From Buxus sempervirens (lineage: Eukaryota; Streptophyta; Magnoliopsida; Buxales; Buxaceae): a DNA stretch of 64,000 nucleotides. Below, in pieces: positions 1 to 64,000 of the stretch; within the stretch, counting starts at the first letter, position 1, and every line of letters starts with the position of its first letter. A model generated the notes under the pieces. It saw only the letters and a program-made list of their open reading frames with translations, ran no database searches and had not been told where the DNA came from. The stretch lies in assembly GCA_947561395.2 (NCBI GenBank), contig OX387184.1, positions 54,867,197 to 54,931,196 of the forward strand. Direction: 5' to 3'. Both the position numbers and the translations under genes were made by a program.

Positions 1-60
1 CCTCAGAGGGACAAATAGTAAATCAACGCATAAATTCAAATATATTAACATTCAAATGTT

Positions 61-822
61 CTAAAAACATCTGTCAAAATTTGACATATATATATATATA
101 TACAATTGCCCTTTACGAGTCTTCATATTTTGAAACATTTGCATGATTGTCTCATTGTCAATGGTATCAAATATATCTTTTTCAATATATGTGACTAAAC
201 AATCATTCATCCATTGATTAGCCATCCGATTACGCAATTGATTCTTCATGATCTTCATTGTTGAAAATGCTCTCTCAACAATGGTTGTTGCAACCGGTAA
301 TATTAGTGCCAAAAATTATGAGCTAATAAACTAATGGATACATCACATTCTTTTTTGTTTTAACCATCTTCTCTGAAAGGCTGCCAATTCCTTTCAATTT
401 TGAAAAGTCTTCATTTGATCGCACATCTAGCTGATTATCAAGTAACATAAGCTCTGTTGTTGAAAACTCAGTTGGATAAAATTGAGCAAGACAGATCAAC
501 CTTTGCTTGTTAAAAGCAGCAAAATGCATCACTTGGATTTAAACATACTACATAGAGTAGCAACTCAGTATTCACCTTAGTAAAACGGCTGTTGATTACG
601 AGGTTGACAAGGGCCCCTTTGGAGATATGCCCTTTGAATTTGATCTCGATCATTAGGATGATAGTCTGAAATTTGAGGTCGAAATCCAGGATCACTTGGA
701 AGATCTTCTAGATTAACCTCGACCCGATTTTGTTTTATAGAAAGTTGAAGCATTTCACATGTTTTACTTGTATTTTCTTCGAAGAAGGAGTGCATTGATT
801 TTCGTTTAAAATACTTCTCCAT
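61..822 (-). pseudogene. hAT transposase remnant (ZMYM/TTF-type), internally deleted
   Basis: Read on the minus strand. The first piece (822 to about 577) begins MEKYFKRKSM and contains NLEDLPSDPG and the RAYLQRGPCQPR motif, the N-terminus of plant zinc-finger MYM/TTF-type hAT transposases. Two further pieces follow: 532-323 (LAQFYPTEFSTTELMLLDNQ, KLKGIGSLSEKMV) and 312-61, which contains ILPVATTIVERAFSTMK and LRNRMANQWMNDCLVTYIE, the hAT C-terminal dimerisation region. Full-length relatives are about 700-800 residues. Here the catalytic middle is missing, a stop follows the YPLVY block, and the dimerisation block lies in another frame. It is therefore a dead internal-deletion copy that could at most have been mobilised in trans. 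No convincing terminal inverted repeats were found, and the 3' end may lie to the left of the window. Confidence 0.85.
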
Positions 823-830
823 AACTGGTT

Positions 831-1457
831 GATAAATATAAATATTAGTAAAAATATCATTATTAGCAAAATATAGACAACTAGATAGGACATAATGCTT
901 AATTAACAACAGATCTAATGAAACACAAAAGGAAAAATTAAATCCAAATATACCTAAGAACAAGTAATGTTCAAAGAATCTGAAACAGTGAAGAAGAGAC
1001 GTAAGATGGAAGACGGAAGCTCTTGACTACTCTTGTCTCGTGAATAGGGTTGAGATGGTATGATGCAATAGCAGAAATATGAATAGGTTTCTCTAGTGTA
1101 GGCTTAGGGTGGAACACTTGAAATATGGGAAGAGACGAGCTTTGGAAAAGTTAAAAAAGGGTTTTCTTTGGTCTTGCGTTTTGTTGGTGAACACGGACCT
1201 AAAATTAGCACTATAACTTTATAAGAGCATAGGTGAACACGGCACCTAGGCTCTTAGCTAAACTTACCTTAAGATAGGATCCTAGCCTAGGTCCTAGGCT
1301 GTTATGTTATCTTATCTTAACTTATTTTGAGATAGTAGCGTAGTTGAGCACACACCATAAATTTCCTTTTTGAACATGTACCAAGAGTTGAACTTTTTGA
1401 GGATTAAAAAAAATAGTAGTATATTACACTTTTAGAAAAAGTTCCGTTGCAGGGGGA
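831..1457. other. Intergenic / transposon flank with short CCTAGG-rich palindromes
   Basis: No coding potential. This is probably the upstream flank of the hAT remnant. Positions 1185-1330 hold two copies of GGTGAACACGG (about 1185 and 1231) and a cluster of CCTAGG and TAAGATA inverted motifs, suggestive of a small MITE. The ends could not be paired convincingly. Confidence 0.3.
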
Positions 1458-1559
1458 CGCCAGCGTCCATAAACGGAAGAAGCAAAAACAATGGCCGTTT
1501 GGGGGGGGGGGGGGGGCACGCCAGCGTCCATAAACGGAAGAAGCAGAAACAATGGCCGT

Positions 1560-1596
<37 letters not shown>

Positions 1597-1719
1597 GGGT
1601 GGGTGGGTGGGGCGGCACGCCAGCGTCCATAAACGGAAGAAGCAGAAACAATGGCCGTCGGGGGGGGGGGGGGGGGGGGGGGTGGTCCATAAACGGAAGA
1701 AGCAGAAACAATGGCCGTC
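1458..1719. repeat. Minisatellite of ~44-bp units separated by long G runs
   Basis: Four copies of a unit containing CGTCCATAAACGGAAGAAGC and ending CAATGGCCGTC or CAATGGCCGTT lie at 1458-1500, 1517-1560, 1616-1659 and (shortened) 1685-1719. They are separated by runs of 16, 35 (followed by TGGG repeats) and about 22 guanines. The first unit starts with the perfect palindrome GGACGC-CA-GCGTCC. On the plus strand the unit reads HKRKKQKQWPS, and the last copy runs in frame into the exon that follows. Runs of G this long can form quadruplexes, so the exact lengths may be assembly-sensitive. Confidence 0.9.
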
Positions 1720-4157
1720 AGTCTTCCCAAAACGTAAGGCTATGGAAGAGAGGCTACTGCAAATGGCAGATATAAACATTGTACATCGTCGTAGCTGTAA
1801 ATTATTATGTGACGGGGCTGCTAATGGAAGCCAAGAAGCGACGACTGTTACTGAAATACAACAAGTAGCGACTGTAAAGGGAAGAAAGTATGGCCGTCAG
1901 TGGAATAACATTCAATCACAAGGCCTTGAAAGTTTATTTTCTCCTCTTCCTATCTTACAAAAGGCAATTCTGTATTGTTCTCAAAGAGTCCATTTATCCG
2001 GTATAGGAAGCCCGGCAAATTGGAAATCTGTAAGTTGAGATCTAACCTTCGATTTCCATATCTTTGTTCTGGCTTTTTCTCCCTTTCTTTTATTTTGCAT
2101 TTTTTGTTCTCGTTTTAAAACGTGGATTTACTAATACCTGTGATGTGTTTGACAAAATTCCTCTGTTATTCTTCCTTAAATCTATTACTGAGCATGTCTG
2201 TTATATTTGTGTTTGACAAGCGTTATACTTCTATATATCACATATGATATGTATTGCAATAATCCATTTTGTTAAAGGATTGTTAAGTTATAGCATGGCA
2301 TAAATTATTACGTCCCTATTTGTGTATGTGATAAATAGAAGTATAACACTTGAATGATCAAACTGAAAACTTTAGCACAAACAATAACAAGCAAAAGAAG
2401 AACAATGACCAAGAACCCAAAGACATAGTAGAATCTTCCAAGCCACATACACTTTATCAAGCAGAGGTTTGATGAGCACCACAGAATTCATTGATTTGGA
2501 AAGATTTCATAGTGTTTTACAGCAAATTCATTTACTGTTCTCCATAAAAAACAATCTTTTTCCTTCTAGCCCAATTCCTGTCAACGATCTATCATTGCCT
2601 GTAGCATCACAGAAGGGTCAAAGCTTTTCATGGATGACTCTCCTGTAGAAAATCAATACAAAAGGGTTAAAGCTTCCCATCTCGATGCATCTTCCCATCC
2701 CCGTGTGTCACATAGGGTGTTTGCTACTCGAGAGGGACAGGTTCTCATGTGCTACAGTCAGCCCCTTACTTGCTCTTCATTATGCAAGTAACCAAAATCT
2801 AGGGTTTTAAGCAAAAGGATTGAGAGGTGTCATTTAGATGGCAAAGAAGAGTGTTGGAGATGCGTTTCGGCAAATTTTAAGGGAAAGAAAGAAAGTCTTT
2901 GTGAGGGCTAATTGATATGGCCCTCTGGATGGTAACCAATTTATTACTTATGATATAGGATCAAAGCTTCCAAACCAATAATCAAGCATTTGATTGGAAA
3001 TGGTGATAAATGTTGTTCATTCCAGCCCTTTGGTAGATGGATCTCTTTTGTTTTGATTATAATATAATTTGATTAACTCATATGAAAATTTGCATGTCTT
3101 TTTCTTAATCTTTGACGTCTGGCACCTTAATTTTGTAATGAAAATTCTTAATTTTCCTAGATTAGGTTTTACATTAGATCTGAAAATTTGGTTTTAGATG
3201 CAGTGTTCTCAATTGGGCGGTCAATTTTTCTTTAAGCAGGCGTTAAACTTCAAACTTCAATTTCATGGTAGTCTTATTAGACTCTAATAAGCTTGCATTG
3301 TTTAATTTATTATTCCTTTTGTTTCATTTTTGGAATTCTTTCTTCAGCAATATACATGGTGGTTATGATTTATGAGGATTGATCAGGTAAATTATTTTCT
3401 CAGGGTGTGAATTTAAATGTTGTGCCATTGAATAATGTAAGTTTTTGGATGTTTTAGATTGTATTGGGACTTTAGATTTAGACAACTTTGAAGCCAGTTT
3501 TTTCCACCCAAATCGTTTTGTCTTTTTGTGGCAGTTTCAAGTGTGCTATTTTTGTCATTAGGTTCCTTTCATATTTTTATTTTTCGTTTCCAAAGTTCAT
3601 TGGAAACACTGGTGTCATAAAAAATTGGAGTATTGTCATCTTCCTCCCACTTTTGTTTGACGCATTTTATTCTTGGTTATATTTTATTGATTTTCTATCG
3701 GTTTGCATCTGTTACATCAGACCTAATTAATTTAACTCTGCTGATGTTTAAATGCTTAACAAAAACTCTGATATAGCGATTCTATTTTTGCACATGTTCA
3801 CAACTAATTGCAGTGTGCTGATGTTTGCCATTTGGGTTTACGTAAGAATGCAGGAGGACAACTTGAAGCTGCCTACACCCCATGTAGTCAAGGTGTTGGA
3901 ACTTTTCTCAAGTACTTCATATTCCTAAACACCTCTTTTATAAATCCATCTCTTTGGTTTGTGATCTTGAGAATTTATGTTTTATATGACTTCTAAATAC
4001 AGTTGATATGTCTTCATCTGAAGGGGTTATAAGAGTTGAACCTTTGAAGTCTTAATCATTCCCTCATGTTTCCATTTTTATCTTGGACAGTTGCTTGTAT
4101 AGTTGGAATGCCAACCACTCCAACAGGTGGCCTTCATGGTAAATCATTTACAGCTAA
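1720..4157 (+). CDS. Candidate three-exon gene or gene fragment, family unrecognised
   Basis: Three open segments are joined by good splice sites with compatible phases. Exon 1 ends at 2031 before GTAAGT and reads ...KRKAMEERLLQMADINIVHR..., then SLFSPLPILQKAILYCSQRV. Exon 2 is 3814-3892 (acceptor TTGCAG at its left, donor GT at 3893) and reads CADVCHLGLRKNAGGQLEAA. Exon 3 is 4091-4157 (acceptor GGACAG, donor GTAAGT) and reads VACIVGMPTTPTGGLHGKSF. Phases are 0 between exons 1 and 2, and 1 between exons 2 and 3, with no stop on joining. I do not recognise the protein. A further coding-looking stretch starts at ATG 2630 (MDDSPVENQYKRVKASHLD) inside intron 1. Upstream the frame enters the minisatellite with no clear start, and no 3' exons are evident, so this may be the surviving middle of a host gene or a captured fragment. 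Confidence 0.45.
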
Positions 4158-5587
4158 GTAAGTTACCTTCAAATCTTTTCATTCTAGATCGCCCACTAAT
4201 TCAAGAATGGTGAGAGAACTTTGCATGGCTGACTTGGAAATCTCAATAGGCAAGCCCCTTGTTGTTAGAACCATATTGACTCTTTGTTATACTCCTCCTA
4301 AATTGGATCAGATGTACATTAAATAAATGGAAGCTCAAGAAAACTTCCTCAAGCACTCTTCAAATGTAATATTAGACGCTAACATGAAAGGGGATGCAAG
4401 TTGGACATCCAGTTTCATTTAAGTTTGATGCTTGGGTAAATACCAGACCCAAGGAAGAGGGATAGACATATGATACCAAGTCCAACTAAATTTGGTGTTT
4501 TGAATGAACTTATTTTGTCTGCTTTCATGACCAATTGGATGCTATCTTGACCTAATCTTTACTTGAAGAATTCATGAAGCCAAAAAAATTAGCTTCGGAA
4601 AGATAACTTCCCTTTTTTCGCTTTTTTTGTATCAATTTTTAAATTATGATATTTATGTTTGGGAAAAGGATATTTATTGATAAGATGCCCATTTTTATGC
4701 TTAAGGACTAGAAGTATGTAATTATTATTGTTTAATCATTGTATTGCATTGTCTAGATGACCAAAATGTTGCTACTACTAATTTCTTCATTAATTTTTCC
4801 AAGCTATGATGGATCTGTTTCAGTTTGTGTTATCTGTTCATTGCCTTACTTGAATTTTGTAATTAAAGGAGTGGTGAAATTGATTCCACATATTAGAATA
4901 AACATCTGTTTCGTTTCTTCAATAGGTAATAATCAAAGAAATGAAAGGGGTGAAGTGAAAGTGTGGCTTATTATATATCTATTTACTAAAATAGTTGTTT
5001 CATTTGATAATTTTATATTTTGATATGGTTTCCTTTTGGCTGGGCTTATAAGTTATAAGATAAAATTGGATTGTGATGTGTTTGATTAGACAAACCCATT
5101 TCACTTTAGATCTGAGTCTATGTGGTGTGATTTTGTTGGTGAATCATTCACAAATGAGCTATTCCAATTTGGTTTCCATCGTTTGTAGCTCCGATTTCCA
5201 TTAACCTGAATTTTGACCTACCAGTGGAAAGTTTTGTGTTTGAGATGTGAATTCTTGTTATGGTAGATATGATCCCACCAATAGAAGTTTCATTTGGAAA
5301 GGAGATTTCAACAATTGAAGGGACACCGTATCCACGTTGTAATCTGGCAAGAGTGCATCCCAACCCCATCTTTTCTTGGAAAAATGAAGATATTGAGTGT
5401 CAACAGTGCAACGTGACCATGTAAAAATAAAGAATATTTTGATGTCTTAAAAGCTTTAGTTGTTTATTGTGATAGATCTTTAGAATTGATATATATTTTC
5501 TTGAATTTTAGACAAAGAAATGTGATAATTTTAAAATTTCTCTCAAACTTTGTAACGTAAAGGTTGAACCATAATATAAAATAATAT
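4158..5587. other. AT-rich spacer, nothing recognised
   Basis: No reading frame with family resemblance, no RNA gene and no paired terminal repeats were seen. Short open frames here are in AT-rich DNA and have no recognisable motif. It may contain introns or decayed 3' sequence of the preceding candidate gene. Confidence 0.4.
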
Positions 5588-6068
5588 ACCTGCAGAATTA
5601 GGATTTGTTCTTGCATTTTTGACAATGTTTTTCTTAATTTAAAGATTTTCGTAATATCCATGACTAACTAATTTTAATCTGGTAAATATTTTTCTTAATT
5701 TAAAAAATGCAGAGAACCACAGTAAAAATGTTTCTACAAAATAAAGAGATGAGCCACAGTTTCAAAATCATATTTGGCACACTTGTTTCCTTTCTTTTAT
5801 TAAAAATTGTAGTAGAATGAAAGAAATAACTTGCAGAAGTAGGATTTGTTCTTGCATTTTTGACAATGTTTTTCTTAATTTAAAGATTTTCGTAATATCC
5901 ATGACTAACTAATTTTAGTCTGGTAAATATTTTTCTTAATTTAAAAATGCAAAGAAGCACAGTAAAAATGTTTCTACAAAATAAAGAGATGAGCCACAGT
6001 TTCAAAATCATATTTGGCACACCTGTTTCCTTTCTTTAATTAAAAATTGTAGTAGAATGAAAGAAATA
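5588..6068. repeat. Direct tandem duplication, ~241-bp unit, two copies
   Basis: Copy 1 (about 5588-5828) and copy 2 (about 5829-6068) are near-identical. Both begin at a TGCAGAA.TAGGATTTG block, pass through GACAATGTTTTTCTTAATTT, GAGATGAGCCACAGTTTC and ATTTGGCACAC, and end in TTGTAGTAGAATGAAAGAAA. They differ by a few substitutions only, so the duplication is recent relative to the surroundings. The hAT element at 6080 is inserted right after copy 2. Confidence 0.9.
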
Positions 6069-6335
6069 GATGTGCAGAGTAGGGGTGCAACTCGGTTTGG
6101 TTCGGTTCGGTCCGGGTTGATGTCAACCCAAGACCAAACCGAAAATACATGTATTCAATCCAAAACCGAACCGAACCAAGATTAAATAAAATAACCGAAA
6201 CCCAAACCGAACCGAATTACATGAGATCGGTTTGGTTCATAAATAGAGATCTTCTGTCGAGACCCATCTCTGGTTACCTACATAAAAATCTTTTTCTTCT
6301 CCTTATCCAGAGAAAACTGTAACGACTCCTTGTAA

Positions 6336-6962
6336 TCACTGATAGCAGTAAACTACCAAGAAAATACTAAGAACGATACCAAAAAAAACAAAGAAAATAC
6401 TAAGAATGATACCCAATCCATCATACATACCCTTTGGCAACCCTTCGGTGAGAATATCTACACCAATGGAAACCACAACACAAACCCTTAAAATGATTAA
6501 AGTTCTGCAGCGCCTCCCACACAAATGTCCAAAAACCTTTTGCAGGTTTCTCAACATATTGATTAAAGTAAATCTTCTGTCTTTTAGCTAGATCGTTTGA
6601 ACTGACACCTTCATTCATCGAGACAGATACCTTTCTTGCGAGGCCTTCAACTTCTCCATGTAGCTTCAAGCCCTTGAAATCATGGCTATGAACAATGGAT
6701 GAAAGTTCATCCGGGTCAATGCTAAAACCAGCTTCTCTAGTCTCTTCAGAGAGCTTGTATTCAGCTCGATTACCAGCATCGATGAACTGCAGTGCTGCCT
6801 TCTGGACATACAAAGCAACTCGAATTTTTTCCTTGATTTTCTACCTTTGCTTCTCGGCTTCAGATCTGTTAGCCATTTCCTCAGAGCTTCTTCGGGTTCT
6901 AGACTATCTACGAATCGCATTTTCTGCGTTTCTTCTCCCCTGTTATTCCTCTTTTTCCCCAT
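6336..6962 (-). pseudogene. Captured 5' fragment of an autoinhibited Ca2+-ATPase (P2B, ACA-type) gene
   Basis: The minus strand reads EEALRKWLTDL followed by a basic stretch, then YVQKAALQFIDAGNRAEYKL, AGFSIDPDELSSIVHSHDFK, GLARKVSVSMNEGVSS, RQKIYFNQYVEKPAKGFWTF, VVSIGVDILTEGLPKGMYDG and LGIILSIFFVFF. That is the autoinhibitory/calmodulin-binding N-terminus, the cation-ATPase N domain and the start of the first membrane hairpin of plant plasma-membrane or vacuolar ACA pumps. About 200 of roughly 1,030 residues are present. The phosphorylation and ATP-binding domains are absent. The match is spread over three frames, so at least two frameshifts have accumulated. It lies wholly inside the hAT-type element and is a transduplicated, non-functional copy. 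Confidence 0.88.
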
Positions 6963-7125
6963 TTTAAATGAACACTCCGCACTGAGATCAAATCACTCTT
7001 CCAAACTTTGCACCTCTATTCTACTTATCAGAAAACACGCCATTCGCCATTGACGAGACCAAATCCTGCAAGAGAAGCTCTGTTTTTTAACAGAGCTCTG
7101 AAAGGAGAGAGAGAGTGTGTGTGTC

Positions 7126-7672
7126 ATGGAGATGGGTCTTATTCCTCTGCTTCTTCTCTTACTACTGAATTTCTCCTGTAAGTCTCTTCTGATTCAAGAA
7201 AGAAAACAAGGGTTTTGCTCCTTTTTGATTTTTCTCTAACCCCTTTTTCGTGATTAACAGATGCAGATAAATCTGCCTTCCCCATCTCGATCGGTGCATC
7301 TCATCAAGAAGCTCAAAGCTTGGCCGCGTGAAGCTCTATGAACCAGTCCCAAAAATCCTCAAAGCTCTTTCTGGGACCAAGATCGAAGTCATGGTCATGG
7401 TCCCAAACCAAGCAATCTCCAACATCTCTTCCAACCAAACCCTCGCAGATGAATGGGTTAGAACCAACATCGTTCTCTTCTACCCCAAAACCATGATCCG
7501 AGTCATCCTCGTCGGCAACGAAATCTTCAGCTCAATCTCCAACGCAGACAAGAAAACCTAGTTCGATCTCGTCCCCGCGATGCGTCGAATCAAATATTCT
7601 CTCAAGACCCACCACCTCCAAAGAATCAAAGTCGGAACTGCCTGCGCCATGGACATCCTTGAGTGTCTTGTA
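7126..7672 (+). pseudogene. Captured 5' fragment of a GH17 beta-1,3-glucanase gene
   Basis: ATG at 7126 opens a signal-peptide-like segment (MEMGLIPLLLLLLLNFS). It ends at an intron with GTAAGT at 7178 and AG at 7259-7260. The next exon contains NLPSPSRSVHLIKKLKA in one frame and then VKLYEPVPKILKALSGTKIE, TLADEWVRTNIVLFYPKTMI, RVILVGNEIFSSIS and MRRIKYSLKTHHLQRIKVGT in others. These are the N-terminal blocks of plant glucan endo-1,3-beta-glucosidases, including the GNE strand that carries the acid/base glutamate. The ...PMNTF/S-rich C-terminal half is absent. At least one frameshift and a stop interrupt it. It sits head-to-head with the Ca2+-ATPase fragment in the same hAT-type element. Confidence 0.88.
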
Positions 7673-8190
7673 GGGTTTGGAAGATTGAACGACTTCTAGG
7701 GTTTGGAAGATAAAATGAATAAAGGGGATTTGTGAATGGAATCGATTTAAGAGAACGGTGGATTTGTAATTCTATTAAATTCTAAAGGTAAATTTATAAA
7801 GTTTAATATTATATATAATAATTCGGTTCGGTCTAAGTAAATGTTTTAATTCGGTTCGGTTTCAGTTCGGTTCGGTTCAACTGAACACCTAACCTAAAAC
7901 CAAACCGAATTAATTCGGGTTAGTGTTTTATAAACCAAAACCAAACCGAATTTTAAAAAAACCGAACAGAACCGAACCGAAGTCGGTTTGGTTCGGGTTG
8001 GGTTCGGATTTACCCGGACCGAGTTACAGCCCTAGTGCAAAGTAAAGGTTGCTATGTTATTTAACTTGTTCTGAATTTCATGCATGCCCCCATTATTTTG
8101 ATTAAAGGGTATGCTTTCTTTGATGTGGTTTCTTATTATTCATTTCCTTTCATTCTGAACAAAGTTCCATATTTCGTTTAAAATTCCCCC

Positions 8191-8194
<4 letters not shown>

Positions 8195-8239
<45 letters not shown>
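8195..8239. repeat. (CT)n microsatellite
   Basis: About 22 uninterrupted CT dinucleotides in otherwise AT-rich spacer between the hAT-type element and the nested LTR block. The surrounding 8043-8533 holds nothing else that I recognise. Confidence 0.95.
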
Positions 8240-8242
<3 letters not shown>

Positions 8243-9099
8243 TTGCTAAACCTTGCAATCCTTGTCAATCTGTTAGTAAGTTTTGCTCAATCTTTTTCTA
8301 CTATTTAAAAGTGTTTATGTAGTGCTTATAGCTGTTTCCATGTGTTTTACTGGCTCTTCCCACCTTTTTTGTTTTTTATGATTAAAAGATAAATGCAACA
8401 TACTTTCTGATCTTATTAACAAATAAGTAACTATATTTAGACTGCATTCTGTATGAGCCAGGGAGCCAGTGTACCATTTAATCGTCTCTGAACTTGATGA
8501 TTCCTATTCCTTAGAAACCTTTTATATATTGCATTATTTGTAGTGCCCCAGATCCGGGTCTGCCCTATCACGGCACCAACCAGTCCCCGAGACCTACTTA
8601 TGGGCCCAATAGAACCGGATTAACACAATCAATCCCGGGCAATCACAAAGTAATTATCAGAGTGCATGACTAAAGATGCATGGAATAAAAATTTTCCATA
8701 TAATCAAAAGATCATCTGTACTATAATCTCCAAAACATAATATACATGTGAACAAAATACAACTAAGGCAACTAATCATTCACAATGATCTTCCCAAAAT
8801 ATGCAGACATGTACAAAAGATATCTCCCAAGAGTATGAGTCCAAAAAGGATATTTACATCCCATATACAATCCCCAAGACAAAATACAACATCATAAAAA
8901 GAGTCCTACTGCGGGTAGTAGTAGCCCTCAAGCTTGCTCTCAAGCTCCCCCTCCCTCAATATCTGCCCTGATATGCGGCTCACCAAGCGGATCTGAAAAC
9001 AAATCCGGTAAAACAAAACGCGTGAGACTTAAAGTCCCAGTAAGCAGCAAACATGCATGTAGAGAAACAGTTTATGCAATTTTGTAACATCATGATAAT

Positions 9100-9715
9100 A
9101 TTCACAAGTATAAGGTACCAAATGTAAACCAAAACGTTTCAACAGTATATAAAGCGTAATTCCAAGTCAAATATCTTAATCAGATAATCCATGAATTCAA
9201 ATCAACAATTCCCAATCAAATATCTCGATCAAATTAATGGCCACAGTCCAAGATTAAGGCTAAGTGGAGTACTTCTACACTGCCGACGATTCAAGGCCAA
9301 GTGGAGTACTTCTACGCTGCCAACAAATCAATAGGCCAAGTGGAGTACTTCTACATCGCTGACGAATCAAGGCCAAGTGGAGTACTTCTACATTGCCAAC
9401 AAATCAAGACCAAGTTTACAAATATATAATACCAAATGTAAACCAAAACAGTTCAATTGGATATAAACAGAAATTCCAATTCAAATATCTCAAACGGTTA
9501 CTTCATGAAATCAATCAACAATTCCAAGTCAAATGTCCAAATCAGATTAATGACCACTGACCAAGAGTAAGGCCAAGCAGAGTACTTCTACACTGTCGAC
9601 GAATCAAGGCCAAGTGGAGTACTTCTACGTTGCCAATAAATCACGGCCAAGTGGAGTACTTCTACACCGCCGACGAATCAAGGCCAAGTGGAGTACTTCT
9701 ACATTGCCAATATGA
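9100..9715. repeat. Nested tandem repeats in the outer LTR: ~300-bp duplication, each with four ~40-bp units
   Basis: Four units of the type GGCCAAGTGGAGTACTTCTA plus CACTGCCGACGAATCAA lie at about 9258-9415 and four more at about 9567-9712. The preceding non-repetitive stretches (AAATGTAAACCAAAAC ... AAATATCT) also match each other. So a block of about 300 bp containing the array was itself duplicated. The region lies downstream of the minus-strand TATA box, in the R-U5 part of the outer LTR. Confidence 0.85.
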
Positions 9716-10365
9716 CAATAAGCCAAAAGCCTTGCCGAATCATAAGAGTTTTTCAACATCGTTTTCATAAATCCAAGTCAATCAAAACAAAAGTCATAAA
9801 ATCCTCAAAACACATTTTTGATGATTGGGTTGATCTTAAAAATCCCAAATAAGTCACTATACCAAAAATTGATGGATTCCGAGACAAAAAGTTTTGGACC
9901 TAAAAAATATTCCAAGTCTGGTTAAAAACGTTGCTTTTTCGGTGTAGAATTTTTCTAGACAAATCTACAAGGATTTTGGGGCTCAAGTTCTGGTTGTAGT
10001 CTATTGGAGGGTATACAAATCATCTAAAATTTTTTGGGCTTTTGAATCACTCATTTGGATATCAAACTCAAAAAGTGGCCTGTTTTTAAAATCGGGAAAA
10101 TTGGAAATTTAGGCATGAACTGGAAAGTTAGCTTTTTATTAGTTGGGAATTGGGCCTTAGGAGTATTTTTTATTGATTCCAAATGGGGGGTAAAACCTTA
10201 TTTACATGTAAAAACTTAAGTAAATGGAGCAATAAATGCACAGGACATTTACTTAAATGTCTTTCATATAATAAGGGTGCTATGCGAGAGGCCTAGGTTG
10301 TTTGGGAAAGGGTTGGAGAGAAAAAGGCTGAAGAACTCAAGAAACAGGGTCCATGATTAGCCCCT

Positions 10366-10583
10366 GGATTAATCGCCCAGGGGCGATTAGCTCAAAGTTC
10401 AAGCGTTGAGGTTAAACAAAGGCAACATGCGCGCGTTGAAGGTTGACGTTCGCGTGCTAAGGCTCTGGATTAATCGCCCAGATTAATCCTGTTTCGCGAT
10501 TAGGATAACAGGGGCTGATTTCTAGGGGATTTGGCTCAGGATTAATCGCCAATTTTCAGGATTAATCGCTAGGTCGGGATTTT
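10366..10583. repeat. Cluster of GATTAATCGCC inverted-repeat motifs
   Basis: GGATTAATCGCCCAGG pairs with GGGCGATTAGC at about 10369-10393. Further copies occur near 10466-10490, 10497 (CGCGATTAGG), 10541 and 10560 (GGATTAATCGCTAGG). The half-site GATTAATCGC appears in both orientations with spacings of a few bases. The arrangement resembles the CCGGATA modules of the younger elements but with a different core. Confidence 0.7.
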
Positions 10584-11136
10584 GAAATATTTTGGCTATT
10601 TTCAACACAAAACTCATAGAAATCATTTTCAACACTCCCAACATCAAATAAGATGATTATAAAACATCCTAACATGCTTTAAAATACTTTTCCAGAACAA
10701 AGATTCATCCCAAATCTACATGAACACAAATCTTAAACCCTAATATGAAATATAATCAATAGAAAACTAAACAAGATTATCATACAATCAAACCCTACGA
10801 ATTTTAGCAATAAAAACCAACATGCAAGATCATTTCATCAAATCAACCAAACCCTAGAGAGAGAATATGAATTTTAGTAATTCATTTTGTTTTGAAGGGT
10901 TTGCTACTTACTTGTTAATGGAGAAGCAAACTTCTCTCCATGCTCTTCTCTCCTACTCCTTCTTCCTCTTGAAGCTTTCAAGCAAGCTCTCACACTTTCC
11001 CTTTTGTTCTATACGATCAAGACAAGAGGGGGTGTTCTCAAAAATACTTAGAATTGGAATTAGGGCATCCTTTTATATGCCCAAGTATTTAGTCTCTCAA
11101 ACCTGCCCCTTAACAAAGCTTTTATTCAACTAAAAC

Positions 11137-11345
11137 CCTTAGGGGTACCTTAGTGTTAAGTATGGGTGTACCTTAGCGATAAGTAGAGGGTACCTTAGTA
11201 TTATTTGAAGGGTTACCCAAGTGTTTTAAGGGGTTTTCCTTAGCTATTTCAAAGGCATACTCTAGGGATGCTTGGGGGTACCTTAGTTATATCATATGGG
11301 ATACCCTGGTGTGAAGTGGGGGGTACCTTAGTGTTATTGAGAGGG
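11137..11345. repeat. GGTACCTTAG satellite, block 1
   Basis: Irregular units of about 20-45 bp each contain GGGGTACCTTAG or a close variant, running up to the insertion point of the young LTR element. The same repeat resumes at 34559, showing that one array was split. It belongs to the U3 part of the outer LTR (minus orientation), upstream of its TATA box. Confidence 0.9.
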
Positions 11346-11435
11346 TGTAGACACCTCAAATTGCACAAACAATCATCAAAAATCATTATCTCCTGGAAAG
11401 CCAGCACAGAATTTGAAGAAAATAAACTTTTACCT

Positions 11436-11577
11436 GTATCCGGATTGAGTATCCGGATACAAGTACCCTTTCCCGTATCCGGATAGTCATACCGGATACG
11501 TGTGAGCCTTAGCGTATCCGGTACCATGTACCGGATACCTTAAGGCCCTTTGTTATCCGGTCTGATATACCGGATAC
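11436..11577. promoter_or_regulatory. TATCCGG/CCGGATA inverted-repeat module cluster in U3 (4 modules)
   Basis: Four short stem-loops start at about 11436, 11475, 11513 and 11553, a spacing of 38-40 bp. Each has GTATCCGG or TTATCCGG on the left, a 6-9-nt centre, and (AT)CCGGATAC on the right. They lie 150-300 bp upstream of the LTR TATA box. The same four are present in the 3' LTR (about 32374-32515). Confidence 0.9.
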
Positions 11578-11733
11578 CTTAAGTTTGCTCAAAATTAGGG
11601 TTTTCCGAGAGCTTTTCACTTTTACCATCATGTCCCTCATTAAATGAGGGGAAATCGCAGAAATAACCTTAGGGTTTAGGTTGGAGGGGTTCTAGACATT
11701 AAGTTGTGTCTACCAATGACCTTAGCCCTTGCC

Positions 11734-11741
11734 TATAAATA
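11734..11741 (+). promoter_or_regulatory. TATA box of the Tat/Ogre LTR
   Basis: TATAAATA in the context GCCTATAAATAGGAGCC. Transcription would be expected to start about 30 bp downstream, near 11765. The copy in the 3' LTR is at about 32672-32679. Confidence 0.75.
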
Positions 11742-13621
11742 GGAGCCTCCTCCTTGAGCAAATGGCACACAACTCTTGTTTTGAATTCTCGCAAAGAAGA
11801 ACTCCAAGAGAAGAAGAAAACCGCTGTGGAATCGCCTCCAGCACTCAGGTAAGCCTCAACTTTTCTTTTTATTTTCTGTCTTTACATTCCTAGATCTAGA
11901 TCTCTTCTTCTACCTTTCTGTAGTGTAAAGCCTTGTTTGTATGTGTGGAAATCCTTCCCCGGCTCAAAGTATCTCAAGACTCCCCTAGCCGTAAAACGTG
12001 AAGGCGGATCTAGGAGAAACGAGACTGGGGATTGACCCTAGTGCTAGAACCTATGTAGCATAAGGCCTTTTTGATTGATTGTAAACCGTTCCATATTCAA
12101 AGTACCCTTGATTATCTTAAAGAGAACAGAGGGAAACGATAATGGAACGGAACCCTAGGCTATGCTAGAACCTATTTTATTGAATCTATATGCATGTGTA
12201 TGGATCTTGCTAGGTTTTTTTCACTTTTGCACACATATCACTATTTTGGCGGGATAGGCTCATATTTGGGGTTTATTGCATTTATTGTGATAAAACTCAA
12301 ATAAATGGCCTCAATCAAATTCTGGAGTATTTTAAAATGTTTTTCAAAGGTTTTGGATTCATCTCACACAGATCACATACTTTTTGTCAATTTTCGGATT
12401 TGGTTTTACTCAAAAATGGCTTAGCTTGACAGCACCTGTACCCTTACTTCGGACGTCCGTAACTTCATCATCCGGATGAATTTTGGGGTGATTCCAGAAC
12501 CATGGGAAAGGTGAGGCTGTCTAGTTTATGTCCACCAAATTTCATGAATTTCTATCCAGCCGATTTTTGACACTTCTCTGTCGAAGTTAAGTGGACAGTT
12601 CAGGTCCAAGTACAGAACTTGTCACTTCGACGGACCGCCATGTGTTCGTTTTAAGTCCGATTCGAGTGATTTTTATTTCTGAGTACTCCTTTTTGAGTCT
12701 ATTTTCAAATCCAGTTGGTTTCATAATTTTTGGATTCCATTTGAATTATTGGTAGCCGATTTACTCAGAACTGCTCATTTGCATTTTTCTGGGTAAATCT
12801 GTGATCTTCGGGGCCTCTTCGGGAGACCACCCAAGGCACATCCGAAGGGATTTTTGTATGAGGCTAGTTTCTTTGGAAAGATGGCCATACAGACTTCAAT
12901 CACACCAAATTTCGTGGATTTCTATGTAGTGGATTTTTCTAGACAATTTTCCAAAGTTGCCCACTTACTACTTTTAAAAATCCCCAACAGCAACTTCAAA
13001 GGAGCATAACTCCTAGATTTTTCATTGGAATGAAGTGAAATTTTGCATGAGACTCTTATTTACCCTAATCTTTCAAATGGATTTGGTTTGGTTCAATTCA
13101 GAATTGGATTTGAATGATTCTAAGACAAAGGACCTTACTTTTTACCAAAATTCCTGGATTTGCCTCAACTTGGTTTTGGCCACTTTTACTTTGATTTCCA
13201 TCTTTTGAAATACTCCAGAAGTGATATTGACATAAGAGAAGATCTAAAATCCATTTGGATCTTCATGTGAAAATATCATACATTGTTCCTTTTTCAAGGC
13301 TTTTTCATGATTTTTAGCAAGCTTCTTATTTTTTTTTAGCATGAACATACACTAGGCAACCACTTCATGTGGATGAATGGGGGTGCCTAACACCTTCCCC
13401 CGTTCATAATCTAATCCCCTTACCCATCTCTGGATTTGATTTTCAAGTAGGGTTATTTTTACCCTAGAATTTGTCTTTTGGCTATTTTTGCTTATTTTGA
13501 ACTCTTTGGTGTCCATTCTCACCCCAAAATCATGAATGGTGGCGACTCTCCCAATTTTTGCGTTGAGCCCGTGTGTTGACGGAGGGACGATCACTCCGGT
13601 GATTTTTTCCCATGTCTCACA

Positions 13622-13643
13622 ACTGGCGACTCTGCTGGGGACT
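13622..13643 (+). other. Primer-binding site, tRNA-Arg type
   Basis: Immediately after the 5' LTR comes ACTGGCGACTCTGCTGGGGA. TGGCGACTC...TGGGGA matches the reverse complement of the 3' end of plant tRNA-Arg (...TCCCCAGTGGAGTCGCCA) with a couple of mismatches. tRNA-Arg priming is known for Ogre/Tat elements. Confidence 0.75.
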
Positions 13644-15141
13644 TGTGGATTTAAGTTTTTTTTGTATGTTCATGCTTTTTCTTTACTTTTTGAATGCTTG
13701 CTATTTTGTTTACTTTATTTGTGTATATTCTTGTATTTCAAATCAGATTGGGATGCTTTTGAATTTTATATGGATCAAGTCATGTATGTTTTGATTGATG
13801 TTGCCTAGAGAGTGATTTAGGAGAAGCCTATCTTGAAGCATGATTTTGATGCATTTGGTGATAACATGCTCTAATTTGAATTTTGAATACCATGGTTGGA
13901 ATATGAGAATTAGTATCATGAAATCTAGGAGTTCAGAATTTTTGGGTATTCAAACATGATTCCTATAAAGCATGCTTTTTTGTGCTTAAAAATTTTTTTT
14001 TTATGCCATGCCTTTGATTTAAGGTATAGGGGGATTCAATTTGAGCATGAAAACCAAGAGTATGAAATCTGGAATTTTAGTGCACATTGGGGTTTTTTTT
14101 AGTATGTTCACCAATATACCATGTCAAGTAGTTGCTAGACTTTTAGGCATTAATTTGGGGTATAAAGGATGCACTTTTGAGCATGAGAAATCTGAAAATT
14201 TTAGTGCATATTTCTGGAAATTTTAAGCATGTTTTACCTCATTGAAACACTTTGGTATCATGTCAAGTAGTGCTAAAATTTTAGGCTCCAATTTGGGGTA
14301 GAAATGGTACACTTTGATCATGAAAAAGAGCATGAAATCTGGGATTTTAGGGAATGCTTTTGAGTTTCAAGTATGCTTACATGATTTGATGGTTGTTTGT
14401 ACAAATGACATGTTTTGTATAACACTTTTTGGGCATGTAATATTTTGTGCATATTTAGTTGTTTTGGTGCTTGCTTGCTTGTATTTAGCTTCATTATCTT
14501 TGTCATTTGTACCTTGGCTTGAAATTGAATGCATGGCTACGAAAAAGAGTGGCAAGGGGCTAGGACGTTGTAAATGTTACCACAATTTAAAATTGCACTT
14601 GAGCACTTGAAACAATTTGCACAGCCTACCCTTTACCTATTAGGAAGTTGAACCATGAATGTGTGTAGCTTGGCGCACCGAGATCGTGACTTCGGAAAGC
14701 GAAAGTGAAAGCATTTACCTTAGAATTTGGGTCAATGATGTGATGACAATGGGATCTGTGATTCGATTCCGGGCATCACTAGACTTGAGTTCTAAGTTGC
14801 CAATTAAGCCAAAACCCAAAAACCATACGCTTGAAGGTGGAGAAACACGTTTTCGGCTAAAAGCACACAATTGCGTTTGGGGAATTGGGTGTAAATGTGG
14901 GAAGGCCGTTTGCATGTTTTACAGGCCAAGGTATAATGTGAATACCATATTGAATGAAGGTAATACAAGGTGGCAAGGTAAAGCCATGTTCTTTTCTTAA
15001 ATTTAAGGAATTTTGCAAGTATGATGTCCAAGCCCAATTTGGGGCAAGTTTTGAAGGTCAAATTAAGGTGAACATCAATTGGGAATGAAAATAAATCAAA
15101 TCTGGTGAAAAAATGAGTCAAAAAGGGCCATTTTGGCAATT

Positions 15142-15280
15142 ACCGGCAACTCAGGCCGGTTAATAATAACTGTATTCATATCCGGTACATATATCCGGAT
15201 ACAAAGACATATGCGCATATCCGGATAGATTGACCGGATACAATAAGGCATATCTTATCCGGTATATTATACCGGATACA
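15142..15280. promoter_or_regulatory. TATCCGG/CCGGATA module cluster in the leader (4 modules)
   Basis: ACCGGCAACTCAGGCCGGT (15142-15160) is followed by modules at about 15179-15202, 15216-15242 and 15254-15280, again about 38 bp apart. The first has the loop AACTCAG, which recurs in clusters at 27016, 31622 and 37649. Confidence 0.85.
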
Positions 15281-15587
15281 TTCAAAAAAGGGCACAAATT
15301 GGCTGTTCAGCCCAAATTTTCAGAATAAAATGCCTAAAACACTGTGGATAATCCTTAGGCACCCCGAAAAGAACCAAAAAAATGTTCCAAAATACAAAAA
15401 AAGAAAAAAAAAGAAAAACAAAAAAGAATAAAATAAAATATTCTTTCAGGATTTAACCTAAGTTTGAAAATCAAAGAGGAAACCAAGGTGTCATATTTTT
15501 TGACACCAACTCAACTCAAACATATGTCAATCCAGCTTTAGAACTTGAAAATCTTCTAAAATGCATGAGATTTCAAATCAAAAATCA

Positions 15588-16790
15588 AAAAAAAAAAAAT
15601 GAAAACCTTGGTTGGTTATTTTTATCAATCAAATCAAAAAAAGTGGGACACTTGGAAGCCCTAGAATATTCCATGAAAACCTTGGTTGGTTATTTTTATC
15701 AATCAAATCAAAAAAAAAAAAATGAAAACCTTGGTTGGTTATTTTGTCAATCAAATCAAAAAAAGTGGGACACTTGGAAGCCCTAGAATATTCCATGAAA
15801 ACCTTGGTTGGTTATTTTTATCAATCAAATCAAAAAAAAAAATGAAAACCTTGGTTGGTTATTTTTATCAATCAAATCAAAAAAAGTGGGACACTTGGGA
15901 GCCCTAGAATATTCCATGAAAACCTTGGTTGGTTATTTTTATCAATCAAATCAAAAAAAAATGAAAACCTTGGTTGGTTATTTTTATCAATCAAATCAAA
16001 AAAAAAAATGAAAACCTTGGTTGGTTATTTTTATCAATCAAATCAAAAAAAGTGGGACACTTGGAAGCCCTAGAATATTCCATGAAAACCTTGGTTGGTT
16101 ATTTTTATCAATCAAATCAAAAAAAAAAATGAAAACCTTGGTTGGTTATTTTTATCAATCAAATCAAAAAAAGTGGGACACTTGGAAGCCCTAGAATATT
16201 CCATGAAAACCTTGGTTGGTTATTTTTATCAATCAAATCAAAAAAAAAAATGAAAACCTTTGGTTGGTTATTTTTATCAATCAAATCAAAACATTTGTGG
16301 GATACTTGGATAGAATATTCCAAGACACCTTTGGTTGGTTATTTTTATCAATCAAATCAAAACATTTGTGGGATACTTGGATAGAATATTCCAAGACACC
16401 TTTGGTTGGTTATTTTTATCAATCAAATCAAAACATTTGTGGGATACTTGGAAGCCCTAGAATATTCCAAGACACCTTTGGTTGGTTATTTTTATCAATC
16501 AAATCAAAACATTTGTGGGATACTTGGATAGAATATTCCAAGATACCTTTGTTTGGTTATTTTTATCAATCAAATCAAAACATTTGTGGGATACTTGGAA
16601 GCCCTAGAATATTCCAAGACACCTTGGTTGGTTATTTTTATCAATCAAATCAAAAAAAATTGGGACCCTTGGAAGCCCTAGAATATTCCATGAAAACCTT
16701 GGTTGGTTATTTTTATCAATCAAATCAAAAAAAAAAATTGGGACCCTTGGAAGCCCTAGAATATTCCAACACAAAATCAAAACAAAAAAA
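15588..16790. repeat. Composite tandem array in the leader
   Basis: Two building blocks alternate. One is a 46-50-bp block GAAAACCTTGGTTGGTTATT-TTTATCAATCAAATC followed by 7-12 adenines. The other is an approximately 35-bp block of the type TGGGACACTTGGAAGCCC plus TAGAATATTCCA. From about 16260 a variant (ACATTTGTGGGATACTTGGA, CAAGACACCTTTGG) takes over in units of about 80 bp, then the first form returns. More than 20 TTGGTTGGTTATTTTTATCA copies are present. The A runs vary most, as expected from slippage. Confidence 0.95.
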
Positions 16791-16963
16791 AACAAAAAAA
16801 AATCTGGATTGGTGTTCACCTAACCTACTGGTTTACATATATAGGGGTGTGACTCAAGTTAAATGGAAGCTAACATGTTCTATTCATTTTTTTTTCCTCA
16901 GGTACATTCAACCCAGGTACACTTGCAATCATTGCTCCAGTAACTAGATCCAAAGCCAGAACA

Positions 16964-19900
16964 ATGAATACTGAGGAGAACCAAGCCCAAGCTACCGTCC
17001 CTGCTCAGGACTTTACTCAACTGCAGGAGCAAGTGGCCGGTCTGGCCAAAATGCTGGGGGACCTACTGGCGGCTCAAGCCCAACAGGCCCAAGCCCCGAA
17101 CCAGGCATCTACTTCCCATCAGGCACCACCACCTCAGGCCTACATTCCGCCTCCGGTTCAGCCCATGCCTGAGCCCATTTCTGAATCAGTCCCTGAACCC
17201 ATTCTGATCAGGGAAAATATGGCGGAGTCTGAGAAAGAGCTGGAGAAAGAAAAGGCCCGAGATGAGATGGAAAAGAAGATGCTGCTCAGGATAGAGAGGA
17301 TCCAGGCAGAGCTGAAGGAAGTGAAGGGGGGAGGTAGCCATGCAGGCACCACCTTCGAGGACCTGTGCATGTACCCGGACGTCTGTCTACCGGCTAAGTT
17401 CAGGTGCCCGGATTTTGACAAGTTTGATGGCACGGGCTGCCCATTAAGCCATCTGAAACTATACTGCGGGGCCCTGTGCCAGTTTGGCCGGGACGATGGA
17501 ATACTGATCCAGCTCTTCCAGAGGAGTCTGACCGGGTCAGCCCTTCGGTGGTTCGCTACAGTGGACCATGGAAGGATTAGAAGGTGGAAGGACTTGGCCG
17601 ATGCTTTCCTGGACCAGTACAAGTTCAACTCTGAGATCGTGCAGGACCGGTACGACATGATGAGGATGACCAAAGGCAAAGATGAGCCGGTACGGCAGTA
17701 CGCCAAGAGATGGAGAGAGGCCGCCTCCCAGGTCAGGCCACCTATGCAAGAGCCGGAGATGATCTCCACCTTTATGGGCACACTGGGGCAGCCCTTTTAC
17801 AACCATCTGGTGGATCAGATCACCACCAACTTTGCAGCCCTGGTACAGGTAGCGGACCGGATCGAGGAAGGGGTCAGGTCAGGACGGCTGATAGACTACT
17901 CCACTCTGACTGGGCAGTCTGAGTCCTCTGCCTCCATGGCCCAGAAGAAAGGGGCTGGGTTTAAAAAGACGGGGGCCCGAAAAGAAGGGGAGGTGAACCT
18001 GGTCCAGGCTCCTCCAGCCAAGAAGCCACTGCACGTCAGCATCTCTGCACCCCAACAGGCCCAGCAGTCGTACCAGACCCCGATGAATGTCAACTTCTCT
18101 CCTTCAGTGCCAGCTAACACAAGGAGGACTTTTTCTAAGGAGGAGCGGGATGCCTGGTTCGCAGCAAGAAAGAACCGGGTTTTCACCCCTCTACCCATAT
18201 CGCTGTCCCAACTACTGCCAACCCTGCTGAAAGGGGAATACTTGACTCTGAAGGAGCCTAACCCAAATGCCCCGAAGGGGAGAAATTTTGACACATCGGT
18301 CACCTGTGATTTCCACATGGGTGCACCGGGGCATTCTACCGATACCTGCTGGGTATTGAAGCATGCGGTCCAGGACCTGTTGGACCAGAAGGCCTTGGTG
18401 TTCAACACTGCTGCACCGGCCCCGTCCGGGAATGATATTGGGCAGAACCCTCTGCCTTACCACAATGGGGCAGGCCCATCCAACTCCATCACTGCCATAT
18501 CCACCACCAGAAGGGCCTTTGACCCATCACAGCTTATAGCACCAGTAGGAACCACTGTCCAGGTCCGTTTCTTCCAAGAAGAGGAAGAGGAGGAGATCAA
18601 CATGGTCTCCCAAAAAAATAATCTTGCTGCTGAGGACATAAGTTCCTCTCTAAACCGGGTCTCTTCACTTATGGCCCAGATGAATACTGCAAGGCCCCCA
18701 TTGGTCTTCAATTGCAGTCCATCCATTTGCTCACCATCCAGGCCGTCTAAGGCTCCACTGGTCATCAACCTTGACCCCACCACTGCTTCCATCACTTCTT
18801 CTGTCCCCACAAATTCCAAACTTCAACCCCTGGTTGTAAATGTGCAGCCAGCCCATACTATCCCTAAACCGGCCCATACATCCCGGTCCAAACTCCAGCC
18901 ACTAGTGGTTAACATCCCTAAACTAGCCTATTCTGAGGCTGCTGTACCATGGAATTACAGCGAGGGAATCACGGCTACGGTTCCAATGGCCAGGAACCAG
19001 AACCAGGAGGAGGTGAACCTCATGACGAGGTCAGGGAGATGTGCAGGGGGTGAAGAGAAAGAGAAAGAGACAGAAGTAGAAAAAGAAAAAAAAGAAAATG
19101 AAGAAAAAAGAAAACAGAAAGGAAAAAATAAAGTAGGAGAAGACACCCCCCAGGGTGCAGAAAATGAGGCAGCAGACTTCATAAAAATAATAAAGAAAAG
19201 TGAATTTAATCTTGTGGATCAGCTGAACAAGGTCCCGGCCCAGATTTCAATACTGGGCCTTTTGCTGAATTCTGAAAAGCACAGGGATGCATTGTTAAGG
19301 GTGCTACAGAGTGCACATGTATCCCAGACAATTGATCCGGACCAGCTTGGTAAAATGGTTGGTCAAATCTTGTCACATAATGTGATAAGTTTCTCAGAGG
19401 GAGAGATCAGCCCAGGTGGGCGTTATCATGTAGACCCTTTGCACATCACTGTGCTTTGTAAGGGCTGCATGGTTGCACGGGTTTTAATTGACAACGGGTC
19501 AGCATTAAACGTTTGCCCGTTAATCACTTTTACCAAGCTGGGTCTGGACCAGTCAAGGATCAAAAGAAATGGGCGGATAGTAAGGGCTTTTGATAGCTCC
19601 AAGACCCACTCCCTAGGGGAGATTGAACTGCCGGTCACAATTGGGCCGAATATCTTTAACATCACATTTGAAGTGATGGATATACCCGCAGCCTTCAATC
19701 TGCTCCTAGGAAGGCCGTGGATACATTCGGCTAGGGCAATACCATCCACGCTCCACCAAAGGGTGAAATATGTAAGAGGGCAAAGGGTGATAACAGTCCT
19801 AGCCGAAAACTTGGTGCCGCCCATTGTGTCACCTGATGTACCATTAATCAATGTGGACTTGACTGTCGACAAGATTGCATTCCACTCATTTCAATTTGAG

Positions 19901-20659
19901 GCGGTAAATTACATACATGGGGGGTGTGAGAAAAAGAAAGAAAAGGGGACCACTGCGGAAAAAATGGTCAAGAAAGTGATGGAGAAATACCACTTTCACC
20001 CAGGGAAAGGCCTGGGGATCAATCTGCAGGGGATGGTGGAGCCAATCACGGCTAAGAAACTGATCCCCAAGGTAGGGTTGGGCTTCAAGCCCAGAGGCTG
20101 GAGAAGAATGAAGCACGAAGAAGGGGTGAGCAGAAGCAAAGGAAAACTCCCTCATTTAAGGGAAAGTTTCCCTAAACCCGCTTATATAATCCAAATTTCT
20201 CCTCCTATGGACCAATCAAAACCTCCCTATTACAATGTCAACCCATTTCAAAAGCCTTCTGTTTCGGCCCTACAACCCTATAACCCATCTCCAATACTGG
20301 GAGCAGTGGATGGGCCTGGACCACCGCCCGAGCAGCAGGTGGACTTTTCGGAAGATGTTGGTGCATTCTTCGCCATGACTGAGGGCGAAAAGACAGGGGC
20401 AGACATGGGACTGCCATTCATTGATTGGGCCGCAGTAAAGATTCCAGACAAGGTCATTTCTGGATTGGGCCCCGCAGCAGAAAAGGGCAGTACCCACCCG
20501 GTGATGATGGCATCGGATGCTGGGCTTGAGGAGCAGGCTTTCCCTATTTCCCCTGCTCCCCAAAATTTTGTACTGAACAATTGGGAGGAAACTCCCCTTA
20601 CCTTTGAAGCAGCGTTAGTTCGGCAAACTGACGTGGCTTCCAAAAAAAAACTCCAATAG
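16964..20659 (+). CDS. gag-pro: Tat/Ogre gag-protease polyprotein (1,231 aa)
   Basis: ATG 16964, MNTEENQAQATVPA. Order along the protein: a Gln/Pro-rich N-terminus with a coiled-coil stretch (about residues 85-125), a retrotransposon gag domain (about 135-320, CPDFDKFDGTGCPLSHLKLY, RSLTGSALRWF), a short Cys/His segment near 450 (CDFHMGAPGHSTDTCW), a long Ser/Pro/charged linker with a Lys/Glu tract near 690-720, a retropepsin-like protease region (about 830-950, ending in NLLLGRPWIHSARAIPS), and a G-patch-like stretch (about 1005-1045, FHPGKGLGINLQGMVEPI). The protease plus G-patch order is characteristic of the Tat/Ogre lineage. The 1,231-residue length is large but normal for this lineage. 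Confidence 0.93.
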   Translation: MNTEENQAQATVPAQDFTQLQEQVAGLAKMLGDLLAAQAQQAQAPNQASTSHQAPPPQAYIPPPVQPMPEPISESVPEPILIRENMAESEKELEKEKARDEMEKKMLLRIERIQAELKEVKGGGSHAGTTFEDLCMYPDVCLPAKFRCPDFDKFDGTGCPLSHLKLYCGALCQFGRDDGILIQLFQRSLTGSALRWFATVDHGRIRRWKDLADAFLDQYKFNSEIVQDRYDMMRMTKGKDEPVRQYAKRWREAASQVRPPMQEPEMISTFMGTLGQPFYNHLVDQITTNFAALVQVADRIEEGVRSGRLIDYSTLTGQSESSASMAQKKGAGFKKTGARKEGEVNLVQAPPAKKPLHVSISAPQQAQQSYQTPMNVNFSPSVPANTRRTFSKEERDAWFAARKNRVFTPLPISLSQLLPTLLKGEYLTLKEPNPNAPKGRNFDTSVTCDFHMGAPGHSTDTCWVLKHAVQDLLDQKALVFNTAAPAPSGNDIGQNPLPYHNGAGPSNSITAISTTRRAFDPSQLIAPVGTTVQVRFFQEEEEEEINMVSQKNNLAAEDISSSLNRVSSLMAQMNTARPPLVFNCSPSICSPSRPSKAPLVINLDPTTASITSSVPTNSKLQPLVVNVQPAHTIPKPAHTSRSKLQPLVVNIPKLAYSEAAVPWNYSEGITATVPMARNQNQEEVNLMTRSGRCAGGEEKEKETEVEKEKKENEEKRKQKGKNKVGEDTPQGAENEAADFIKIIKKSEFNLVDQLNKVPAQISILGLLLNSEKHRDALLRVLQSAHVSQTIDPDQLGKMVGQILSHNVISFSEGEISPGGRYHVDPLHITVLCKGCMVARVLIDNGSALNVCPLITFTKLGLDQSRIKRNGRIVRAFDSSKTHSLGEIELPVTIGPNIFNITFEVMDIPAAFNLLLGRPWIHSARAIPSTLHQRVKYVRGQRVITVLAENLVPPIVSPDVPLINVDLTVDKIAFHSFQFEAVNYIHGGCEKKKEKGTTAEKMVKKVMEKYHFHPGKGLGINLQGMVEPITAKKLIPKVGLGFKPRGWRRMKHEEGVSRSKGKLPHLRESFPKPAYIIQISPPMDQSKPPYYNVNPFQKPSVSALQPYNPSPILGAVDGPGPPPEQQVDFSEDVGAFFAMTEGEKTGADMGLPFIDWAAVKIPDKVISGLGPAAEKGSTHPVMMASDAGLEEQAFPISPAPQNFVLNNWEETPLTFEAALVRQTDVASKKKLQ

Positions 20660-23600
20660 TGGAATGCCATTTCCCTGAAGGTTCTAATGGGCCTTCATCT
20701 TCAGGGGAATTATGTTTAGAAGGCCCACAAAAAACCCAAAAAGATTTTTCTATTTTTTCTAGAAAATTTAATTTTTTCAAAGAGGTCCAAACCACTTATG
20801 AACCATATAATCAGACCGAATTGGACCGGGTTGAATATGACTTCGACCTTGAGCTCGACTTTGATCTCATGGGGGTCGAAGAAGAGACCGAGGTCGAAGA
20901 AGAAGACGTTCCAAAAGAAATTGAATACCAATTGGAACGTCATGAAAAGGGGGTCCAACCTAATATTGAGGAGACCATATCCATAAATCTTGGGACCAAA
21001 GAGGACCCAAAAATTGTGAAAATCGGGTCATGCTTGTCTGATGTGCAGAAAATTGAAATGTCACAATTCTTGGCAGATTACAAGGATGTGTTTGCTTGGT
21101 CGTATCGGGACATGCCGGGGTTGGACACTGACATGGTGGTGCATAAGTTGCTGATTTTATCAGGGGTTAAGCCAATCAAGCAGAAGCTGAGAAGATTGAA
21201 ACCTGAGTGGACTCTGAAGGTCAAGGACGAAGTGGTCAAGCAGTTCCAAGCTGGATTTCTGGCAGTCTCTACGTACCCAGAGTGGCTCGCGAACATAGTG
21301 CCGGTACCGAAGAAGGACGGGAAGGTCCGAATGTGCGTGGATTATAGAGACTTGAACAGGGCAAGCCCAAATGACGATTTTCCGCTTCCACACATCGACA
21401 TTCTGGTCGATAATACTGCGGTACATAGCCTGTTTTCCTTCATGGATGGGTTCTCAGGATATAATCAGATCAAGATGGCTAAGGAAGATCAAGAGAAAAC
21501 AGCATTTATCACACCTTGGGGCACATTTCACTATACAGTCATGCCGTTTGGGCTTAAAAACGCTGGGGCGACATACCAGCGGGCCATGACAGCATTATTC
21601 CATGACATGATCCATAAGGAGATGGAGGTCTATGTGGACGATATGATTGCCAAATCCTGCAGAGAGGAGGACCACTTGATCAATCTGAAGAAAGTGTTTG
21701 ATCGGCTCAGGAAGTACAGCCTACGGCTTAACCCAGCTAAATGCGTCTTTGGGGCTACATCGGGGAAGTTACTTGGGTTTATAGTGAGCCGAAGAGGAAT
21801 TGAAATCGACCCGGCTAAAGCCAAGGCCATAATTGAAATGCCAGCACCCAGAACTGAGAAGGAGGTCAGGGGTTTTCTTGGAAGGATTCAATACATAAGC
21901 CGGTTCATAGCACAGCTCACTGCTATCTGTGAACCAATTTTCAAACTTCTAAGGAAAGATAACCCGACGGTCTGGAATGAGGATTGCCAGCAGGCATTTG
22001 ATACAATAAAGAGGTATTTACTGAACCCACCGGTACTAGTGCCACCAACTCCAGGAAGACCACTGATCCTGTACTTGTCAGTGTTGGAAACGTCAATGGG
22101 ATGTGTCTTGGGGCAGCATGATGAGACTGGTAGAAAAGAAAGGGCCATTTACTATCTGAGTAAAAAATTCACGGAATATGAAGCCAAGTATTCACCATTG
22201 GAAAAGACTTGCTGTGCTCTAGTGTGGGCAACTCAGAGGCTAAGGCATTACTTCCTTAATCACTCCACACTATTGATATCCCGGATGGACCCGCTGAAAT
22301 ATTTATTTGAGGAACCGGCACTGACTGGCAGGACGGCAAAGTGGCAACTGCTACTGTCCGAATTTGACCTCACATACATCACCCAGAAGGTGATCAAGGG
22401 TCAAGCCATAGCTGATCACCTGGCTGCACATCCTTTGCCAGAATATCAACCCTTGAAGACCAACTTCCCAGATGAGGCAATTCTGTACACTAAAGAGGAG
22501 GAAAATGAGAGTTCTTGGCAGATGTTCTTTGATGGGGCCGCCAATATGAATGGGAACGGAATAGGGGCAGTCTTGGTTAAACCAGATGGTTCACATATCC
22601 CAATTGCAGTAAAGCTGAGATTCCAGTGCACCAATAACATAGCAGAATATGAGGCATGCATAATTGGATTGCAAGCAGCCATGGATCATGGAGTAGAGGA
22701 ACTTGACGTATACGGGGATTCGAGTCTTATCATCTTCCAAACAACTGGTGAGTGGAAAACCAAGGATCACAAATTGATCCCCTATCACCAGTATTTGGAA
22801 GAAATAAGCACAAATTTCACTCGAATTTCCTTCAACTATATGCCAAGGGCCAAGAATCAGTTTGCGGATGCTCTAGCAACCTTGGCTTCAATGGTCAGCA
22901 TACCAGAAGGAGTAGACATCAGACCACTGGAAATTGAGGTCCGAGATGAACCGGCTTACTGTCTCGTTCTAGAGGGAGCACCAGAAGAAGAAGCACCATG
23001 GTTTCAAGATATCAAAAATTTCTTGAACAGTCGGAGTCTACCAGAAAATGCCACTGCTACTGAGAAGAGGACAATACAGAGATTGGCTGGTCAATTTCTG
23101 CTAAGTGGTGGACATGTGTACAAGAGATCACATAACGACATTCTGCTCAGATGTGTTGCCAAGGCTGAATCAGAAAGGCTGATTGAGACTGTACATGGAG
23201 GAGTTTGTAGGCCCCATATGAGTGGGCACATGCTGGCTAAGAAGATCCTGAGGCTGGGATACTACTGGACAACCATGGAGCATGATTGCTGTATACATGT
23301 CAGGAGGTGCCATCAATGCCAAATCTATGCAGATAACAAGCATGCACCCCCAGGTGAGCTGCACAACATGACATCACCCTGGCCCTTCTCTATGTGGGGC
23401 ATAGATGTCATAGGCATGATCTCCCCTAAGGCATCGAACGGACACAGATTTATCTTGGTAGCGATTGATTACTTCACTAAGTGGGTGGAAGCAGCATCAT
23501 ATGCAAATATCACAAGCAACCATGTTATTAAATTTTTGAAGCACAGTATCATTTGTCGCTATGGGCTGCCAAGTGCCATAGTATCAGACAATGCTTCAAA

Positions 23601-24246
23601 TATTAAGAACAAGGACATGAAGAAAATGTGTGAGCAGTTTCAGATCACCCACCACAAGTCAGCTCCGTATAGGCCAAAGATGAATGGGGCAGTAGAAGCA
23701 GCAAACAAGAACATAAAGAAAATCATTCAGAAGATGGTAGTGAGCTATAAGGATTGGCATGAAATGCTGCCACTTGCTCTGCATGCATACAGAACCTCGA
23801 TCCGGACCTCAACTGGGGCAACCCCGTATTCCCTAGTCTATGGAATGGAAGCAGTCTTGCCCGTGGAAGTAGAGATCCCATCACTCCGAGTGCTCATGGA
23901 AGCAGAACTAGAAGAAGCCGAATGGATCCAGTCGAGACATGATCAACTTAACCTAATAGAAGAAAAGCGGTTGAAAGCGCTTTGCTATGGACAGTTGTAC
24001 CAGAAGAGAATGGCCCGGGCTTACAATAAGAAAGTGAGGCCCAGAACTTTCCAAGAAGGAAACTTAGTGCTAAAGAAAATTCTACCATTTTTGGAAGATC
24101 CTCGTGGTAAGTTCAAGCCCAATTGGGAAGGCCCATATGTCGTCAAGAAAGTACTGTCAGGGGGTGCACTCATCTTAGCAGAAATGGATGGGTCAGATTT
24201 TCCTGAGCCCATTAACTCTGATGCGGTAAAAAGGTATTTCCCTTGA
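20660..24246 (+). CDS. pol: Tat/Ogre pol: reverse transcriptase, two RNase H domains, integrase (~1,195 aa)
   Basis: A long frame directly following gag-protease. Domains: RT (about residues 180-360, VCVDYRDLNRASPNDDFPL-type start and the YVDDM block), Ty3-type RNase H (about 450-560, YLSKKFTEYEAKYSPLEKT), a second RNase H (about 620-750, MFFDGAANMNGNGIGAVLV, NNIAEYEACIIGLQAA), and integrase with an N-terminal zinc region and catalytic core (about 840-1080, WGIDVIGMISPKASNGHRF). The duplicated RNase H is a Tat-lineage marker. In Ogre/Tat relatives the two frames are known to be joined by splicing a short intron or by read-through. Which applies here cannot be read from the DNA alone. Confidence 0.93.
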
Positions 24247-25190
24247 GTGAATATTTCTAGGAAATGATCCGAGGCCATTTTTCTTTATTTCCTTCAAAAA
24301 ATTTTAATCCCTAGTCTAGCCAAGTTGAGCCGGTTCGTTTCTTTGATAAACCCAAACCGGATTTACAGTCTTAAATAGGGGCAAAACAAATTGGGGCAAA
24401 GTAAGGAAAGAAAAAGAAAAAGAGAGGAAAAGCAATGGAAATGGCAAATGAAAGCCAAGTGTGAAAAAAAGAAAAATGCAAAAAATGCAATTTGGGGGAA
24501 AAAGGTTAAATTCATCATGACTGTAAGTCCGGTTGACCTATTTCCACACTTGAAAAATTTTGGGCCTTTAATACCCTTTCTTTCATAAACTGAGCCTAGC
24601 CTTTATTTCGTCCTATTTTTAAGCCCTCGGTGATCTTAGTTTGTTCATTCAAATGTCAGAGTAAGATTGGTGATGACGGAATTCAGAAGCCGGCCCTAGT
24701 GAAAACCGTAACTGGCGCTAGGGGCAATATTGGCAAAAAGGCGAAAAGAAAAAAAATAAGAAAAATGAAAGAAAATCAGAGGTTGAGTTGATCATGGGGA
24801 TCTGAGCTTCAAGCAAAGTTGGCATGAGCAGAATGGGGCAGTTTTGGCCGTTGGGGATGACTCTAAAGGTCCTAAGATGGACGGTTCTGATCCCTCAGTA
24901 TTTTGTGGACTACCCTTTTCATTATTTAACCTGGTTCTAATTCCTTTAATTATAGGTGATTAAGTGCATGGACAAAATTTCAAAAATACAAAAAAAAATA
25001 TAAAAAGGAAAAATTATACTTTGGCCAGTGATGAGAAATCAAATACTTTTCATAAAACCTTTGTTTTTACAAGCATCTGAGCATTCTGAGGCCAATAATA
25101 TAAAAACTTTATTTTGAATTAAATCATTTGTATTTCCACTATTGGAGTTCAATTTTGTACAAAGGTATGAAAAATGTGCAGGAAATAAAG
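24247..25190. other. Spacer between pol and the antisense genes
   Basis: About 0.9 kb of purine-rich DNA without a recognisable gene. It contains AG-rich stretches (about 24390-24490 and 24740-24780) and probably the polyadenylation region shared by the convergent sense and antisense transcripts. Confidence 0.5.
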
Positions 25191-26886
25191 CTAATCTCCT
25201 AGCCGCTCCTCAAGCTCCCGAATCCGAGCTGCCTGAGCTGCAATGACTCCTGAAGCCCCCTCTGCAGCGGGATCACTCAGGAAGGAAATGACCTCATCTG
25301 AAAGGGCCTGCTGGATCCTCATACTCCTAAGGCTGGCCAAAGTATCCTGGTACTTCTGCCGGATCATACGGACCTCGAAGCAACGGGCCTGCCTCTGCTC
25401 CTCCAGCTTCTCTTCCACGGCAATGCGGCGTGAGATCTGCTCCTCAAGCTGCCTCTCCAGATAAGCGCCCTGTATCCTGAGCTCCTGGGCCTCCCGTACC
25501 CATATCTGCTGAAGCCGCTTATGAGAAGCCCGCTCAGACTCTAGAATGTCCTCATAGGTGGGAGCCAAGACTACAGGAGGATCTTCGGGTACCGGGGCCT
25601 GAGTCTGTATCTGTTCCTTAATCCAGAAGAGATAATCCTTCACATGGGCTTCTGAGAAGACTGGACCATGCATGAAGCGGACATAGGACCACTCCTTCAT
25701 CAACCAGGCATTCAGCTTCATAGAAAGGGGCCCAAGACGATCCTCATATCCACATGGGATGATAATCCCCTGGGTCGCACGGAACTGACGAAGGACCCGC
25801 AGAGGAAGATACAGCACTGCATGCTTCAGGCCCGCTAGGATCAAAAAGTTGCGGTCACGGAAGCTAATCACTGTCTCCGCATTAGGCTGATAAGTACCAG
25901 GCCATCTCACCTGGTCATCCTGAAGCGAGCCCAAGAAAGTGAACCAGCCCTGTTTGCCCCCTGGAATATCGGGACACCCCCTGTTGCTCATCAAGAGGGG
26001 AACTTTTAGACTCGGGAAGAAGTGTCGATTGATCTCTTCAATCTGGCTCAAATGATCAAGTAGCCAAAGCTGCAAAGGAAGAGAGAGGGGTCAGCACATT
26101 GTATATATAAAAAAAAAAAGCAAAAAAGGCAAAAAGAAAGCCAAAAGGCAAGAAAAAAAGAAAAAAAAACTTGTTTACCTGCAGGATCTGGGCACATGCT
26201 AAGAAGCGTTTCGACTTCCTGTTGTAGCAGTCAGTCAAGGCCTGATATATCCCAGCTAAAATCATAGGGGCCAACCTCTCCCGCTCCCTAACCTGGCATA
26301 TCACAGAAATCAAGGCCAAGTCCACCTCGTCATCCTCCCGTGGGAAAAGCAACTGGTTGACCACTATCAGGGTCAACGCATTGAATCGGGCCTCCTTATC
26401 TTCTCCCCTCAAAAGCTTCTCAGTCAAAAAAGCCTTAGATAGGGTCAAAAGGGTGTCAGAATCCCCCAAGTCCTTCTTCCCTATGCCCAAAAAAGTAGAA
26501 GCTTCCTTCTTGTAACTGGGCCTAAGAGGTGGATTCACCACCTTCTCATCAAACCTCAGGCCCAGGATGGTTTCCACCTCTTCAATGGTTGGGGTCATCT
26601 CATGGGTCCCAAAACGGAACAAGTTGAGATCAGGAACCCAATGACCAATCATGGCCTCTATAATCTCCCACCTGAAGGGAACCTTGGGAATGAGCAGGGT
26701 ATGGCCTAGATTAGTAGAACCCCATCTCCTCTCCTCATCTAGGGACATAGAGTTAACCCACCTTGTGTAAAAGGAATCCACAGGGTTGTACCTAGTGAGA
26801 TTTTGGGGTTTTGATCTAAAAGGCTGTTTTGCAGGGGAGGCAGTGTGGACAGACAATAATGGGGCAGAAGATGATCCGGATTCCAT
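25191..26886 (-). CDS. Antisense gene B in the Tat/Ogre element: DUF7745 / plant-mobile-domain-like protein
   Basis: Two open blocks on the minus strand, 26886-26179 and 26069-25191, flank a short gap with CTGCAG|GTAAAC and TTTGCAG|CTTTGG borders. The start is taken as ATG 26886 (MESGSSSAPLL) because a TATAAAT box lies at about 26998-27004, just upstream. The first block contains RWVNSMSLDEERRWGSTNLG, WEIIEAMIGHWVPDLNLFRF, the TIEEVETILGL motif and EARFNALTLIVVNQLLFPRE. The second has IPGGKQGWFTFLGSLQDDQV and FRDRNFLILAGLKHAVLYLP and ends in a coiled coil (about the last 110 residues). This pattern is that of DUF7745 / aminotransferase-like plant-mobile-domain proteins, common in plant retrotransposons. 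Its function is unknown. Confidence 0.75.
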
Positions 26887-26997
26887 TGGATTGGACGGGA
26901 GCAAGCTAGAACTCAAGAGGAGGAAGAAAAAGGCGAAAAGGGGGTTTCTAAACTCAAAAACTCGTAAAAAATACTCAAATCCCGAGGCAGGTTGCAT

Positions 26998-27157
26998 TTA
27001 TAGCATCTTTTAACATATCCGGTAACTCAGACCGGATACAAAGGCTTTAGTAATATCCGGATAAGTATACCGGATACAGAGGATTCCATGAATATCCGGT
27101 ATGACATACCGGATACAAAGACCAATCAATGTATCCGGTATGTCATACCGGATACAG
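26998..27157 (-). promoter_or_regulatory. Promoter of antisense gene B: TATA box plus four TATCCGG/CCGGATA modules
   Basis: The minus strand reads GCTATAAATGC at about 26997-27005. Directly upstream (higher coordinates) are four modules at about 27016-27041, 27053-27079, 27091-27116 and 27130-27155, spaced 37-39 bp. Two of the loops are TATGACATA-like and one is AACTCAG. Confidence 0.8.
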
Positions 27158-27368
27158 AGAAAAAATGCAAAAAAAAGAGCTAAGGATGAAAAAATCCGAA
27201 TTTTTTACCTGTTTTACCTGCTTAGAAGTCATAATTGCATAGAATTGAGAGCAAAAGATGTGCAAGACATGATAGAATGAATAAAAAGTTTTTTTCATAT
27301 ATATCTGGAAGTTTTGTACAGGGATGAGGATATAAATACATGAAAATGAAAAAAATCCTAATCTACTC

Positions 27369-30046
27369 CTATACAGGATCATCCCCGTGTCCTCGGCCGC
27401 GTCCACCTCTACGGCCTCTCCCCCAAAGTGCTCGGCCTCTAGAGTATGCAAGGATCCGCTCGGCTGCATGACGGGGATGCCGACCTACCACCTGCTGAAG
27501 ATGATACTCCAAGCAATAATCCTCGAGATCTGGGGGAGGAGCAGGAGTAGAATCTGGGGAAGAAGCCTCGGGCTCAGCAGCAACCGGCCCAACTGGGCCC
27601 TCATCCAAAGCATCCTCTGCTCCCGCAGCTCCAGAAGGCCCAGCATCAGCAGCAGAGGGGCCAGGATCAGAAGTAGCTGAGTCCACAGAAAAGAGAAAAA
27701 TCAGAAGACTCAGATATAAGGAAGAATAAAAGAGAAGAATTAAAAGAAGATCATACCAGGAATGTCTGCAGAAGGAGCCGGAGGATCCGGCTCGTCAAGA
27801 CCAGCCGCTGGGGCATCCTCGGGATCAGAGGCCCGAGCAGGAGATGGATCAGGAATCAGGAAATCATGCTCAAAGAAGGCATCCTGATCATGGACCGGGC
27901 CCTGCACAAGTCAAACAAGCATATCAGAATAGCAGAAACAAGAAAATAATGAAAGAAATGAACATATGAGAAGGCCAGATACCTGTCTAGACTGAAGCTC
28001 AGCAACTAAGGCCTCCAGCTCCCTGATCCGGGCATCCCGCTGGGCCACGACCGCATCGTGCTCCGCGATCATATCATCGATCGCAGCCCGCTGACTCTCA
28101 AACCGGTCCCGGATGGTATTCAGCTCGTGTACCTGCCAACAAGAACAGAAGAAGGGTCAAAAATGCATAAAAAAAAAAAAAGAGGGATGAAAATATAGAG
28201 AGTATAAGACTTACGGTGTCCTCATGGATCCGGATACGGATCCCGCCGATCTCAGTCACCCCGGCACGAGTGGGTCGATCCATCAAGCATCCAATAGACA
28301 CCCTCTGGAACCACTCGTCGTAATCTCCGGCTACTGTGAGCCCCTCTGCATCCAGGAAATGATCGAACTGATCTACATCAAAACCTGGGAGGAGTGTGTC
28401 GGGACCCACAGGAGGAGGAGGGACGGGGATGCGAAGTGCGCTGGTGTGCTAGAAGTACAGGCGCTCTCCTAAGTACATCACCCTACCAAGCCTCCCGAGG
28501 AAGCACTGGTAGGGCTGACGTCGTCGATCTCTATCGAAGGCGTCTTGTACCGCCATCTCACGAGCCACCCCAACATCCACGTCATCAAATCGGGATAGAA
28601 GGAGCTGCAAAAAAAGGAAACTGTCAGGTACAGTCAAAATACAGGAAAGGAAAAGGAAAAGATAAAAGACTTACATCAGATCGGCGGGCACGGTCTAAGT
28701 GCACCCGGGCAGTACGAGGCTGGCTCCTGTCGGCATCTCGAACCTGGGCCGACCATCGCAGGGCCACAGGAAAATCCACAACCTCAGGAACCGGGGAGGG
28801 GCGGAAGAAGGTCATGTAGGTGTACATGAACACCTAACAAAGGAAAAATCAGTCAAGAAAAGATAAAGCCTAAAGAATTAAGCCAGACAGATGAATGCAA
28901 TACCTGTAGAATCTGCCAGAAGAACCGGCTGCTAACTCCATCACCTCTCGGAGATGCTAAGCCTCGAACCGCTCGGCACAGCCCGGCCAAGATGGTCCCA
29001 TAGATGAGCCGACCCCATGCTAGCTGGCGGGTCAGATGGAGATCTCTCAAAGCGTCCAAAAAGAGCGGACTGACACCGGTAGTATCCTCCGGGAAGAAGC
29101 AGCTCCCCAGCATCAGCAAGAATACGTGCCGGAAAATAGGAATAAATGCAGCATCATCCACAGCCACAGTCCTGTGTCTCCCCTCAAAATGTCGAGCCAG
29201 ACTCTCCCGCAGCCAACTAATGGAGAGCCGGCCACTCCGCCCATCCCAAGCAGTAGGAGGCAGGGCCTGATATCCCAAAAGAAGTCCCATATCCTCCGCA
29301 GAAGGCCGCTCCAAGACAATGGTCCGCCCCGTCAGAGGAATGCCCGTAATCATCACGAAATCGGAGGGGCGGATCCCCAGCTCCACGTCCGGCAGATAGA
29401 ATGACTGCGTCTCTGGGAAATATCTCTCCATCATGGCAAAAATAAGCGGACGATCGGCTCTGAAGGATGGGATGCTAAGAAAATGGTCCAGGTGGCACCT
29501 CCCAAACTCCCGCCGGAGTGCTGGAGAAAGCGACTGAGCTAGATCACTAAATCTGCCCCAGCTATCTCGTAAGTGGGAGGAATGGTACGGAAGTGGCACA
29601 TCTGCCCTGATGCACATAGAAGGATGGCTATCCAAGCCATGGAGGAGCTCGGTATCATGCACAGAGGCCCTAAACTCCTCAGAGACCCCTGCCAGAGCTA
29701 CAGCAACCCCCTCCGGAGCCGTATCTCTGGCTCTGCCTCGGCCTCTGCCACGGCCTCTCTCGCCCTCAGGGGCCTGATCCGGAACTCTGCCTCTGCCTCG
29801 GCCTCGACCACGAGCGGGTGCAACCACGGGCTGAATTGCAAAGGAACAGTGTGAAGATTTGTGTACAAGGGAGAATGAAGAGAGAAAGGAAAATTTTTGG
29901 AAGCCTACCTCAGCAGAACTCTCTCGGGAGACATCTAGCAGCTCCGACAGAGTGGCGCTGGAACTCGCCTCTGTCCGAGCCCGCGAACTGGAGGGCTGAT
30001 CAGCAGGGTCAACCTCCTCACGAACACGGGAACGACTCCTAGCCAT
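27369..30046 (-). CDS. Antisense gene A in the Tat/Ogre element: plant mobile domain (PMD) protein
   Basis: Minus strand, start MARSRSRVREEVDPADQPSS at 30046. The first block ends near 29909 at a GAG|GTAGGC site. The main block (about 29830-28904) has an RG-rich repeat (RGRGRGRV, RGRGRGRGRA) and then a PMD region: SFYLPDVELGIRPSDFVMIT, GRTIVLERPSAEDMGLLLGY, LRESLARHFEGRHRTV and YGTILAGLCRAVRGLASP. Smaller open blocks with splice-like borders follow at about 28833-28675, 28604-28450 and 28400-28205, then a coiled-coil region at about 28130-27990. The last block (to 27369) ends in a Gly/Arg-rich tail (GRGRRGGRGRGHG). It resembles the MAIN/MAIL1 (PMD) family, members of which occur both as host genes and inside transposons. 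Exon limits are approximate. Confidence 0.7.
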
Positions 30047-31615
30047 CTATCCAGGGAAGTGTTTTATAAATTTCAGATCAAATTTATTTGGAACCCTACT
30101 TTGCTCAGTTCAAATTGAAAAAAAAATTTCACTTTGATTTTATAAGTTCTAACTCTGGTTCATCTGGAATCTTATTAAAATTTTCAGGAATTGTGGTTCG
30201 GTTCAAAGTCTTTTAGAAAATATTTCTACATTTTTCACAAGGACTAATAGCTGATAATTTACTGTAGGATGGTTACATTGGTGCAAAAGCAAATGGGCGG
30301 ACCTAAATCAAGGATCGGAATAAACTGTGGAACCCGGGGAGGGGGGAGCCAGTCAAGGAAAAGTCTTGGCAGTCGAAGCATCATTTTGGTCAGAGATCAG
30401 ATCAAGGAAAGGTCAATCATAACATGGTGAAAACAGTGGAAAGTTATATAGCCCAATGGAAAATGTCGATCCGCCTCAGAGGAAACACTGGCCAAGAATT
30501 AGCAAGACAAATTACAGAACAGCAGGGCATCAATCAGGAATTAGAAGCAGAGAAGAAATTACAGTCCAGAGCATCATACATAAAAAATAAAAAAAAACAT
30601 GTTCCTACAGTGGAAATTCAGTGGGCAGCATATCAGAAGCATAGTATCATGCAATTCAGTGCGATGTTTTCAAGCAATGGACAAGTTTAGGGTGATGCCA
30701 TGGCTTCTGCCATCAATTGGAGTTTATCAAGAGAAAATCAGGAGGTCAACAATTGGATAGAAAAATATTACCAACAGACAAAAATCTGGCTAGACAAATT
30801 GAGAAGAAACAAACAATAATGTCAGCAATTCATAAAGAATCAGAAGCAGCCTGAATGCAGAATTTGAAAGTCATTCGTCCAATACTCTAAGCATGCAACA
30901 GGTATCAACAATCCAGCATGATAGAAAAAGCCAAAGCATGGGAAAAGGCATGCCTGGAGATAGCATTAAAATGTTACCTCCAACTGGATACAAGTCAACA
31001 TTTTTGCAAGCATAGATTCGGCAATACAAGATTTCAAGAAATTGTCTACCAACAAGAAAGAAGCATCACATGGCTAAAATTAGAACAAAAGGATAAATCA
31101 AAGCATGTGGCAATTATAGACATGTATCCGAAATCCTGACAAAGCAAGTATCTCAATGCAGGATGAGCAATTCAATTCCCAATCAAGCAACTGTGTTACA
31201 CATATCAATGAGTGACAAGGCCGAATGGTGTTAACCACAAAATCTGTTATTCGTTCAAATCAAACAGGAATTGGTTCATAAGGAAAGGTTAAGTATGAAT
31301 TCACTAACCTGAACGAATGGAATTGAATCAAGGATAGGTCACAAGCACAATCGCCCAAAAGTTGGCGCTCCCAGCAGCTAGAAAATCCTCAAAAATGGGC
31401 TAGGGCTCGACTGCTACTGTAAATGGGCAAGGAATGAGTGTTGCCGGAGCAAGGAGCAACCGCCGGCAGCAATAGACGTCGCCGGAGCTACTGGAGATCG
31501 CCGGAAAAGCCAGACGAGTCGTCGGGGACGAGGACAAGAGCTTAGGGCCGGTCTGAGTAATCGGAGCAAGAAGAAAGAAGAGGAAAAGTCGCGGTCGCGC
31601 GCGACTTAAGTAAAC
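30047..31615. other. Upstream region of antisense gene A
   Basis: About 1.6 kb with no recognisable coding sequence. Positions 31430-31610 are GC-rich with repeated CCGGCG/CGCCGG motifs, the look of a 5' untranslated leader for a minus-strand transcript. 30270-31330 is AG-rich and unremarkable. Confidence 0.45.
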
Positions 31616-31618
31616 CTG

Positions 31619-31685
31619 CGGGATCCGGATACTCAGGCCGGATACCCGCAGACCCTGTATTATCCGGATACACTTACCGGATACT
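31619..31685 (-). promoter_or_regulatory. TATCCGG/CCGGATA module pair upstream of antisense gene A
   Basis: Modules at about 31622-31647 (ATCCGGATACTCAGGCCGGATAC) and 31659-31684 (TTATCCGGATACACTTACCGGATAC), 37-38 bp apart. They lie directly upstream, in minus-strand sense, of the GC-rich leader-like stretch. No obvious TATA box lies between. Confidence 0.75.
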
Positions 31686-31871
31686 AAAGAAAAAAAGAAA
31701 AAAAATAGAAAAAAGCAGAAAAAAATAGAAAAAATAGAGAAAAAAACAGGAAAGAATAGAAAAAAAGGGAAATGAAAAGAAAAAAAAGAAGAAAAGGAAA
31801 TGAAAAAAAAAAAAAAAAAAGAAAAAAAGAAAGGAAAAAAAAAGAAGAAAAGAAAAAAAAGAGAAGGAGGG
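31680..31871. repeat. Purine-only (GAAAA)n tract
   Basis: About 190 bp almost entirely of A and G (AAAAAAGAAAAAA variants). It is low-complexity DNA. Confidence 0.9.
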
Positions 31872-31895
31872 AGCAAACTTGTGCTATAATTCTTA

Positions 31896-32140
31896 CTATT
31901 TTCTCAAAATCCTATTTTTGCCTTGAAATCCACCTCACAGCCACGAGAGCTCTGTGGAATTCGGGACAACTTTGGGAAATGTGCCTGGTCAAAAGGATGA
32001 TATCCACTCAATTTTCAACTTGGTTTGATAAAAAATCAATTTTTCAAAAAATCCTATTTTTGGGCTTAAAATCCACTTCACAGCCACAAAGGGCTCAGTG
32101 GAATTTAAGAACTCTTGGAGGGATGCCCCCTTAAAGTGAG
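31896..32140. repeat. Degenerate tandem duplication, ~140-bp unit
   Basis: AAATCCTATTTTTG...GAAATCCACCTCACAGCCAC (about 31905) recurs as AAATCCTATTTTTGGGCTTA...CACTTCACAGCCAC (about 32047), followed in both by a CTC.GTGGAATT block. It lies just before the polypurine tract. Confidence 0.8.
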
Positions 32141-32267
32141 GGCCTTTTTGGCAAATCTCCACTCAAAAATTGTTTTCTACAAAAATTGAATTGAACCGAG
32201 CAAATCATGCTCAAGGGAATGCAATTTGGGCTTGTCTACTCTTTGCAGCTCACTGCTTCGCAGCTCC

Positions 32268-32283
32268 CACAAAGAGGGGCAGT
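32268..32283 (+). other. Polypurine tract
   Basis: ACAAAGAGGGGCAGT immediately precedes the 3' LTR start (TGTAGACACC at 32284), the position expected for the plus-strand primer. Confidence 0.75.
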
Positions 32284-34558
32284 TGTAGACACCCCAAATT
32301 GCACAAACAATCATAAAAAATCATTATCTCCTGGAAAGCCAGCACAGAATTTGAAGAAAATAAACTTTTACCTGTATCCGGATTGAGTATCCGGATACAA
32401 GTACCCTTTCCCGTATCCGGATAGTCATACCGGATACGTGTGAGCCTTAGCGTATCCGGTACCATGTACCGGATACCTTAAGGCCCTTTGTTATCCGGTC
32501 TGATATACCGGATACCTTAAGTTTGCTCAAAATTAGGGTTTTCCGAGAGCTTTTCACTTTTACCATCATGTCCCTCATTAAATGAGGGGAAATCGCAGAA
32601 ATAACCTTAGGGTTTAGGTTGGAGGGGTTCTAGACATTAAGTTGTGTCTACCAATGACCTTAGCCCTTGCCTATAAATAGGAGCCTCCTCCTTGAGCAAA
32701 TGGCACACAACTCTTGTTTTGAATTCTCGCAAAGAAGAACTCCAAGAGAAGAAGAAAACCGCTGTGGAATCGCCTCCAGCACTCAGGTAAGCCTCAACTT
32801 TTCTTTTTATTTTCTGTCTTTACATTCCTAGATCTAGATCTCTTCTTCTACCTTTCTGTAGTGTAAAGCCTTGTTTGTATGTGTGGAAATCCTACCCCGG
32901 CTCAAAGTATCTCAAGACTCCCCTAGCCGTAAAACGTGAAGGCGGATCTAGGAGAAACGAGACTGGGGATTGACCCTAGTGCTAGAACCTATGTAGCATA
33001 AGGCCTTTTTGATTGATTGTAAACCGTTCCATATTCAAAGTACCCTTGATTATCTTAAAGAGAACAGAGGGAAACGATAATGGAACGGAACCCTAGGCTA
33101 TGCTAGAACCTATTTTATTGAATCTATATGCATGTGTATGGATCTTGCTAGGTTTTTTTCACTTTTGCACACATATCACTATTTTGGCGGGATAGGCTCA
33201 TATTTGGGGTTTATTGCATTTATTGTGATAAAACTCAAATAAATGGCCTCAATCAAATTCTGGAGTATTTTAAAATGTTTTTCAAAGGTTTTGGATTCAT
33301 CTCACACAGATCACATACTTTTTGTCAATTTTCGGATTTGGTTTTACTCAAAAATGGCTTAGCTTGACAGCACCTGTACCCTTACTTCGGACGTCCGTAA
33401 CTTCATCATCCGGATGAATTTTGGGGTGATTCCAGAACCATGGGAAAGGTGAGGCTGTCTAGTTTATGTCCACCAAATTTCATGAATTTCTATCCAGCCG
33501 ATTTTTGACACTTCTCTGTCGAAGTTAAGTGGACAGTTCAGGTCCAAGTACAGAACTTGTCACTTCGACGGACCGCCATGTGTTCGTTTTAAGTCCGATT
33601 CGAGTGATTTTTATTTCTGAGTACTCCTTTTTGAGTCTATTTTCAAATCCAGTTGGTTTCATAATTTTTGGATTCCATTTGAATTATTGGTAGCCGATTT
33701 ACTCAGAACTGCTCATTTGCATTTTTCTGGGTAAATCTGTGATCTTCGGGGCCTCTTCGGGAGACCACCCAAGGCACATCCGAAGGGATTTTTGTATGAG
33801 GCTAGTTTCTTTGGAAAGATGGCCATACAGACTTCAATCACACCAAATTTCGTGGATTTCTATGTAGTGGATTTTTCTAGACAATTTTCCAAAGTTGCCC
33901 ACTTACTACTTTTAAAAATCCCCAACAGCAACTTCAAAGGAGCATAACTCCTAGATTTTTCATTGGAATGAAGTGAAATTTTGCATGAGACTCTTATTTA
34001 CCCTAATCTTTCAAATGGATTTGGTTTGGTTCAATTCAGAATTGGATTTGAATGATTCTAAGACAAAGGACCTTACTTTTTACCAAAATTCCCGGATTTG
34101 CCTCAACTTGGTTTTGGCCACTTTTACTTTGATTTCCATCTTTTGAAATACTCCAGAAGTGATATTGACATAAGAGAAGATCTAAAATCCATTTGGATCT
34201 TCATGTGAAAATATCATACATTGTTCCTTTTTCAAGGCTTTTTCATGATTTTTAGCAAGCTTCTTATTTTTTTTTAGCATGAACATACACTAGGCAACCA
34301 CTTCATGTGGATGAATGGGGGTGCCTAACACCTTCCCCCGTTCATAATCTAATCCCCTTACCCATCTCTGGATTTGATTTTCAAGTAGGGTTATTTTTAC
34401 CCTAGAATTTGTCTTTTGGCTATTTTTGCTTATTTTGAACTCTTTGGTGTCCATTCTCACCCCAAAATCATGAATGGTGGCAACTCTCCCACTTTTGCGT
34501 TGAGCCCGTGTGTTGACGGAGGGATGATCACTCCGGTGATTTTTTCCCATGTCTCACA
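32284..34558 (+). repeat. 3' LTR of the Tat/Ogre-type element
   Basis: TGTAGACACC...GTCTCACA, about 99.7% identical by eye to the 5' LTR, including the four modules, TATA box and splice-donor-like site. Followed by the TSD GAGGG at 34559-34563. Confidence 0.95.
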
Positions 34559-35788
34559 GAGGGTACCTTAGTGTTTCAAGGGATTCACCTTAGTCATTCT
34601 AAGGGGGTAAACTTTAGATAAGCTTAGGGGGTGTACCTTAGTTATATTGAGGAGGGGTACTTAGTTATAGAAGGGGTGTACCTTAGGTACATCTAAATAA
34701 TACGAGGAGGATGTACCCTAGGTAATATAAGGGATATACCTTAGGTATGTTTGAGGTACTTTAGTGATATAAAGGGGGTACCTTTAAGTAATACAAGGAG
34801 GGTATACCCTAGGTAATATAAGGGATGTACTTTAGGTATATTAGAGATACTTTAGTGATATAAAGGGGGTACCTTAATTGTATAAGGGGTTATACCTTAG
34901 GCAAAACAGTGGGGGGTTACCTTACTTATATAGAGATTACTTTAGTTAGACAAAGGGGGTACTTTGGCTATATAGGGGGTGTACTCTAGATAAAACAGTG
35001 GGGGTACCTTACTTATATGAGAGGAGTACCTCTAGGAAATACAAGGGGTGTACCCTAGATAATGTAAGGGATGTATCTTAGTAATATAAGGGGGTACCCT
35101 AGCTATATAAGGGAATGTACCTTAGGTAAACAAGGGGGTACTTTAAGTAAGACAGTAGGGTAATTTAGTTAAAATAAAAGGATACCTTAGGCAATACAAG
35201 TGAAGTACCTTAGGTATAATTAGGGGGTACTTTAGGTATTCGAATGAGGTACCTTGGCAAAACAGTGGGGTACCTTAGCCAATATGAGTGAGGTGCCTTA
35301 GGTAATATAAGGGGGTACTTTAGGTATACATGTGGGGTACCTTAGGCAAAACAGTGTTGTACCTTAGCCAATATGAGTAAGGTGCCTTAGGTAATATAAG
35401 GAGGTATTTTAGGTATACATGTGGGGTACCTTAGGCAAAACAGTGGGGTACCTTAACCAATATGAGTGAGGTACCTTAGGTAATATAAGGGGGTACTTTA
35501 GGTATACATGTGGGGTACCTTAGGCAAAACAGTGAAGTACCTTAATCAATATGAGTGAGGTGCCTTAGGTAATATAAGGGGGTACTTTAGGTATACATGT
35601 GGGCTACCTTAGGCAAACACAAGATGATACCTTAGGTAAACACAGGGGTACCTTAGGCAATCACAAGGGGATACCTTAGATGAACACAGGAGTACCTTAG
35701 GCAAACACAAGAGGATACCTTAGATAAACAGAGGGGTACCTTAAGCAAATACAAGGGGATACCTTAGACAAACACAGGGATAAAGGGA
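34559..35788. repeat. GGTACCTTAG satellite, block 2, with a ~91-bp higher-order unit
   Basis: Continuation of the outer-LTR satellite. Basic units of about 20-30 bp carry GGTACCTTAGG. From about 35245 to 35605 four copies of a ~91-bp higher-order unit follow in order: GGTACCTTAGGCAAAACAGT, then CAATATGAGTGAGGTGCCTT, then AGGTAATATAAGGGGGTACT and AGGTATACATGTG. After 35605 a shorter form (ACCTTAGGCAAACACAAGGG) takes over up to the solo LTR. Confidence 0.92.
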
Positions 35789-36174
35789 TGAGGGTTCTGC
35801 GGGCGGTCAAACTTAAAGAAGAGCCGAAAGTTGACTTTTCCTCGAACCCCGTGCCAAGTGCCTAGCCTTATGACATTGGATAAAGGGATCCGATACAAGT
35901 CTAACGCAATTGAGTTTGCTCAAATCGGAGTTCGGATGAAGGAGATATGAGCTATCGAAGTTTCCAAGCAGCAAAACCAGAAGCTGCACACGTGGCGCAT
36001 AAACTGCACACATGGCAGCCAACGCAGCGAAATATCTCGGGGACTAAATCTCAAATATCCAAAATCTGCTAAAAATCCCAGGGACTAAACTGAAATTCGC
36101 AGGGACCAATCTGTAATTACTCAAAAGTGTCGAATCGGTCAAGTCAAAGGGCAAATCGGTGATTTTTCGATTTG

Positions 36175-36420
36175 TATCCGGCCAAATATGCCGGATACAC
36201 TAGCTCCCTTTCATATCCGGACTCAAATGCCGGATACAAGGAGATTTCCGCACGAGATTCGCGCCGATCGCCCGACAAATTCGCGGCGGCATTTAATTTT
36301 CGGATGATTATGTTTTGTATCCGGCATTGAATACCAGATACAAAGGAAGACCTATGTAACCGGCCATGGAGGCCGGATATGAAGAGTATTTAGTGTATTC
36401 GACCTGAGTTGTCGGATACA
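36175..36420. promoter_or_regulatory. Module cluster in the solo LTR, directly upstream of its TATA box
   Basis: Five modules at about 36175-36199, 36213-36239, 36320-36345, 36356-36381 and 36395-36420, with spacings of 38, 37 and 39 bp inside the two subgroups. Cores vary (TATCCGG..GCCGGATA, AACCGG..CCGGATA, TTCGACCTGAGTTGTCGG) but the inverted-repeat plan is kept. The TATA box follows within about 10 bp. Confidence 0.8.
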
Positions 36421-37648
36421 TTAAGTTTGTCTATAAAAAGGAAACAGCAGCTCATTTCCGGGGGCTGGCTTTTTTGGCTTGATTTTAAACTTTGTCTCCC
36501 AGTTTCCTCCCCTCGAATCCTTCCTCCTTCAACCCCTCTTGCCCTCCATCACCTCCCCACACCACCCCAAGGCACTACACCCTCCCCCCATCTTCCTCCT
36601 CATCACTTGCACCCCAACATAAGAAGGAGCTACTGCTGTTGCTGTCAAGAGGGAGAGCTTCCAGCAGCTGTCCTACATCCAGGAAGTGCATCCACACTGC
36701 CTAAGCACCCAAGGACCATCAGGTGAGACTCCTTGACATGTTGGTTTATACATATATTAAAAAGAGAGTTTTCCATAAAAGTTCAATGAAGTTTTGCTTC
36801 TACCCAGCACATATCTGTTTTAGTGAGCTCTTGCATGCGTTTTCTTCTGTCTCTTGGTAGCATGGGGGTCTCCAAGGGTAATGGAGACCCCATGCACGAC
36901 CCTAGGGGAGGGTGAGAGTCTTTATTACTCCATTTTTTGCCACTATTTTAGCATAAATATGTCTATTTTAAAGGGGAACTTGTTCCCTCATGCTAGCCTC
37001 CCATGTATCCTTACGTAATCCCCCTCCTCTTCCCTTCTTCAGGTAGTTCTGTTCCCTTGCTTACGATAGTCTAAAAATTCCTAGTCTTAGGTATTGGTGA
37101 CGCATGCTTCGTAGTCGCAAGTTCCCCTTAAAGCCTTGTTTTAATGTCTTTTTTTTGTCACTATCGGGTGTGCCATGTTTTTGCATGCATGTTCGTGTTT
37201 TTTTGAGCACTAGAGAAGCACCCACAAATCTTGCATGATCTGTTCTATCCATATTGGTTCATCGGTCTTATGCTTTGTCTATACGTATTTTTGAGCATGC
37301 ATGTATACATGCTTTACATCTCCTTTTCTCGGTCTTGTTGTGTTTATATTGGTTCTCGACTAGTCGGTGTCAATTTTTAAGCTTGCGGTTGGTGAAACTT
37401 CTAAGACCCAGCAGGGATACCTTGATCCCTGCTTTAATGGTATACACGATCCAAAAGCAGAGGAGGCAAACTCAATGCCTCCTCTCTCTCTCTCCGGTTA
37501 AGAAAGCCCCCGAAAGAGACCAAAAGCAAGCCCATCCCCTACCCTGAACCACTGTGGGCCCACACAGGGGCCCACCCAGTTACCAGAACATCCCAAGAAG
37601 CCCAAAAACCCAACCCCAAGGCAAACATCCGAAAAACAGGCTTCTGTA

Positions 37649-37755
37649 GGTTGATCCGACAACTCAGGCCGGATCAACAGAACCCCATGCGTAGCCGGCG
37701 AAAGATGCCGGATACACTGTATCTTGTGTGTAACCGGCATCCCAAGCCGGCTACA
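37649..37755. repeat. Second module cluster in the solo LTR (3 modules)
   Basis: Stems at about 37649-37677 (GTTGATCCG..CGGATCAAC with ACAACTCAGGC loop), 37689-37715 (GTAGCCGG..GCCGGATAC) and 37727-37753 (GTAACCGG..GCCGGCTAC). The period is again about 39 bp and the stems have diverged compensatorily. The cluster lies about 1.2 kb downstream of the TATA box. Confidence 0.75.
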
Positions 37756-38705
37756 CCGCCAGAATGTCATTTTGTTATTTTCATGATGTTGTGATGTGTT
37801 TTTGGTTCATATGATCAAACCGGATGAACCCGAAGGGTTTCCGGGTCACCCGGAAACCCAACAGGGGACTTGGACCATGGTCCAATTTGGTGCATCTAGT
37901 GGGCCTTCCAACGGGGCCCACCAAACCCAATAAATCCTAAAGCATGCGAAATAAACAAGCTAAGTAAAAATAGCTAGCTGGTCAAACTGGGCGGGCCAAA
38001 CCCAAGGCAGCCCACTCGAACCGTGATGTGTGGATTAATGCATGAACTGCGTGGTTTGACCGAGACCACGGGCAAGGGCCTATCGGGCCCGCCAAAGCTC
38101 ACTAATCAACCCAAGTTAGGGTGCAAACCCCAAACCTCAAGGAATCGAGCTTTCAAGCCCACATCTGGATCGCGGGCCCCAAGCCCAGTGACCAGCCCAC
38201 TTTGGCAAATTAAGAAAGATAAACAAATACTTTCGCATCCACCATGGGGGGCCCACCCAGGGGCCCACAAATCAATGTAGACCCACCCCTTGCATGGAAA
38301 ACCACCTAAAGTCCAACTTAAACAACTAAGTAAAATCCACTAAACTAACCTAAGCCCAAAGGGCCTCCTAGGACTAGATAGAGGCCCACTAAAGGCACAT
38401 CACCCAATCAGACTCAGACAACTTAAGTAAAACAAGATAAAATCAACTAAAGGGATCCACACCACTTAGGTGGTCCCGCCAACTAGAAAGCTGACTCAAA
38501 CCAGGGAAGCCACGGGACCCGTCATCTGACGGGGTGGTCTGGGGTGTCTACGGACTTCCCCAGACCGCAAGCGAGAACCGACTTAGAATCTCAAGCCGCA
38601 GACTAAAGCCCAATAGATAAGATTAGGCACCCAGGTGTCCGCCTGCACCCCATCAGGCGGTGGCGACTCCGTAATTTCCCCGTGCCGCGTTTCCTACGCG
38701 CGCAC

Positions 38706-39310
38706 AGGGATACCTTAGACAAACACAAGGATACCTTAGGTAAACACAGGGGGATACCTTAGGCAAACACAGAGGTACCTTAGGCAATTAAAGTGGGGTA
38801 CCTTAGGTGAAACAGTGGGATACCTTGGGTGTACTTTGGGCATACAATGGGAGTACCTTGGATAATACTTAGGTGTACCTTAGGTATACAATGGGGTACC
38901 TTGAGTAATACTTGGGGTGTACTTTGGGCATACAATTGGGGTACCTTGGGTAATGCATGGGTGTACCCAGGCATACTTGGGTGGTACCTTGGATAACACA
39001 AGAAGTACTTTGGTAGTATTTTGGAGGGTACTTTGGATAATGTATAGGTGTACTTCTAGTGTTATTTGGGAGGGGACCTGGGGTAGATTTTGGGGTACCC
39101 TGGTTATACTTGAGAGTTACTCTAGGTGTTCTTAAAGAATACTTTAGGTACTTTTGAGAGGTACCTTGGGTACTCTTAGGAGTTGCTTTAAGTATTCTTG
39201 GGAGTATTTTGGGGTATACATGGGTATACACTAGTGTTATCCGAGAGGGTACCTGGGGTAAACTTTGGGATACCATGACTATACTTGGGAATTACTCTAG
39301 GTACGCATAA
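38706..39310. repeat. GGTACCTTAG satellite, block 3
   Basis: Resumption of the outer-LTR satellite after the solo LTR. Units drift to GGGGTACCTTGGGTAATACT and looser forms toward 39300. The remaining 39311-39563 is AT-rich LTR sequence ending CGAGGTTTTACA. Confidence 0.88.
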
Positions 39311-39708
39311 GTCTAATTTTTCAGAATTTGATTTCCAATTTATTAAAGCTAATTGGAGAGTATCTTAGACAATTGGAATTGAGAAATAACATTAATTAAA
39401 CTTACCTTAATAACTTTCATAAAGTTCAATTGATTTCTCTAAATCCTCAAGAATAATCTACATTTACCTCATCTTCATAACACAAATACTTAATTAGTCT
39501 AATAATCACACTTTAGATAATTAAAATAAATAATTAAGATATAATCCGGGTCGAGGTTTTACATTATTGGTTCAGCTATTTAGACTTTTCTTGCTTGTGT
39601 TATTGCTATTTTAAGTTCTAACCTTTCAAACGGTGCTCCCTTCCCCTTCAGATTAACTCAGATAGGAGTTCACTTGACTAAAACATTTTGATGAAGCACA
39701 CGTCGAAT

Positions 39709-41186
39709 TAGGGCTGCAACTCGGTCCGGGTAAAACCGAATCCGAACCAATCCAAACCGACTTCGGTTCGGTTTTTTATATGTTTGGTTCGGTTTTGGAT
39801 TCAAAATCTCCAAACCGAATTAAATCGGTTCGGTTTTGGGTTGTGTGATCGGGTAAACCGAACCGAACCGAAAACCGAGCCGAATTGAACCGAAAATACA
39901 TATATATAATTTTACCCTTAAATTTTTAACATATTACAAAAGAACCTCTTCTCTCTTAAATGACTAAATATCTCCCAAACCCTAAACCCGACCTGCCTCC
40001 ATTCTCTCCCCCTTCTCTTCGTCTGCTCTCTCACCGGCATTGGGGTCGTCGACGACAGTCAACATTGGGTATCTCTCGCCCGGCATTGGGTTGCTGCGAC
40101 AGTCGACATTGGGGTCGTCGACATTGGGGTTCTCTCTCACGGGCATTTTGGTTTTTGACCTTCTCTCTCAATGCTTTTGGGGTTGCCAGTGAGTTCAGGT
40201 ACCGGCAACCTCATCTTGCCAAATGCGTCACTAGATTACTGGCATCTAGATGCCGATTCAAACACTTAACAAACAAAAGGTTTAGGCATTACCTAGTCTA
40301 ACGACTCCAACCTAGTGAATTCATCTGTATATTTCGCCATTCAAGGATTAGAGTGATGCCGCCTCTGAAATGGTTTCAATTTAATTTTCCATTAGAATCT
40401 TGAACTTCTCAATTTAAGTTATCTTCTTCGATTTGTTGTTATTTGAAACCATGGTTATAATTGTTTTTTATTGAGTGCCGTAATGTAGGTCGAAAATGGA
40501 GAAATAGAAATATCAGAAATTGATATTTGCAAAAAGCTATTGGGGCAAAGCCAAAGCCTTTATCCATGAGGTTCAAATGCGTTTCTTTCCCCCAAATTTA
40601 GAGTAAGTTTCATGGTTCAGAGATACCCGTTTGCTTCTATTTCTTTTTTCCATCTGTTTTTTATTCCATAAGAAGTGGGGTTTTGGGTATAATTTTAGAA
40701 CTGATGAAGCCAAGTCCACCGGTGCCGGAGAGAAAGTGAGAGAAGATGTGGAGAAGAGCTTGGGAATGAGCACATCTGCGGTTGAAGATACGACCAACTC
40801 CGCAGCTAAGGCGATGGGAGAAGCTGTGCACAAGACAATTGAGAAGGTGAAGAAGGTACATGACCATGATACATCTGGCCGTTCGCATGAAGATCTATGA
40901 TCAGAAAAGTGCCAGTGCATGCTCTCTTAAAAAAATAATTCTAGGTTACAGGTTCTAAATCTGTCGTCTGTACTCTTGTAGATTCATTATTTAATTCTGG
41001 TTATTTGCAAAATTCAGTTCGGTTTGGGTTGGTTTCGGGTTTTGTATACAAAAATCGGTTCGGTTTCGGTTTGGGTTGTTCGGTTCTAAGGTCGGTTCGG
41101 TTCGGTTCCGAACCGACCATAAAAAACTTTGGTTTGGTCCTGGGTTGAGGCCAACCCGAACCAAACCTCACCGAGTTGCAGCCCTA
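39709..41186. mobile_element. Non-autonomous hAT-type element carrying host sequence (copy 2)
   Basis: Ends TAGGGCTGCAACTCGG and CCGAGTTGCAGCCCTA are a perfect 16-bp inverted repeat. Flanking CGTCGAAT at 39701-39708 and 41187-41194 is a perfect 8-bp TSD. Subterminal CGGTTCGG-type repeats fill about 39725-39895 and 41015-41165. Length 1,478 bp. It belongs to the same family as 6080-8034 but has unrelated cargo. The perfect TSD and termini suggest a fairly recent insertion. Confidence 0.93.
39961..40900 (+). pseudogene. Captured host gene sequence inside hAT-type element copy 2, family unrecognised
   Basis: Two coding-like parts. 39961-40301 starts MTKYLPNPKPDLPPFSPPSL and contains short imperfect repeats of GGCATTGGGGTCGTCGAC. 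40700-40900, after a good acceptor TTTTAG, reads DEAKSTGAGEKVREDVEKSL, GMSTSAVEDTTNSAAKAMGE and AVHKTIEKVKKVHDHD and then stops. The second is an amphipathic, Ala/Lys/Glu-rich, LEA-like helix with a plausible native C-terminus. There is no transposase similarity. I infer captured exons of an uncharacterised small host protein. Confidence 0.5.
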
Positions 41187-41194
41187 CGTCGAAT

Positions 41195-42669
41195 GATGCA
41201 AATGACCATTGGACTTATTTGTTCCTTTGTTATGTCATACATTGATACTAGCCATAACTATTTGATTCCATTCAAATTTCTAGGGTATATCAACAAGAAA
41301 CAAAATGAAATTGCTGTGCTAGCAAAAACATCTAGCTATCCAAACTGTGTTAAAGCTATGACAGTTACTTCAGCTATTCACATGAGAATAAGGAACCAAC
41401 AAATCCTATATATACCAAAAATTCTGAAGATAGCCATTGATAACAACTCATCACCTCTAAAACCTATAAACTTCATTGTGTTCTTTGAAATTCATTTGAA
41501 GATGAAACACGCAACTAGAGTGTGTTGCCCACCCTAAGAAAATCAATATCATTCTGTAAACTTCAATTGTTCCTAAGAAAATAAATATTAAGGTGTGCAA
41601 TAAAATCAATATATCTGTGTAAACTTCGTTCCTAAGAAAATCAATATTAAAGTGAGTAACTAAGCTTATTATTGTTAAAGATTTAAGAGGCATTGTTTTA
41701 AAGTATCGCTATCAACTAAAGTGTTATTCTAATGAAACAACTTGTTTCATTAGATTAAGTATTGTTTACCACTGCTATCATTAATATCAACTACTAACAT
41801 AATCATAGTTAACATAGTTATTATAATGACAAATTAATAAATGCAACAATATAATATGGGGTGTCAAAAATTATATAATAATTTATAGTACTAATATTAT
41901 GAAATTAACTTTGTTGATTAATGATTACCAATAAACACTTATATTAACTTTTTTAATCCATCAACTGAATAATATTATAAGTTTACTTGAAGATAGTCAG
42001 TTTCATCATATATAACAAAAAAAAATTCTTTTTTTTTTTTTTTTGATTTGTTCTAATCTCATAATGTGACTTTTAAACAAGAAGATAGCCATTGATAAAC
42101 TATATGGATATAGTTGTTGCCAAATCCTATGGATTCCATCGCTAGATTAATAGTGCCTTAGTAAACATGGTAATATGGTTTTCCTAAAGTTCATCCTATA
42201 CTCCTATTTAGATGCAATTAAGTGTTCCTTTTTTTTTTTTTCAAATCAACACTAAAGCTGTGCTTTAAATTGTATTGGAAAAACATACCCCTTTACAAGG
42301 ATTTTAAGTTGAGTTTAGAGGCATGTCGTAAATTTGTTAAAAAATATGAGTTGAAATACTAAAATAATGGTGTTGTGGTTGTTCTTTTCCCTTTCTCTGT
42401 TTTTTTACAATTAAAACCTCTTGCAAATTGGAATTTCTCATAAAGTAAGAAAGAAAAGAAAAAAGAAGTAGCTAGCAGTGAGCCCTTATAGCTAATTTTA
42501 AGTTTTATCTGAGTTGGTTGTTTGAGTTTATAGCACATAGTTTTGACTTAACTCTCAATTTTGAAATTGATTTTATTTAAGAAAAAAAATAAAATCATCA
42601 AAATCATTTCAATTAAATATATATCTCTTATATTATAATTATTTATATAATGATATTTACTATTTTTTA
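41195..42669. other. AT-rich spacer
   Basis: No gene recognised. Around 41520-41680 the phrase CCTAAGAAAATCAATATTA recurs three times at about 50-60-bp spacing, a weak tandem repeat. Several homopolymer T/A runs (about 42015-42045 and 42225-42242). Confidence 0.4.
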
Positions 42670-42673
42670 TCCA

Positions 42674-42704
42674 TCCCTGTGCACCCGCACGGGGTGTTTG
42701 CTAG
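42674..42704 (+). mobile_element. Helitron 3' terminus
   Basis: The hairpin CCCTGTGC-ACCC-GCACGGGG is followed by TGTTTG and CTAG at 42701-42704, then T. A short GC-rich hairpin about 6-10 bp before CTRR, with insertion before a T, is the Helitron 3' signature. I could not identify a matching 5' TC end, so the element's length is unknown. Confidence 0.65.
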
Positions 42705-44018
42705 TATATATATATACACACACACACCAGCATTCATGTTCCTCTTTTACTATTGAATTAAAATTTGACTAAAATCAATATATATATATACACACACACT
42801 TGCAAACTTCACTTATAAAAAAATGAGTGAAAAGGCTTTAGAAGTCTTTTGAGGGCATTTTTGAAAGAAACTCTTAATTAACAATAAAATGACACTGATT
42901 TTCAATTATGTTAAAAAAGTATCAATAAAAACCAATTACCAAGAATTGGCTGACTTAATCTGAATTATTTTGAAAGAGCATATCAATTTCCCCTATTAAC
43001 TATTAAGCCCCTCTCTCTCTCTTCCCCATGCCACCACACACGCACACACCCCCGTTCCTCCTCCAATAAAAGAATTTGTATGTTTCTATAAATTTTGTTT
43101 ACTTATTTGAGCATTGATTGAACTTGGATCATGATGATGACAACTATTCTTCTATGGATCTTTTATTGTCTTTCATATCAAACGATATGATTGTAGCTGA
43201 TACGACCAGATCAATTTTAGATGCCAATTCTAAACCAATATACATCATATGCAGCCATTCTTTTGTTTGATGAATCATTCTATGCAAAGAATCCTGGAAA
43301 TCCAGATATCTTGTTCAAGTTGCATTCACATAACTGCAGACCAAACATAGAAATTAACAATGAGATGCACATAAGGCATTGCATAATGACATGTTTAGTT
43401 CATTTTGAGTTAGGATCAATCGTAGGGATCTTAACACCAAAACTACTGTAAAGATGTTCATAATTGAGGTCATCTTTACTAGTAACTTGCTGTCTAGATT
43501 TCATATAGTTAAATGTTTGGCTAAAAAGTCTTGGGTTGTTTTGTGTAGGGAGCTTGGTCCTTTACTTTGCCGTAGGTCTATTCCTTTTGGCCCCTTTTTT
43601 GTAAAAGTAGTCCAAGCTTGTTTCTACCAAAACTTACCAATGCCTCAAAAGGATCAAATGGCTTCTCCAGAACTGAAAAACTAACAAAAAAGTGGGTACA
43701 AATTTTTAAGATAGAAGTTACCAATGACTATAGAGATAACATAACAAAACATCAGTCTGTGAGCATAGTTGACAACACTAATCATCGTTTAGAAAATTAC
43801 TAATTTCAATATAAATTAGTGTCAGCAAAAAGCATGTGCCCAAAATGCCTTTATCACAAGACAAGAGTCCAAAACCACAACTTGCACATATCATGAACTT
43901 CAATAAACTGTAGTAAGATCTATAGAGATGCATAAATTATGTCCTTTTCCTAGTGTATAAGAGACAGACAAAAAAGACTACCTAATGCAGGTTACCTGGG
44001 TTCGAACTTCTCCTTCTA
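42705..44018. other. Spacer with dinucleotide repeats
   Basis: (TA)n(CA)n microsatellites at about 42706-42727 and 42780-42800. 42830-42985 belongs to a dispersed AT-rich repeat family (AGTCTTTTGAGGGCATTTTT ... AAAGTATCAA ... AATTACCAAGAATT) that recurs at 53400-53560 and 58430-59960. No gene was recognised. Confidence 0.5.
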
Positions 44019-45080
44019 CTAGTCATTACCCTTTTCATCATCAAGAACCCCAACTGAAACAAGGCTTTCAACATAGGTGCATGCCCTGAAACCACGATTT
44101 GGATAACCATGAATACCAACAGATCTGACCTTTCTTGTTCTGGGGTCATAAAAAGCAATCCGGTCACAAAAATTGGAGATTATAATTTCTCCACTCTGAC
44201 GAACTCCTAATGGCTCTAAGCCAGAACCATACCCTTTAAACTTTATCAAAGGTTCTGTGATTTGCCTGGTCCAAGACCTCTCATCACCATACTCTTGCAT
44301 CACCCATGTCTCAAAAAGCTTTCGAGATCGGCAACTTATAGTGAGAAGTCCTCCAAGCACTGCTAATTTCAAGTGGCTAACCCGTACCCCAAGATCAGGC
44401 AGCAGCATCTCTCTGAACTTCTCTCTCTCTAAATCAAAACAAACAATAAACTTGATTCCTCTTGAGTAACCAGGATTACCATATGCCAACCAATGAATGC
44501 TTCCATTTAAAGACACTCCAGCAGGAGATATTACCCCATTTCTATGCGGATAGCATTCAACAGATCTCCATGAATTCGTTCCTAAAGTATGAACAATAGC
44601 TTCAGATACCTTGTTGGTGTATCCTACAACCTTGTATTCATCATTGGCGGGGCTGTAACCAAAACCCATTCGATGTACGCAAGGAGCATCAGGCAACGCC
44701 TTGTAATATCCTGCCGAAGGGTTCCATACGTGTAAGGTGTGCTTAGGAGCCAAAGAAAAACAGATTAACCCATCACAAGAACCTGCAAGCATTTCAGTTG
44801 AAGAACCAAAAGGGGAATGGAGTTCTGTTTGAATTTTTCGAATACGACGGCCCTGAAATGCCACAGAGAAAACCTTGCTATTGGTCACAAGAAAGAGTTT
44901 GGGGTCGTTCTGGATCGATCGGCTGAGTTGCATTTTGACGAATTTAGGGTCCCTAATCAAGTCGTTCCAGGATTTGCAAACACATCTGAACCTGCAGAGA
45001 GATTTTCCTGGCAGCCTTGAAAGAATTTCCTCGATTATTTCGATTGAGAAAGCCCCATCCCACTGCTTCTGCTTTCGCAT
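44019..45080 (-). CDS. F-box protein with F-box-associated domain (353 aa)
   Basis: Single uninterrupted exon, ATG at 45080 (MRKQKQWDGAFSIEIIEEIL). The F-box spans residues about 11-52 (IIEEILSRLPGKSLCRFRCV, CKSWNDLIRDPKFVKMQLSR) and would bind Skp1 (ASK) in an SCF ubiquitin ligase. The rest matches the plant F-box-associated (FBA) interaction domain: DGLICFSLAPKHTLHVWNPS, GFGYSPANDEYKVVGY, SLNGSIHWLAYGN, CFDLEREKFREMLLPD and WVMQEYGDERSWTRQI. The length is typical of the family. The substrate is unknown. A (TA)n tract lies about 60 bp upstream of the start. It is paralogous to the gene at 52258-53322 and in the same orientation, so the pair probably arose by local duplication later spread apart by transposons. 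Confidence 0.93.
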   Translation of the reverse strand: MRKQKQWDGAFSIEIIEEILSRLPGKSLCRFRCVCKSWNDLIRDPKFVKMQLSRSIQNDPKLFLVTNSKVFSVAFQGRRIRKIQTELHSPFGSSTEMLAGSCDGLICFSLAPKHTLHVWNPSAGYYKALPDAPCVHRMGFGYSPANDEYKVVGYTNKVSEAIVHTLGTNSWRSVECYPHRNGVISPAGVSLNGSIHWLAYGNPGYSRGIKFIVCFDLEREKFREMLLPDLGVRVSHLKLAVLGGLLTISCRSRKLFETWVMQEYGDERSWTRQITEPLIKFKGYGSGLEPLGVRQSGEIIISNFCDRIAFYDPRTRKVRSVGIHGYPNRGFRACTYVESLVSVGVLDDEKGND

Positions 45081-45349
45081 CTTCGTCTTCTCCGTGTTTC
45101 GACTTTGAATTCAGGCGATTAGCACTCCGTCTCTCTATATATATATATATATATAACGCTGGGCGTCCGGGGAATCGCGCAGAAGCAAAATCTGACTTTC
45201 CCGCAGATCATTGCGAAGATTTATTAATCAAAACTGTTTCAATTTTTAAAAATTTTAATAATCAGTTGCAGAACTATTCCCCTCGTTTACCTCTTCCTTC
45301 ATATGGTATTGCACGTACAACAAGCTAGTTTTTTGTGTTTTTCTTTTAA

Positions 45350-45560
45350 GAAAACTCAACAAGATTGCATTAACTTACACAAACCGTTCTTACATGGGTC
45401 CCTCCAATAAAATTAGATTGGAGAAGACTAATCAAAAAAGGGGTGGCTTACCCACCCAAAGACAAGGAAATTGCTAGTGCGAATGCGAAGTTGGCAAGGC
45501 AATCAGCTACACTATTCGCCTCCCTTTACACGTCTAATAGAGCAGAATTCAAAACAGTGA
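45350..45560 (-). pseudogene. L1 retrotransposon tail fragment (RNase H end)
   Basis: The minus strand reads EANSVADCLANFAFALAISL, the C-terminal end of the RNase H domain found in plant L1 ORF2 proteins, followed by short 3' sequence. Only the extreme tail survives. Confidence 0.65.
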
Positions 45561-45773
45561 TGATGCTTTTGGATTCCTCTATAATATTTGAAACACCTAG
45601 AGGGAAAGAAGAGGAAGAATGATTCATATAGCCCGCCGTTGTTGAAGAATCTGTTTCAATTTCAATTTTTTGTAGTCCAACCAGCTAGTTTGGTTTACAA
45701 GAAAACTGTACCAATTTTTCAAAAAAGCATCATTTTTCTCCAAAAAAAAAAAATTTTCTCCCAAAATAAAATG

Positions 45774-45874
45774 TAGGGATGGCGATGGAGCGGACTAAAT
45801 GGGTAAACCGCCCTGTTACCAACCTAATAGGGGCAGATTAGGGTTCACTAAAACCTACCCCATTGCCATTCCTA
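45774..45874. mobile_element. Small hAT-type MITE (~101 bp)
   Basis: Ends TAGGGATGGCGATGG and (inverted) TAGGAATGGCAATGG. Flanking 8-mers ATAAAATG and GTGAAATG match at six of eight positions. It is non-coding. Confidence 0.7.
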
Positions 45875-45989
45875 GTGAAATGGATATAAGGAAAAAGTAG
45901 GGAGGACCGGTTTTTTTGGTTAAAACCAACAAACCAAATCAAACGGAATATATTAAGATCGGTTTTGAGTTGTTCTTAATCGGTTTCAG

Positions 45990-48866
45990 TTCTTTTCTTT
46001 TTTTTTGGTAAAAAGGATGGCAAATTCTATTATATCAGTCTAACCTGCGAATAGCCATAAAAATCTTTATGAAGAATACAATTCAGAAACACAGGGGTTG
46101 ATTTAATCTAGCTGCAAGGGTATTCATCAAGGGTAAAATTTGTTGTGCAGCTCTATTTGCTTCTCTACAAATATGTTGAATGCTAATATAATCAAACTCT
46201 TGACAAAGGCTTGTCGGTTCAAGAATCAGATCTGCAATCACCCATGGAGGGTTCTTTGCTTGCGGTTCCATCAGTTTACACAACACACTCGGAGTCACTC
46301 TCTATTTCCACTTGGTTTGCTCCTAGTGCTCTAGCAAGTTTGATGCCTTAAAAGGAAACCGATTGCTTTTGCAATCAAGGATGATAGAGTTCCAATGAGG
46401 TTAGCTGAGGCGACAATAAAACATCCATTAATATCTCTACAGACCACCCCACAGAGAGCACGTCTAAGTGGTCCTCTTACAATTCCATCTATATTTATTT
46501 TTAGTCTTGGCTCCTTTGGTCTCTCCCATTTGACGTAGGCCTGTTCTTTCTTCCTTTCGGCGTTGGATTCACCTTTTTAATAATATCACGGGTATCTTTC
46601 TACAATGAGAGAAATTTAGATATAGTTAGACTAGTGAAAGGTTTGGATTTCTCAAACATTACCTGTTTCGCATTCTAGATTGCCCAAAAAAGATTTACCC
46701 AAGAGGCATTATTGACACATGAATTTTCTTGCAATCTTTGGAATTCCAGTCCTTGATGTAGTTACTTCGTTCAACTCTATCTAAAAACCTCCTATCGCCA
46801 CACCAGTCTTGTGAATGGACAATCCGTAAATAAATGGAGGCTCGTTTCTACTACTTCATTGTAGAGAACACAATTCTGAATTTCCAGATTCATTCTTTTG
46901 TAGAGGATAACATGGGTTGGTAACCCATCATAGCACATTTCCACAAGAAGAATCTAATCTTCTGGGGGCGAGCTAAGTGCCATAATTTAGACCATTTCCT
47001 GTTAAAAACCTGTAAGGTTTTTGCAACTCAATGATAAAATTGATTAATGTGACTTTACCTACTTGGGTAAGAAGCCTCGCTTTCCAAGCTGCCAGGCTTT
47101 TTATTTTTTGGGTCCATTCTCAGATTTAGATCATCAAATTGTTTAGCACTTAATCTACCTTCAGTGAACGGGACACCAAGATACTTATTGAAATTACTTT
47201 TGGCAATAACCTAAAAATCCCTACTGATTTCCATTTTGTATCTACCCTTGATACATGGGCTCATAACCAATTCAGATTTTGCTTTATTGACTTCATGAAG
47301 AGAGAAGAACAAAAGCTCTTAGAATTCTAGCAAAAGCAAAGCCCTCTTTCGCAGTAAGTTATCAGCATACATTCGATGAGTGATCCAGGGGGGGCTATGA
47401 AGGCTGAATTTTTAGTTCCATTTAGGATATTGTCATTTTCAGCCTTGAGTAAGGAGGACGTGAGGGCCTGCTGGGTCAAAAATGAAAAGGTAAGGGGACA
47501 AAGAGTCCCTTTGCCTAATGCCTCTTTTTGGTTTTATATACCCAGCTGGAGAGCCATTGACAAGAATAGAATATGACACCAAGGTCACACATTGCATTAT
47601 CAAGTTTTTCCAATGTAGACTGAAGCCAGGGCACATCAGAACAGATCTACTAGGGTCCCAATTTAACCTGTCATAAGCCTTACCTAGATCGACTTTTAAG
47701 CCAAATCCCCTTTTTTTACCTTTTTTCTTTTGTCAAATGTAGTGAAGGATTTCCTTGGCCAATATCTGTTGTCATGGATCGATCAATTGGGCACAAATGC
47801 ACATTCATTATGAGAAATAAGTTTTTCCACCAAGTGACTCATTCGGTTTACCATGATACAAGCTATAATCTTATAACTGAAATTGCAAAGGCTAATTGGC
47901 TTGAACTCACAAGGTCTGATGGGTTGCTCTATTTTTGGAATGAGGGTTATGAAAGTGTGGTTGATACCCATATCAAGACAGCCAAATCTAAAAAAATCCT
48001 TTGATAATAGAAGTGATCTTTGGTCCCCTAGTTTGATAGTTTCCCAATACTCCTTGAAACAGAACTCCTGAAAACCATTGGTTCAAGGACTCTTTTTGAG
48101 GCCCATCTCATTTATTGTGATCCATTTTTCCTCATCAGTGACCGAACTAAGGAGTCTAGCATTGTCTTCCTTAGTGAAAAGTTTAACTATGTCATCTAGG
48201 AGGTCATTGTTGCCTTGACTCGGATTTTCCATAAAAAGATCAGTAAAGTGGTCAACAAAACAGTTCTTTATCTCCTTTGGCTCAGTTAAGACTCATTATC
48301 ACCATTTTTAATAGCACTAATTATGTCTCTTTGATGCTTATCAGTAGTAGTGATGTCGAAGAATTTGGCAGGTCACCTTCCTTAGGTCACCGGATTCGAG
48401 ATTTTTGGGCGCACAATATCTCTAGCTGCTTGAGAGTGTGGAAGTAATTCAAGCATTAAAGCCTGCTCCTTAGCCATTAAAGAATTACTGCTAGATTTTT
48501 CCAATGAAACTTGCACTTCCCTAATACTAAGAAGGTCTTTTGCCTTGGAGTTTAGGTTTCCTATGGAGTCTTTGATCCATTGTCTGATTTTTTTTCCAAG
48601 GTCTGATAATTTGTCGATTAAGAACTTATAAGGATGGTCCTTTCACAATTTCTCTATGATATTCTTACATTCAGATCCTTCCATCCAAAAAAATTCAAAC
48701 CTAAATGGTTTTTCAGTTTTGACTCTGATAGGGGGAGGTATCAACAATGATTGGGCTATGATCTGAACCCAAAATTAGTTCCTGAGATACCCTAACATTC
48801 GGGTATCTCATTCTCCAGTCTGGGTTACAAAAAGCCCGGTCAATTTTGGTTTTACATTGCATAGAT
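45990..48866 (-). mobile_element. Degenerate L1 (LINE) element, minus strand
   Basis: From 3' to 5' of the window's minus strand: endonuclease C-terminus at about 48866-48730 (KIDRAFCNPDWRMRYPNVRV, LGSDHSPIIV), RT fingers at 47971-47783 (TFITLIPKIEQPIRPCEFKP, ISLCNFSYKIIACIMVNRMS), RT palm at about 47590-47440 (YSILVNGSPAGYIKPKRGIR, SLSPYLFI), a zinc-RVT-like stretch at about 47100-46900, and RNase H at about 46560-46083 (VKWERPKEPRLKINIDGIVR, ISIQHICREANRAAQQI). A T-rich run at 45992-46008 is the poly(A) end. Frequent stops and frameshifts show it is old and dead. It appears to have inserted into CGGTTT-rich repeat DNA (about 45900-45990 and 48866-48920). Confidence 0.85.
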
Positions 48867-48921
48867 GATAAAACTCATTTAGTTTCGGTTCAATTTCAAT
48901 TTTGAGGTTAAACTGAATTGA

Positions 48922-49330
48922 TTATATACATATACACATTTTAAGCACACTCAGCACAATCCTGTAAAAGCTCCAAATAAGAGTGCAAATAGGAGTTCCA
49001 CTGAATGTGAACCCATCTAATGCTGATAAGCAGGTCATGAAATGGTGTAATTTCACAAATTGAATACCCATTTTTACTAATAAGGCAATACATATATTTG
49101 CTTCTTTGTACACATGGCCTAAGGAGACATCCCAATCCCTACTCAACTCAACAAATTCTTCCCAGTAGATAATTGTTTGGGTAAGGTTTTGCAAAGAGTT
49201 CCTATTTATTTCCTTAATTACTTCAGCATCTACCTAAGCTTGTATCTTCCTAAACCCACACTCCCAATCCATTTGGAGGCATTCTCTTAGTGCCCAAATT
49301 TCAGCTTTTGTATGGGTTGCTTACAAGCTC
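48922..49330 (-). pseudogene. Separate L1 RNase H fragment
   Basis: The minus strand reads AEIWALRECLQMDWECGFRK, NLTQTIIYWEEFVELSRDWD and LGHVYKEANICIALLVKMGI, an RNase H domain of a plant L1 ORF2. It lies upstream of, and is not contiguous with, the 45990-48866 element, so it is another truncated insertion. Confidence 0.7.
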
Positions 49331-49369
49331 AAGTTCTATTTTTAGGCTCATGACACGAACCTGAGCCTG

Positions 49370-49505
49370 AAAATAGCTCGTCAACTTACTGAGCATAAAC
49401 CAAAGTTGGGTGGGCTCAGCTCGATTAAAGCTTTGCTCAAATAGCTCGTCAACTTAACGAGCATAAACCAAGGTTGGGTGGGCTCAGATCGATTAAAGCT
49501 TTGCT
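49370..49505. repeat. Tandem duplication, 68-bp unit, two copies
   Basis: AAATAGCTCGTCAACTTA-(CT/AC)-GAGCATAAACC ... GGGCTCAG-CTCGATTAAAGC occurs at about 49371-49438 and 49439-49505 with four or five differences. Confidence 0.85.
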
Positions 49506-50055
49506 CACTAAGTATGCATGCATGTGTGTGTGCATATATATATATAATATTATGTGTGTCTGTATCTATATTAAGTATTATACATTACTACATTAAACGT
49601 ATATGTTGATATATAATTACTAAAGTTTAACTCATAATTAAATATTTTTTTAGAGTTAAGAAGTTAACAAATTAAAAATGACAACATAATTCACATAAAT
49701 GAATATGAACATTTACACTGTTTTGCTTTTCTTGGTAAGAGCAGGGCCCAAATCTGCAAACAACACTTCACACTTGTTTGCAAGCTCCAGATCCTAAATT
49801 TTCTCAATTAAAATGACATCGAAATTTAGAAACATTATTTCTATTGATATCACATAATTTTTTTTTAAGACTCCAAACTTCAATACTTTAGAATTCAATT
49901 CTTGTGTTATCTTATTTTCAACAACTTTTCTTATGCCGTGTCGCATTTATGGTCCATAAGAAACCAAGCGGATTTTTTTTTTCTGTTAGGAGATAAGCAA
50001 GTTTAGAGATGCTAGTGGGAACAGATAAAGATAAACTTCTAGAATCAGACCAAGA

Positions 50056-50495
50056 CACATGTAACAATAAGGAGAGGAGAAAAAGATGACTTCGGCTGTT
50101 TCATAACGATTTCAAATATAGTTTTTTAGTTTTTGATAACAGAAATCTAAAAATTGTGTTTGGTTTAAAAAAAATTTTAAAAAGAGCTTTTTTTTTTTTT
50201 GAAACATGTAACAATAAGGGGAGGAGAAAAAGATGACTTCGGCTGTTTCAAAACGATTTCAAATATAGTTTTTTAGTTTTTGATAACAGAAATCTAAAAA
50301 TTGTGTTTGGTTTAAAAAAAATTTTAAAAAGAGCTTTTTTTTTTTTTGAAACATGTAACAATAAGGGGAGGAGAAAAAGATGACTTCGGCTGTTTCAAAA
50401 CGATTTCAAATATAGTTTTTTAGTTTTTGAAAACAGAAATTTAAAAATTGTGTTTGGTTTTTAAAAAAATTAAAAAAAGAGTCTTTTTTTTTTGG
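50056..50495. repeat. Tandem repeat, ~146-bp unit, three copies
   Basis: Units begin ACATGTAACAATAAGG-(A/G)-GAGGAG, pass through GATGACTTCGGCTGTTTC and AATTGTGTTTGGTTT, and end in an A-rich/T-rich stretch (AGAGCTTTTTTTTTT). Copies start near 50056, 50202 and 50349. Copies 2 and 3 are closest, indicating stepwise expansion. Confidence 0.92.
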
Positions 50496-50544
50496 TTCTT
50501 TGTATAATTTTTTGTTTGATTAATAAGATCACTTGAGGCTTCAT

Positions 50545-51195
50545 TTACTACCACCACCATTATCACAATCAACAACTCTATGTATCACCACCACCGCCGT
50601 CGCTACCACCGTCATCATCACAATCACCACAAAACTAAAACTACCACTACCACCAGCTACTACCAAAACAACCACCACCATTATCACCATCACCAACACT
50701 GCATCATCACCATCACCACCATCGCCACTGCCACCGTCATCATTATAATTGGGACAATGATTGCCACACTACTATCATCACCACCACCGCCACCATTATT
50801 TTCATCATGCAACCACTACCATCACTACTACAATGACCACCACCATTAACAACACTGCATCATCATCACCACCACCACAATAATCCTACCGTCATCACCA
50901 TCATCATCACAATCAACACAACGATTACTACACTACTCCCACCATCACAACAAAACCACAACTTCCAGTACCACCATCACGACCACTACACCACCACCAT
51001 TACTATCATCATGATGCAACCACTACCATCACCACCACAACCATACCATTATTACTAATGTTACACACAAAAAAACCACACAACCACCACTACTACTACC
51101 ACCACCAACACTACAACCACCACCACCATTATCATTAATGCCACCACCAGTGCTATCACAACCATCGCTAGCACCACTACTATCACCACAAACCG
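50545..51195. repeat. Long imperfect (CAC/CAT)n-type microsatellite region
   Basis: About 650 bp built almost entirely from ACC, ATC, ACA and ACT triplets (for example CACCACCACC, TATCACCATC), with very few G on this strand. Open frames here are artefacts of the composition (His/Thr/Ser-rich). Confidence 0.93.
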
Positions 51196-52257
51196 TTTTA
51201 AATCATGATCATTAAACTTATCGATTGCAATTTTTATTGACTTTTAAAATCATAATTGATTCTAATTTCTAACTAATTATTACCAAATGGTTTTTCTCTT
51301 CAATTGTTTCCAAGATCACAGACAACAATTTGAAAAGTTCTTGGTTTTCAAATTGGTTCTTTTTTTTTTCTTTTTAAATTGTTACCAAACAGCCTTTTAA
51401 TTTTAACTCCTAACTTGGGAACATAGATTACCATTTCTAAAGCCAACATTGTAAATCTAAAAAGAACAAAGGCGTGAAGATAAATCAATGAAAAGGCCAC
51501 CGAGGTTTTTAAATTAATAATTGGACAGGGATTGAAACAAACATATAACACTTACACTGGCAACATCATTGTTGTTTTCTATTTGCATATGCAACTGCAT
51601 GTAAAATCTGTGAGGCAAAAAAAATTTTTTTATAAAAAGGAAAAAAACTTCGGAAAATTCTAAAACAAAAAGGATAAAATGTCAGAAAAAGAACAAATAT
51701 AAAAGCAAACAAGGAATATTAGTGATAAAAATAAATAAATAAAAAAAGGGGAAGTTCTATAGAAGCTTCAAGCGATTGTTCATGTCAATGCTGGAAAAAG
51801 AGTTCAGGAGAGTCACATAAAACCTGTGCATAAATATGTATACACACACACACACACACACACACACATAAATACATATCCCACTTACACAGTAAGACTG
51901 CATATATCAAACCCCACGCAGTGACAAGAGCCTCGTGCAGTGGGCTAGCCCATATATATATAACACACCACTCGTGTAACCAGTTACATTTTTTGTGTGG
52001 CTGACTATTTTTATGGCCTCATATGTGTAGTAATATGTAGCAACAAAAACCCTGGTGTGAAACCATATTTTACAATACCAGTGATCATTACCTTGAACAA
52101 AAAATTACTTTCAGTTCAAGATTCAAACACCATTTGCAGAAATCATAAAATTAAACTAACTACTTTGAATGTTCTTATGCACAAAAGATTGCAGAATACT
52201 ATGTACTAAGTTATTTTACCTTGAGTTCCCTCTGTTCATCCTGGCTGATATTTCCCT
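51196..52257. other. AT-rich spacer with a (CA)n microsatellite
   Basis: No gene recognised. (AC)13 or so at 51842-51868, and (TA)n at 51952-51962. Probably the 3' flank of the second F-box gene. Confidence 0.5.
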
Positions 52258-53322
52258 TTACACATCGACCATGGGCCAGACGAGGGTCTCCACATAATTG
52301 TGTACTTCAGAAGGTTCTGGTGTTCCACAAATAGGAAGCTTTCTGATTCTTTCGTCCACAGGATGATACAAAACAAACCGATTGTTCCTCACCACTAAAA
52401 TTTCCTCAGTCTTCAAAGAGCCCAAGATATCTAACTTTCCAACCAAATTTGTCTGCTTTTGACAGAATTTTTTAATCCAAGACTTCACATTTCCATATTC
52501 CTTCATTACCCATATCTCACAACAACTCTCACTTGAAGAATAACACCGAACAGATAGATGCTCTCCCGTCATCAACATCCAAAAACAGATAATATTTCCG
52601 AAATCAGGCAGCATAATCTCCCTGAATTTTTCATCACCCAAGTCGAACACAATGATCACATTGGGGGTTTTGGGACCTGTTCTTCTGTTATATTCAGTCC
52701 AATGAAGAGCTCCGTTGAGGCACACTCCACAAAACAAATTAATTCCAGATGGAGAACACACAGAACACTCAATCCTTCTCCATGACTGGGTTCCCAAAGT
52801 ATGCACCCAGACTTCTTCTTCAGGATAAGGACTAATCATTACCATCTTGTATTCATCCATGGCGGGAGAGTAACCTAAATAAAAATTTCCCCAAGCAGTG
52901 GACGGAACATCAGGTAATCTCTTGTTATCTCCGGTAAAGGGATTCCACAAGTATATGGCTCTCCTTCTGCTATCAGTATAACAAACTAATCCATTGCAAG
53001 AACATCGATACAAGATAAATTCCTCGCATGGCGGATGGAGATTCACAACCGATGTTCTATAGCGTGATTCAAATTCTAGAAAGAATAGCTCATAAGGATA
53101 TGCAATTAGGATCTTAGGGTTCTCGATTGCTCGATTGAGTTGCATCTTGACGAAACAAGGGTCCCTAACTAGATGGTACCAAGATCTGCAAACGCACCTG
53201 AACCGAAACAAAGCGTCGAGGGGTAGTCTAGAGAGGATGTCTTCAATTATATCAGTCGGAAGCTCCGGTAGGATCGACGACGGGTTCGGCCTCTGCCTCA
53301 GCAACTGCTTTCTCTTCCTCAT
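52258..53322 (-). CDS. F-box protein with F-box-associated domain (354 aa)
   Basis: Single exon from ATG 53322 (MRKRKQLLRQRPNPSSILPE). The F-box is at residues about 17-60 (LPTDIIEDILSRLPLDALFR, FRCVCRSWYHLVRDPCFVKM). FBA-type repeats follow: CNGLVCYTDSRRRAIYLWNP, LGYSPAMDEYKMVMISPYPE, CLNGALHWTEYNRRTG, DLGDEKFREIMLPDFGN and EIWVMKEYGNVKSWIKKFCQ. It is predicted to be the substrate-binding subunit of an SCF ubiquitin ligase, with unknown target. The F-box and several FBA blocks closely parallel the 44019-45080 gene, and the basic MRK.KQ start is shared, so the two are paralogues. Confidence 0.93.
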   Translation of the reverse strand: MRKRKQLLRQRPNPSSILPELPTDIIEDILSRLPLDALFRFRCVCRSWYHLVRDPCFVKMQLNRAIENPKILIAYPYELFFLEFESRYRTSVVNLHPPCEEFILYRCSCNGLVCYTDSRRRAIYLWNPFTGDNKRLPDVPSTAWGNFYLGYSPAMDEYKMVMISPYPEEEVWVHTLGTQSWRRIECSVCSPSGINLFCGVCLNGALHWTEYNRRTGPKTPNVIIVFDLGDEKFREIMLPDFGNIICFWMLMTGEHLSVRCYSSSESCCEIWVMKEYGNVKSWIKKFCQKQTNLVGKLDILGSLKTEEILVVRNNRFVLYHPVDERIRKLPICGTPEPSEVHNYVETLVWPMVDV

Positions 53323-53399
53323 CGTCTCCTAGGGTTTTAGCTATTCTGATTTCGCAGAGTTGCGAGCGCCGAGCGATATAAGGCTAAAAGCAGTCTCGT

Positions 53400-53607
53400 T
53401 ACGGGGCGAATTGGTTTTTAGTGTTACTCTTTAAAAACTAACCCAAGTTCAGTGACTTAATTATTCATAATTAAGATACAGTGATACTTTTTTAAAATAA
53501 TTAAGAATCAATATCATTTTACTGTAAAGACTTCTTGAATAAATGCCCTCTAAAGACTTCTTGACTTGTAAAAAAGAAATAAACTTCTTGACTTGTAAAA
53601 AAGAAAT
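53400..53607. repeat. Dispersed AT-rich repeat plus short tandem duplication
   Basis: 53400-53540 is an inverted relative of the AAAGTATCA / AATTACCAAG family found at 42830 and 58430-59960. At 53555-53607 CTTCTTGACTTGTAAAAAAG is present twice in tandem (29-bp period). Confidence 0.6.
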
Positions 53608-53736
53608 CTATTATATAAAGGGAAAGAGGCTCGGGCTGACGTGGCCGCCTCGCGTAGCCTCGCCCGCCCGAGCCTCCTTTTTATTTTTTAATCGCGCGAG
53701 CCTCTTTTCAAAGGAAAAAATATTTTATATAATAGA
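53608..53736. repeat. GC-rich foldback (129 bp) with Helitron-like 5' end
   Basis: TCTATTATATAAA at 53608 pairs with TTTATATAATAGA ending at 53736. Inside, GAGGCTCGGGC and CGAGCCTC copies repeat in both orientations around a GC-rich centre (GACGTGGCCGCCTCGCG). The left end, preceded by A, also looks like a plant Helitron 5' terminus, so this may be a MITE or the start of a Helitron ending at 58409. Confidence 0.6.
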
Positions 53737-53741
53737 TATTA

Positions 53742-55380
53742 ATTTTTCTCTCCCTCGCCCCTGGTGCTCTCTTCGCCCTTCTACAGTTTGTTATTAGGTG
53801 GGTTTCTCAGAGAGAGAAAGAGTCTCTCCCTCACCCGTCTCTCTCTCTTTCTCTCTCTCTCCTCTACCTGCTTTCCTCTTCTCTTCCCGATTTTCTAAGG
53901 CTTCTGGAACCCTCAGTGATGCCTGCCTTCTGGAACGTTCGACCGACTATTGGAAGATGACGCTTCTTCAAAAAATACCTCTCCAATCTCCTTTCCCTAC
54001 TTTCTGCAACCCTAGCAAAAATAGCCGGTTTTCTTCAGCCTCGAACTTCCGAGCCTCTCACCCTCCCCTCTCCCACGTCCCGATTTTATCCTTTAAAAAA
54101 ATTCCTGTGGAATAGGATGAGATTTTGTCCTCCAAAGACTTCTTGATTGTTCCGGAACAATCCTTCCAATTGGCGTTATCGTAAAAGCTCGGGTGCAAGG
54201 TGTTGAGGGCGCGTTCTCCATTGCTGCTGCTTCTCTCCCGTCGCTCCATGACTCCTCTTCTTCAAGCAATCATGCTCTCCAACAAGGTAACCACTATTTC
54301 CCTTTATTACATGAAGGTTTGACAATGGTGTCCGACCAATAACGCGGCCAAGTGCATCCACGGAGGACAGCTTCCCACTCTCTCAGCCTTAGGATCTCAT
54401 CTCCTCTCTCCTCACTTCTTCGGATCTCTAGAAAACTCTGTCGTCTGTTATTGTGAGGGTAGGAAGGGAAAACCCTGAAATCGCTCCAATTCTTTGTGTT
54501 TTTTGAGTTTCTCTGATTTTCACGTTTGATTGGTCCACTTGATGCGCTTATCGATATTTTTCAGTGATCATGAACTCTTTGGGAACGATTATTTTGGGTT
54601 AATCTCTACGGATTTTGGTGATGTTCCAGTTGGATTGCAAGTGCTTGGCTGGAGTGGGTTTCGGCGTAGGGATCTGCTTATTCTTCTGCAGAAATCTTTG
54701 ACTAGAACGACGAAGAGGTCTATTGTTCTTTCCTTTATTTTCTTTTTTCTTTTTTTTTTTTTTACTATAATGTAATTTTTTGAAATTCGTTACTGTTGGA
54801 TGCTTAGATATCTGGTTTTGGGTTTTTCTTTTTGGTTCATTGCTACCACAATTATGGTATTACAATTGTTTGTAATAGGTTTATACGAGATGGGTCATGC
54901 TTTAAGTCTTTTGAATTGGAGTCGGTGAATTTTGGTACATCTAAGGAAATTTATTTTTCTACGTGTTTACTTTAGGTTGATTCTATAGAGGTATATTAGC
55001 CTCTTACAATCTGATTTGAGATGGATCAGCAGTGAAGATGATAAGAAATAGCAGAGTGGAGAGTGTGCTCCGTCAGTCTTATCCTAACGCCTTTACCTCC
55101 CTTAACGGTGTTATTCAACACTTTGAAGCGAAGCTCCTCTTCCACAAGGCCGGCTTCATTAGAGACCAGATTGACCTTCTATTCTGCTTGCACATGTAGC
55201 TCCATCATCCAAAAATGCCGAAGGAAAGGTTTGATTCTGCCCCCAATTTCATCACTTCTGGAACTGCTTTTTGTTGTAACGGTGACAAAGCAGAGAAAGA
55301 CCGTTATCCAGACACCGAGTTGCTAGAGTTGGTAAACAGGGCCGACAAATTGAAATCCGATGAGAAGGATATTGCATAGA
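53742..55380 (+). pseudogene. Captured or decayed gene fragments, family unrecognised
   Basis: A CT-rich leader (53790-53880) precedes ATG 53957, MTLLQKIPLQSPFPTFCNPS ... FRASHPPLSHVPI, which has the Ser/Pro/Arg-rich look of a plastid transit peptide and stops at 54113. A frame at about 54180-54340 reads VKARVQGVEGAFSIAAASLP, SLHDSSSSSNHALQQG. At 55040-55380 two neighbouring frames read VLRQSYPNAFTSLNGVIQHF, EAKLLFHKAGFIRDQIDLLF and MPKERFDSAPNFITSGTAFC, ELLELVNRADKLKSDEKDIA. These resemble real coding DNA but I cannot name the families. Stops lie between the pieces. They may be Helitron cargo. Confidence 0.45.
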
Positions 55381-56071
55381 GACAGATCCGGTCTTCTTTT
55401 AATTAAATAATAATAACAATAGTAATTGTATGATATTAACAAACTCATAATCTTCGTTGATTCTGACAATGAAACGGTGAGATCTATTCTTTCAAAGTTT
55501 ACACATTTTTAATTTATTCTTTCTTTTCCTTAGAAGTTCTTAAATGGTAATTTCTGAAGTTATTTACGTACAGGAGTTGTTTGAGTATTGTCTAATTTTG
55601 AGATTGTTGTGTTTGTTGATAGCTTCAGCTTGGTGTGGACGGGAGCTATTCTCTCTATCTATCAAAAGAAGATACCTGTTCAGTTATTGGGCGAGCGCTA
55701 ATAAAGGTAAATTGAGAGTTTTATTTGCTTTATGTGTTTAAATTTCAGTAGATGCAGTAACTATGATGTGAATTTGCTAGAGAAAACTTCTTGACACTTC
55801 TATTACCATATATTAACTATCTCCTGTTTTGATATATAACAGTCTTGCTTATCCCTTAACTATGTTATTCTTCTTCCTTCTATAGCAATAAATCTAAGAT
55901 CCCTGGGCCACTTTTCCTCACAACACCTCTGTGATACTCTCATCCTAATCATATACAGTTCAATTTCTAGATTTAAGCTTTCCACCTCCAGGTCTATCAG
56001 TAACTAATTCAGCACAATTATATAAAATTAAGGTACTTAAGATCCAATAAATTATGACCATTAGGGTTCAA

Positions 56072-58409
56072 TCTACTATAATAAGGATCTCAATGTTTTG
56101 ATCATCTAATGCTTATACATACTTTTTCCGTTTCAGTTTTTGCTTTGTTTGTTTTTGGTTGTTAATAAAATAATTGTATGAGTTACATAAGTATTGCAGC
56201 TACTTTAGATGACAAGACTATATGACATTGGCCTAATATGTCAAATGGATGAGTGTGTGTCCTTAGTTTTCTTATAATTTTGTACTAAAATGCACAACCT
56301 TCTAATCAAGAAAGCATAAAAATGCATTTTATTGTCACAATATTTTTGATATAATACATTTTTACTATGCTTCAGTTTTTTCATTTGAGCTTTGATATTC
56401 ACATTTTGAGTGATCCAAACTACTATAAGTTTTATTCTATTTTTGGCAGTTGTACACAATTTTACTCATATTCACGTTTATGTAAGTATATAAGGTGTCA
56501 CCTCTTTATTTTGACATTTTGACAAGATTCTGGTTACCTGTGCAATGCACGAGTTGTCTGCTAGATCAAACTCGGTGATTTGGTATGCTATTTCCTTTTG
56601 TTTTCGTAAGACATTAGATTAATGGGTTCTCCTTTTTTATTTATTTCTTCGATTTCATATTTTCATACAATTTTATATCATGAGAATCTGTATGTGAACA
56701 TTATTACCCAACATCACTTCGATGGGAAGGTTTATTTCTTCCTTCATTACTTTGGTTTTGGAAAATCAATCTTAGATTTCAAGGTTTCGATCTTAGTCTC
56801 ATTTCTTTTGTTCTTTCCAATGCAATGCCATTATCATAATCGATGTGTGTTTTCTTGCTACTTGAGAGAGGGAGGGAGGGGAACACAAAAATTTTCGAAT
56901 CTCAAGTTGCTCAAAGAGAAAAACTGAAGTCGCTCTCGCTTTTTCTCCATTTGTAAAATGTATTTTTTCCCCCTTTTCATTCTTATTTTTCAGATAAATT
57001 GTTGAGAGCAACTGTTGCTTTCATGTCCTAACAAAGGTCTATTGTTCTCTTCTGAGAATCAATGATGGTTCCTTTTTTTCTTTTTATGAAACTGAAGTCG
57101 CTCTGATTTTATTTCAGGTATTTTCCAGGTGTTCAATGATACTGCTCTATGGACGATTGGGTTTGTGCTATTTTACAAATTCTATTTGTACTACTTTATA
57201 TGCACATCTTTTTTTATTTACCATATTACCTTAGTGGTACTAGATTTTGACTTTTTTTATAATCGGTATCAGGCTTCTCTTAAGAAGATTGCTCCCACCT
57301 GGATGAATATTTCCTTAGCAATGAAGAAGGATCTTGACAGATAAAGCATTTGGTTGGGTGCTTGAGTTAAGATGTAAGAGCTTTAACTATCTGTGTCAAT
57401 TTTTTAATTGTTTTTCCTTTTATATGTATGTATGCTTATGCTGTTGCTTTTACTTTGGATGGTGTGACTATTTGAGTAACATTTTCTACTTCATGATTCA
57501 GGTATGTTCAGTTTTGCAATAATAAAAGGAAAATTTAAACCATCACAACGACAACTATAATGTAATGCATTCAGGCATCTTCAAGCATTTGTTAGTGTTA
57601 TGTATCAATGTCAAGATGTTTTTCAAAGCTTTCAAGATAAGTAACGAGGAGAGACATTTTGGATAGTTATTCAAGATATATTCAGCTTATAGAGAGTTTG
57701 TGATAAGATTTACTACAATGCATTTGCACATGATCTTGAGCTTGCAATCTTTTTTAGGTTTATCTATATGTATCTTTAAGGAAGAGTGAAACACAATTTT
57801 GGTTTTTATTTTCTAGGACTTTAGGTTACAAGCATTTTTCCTTTTTGTGTGATAAGCCTCATTGGGATACAAAAGTTGGGAAGAAATTCATTATTTATTA
57901 TACTTACTGATGTGGCTATGATATGAAGGTACTCATCTTTTTTTTTTTTTTTTTTATCAAATTAGAATTTTTTCCCTTTTTCATGCTTATTTGCAGAAGT
58001 TAGAATACATGAAGAATCCTAGAGTTGAACTTTGAACATGAATCAAATAAAGAGTGGAATGTACATTACTACTAAAAAATGACTTCAGCTACTCATTAAA
58101 AATACATTAAACTTTACATGTCAAATAAATTTTGAGACCCCAAGACTTTATTCTTTCATGAATATTACCTTAAAGGGTGAAAATAAAAAACTTCTTACAT
58201 TAATGCTTATTACAAATACTTTCCTATCATGTTTGTGAAATAAAATTAATCTTTTTTAAGGATTAATTATAATGATTTCATATGTTAATTAATTAACATA
58301 CTAAATTTTAAATATTCTAATGAATTTATCACAATATAATTAAGATAAACTCCTTTTACAAATCCTACTGTAACTAATTTCCCGTGCGTAGCACGGGTTA
58401 CAATGCTAG
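56072..58409 (+). mobile_element. Helitron (or 3' part of a larger one) with captured gene sequence
   Basis: The 3' end is clear: hairpin CCCGTGC-GTA-GCACGGG at 58381-58397, then TTACAATG and CTAG at 58406-58409, followed by T. A plausible 5' end is TCTACTATAATAAGG at 56072, preceded by A, giving 2.3 kb. An alternative start is TCTATTATATAAAGG at 53608, giving 4.8 kb. There is no Rep/helicase gene, so it is non-autonomous. It contains the arabinosyltransferase fragment at 57270-57395. Confidence 0.65.
57270..57395 (+). pseudogene. Exon fragment of a hydroxyproline O-arabinosyltransferase (HPAT-like) gene
   Basis: After an acceptor-like ATCAG at about 57268-57272 the plus strand reads ASLKKIAPTWMNISLAMKKD and, one frame over, DKAFGWVLEL. 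Plant HPATs carry the block ALKKIAPTWMNVSLAMKND..TDKAFGWVLEM in the same order. A small deletion shifts the frame between the two halves. HPATs add arabinose to hydroxyproline of extensins and CLE peptides in the Golgi. This copy is a fragment. A possible additional exon (VFNDTALWTIGF, about 57131) is not recognisable as HPAT. Confidence 0.75.
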
Positions 58410-60069
58410 TAATAATAATTACAAAATGTTTACAAGTCTGTTGAGGGCATTTTTGGAATAAATCTTTTGTTAACGGTAAAATAGCAAAATAACAGTCATT
58501 CTTAATCTATTATCCTTATAAAAGTAGGATCGCACCAAACATTTTGTTTGATTTTTATCCTTTAATTAATTATAAAATATATTATAAAATTCTTTCTTTA
58601 AGGAATGAGTCAAACGGTTTAATATTAGTATTATAGTCCCGAGAGTAACGCATTTGGAAAAATTGATTTTTAGTGATTAACATAATTTAGATTCAATCTT
58701 AATTCTTGGTAATTTAGAAATAGTGATAATTTAAAGACATAATTAAGAACCAGTGTTTATTCCATAAATGCCTTTACAATCAAATTTTTTTTTCCATCAA
58801 GTTTTGGTATTTTTGAAAGAAATTTTATGCAATAAAAATGAAACTTATTTTTAGTTACTTTAAAAATGTATCACTGTTTCTTGATTATGGAGAATTGAAT
58901 CATAGGCGGCATTGTTTGAACATTGGTTTTTAGCGATATTTTTCAATATATTTCAGATTCAGTCAGCCATTTCTTGGTAATTGATAATTAGTGATACTTT
59001 TTAAACATAATTCAAAAATGATATCATTCATGAAAAATCTCTTCCAAAAATATCCTCAAAAGACTTTGGAAACCTTTTCACTCATTTTACTACAAATGAA
59101 ATTTATAAGTCTTTGTAGGGTATTTTCGGAAGACTTTACAAAAGCACACTTAAGAAACTCGTATACAAGTTGTTTTTTATTGTAGGTTAACAAGTCTTTT
59201 AAGGGTATTTTTGGAAGAAATTTGTTATGAATAATAAATTAAAATTCATTTTTATTTATTTTAAAAAGTATCACTAATTTCTAATTACCAAGATTTAGGT
59301 GATTGAGTCTATGTTATTTTATACCCAACGTATCATATTAGTATTCAAGGTCTCTCCTTAACAAAATTTTAGTTATTGAACTACTATTACATCCTTTAAC
59401 ATAAAAATAAATGATGAACTTCATTTTGTCATATATTAATAAATATGAAGATCGCTGTTTCTATCTCACCCAGATATCTTAGACGTTGTCATTCTTAAGC
59501 TATAAATTCTTATATGGAGAAAGTTTTATATGTTTTACCTAAATAGTGACAAAATATTTAAGAATAATTAGTTTGAAGTTATTCCACTATCGTGCGCTTA
59601 AGTAGAAATAAAAAATAACATTTAAGAATAAATACTTCCAAGTTATTCCATTAAAAGTTATAACCATATTATTATGCTATATGAAAAATCACAAATCCAA
59701 AAAGACACAATAGTAACTAACCAAATCCAGTTATTCAAATCACTAAAACTTGTCTAATGGTTAAATACTGTTCTTATTTCCTTCGTTTTTGTCTAACAGT
59801 TTTTTTATATTAAATAAACGAATATTACAACGTGCACGTGCTTCCTCGGCTAGTTACTTTAAAAAGTATCAATTTCTAAGAATTAAGAATTAGGTGATGG
59901 GTTATTTTCAAAAATCATAACAAAAAACCAATTTCCCATTATTTAGTAGGAGGTGAAGGTGTTTGGTCCACTTGGCGTCAAATTAGCTGTTTGTCAAACT
60001 AGCCGTGACATGCTGCCAACGTGCCATTTAAGGCATGCCAACTATGCTAGCATGCCATGCTAACCTGCT
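58410..60069. repeat. Spacer made largely of a dispersed AT-rich repeat family
   Basis: Phrases AAGTCTTTTGAGGGTATTTT-TGGAAGAAATTT, TTAAAAAGTATCACTAATTT and AATTACCAAGAATTAGGTGA recur at about 58440, 58790, 58860, 59100, 59190, 59265 and 59855, in partial and permuted order, and also at 42830 and 53400. It looks like several decayed copies of one MITE-like repeat. 59960-60060 has four copies of ATGCCA/TGCTAGCATGCC-like words. No gene. Confidence 0.55.
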
Positions 60070-60568
60070 TGTTACTCAGAGAGCCGATTGAGAGGCGATT
60101 TTGTGGCAGCGATTTTATTGTTTTTTGAGAATCCCGAGGCTTGTTTGCAGTGCTTTACCACCGGTTTTCCTTTCCTGGTTTTGTGGTTTGTTAGTGGGTT
60201 CCCCTTTGGTTTCCTGGTTTCCCTGTGTTTCTTCAAAGCGGTTCTCGGTTTCAGCTTCTTCTCCGTTTTGGTTTTCCTGGGGTTCTGCTCGGCGTTTTTG
60301 TTGCTTCTTTCTCTCTTTATCTTTGTTCAGCTTTTCGGTTTTCTTTCCTGCTCTCTCTTTCGCCTCGCTGGTCCTCTTTCTCTTGTGTCTTGCTTGTTGT
60401 GTGTGTTTTGCTGGGTTTTTCGGTCGTGTGTTTGCTGAGGTGCTTTCCTCTTTGGTTTTATCCTTTGCTTGGGGCTTTGGTCGGTTTTTCTCCATGAACT
60501 AAGTTTAGTTTGCTCCCTGTGTGGTCCTCTTCCCGGTTTCTTTCTCCGCTGCTTCGCTAGTCTCTATC

Positions 60569-61903
60569 ATGGAGGAGATGGTCAAAGATTTTCAAGACAT
60601 GCTCCTCCCCTCTCGGCCTCAGTGGATTTTTACCCTTTCCAACAATGAAAGGGACCGATTGGCTTATAAATGGCGTAATCTCTTGGTGGTGGTTATCTTT
60701 TCTGCTTCTTCGTCCCTCAACGCAGTTAAAAATTTCACAGATCGGGTTTGGAAGGGTCTCTCGATTTTAAATCATGAGCTTCTCTCTCCTAACAAATTCC
60801 TTCTCACTTTTGCAAATGAGGATGAACTTCTTGCCATTTTATGGAGACGTCCTTGGTTCATTAATGGTGCTTTCACTATTATGGAGCAAGTAAAGTCTCC
60901 TGAAGAAGCCTCTCTCCGGGAATCCTCTCTGTTTGTGGTTTGGGCTCAGTTACACAATCTACCTCGCTCCTTGCGTGACGAGGAAGTGATGAACAGGCTA
61001 GGGAGTGAGTTTGGTACTGTGCTGGAAGTTGACATTCCCAAACCCTCGGATTCGTATCAACCTGCCCTCAGATGGGAACTGAAGCTGACGCATCCCATCC
61101 CCCCTGGGATTTTTGTTAAGGATCTTGACGACCGAACAGAATGGGTCACCTTCGCGTATGAAGGCATTCCTGAATTCTATTTCTCTTGTGGTCTGGTAGG
61201 GCATACTTTGAATGTGTGTGAAATTATCTCGTCGGGAAAGGTTCTAAAGCTGCCATCATCGAACAACTCCTTGAGCTACTCTTCTCTGAATCGTATAGAG
61301 AGTCGTCGACGAAGATTCCCTCCCATTCTTGCTATGGTTGATCAGCAGAGGAAGAAGACAAGTCACGCCCACTTCGATCCAGCTAAGTCTCCCCCACCTT
61401 CTGAGTCTTCCGCCGGCTCCGAGTTGACTCGGATGCTTGGGCCTGTCTATGATGCGGGGATGAGTTCCTCTAGCGGCCCGTGGGCCTCCCCTCTTGAGTC
61501 ACGTGCCCATATCTCGTCCCACTCAGTGGCATCCCCTGATCCAGCCCATGCTTTCACATTTGCGGCCCAGAGTTCACCTCTAAAGACTGGTAAAGGCCCG
61601 GTTTTCAATTTTCTGCTAACAGATTTCTTTTCCCAGTCTGTTCAGGCACAAGAATCTCTTCAAACGGTTCAGTTGTCAGCTTCTCCACACCTCAATATCT
61701 CGGAGATCACCATCCCTACCACAGTCAAGACTCCTCTTCGTAGAGGCCGGAGGCGATCAAATGCCTCATCCAGAGTTGCAGTGGAAAAGATGCCGGTGGA
61801 GTGTACCCTCGGGGAGTCCTCTTCCAACAAGAAGAAAAGAAAGCTTACCTTTGAAGAGTTGCCAAGTGATCGGGAAGCTCGACCTCCGGATTCGTACCCA
61901 TGA
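60569..61903 (+). CDS. ORF1: L1 ORF1 protein, DUF4283/CCHC type (444 aa)
   Basis: Start ATG 60569 (MEEMVKDFQDMLLPSRPQWI). An upstream in-frame extension to 60521 begins with GTG and is not needed. Residues about 20-150 form the DUF4283 domain of plant L1 ORF1 proteins (RDRLAYKWRNLLVVVIF, LSPNKFLLTFANEDELLAIL, RRPWFINGAFTIMEQ). A zinc-knuckle region follows near 205-220, FYFSCGLVGHTLNVCE, in which the position of the first cysteine is occupied by tyrosine, so metal binding may be weakened. The C-terminal half is Ser/Pro-rich, then basic (RRGRRRSN, NKKKRKLTFEE), likely for RNA binding or nuclear import. Its TGA stop overlaps the ORF2 ATG as ATGA. Confidence 0.9.
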   Translation: MEEMVKDFQDMLLPSRPQWIFTLSNNERDRLAYKWRNLLVVVIFSASSSLNAVKNFTDRVWKGLSILNHELLSPNKFLLTFANEDELLAILWRRPWFINGAFTIMEQVKSPEEASLRESSLFVVWAQLHNLPRSLRDEEVMNRLGSEFGTVLEVDIPKPSDSYQPALRWELKLTHPIPPGIFVKDLDDRTEWVTFAYEGIPEFYFSCGLVGHTLNVCEIISSGKVLKLPSSNNSLSYSSLNRIESRRRRFPPILAMVDQQRKKTSHAHFDPAKSPPPSESSAGSELTRMLGPVYDAGMSSSSGPWASPLESRAHISSHSVASPDPAHAFTFAAQSSPLKTGKGPVFNFLLTDFFSQSVQAQESLQTVQLSASPHLNISEITIPTTVKTPLRRGRRRSNASSRVAVEKMPVECTLGESSSNKKKRKLTFEELPSDREARPPDSYP

Positions 61904-64000
61904 AGCTTCTTTTCTGGAACAGTCACGGTGTGGGTCGCGCCGTGACGCAGCAGTATTTAAAAGACCAGCTTTTGTTACACTCCCCTAGTCTAATCCTCAT
62001 TTCTGAAACTTTTGCCCAGAGGAAACTTGCCGAAAAAATTGCTTTCAGAAATGGTTTTGCTTCTAACTGTGTAGCTCTTCCTGCTTTCAACCAAAGGGAA
62101 GGTTATTTAATTATGCGGCGCCCTGGTTTTTTTGTTGATGTTCTTGATTCTGATGAATGGTTTGTAGTCTTACAGGTCTCTCATAAAGGCCCCACCTGGC
62201 ATATCATTTTCGTCCATGCCAACACCAAAGTTGATCTCCAATTGGTCCAATGGAGACATATTGAAGTTCTATCTTCTTCCTTTCATACCCCATGGATGTT
62301 ATATAGTGATTTTAATGCTATGCTCAATCAGTCAGAGAAAAGAGGAGGTAATGCGATTAACAAAAGACAATGCTCTGCTTTCAAAGAGCTGATCAACAAT
62401 TGTTGTCTCTCTGAAGTTAACTCCAAAGGTCCTAGATTTACGTGGTGTAATGGTCAGCAAGGGTTGAGGCGCATCTCTGAACGTATCGATCGGTGTTTTT
62501 TCTCAATTGACTATTTCGATTTCTTCCCTCACCCTCTGCTTTTTGCTCAGCCTATTTTTGCGTCTGATCATGCGGTGATGGTCATGGAGTTACTGCACGA
62601 AAACAGAGGGGCACGGCCGTTCCGCTTTGAAGCTTTTTGGATAAATGAGCCAACCTGTTACGACACTATTCGGAATGTCTGGTCGAAGGATATCACTGGA
62701 ATTGGGGGGGGGGGGGGTTCTAACCGGGTTTTCTCTCGCAAGTTGTCTACCCTCACTTTTGAATTACGTCGTTGGAATAGAGAGGAGGTGGGGAACCTTT
62801 TTTCCAAGAAAAACCGGATTCTGTCCGAGCTCACCACAGTCCAAGATCTCTTGGTTCGCTCACCATCGGATTATCTCGAAAGGGAGGAGTTCAGGCTTCG
62901 TCAATCATATTCGCTCCTCCTCCAGCAAACTGAAACTCTGTGGTTCCAGAAATCCCGGATTAATTGTCTCATGCATGGGGACCATAATACGTCTTTCTTT
63001 CACAAATCCACGTTGATTCGCCGGCAAAAAAATTTTATCCATTCCCTGCAGCGTGAAGACGGCGGGGAGACTCAGTCAAGGGAGGAACTTAAAACTGTTG
63101 TTATTGATTATTTCACAGATTTATATAAAGATTTGCCGCAATTTTCTAACATTGAGGTCCCCGGTCTTATTCCTCAGGCTATTTCTGCCGATCAGTCGGA
63201 TGACATTGCGCGAATCCCTTCCCCAGAAGAAATATGGCGAATGGTGTCGGATATGGGAGCTTTCAAAGCTCCAGGCCCGGATGGTTATCAAGGCATTTTC
63301 TATCAAAAATATTGGGACATTGTTGGTCCCGACATAGTGGCGCTCGTCCAATCCTTTTTCAGCTCCGGTATCATGCCTTCTAACCTTAATCATACCTTTA
63401 TCTCTTTAATTCCCAAAGTTTCGCATCCTCGTAAGATTTCTGAGTATCGTCCTATAAGTTTGTGCAATTTTGTTTATAAAATAATTTCAAAAATCCTCAC
63501 CAATCATATTCGACCTTTTCTTGCAGATTGTATTTCCCCAAATCAGTCTGCTTTTGTCCCGGGTCAGTCTATTAGGGATAATATTTTGCTAAATCATGAG
63601 TTGCTCTACTTTTTTCGAAAACAAAAAAAAACTAAATCCAAAAAATCTTCACAGCGGGGTATGTATGCGCTCAAGCTGGATTTCTCAAAAGCGTATGACA
63701 AGCTTAATTGGAATTTTTTGAATAGTGTTCTATCGGCTTTTGGTTTCAGAAACAAACTGCTTGATTTGCTTATGGCATGTGTCACCTCGGTTTCCTATGG
63801 GGTCTTGCTTAATGGTTCCCCTGTGGGTAATATTTTTGCTCAAAGGGGACTCCGTCAAGGAGACCCCCTTTCCCCGTATCTTTTTATTCTTTGTCAGCAG
63901 GTCCTATCCTTGGCGATTAATCGCGTGGAAAGCAAAGATCGATTTTGTGGGATTGCACTTAGGTGTGGAGGAATCAAGTTGTCGCATTTGATGTATGCGG
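61900..64000 (+). CDS. ORF2: L1 ORF2: endonuclease and reverse transcriptase (partial, runs off the window)
   Basis: ATG at 61900 overlaps the ORF1 stop by four bases (ATGA). The frame stays open for 700 codons to the last base. Residues 1-230 are an APE-type endonuclease: MKLLFWNSHGVGRAV, LILISETF, WMLYSDFNAM, RISERIDRCFF and IFASDHAVMVMEL. A run of 14 G at 62704-62717 encodes five glycines in frame. RT follows: KAPGPDGYQG (about 455), FISLIPKV, YRPISLCNFVYKIISKILTN, QSAFVPGQSIRDNILL, MYALKLDFSKAYDKLNW (about 588, motif A) and QRGLRQGDPLSPYLFILC. The window ends at ...LSHLMYA, just before the expected aspartates of motif C. The rest of RT and any RNase H lie outside. Confidence 0.92.
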   Translation, partial: MKLLFWNSHGVGRAVTQQYLKDQLLLHSPSLILISETFAQRKLAEKIAFRNGFASNCVALPAFNQREGYLIMRRPGFFVDVLDSDEWFVVLQVSHKGPTWHIIFVHANTKVDLQLVQWRHIEVLSSSFHTPWMLYSDFNAMLNQSEKRGGNAINKRQCSAFKELINNCCLSEVNSKGPRFTWCNGQQGLRRISERIDRCFFSIDYFDFFPHPLLFAQPIFASDHAVMVMELLHENRGARPFRFEAFWINEPTCYDTIRNVWSKDITGIGGGGGSNRVFSRKLSTLTFELRRWNREEVGNLFSKKNRILSELTTVQDLLVRSPSDYLEREEFRLRQSYSLLLQQTETLWFQKSRINCLMHGDHNTSFFHKSTLIRRQKNFIHSLQREDGGETQSREELKTVVIDYFTDLYKDLPQFSNIEVPGLIPQAISADQSDDIARIPSPEEIWRMVSDMGAFKAPGPDGYQGIFYQKYWDIVGPDIVALVQSFFSSGIMPSNLNHTFISLIPKVSHPRKISEYRPISLCNFVYKIISKILTNHIRPFLADCISPNQSAFVPGQSIRDNILLNHELLYFFRKQKKTKSKKSSQRGMYALKLDFSKAYDKLNWNFLNSVLSAFGFRNKLLDLLMACVTSVSYGVLLNGSPVGNIFAQRGLRQGDPLSPYLFILCQQVLSLAINRVESKDRFCGIALRCGGIKLSHLMYA

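Follow-up and report, generated by a model that had tools for sequence, protein, structure and literature searches.

Phased CCGG-armed dyads at sense and antisense promoters of a Tat/Ogre-like retrotransposon in Buxus sempervirens: candidate sites for a dimeric factor

Antisense accessory genes are common in Tat/Ogre and Retand retrotransposons, and their function and control are given as open in the available text of two reports (PMC6317226, PMC11963269). The locus described here lies in a 64,000-nucleotide stretch of Buxus sempervirens DNA (the window) and raises the question of what the same short inverted repeats do in front of an LTR promoter and two antisense genes of one element. With a probability of roughly 0.7, as judged from the sequence, these modules are promoter-proximal DNA dyads in a Tat/Ogre-like element, for a dimeric factor that would control its LTR together with two antisense plant mobile domain (PMD) genes.

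The complete element is composed of a 5' LTR with TG...CA ends (11346-13621, plus strand), an internal region, and a 3' LTR (32284-34558, plus strand). The target site duplication GAGGG is found at 11341-11345 and 34559-34563. The two LTRs are 99.65% identical (7 mismatches, 1 gap), and their module cluster is free of all 8 differences. The gag-bearing open frame (16874-20659, plus strand, stop to stop) has Retrotrans_gag and G-patch domain matches. The pol frame (20632-24246, plus strand) has matches to RT, RNase H (RT_RNaseH, 474-578), a second RNase H (RVT_3, 633-751), and then the integrase core (rve, 918-1015). This is the Ty3/gypsy Tat order and is not that of a Sirevirus (Ty1/copia). 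Tat/Ogre elements are recognised by a second, archaeal-type RNase H in the RNase H-integrase interval, and PMD is found in 57% of Ogre elements (PMC6317226). In the Buxus element, the second RNase H occupies this interval, RVT_3 is read by us as the archaeal type, and antisense PMD open frames lie 3' of pol.

Antisense gene B (25191-26997, minus strand) is made up of two open frames. The frame at 26056-26997 has a PMD/DUF7745 match, and the frame at 25191-26090, with no Pfam match, is taken as a later exon through a presumed join. The TATAAAT box of gene B is located at 26996-27002 (minus strand), 13 bp from module 3a. Antisense gene A (28853-30046, minus strand) is an open frame with PMD domain matches and an RG-rich stretch. 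By eye, its putative 5' leader (31308-31600, minus strand) runs to a CAG/GTTAGT donor-like site, and the ATG is at 30046. No TATAAA was observed within 250 bp of cluster 4, next to this putative start. In a PDB sequence search, query P0002 gave no match and query P0003 gave three weak ribosomal protein S10 matches (E 0.42-0.92) around the RG-rich stretch, which were set aside as composition.

The second element is a solo LTR of a related family (35786-38706, plus strand, approximate ends placed by eye). It is flanked by the same minisatellite and carries, near its 3' end, the GGTGGCGACTC motif seen in the complete LTR. Significant alignment of the two LTRs is observed over two modules only. 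One of the five alignment pieces listed has an E value of 1e-5, and the other four have values of 0.07-0.8.

The module is TATCCGG-N9-CCGGATA, 23 bp long, with a loop fixed at 9 bases. A search of the 64 kb for TATCCGG-N(4-14)-CCGGATA returned 18 exact matches, of which 14 are distinct and the other 4 belong to the near-identical 3' copy of the LTR, and the expectation was 0.00 in 100 dinucleotide-preserving shuffles. The gap is N9 in all 18, though 4-14 bases were allowed. Eight degenerate N9 modules (2a, 4a, 6c, 6d, 6e, 7a, 7b, 7c) with 1-3 arm mismatches stand in register with these, giving 22 distinct modules in six distinct clusters, or 26 with the 3' LTR copies. A loose scan (up to 4 mismatches, gaps 5-13) found 123 matches in the window and 74-108 in each of ten simulated sequences, which held 0-2 matches each with at most two mismatches and 3-11 with three. 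The loose scan by itself does not discriminate modules from background, and the three-mismatch modules 2a, 6e, and 7a are therefore accepted only for being in register. Two-mismatch matches outside the clusters (1995 N10, 17372 N11, 25343 N9, 37838 N5) were left out of the count.

The LTR cluster (11437-11576, plus strand) contains L1-L4 at 11437, 11476, 11515, and 11554, with a period of 39, and its letters are identical in the 3' LTR copy (32375-32514, plus strand). Cluster 2 (15140-15278, minus strand; modules at 15140, 15179, 15218, 15256) is located in the leader that separates the LTR from gag. Cluster 3 (27016-27154, minus strand; 27016, 27054, 27093, 27132) lies immediately upstream of gene B, and cluster 4 (31622-31683, minus strand; 31622, 31661) upstream of the putative gene A leader. 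The solo LTR carries cluster 6 (36175-36418, plus strand; 36175, 36214, 36318, 36357, 36396) and cluster 7 (37653-37753, minus strand; 37653, 37692, 37731). Start-to-start intervals within clusters (n=16) are 39 bp in 13 cases, 38 in two, and 104 in one; between exact modules only, they are 39 in 7/9 and 38 in 2/9. A preliminary description of this DNA had listed at least seven clusters common to two different elements, and all seven stated were recovered at, or a few bases from, the positions it gave, in the complete element and the solo LTR. Its module length of 19-28 bp gives way to 23 bp with the fixed loop, and its period of 37-40 bp narrows to 38-39 in the main intervals.

Regular period and local clustering are also what a neutral minisatellite, produced by slippage or gene conversion, would have. 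True minisatellites exist in the window, and Tandem Repeats Finder reports cluster 3 as a 39-bp array with 74% matches. The conservation pattern is different. Within the complete element, identity is 96% in arms, 39% in loops, and 30-33% in linkers; within the solo LTR, 82%, 44%, and 33-34%; and between the elements, 89%, 31%, and 29-34%. Composition alone predicts 26-29%, and the modules were picked by their arms, so arm conservation is partly built into the sample. Since arms are kept while loops and linkers diverge, the arrays are no minisatellite, and homologous repeat units are absent. The contrary outcome named in the preliminary description was a slippage minisatellite confined to one copy; instead, the loops and linkers are almost unrelated, yet arms, gap, and period are kept in two elements. 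A neutral origin is thus regarded as extremely improbable.

Inverted symmetry could also act in RNA, with the modules as stem-loops of the sense transcript for packaging, stability, or small-RNA production. All 22 modules can be folded (-7.1 to -17.4 kcal/mol, plus strand, 29-base pieces), and in maize Sireviruses the palindromic parts of the LTR are reportedly important for small RNA and methylation (Bousios and others, 2016). Arm changes are paired above the level of shuffles, as the preliminary description had proposed: four pairs are changed on both sides, and none of 500 shuffles had as many. This signal is carried by three modules, with 2/4 pairs from 7a. The observed level of cells with both-sided change was reached in 6/500 shuffles, and the eight degenerate modules alone give P 0.02 (both changed) and P 0.05 (same change). 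It is further limited by 10/22 modules in which the flanking G and C do not pair. Among the examples first offered of changed arms with pairing kept, GATCCG/CGGATC (7a) does pair, whereas TAGCCGG/CCGGATA (7b) and AACCGG/CCGGCT (7c) fail to pair at position 3. Against a role in RNA, the arm letters are kept beyond the needs of pairing, and at 7/11 varied arm positions only one of the two arms differs. The array of two promoters lies upstream of the TATA box at a fixed distance and so outside the resulting RNA, and Rfam at gathering thresholds found no match in the window. RNA hairpins are quite unlikely to be the function.

The arrays have a polarity. In five of the six clusters, the last module has the loop CTGAGTT/A, which is a new observation here. 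The loop has 6-7/7 matches in these five, is always terminal, and has the same sense; the chance of such placement is 1/480, a figure formed post hoc. The proximal loop of the LTR cluster (TCTGATATA) has 5/7 matches to CTGAGTT, at best equal to distal L1. The last-module loop is the asymmetric (C/T)CTGAGT(T/A), followed in the two best-kept promoters by N2-TTAA-N6-CTATAAA.

These two promoters, of gene B and the solo LTR, have TATAAA exactly 13 bp from the proximal module (2/6 clusters), the solo LTR box being TATAAAAA at 36432-36439 (plus strand), 13 bp from 6e. Two TATAAA within 20 bp have a chance probability of 0.0018 and the same gap one of 6.5e-5, both computed post hoc, and local duplication could be an alternative source of the shared TATA flank. 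In the complete LTR, the distance from array to TATA is 157 bp, from L4 to the TATAAATA box at 11734-11741 (plus strand). The earlier placement of four clusters upstream of a promoter or leader holds for the LTR, the solo LTR, and gene B, and for gene A with a leader-like start seen by eye. Clusters 2 and 7 (2/6) have no recognised promoter adjacent, and their terminal loops point leftward. This arrangement, with opposing units flanking the clusters, would suit an insulator or boundary that separates sense from antisense transcription through a host protein. The tight TATA spacing in two clusters better suits a promoter site, and the boundary role is judged improbable.

A promoter-proximal control site for a dimeric factor fits best, as the preliminary description had suggested in calling the modules an operator; the part of that proposal in which an element-encoded PMD product is the binder is not supported. 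The reading rests on geometry, conservation pattern, polarity, TATA spacing, and location within one window. The excess of paired arm changes, the high CpG of the LTR cluster against the rest of U3, and comparable arrays in Sireviruses also speak for it, and the two clusters that lack a recognised promoter speak against it. Each module would be a two-fold symmetric site, GTATCCGG-N9-CCGGATAC, for a dimeric sequence-specific protein that probably contacts both arms and merely bridges the loop. Between two and five such sites, mostly 39 bp apart, would hold one type of factor side by side in a directional array, with the asymmetric-loop module last. Because the sense LTR promoter and both antisense PMD genes have the same array in front of them, a single factor may set all three jointly. 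The factor would most likely act as an activator. As the source of the binder, the host has a slight edge over the element, because the motif is shared by two families whose LTRs barely align otherwise.

The reverse assignment draws on the VANC proteins of VANDAL elements: gene A or gene B would encode a PMD protein that docks on the modules and clears or prevents DNA methylation. VANC proteins attach to arrays of short non-coding motifs and strip the DNA of methylation (PMC5735166, PMC10398659). The Buxus arrays likewise lie at the element's own promoters and over two antisense genes, and CpG is retained in those of the complete element. The CpG observed/expected ratio is 1.28 in the LTR cluster (11 CpG) versus 0.22 in the rest of U3 (2 CpG); in the solo LTR, the contrast is weak, with 1.07 and 0.97 in the clusters versus 1.0 in upstream U3. 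VANDAL, a MULE with its own accessory genes, also has short non-coding motif arrays, but these are family-specific and belong to a DNA transposon, and their 9-base motif keeps a single orientation within tandem repeats (PMC5735166). The modules are not one-orientation motifs in homologous tandem repeats. VANC target regions are reported to diverge fast, whereas the modules are common to two diverged families. For the host PMD complex, the available text of PMC9899485 states that chromatin contact is not known, and its 'DOWN' motif CATGCAGTTT differs from these arms. That motif is not enriched in the window (5 matches with at most one mismatch, 5.8 expected). AlphaFold predictions of the two PMD frames from single-sequence input failed, with mean pLDDT of 42.8 and 41.5, too low for use. 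Anti-silencing by a PMD product is accordingly unlikely.

The closest known kind of site is the CGG-CCG repeated motif (RM) box of Sirevirus Ty1/copia LTRs (PMC2829016). RM boxes are dyad-symmetric sites with a CGG-CCG core that form CpG islands (PMC2829016). Numerous copies precede the TATA box of the LTR, and others a second gene, the envelope, as the modules precede the antisense genes. Near-identical RM motifs are found in elements that otherwise resemble each other very little, and the Citrus consensus, AATCCGGCTWRCCGGATT, has ATCCGG/CCGGAT arms as the modules do (PMC2829016). The Buxus clusters also lie upstream of the LTR TATA box, by 13 bp in the solo LTR and 157 bp in the complete one, and raised CpG goes with the cluster in the complete LTR but not in the solo LTR. 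RM is called Sirevirus-specific in PMC2829016, and its carrier is Ty1/copia, whereas the modules belong to a Ty3/gypsy Tat-like element. The RM spacer is 4-6 bases in 12 CGG-CCG forms (our count from Table 3 of PMC2829016), and that of the modules is 9 and sequence-free. Neither a constant period of 39 bp nor a distinctive last module, a TATA box at 13 bp, or arrays ahead of antisense PMD genes is described in the available text of PMC2829016.

The modules are thus close to a type hitherto known from a different retroelement lineage and are common to sense and antisense genes. If Sireviruses and Ty3/gypsy Tat elements both use a CGG-CCG dyad, it may mark a host factor exploited by two large lineages or may be a convergent solution for promoter control in CpG-methylated plant genomes. 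A wider circuit can be imagined from the sequence, in which one antisense PMD protein or complex would occupy the phased CGG-N9-CCG dyads of the LTR, of its own promoter, and of the promoter of its sister gene, feedback would couple sense and antisense expression, and the unrelated Sireviruses would use the same dyad logic. This circuit is doubtful. As a precisely built cis site shared by these promoters, the module offers a handle for fishing out the factor with module DNA.

HTLV-1, an animal retrovirus, provides a functional comparison only. Its Tax-responsive 21-bp repeats are not known to be dyads of the module kind. Three such repeats serve as promoter control sites in the LTR, and its 3' LTR also gives rise to antisense transcription (PMC5775265). 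Retand (TRP28) and Ogre PMD genes are likewise accessory genes read antisense in the interval from pol to the 3' LTR, and the TRP28 products are DNA-binding candidates with a proposed regulatory role; the available text describes no common cis site linking LTR and antisense promoters (PMC11963269, PMC6317226).

The collections searched for the modules were viruses, bacteria, archaea, and plasmids, without plants, and are uninformative on recurrence. The two-module pattern had no match in viral contigs and two loci in genome contigs, one inside a short bacterial tandem repeat and one a single match, both unrelated by eye. The LTR promoter (11400-11780) had no match in plasmid DNA, and a literature search for both arm strings gave nothing relevant among the matches listed, judged by title and start of abstract.

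The preliminary description contained neither the fixed 9-base gap nor the array polarity, the 13-bp TATA spacing, or the Sirevirus precedent. Extension of the dyad through the full 23 bp is not significant over the set (38/88 loop cells, P 0.07). Loop position 8 alone is symmetric in 14/22 modules (P 0.003), a significance lost within families (P 0.15 and 1.0). Modules 2d, 3c, and 3d are perfect dyads up to the centre. The linkers have a weak polarity of their own, with CTTT just before the module on the upstream side in 7/22 and on the downstream side in 3/22.

The module is a 23-bp inverted repeat, TATCCGG-N9-CCGGATA, composed of two arms and a 9-base loop. A search of the window for TATCCGG-N(4-14)-CCGGATA gave 18 exact matches with 0 expected, and N9 is found in 18/18, confirming the inverted-repeat clusters of the preliminary description. 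Eight degenerate in-register modules raise the distinct total to 22, or 26 when those of the 3' LTR are counted too. The 22 fall into six distinct clusters: the LTR cluster (L1, distal, to L4, proximal; 11437-11576, copied at 32375-32514) and clusters 2 (15140-15278), 3 (27016-27154), 4 (31622-31683), 6 (36175-36418), and 7 (37653-37753). A loose scan allowing ≤4 mismatches is uninformative alone (123 matches vs. 74-108 in ten simulated sequences), and the three-mismatch modules 2a, 6e, and 7a were accepted by register alone. Module intervals are 39 bp in 13/16 cases, 38 bp in 2/16, and 104 bp in 1/16. As register was part of the ground for accepting degenerate modules, exact modules give a stricter figure, 39 bp in 7/9 intervals and 38 bp in 2/9.

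The complete LTR retrotransposon (11346-34558) has LTRs of 2276 and 2275 bp that are 99.65% identical, TG...CA ends, and a GAGGG target-site duplication at both flanks. By domain search, its pol frame contains RT, RNase H, a second RNase H, and integrase, which is the order of angiosperm Ogre and Retand elements (Tat clade) according to PMC6317226. Two minus-strand antisense genes with plant mobile domain (PMD) matches are located 3' of pol: gene B (open frame 26056-26997), preceded by cluster 3, and gene A (28853-30046), preceded by cluster 4. According to the same paper, 57% of Ogre elements have a PMD. The genes of the window mark it as plant DNA; they encode F-box proteins with FBA domains, the plant mobile domain, and DUF4283 (domain search). 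Downstream of the complete element is another, related LTR that lacks an internal region (solo LTR, about 35786-38706, ends by eye). A GGTACCTTAG-type 22-bp minisatellite (11146-11342, 34562-35767, and 38707-39300) flanks both elements, which appear to have inserted inside it.

The module arrays themselves were considered as a slippage-derived minisatellite confined to one copy, the case named earlier as refuting. Pairwise identity was calculated within and between the complete element (14 modules, excluding those of the 3' LTR) and the solo LTR (8 modules); the expectation from base composition is 0.26-0.29. Mean identities of arms, loops, and linkers are 0.96, 0.39, and 0.30-0.33 within the complete element, 0.82, 0.44, and 0.33-0.34 within the solo LTR, and 0.89, 0.31, and 0.29-0.34 between them; arm identity is high partly by construction, as modules were found through their arms. 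The informative signal is a fixed gap and period with loop and linker letters nearly free. Alignment of the complete element's LTR with the solo LTR reaches E 1e-5 over two modules only (64 bp, 73%); the four further pieces listed are at E 0.07-0.8. With loops and linkers near the composition level, gap and period kept, and modules in two elements, the minisatellite explanation was rejected.

The arms depart from consensus 15 times, in 8 modules. At four positions both arms are changed, in 3/4 such that they still pair (2a position 3, 6e position 7, 7a position 1), and at seven positions one arm only is changed. Right-arm shuffling gives P 0.00014 (both changed) and 0.0024 (same change) for all 22 modules, and 0.02 and 0.05 for the 8 degenerate modules alone. 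A pair-count test adds the flanking G-C pair, which is unpaired in 10/22 modules; its shuffle fractions are, by the tool's warning, not probabilities. It found four both-sided-change pairs, two of them from 7a (reached in 0/500 shuffles), four cells with both-sided change (6/500), and six further pair types (5/500), with 90% of cells paired vs. 5-40% on sliding. The inverted symmetry of the modules is favoured. Paired changes are in excess over shuffles, yet two of the three examples quoted earlier of arms changed with pairing kept were wrong. A DNA dyad fits better than an RNA stem because arm letters are kept more than pairing.

Loops are free apart from one per cluster, CTGAGTT/CTGAGTA, in 2a, 3a, 4a, 6e, and 7a (7, 7, 6, 7, and 7 of 7 matching). 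This module is terminal in all five clusters and reads toward its own array end, a placement with a chance of 1/480, computed after the pattern was seen. The LTR cluster is the exception, as L4 (TCTGATATA) and L1 each match 5/7 only. A start is assignable in 3/5 of these clusters, by eye for gene A and through a TATA box for the solo LTR and gene B, and in each the CTGAGTT/A end faces it. Polarity of clusters 2 and 7 would be leftward, where no promoter was recognised.

In two clusters, those of the solo LTR and gene B, the terminal module is followed by N2-TTAA-N6-CTATAAA, placing TATAAA 13 bp from the module. For six ends placed at random, two within 20 bp has P 0.0018 and the same gap P 6.5e-5, both computed after the fact. 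In the complete LTR, TTAAGTTTG follows L4 as in the solo LTR, TCAAAAT occupies the expected TATA position, and TATAAA lies 157 bp from L4. Clusters had been described as lying upstream of a TATA box or leader-like start; this holds for these three. For gene A, no TATAAA was found near the cluster; ahead of its ATG (30046), a pyrimidine-rich leader and a donor-like CAG|GTTAGT site were read by eye. Between the modules and TATA box of the LTR are telobox-like TTAGGGTTT stretches (11595-11604 and 11669-11680).

The LTR cluster has a CpG observed/expected ratio of 1.28, with 1.62 for cluster 2 and 1.29 for cluster 3; the ratio is 0.22 across the remainder of U3 and 0.34 for the leader. These values come from small counts (11 CpG in the LTR cluster, 2 in the remainder of U3). 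The solo LTR contrast is weak (clusters 1.07, 0.97, and 0.99; upstream 1.0; past the TATA box 0.34). Selection on arms or low methylation would alike explain raised CpG.

The simplest reading of the sequence is that each module would be a promoter DNA site bound by a dimer, in short cooperative arrays of one type common to the sense LTR promoter and the antisense genes. Activation is more likely than repression because the arrays sit just upstream of TATA. The putative factor may be a host or element protein; we lean toward a host protein, since one motif is common to two strongly diverged families and resembles Sirevirus motifs. LBD or MYB-related proteins are candidates. The PMD products, proposed earlier, are a possible binding factor, but the host PMD-linked motif in PMC9899485 differs from the modules.

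The Sirevirus motif is described in PMC2829016. In thirteen Sirevirus elements a palindromic motif is repeated 8-32 times per element, with a CGG-CCG core in 12/13 consensus forms and, by our count, 4-6 bases from CGG to CCG. It precedes a conserved TATA box, also precedes the envelope gene in the nine elements that have one, and marks CpG islands. The Citrus form has ATCCGG/CCGGAT arms like the present modules. The motif is termed Sirevirus-specific, though the comparison set was "classic" Ty1/copia elements. The present modules occur in a different retroelement superfamily; their gap is wider and fixed, their phasing is strict, the end module is polar, and they are also used at antisense genes. 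The arrays are therefore a variant of the Sirevirus-type motif in another superfamily. Among the papers listed by a literature search of open-licence papers, seen mostly as titles and abstract starts, none described such arrays in Tat/Ogre elements.

Other features were observed. The gag-bearing frame (16874-20659) also has a G-patch domain match (E 3.5e-06), and between it and cluster 2 is a leader tandem array (15589-16773) of 47-, 71-, and 121-bp units with AAAACCTTGGTTGG. The gene A protein has RG-rich repeats (RGRGRGR) near its start (29723-29815, minus), a possible nucleic-acid-binding stretch. A tandem TTTTATCCGGATA repeat in a Lachnospiraceae contig (L002:420-490) is, by eye, unrelated to the plant modules. 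A 130-180-bp repeat family, MITE-like by eye, occurs in both orientations at 42792-42975, 53427-53561, and 58941-59320.
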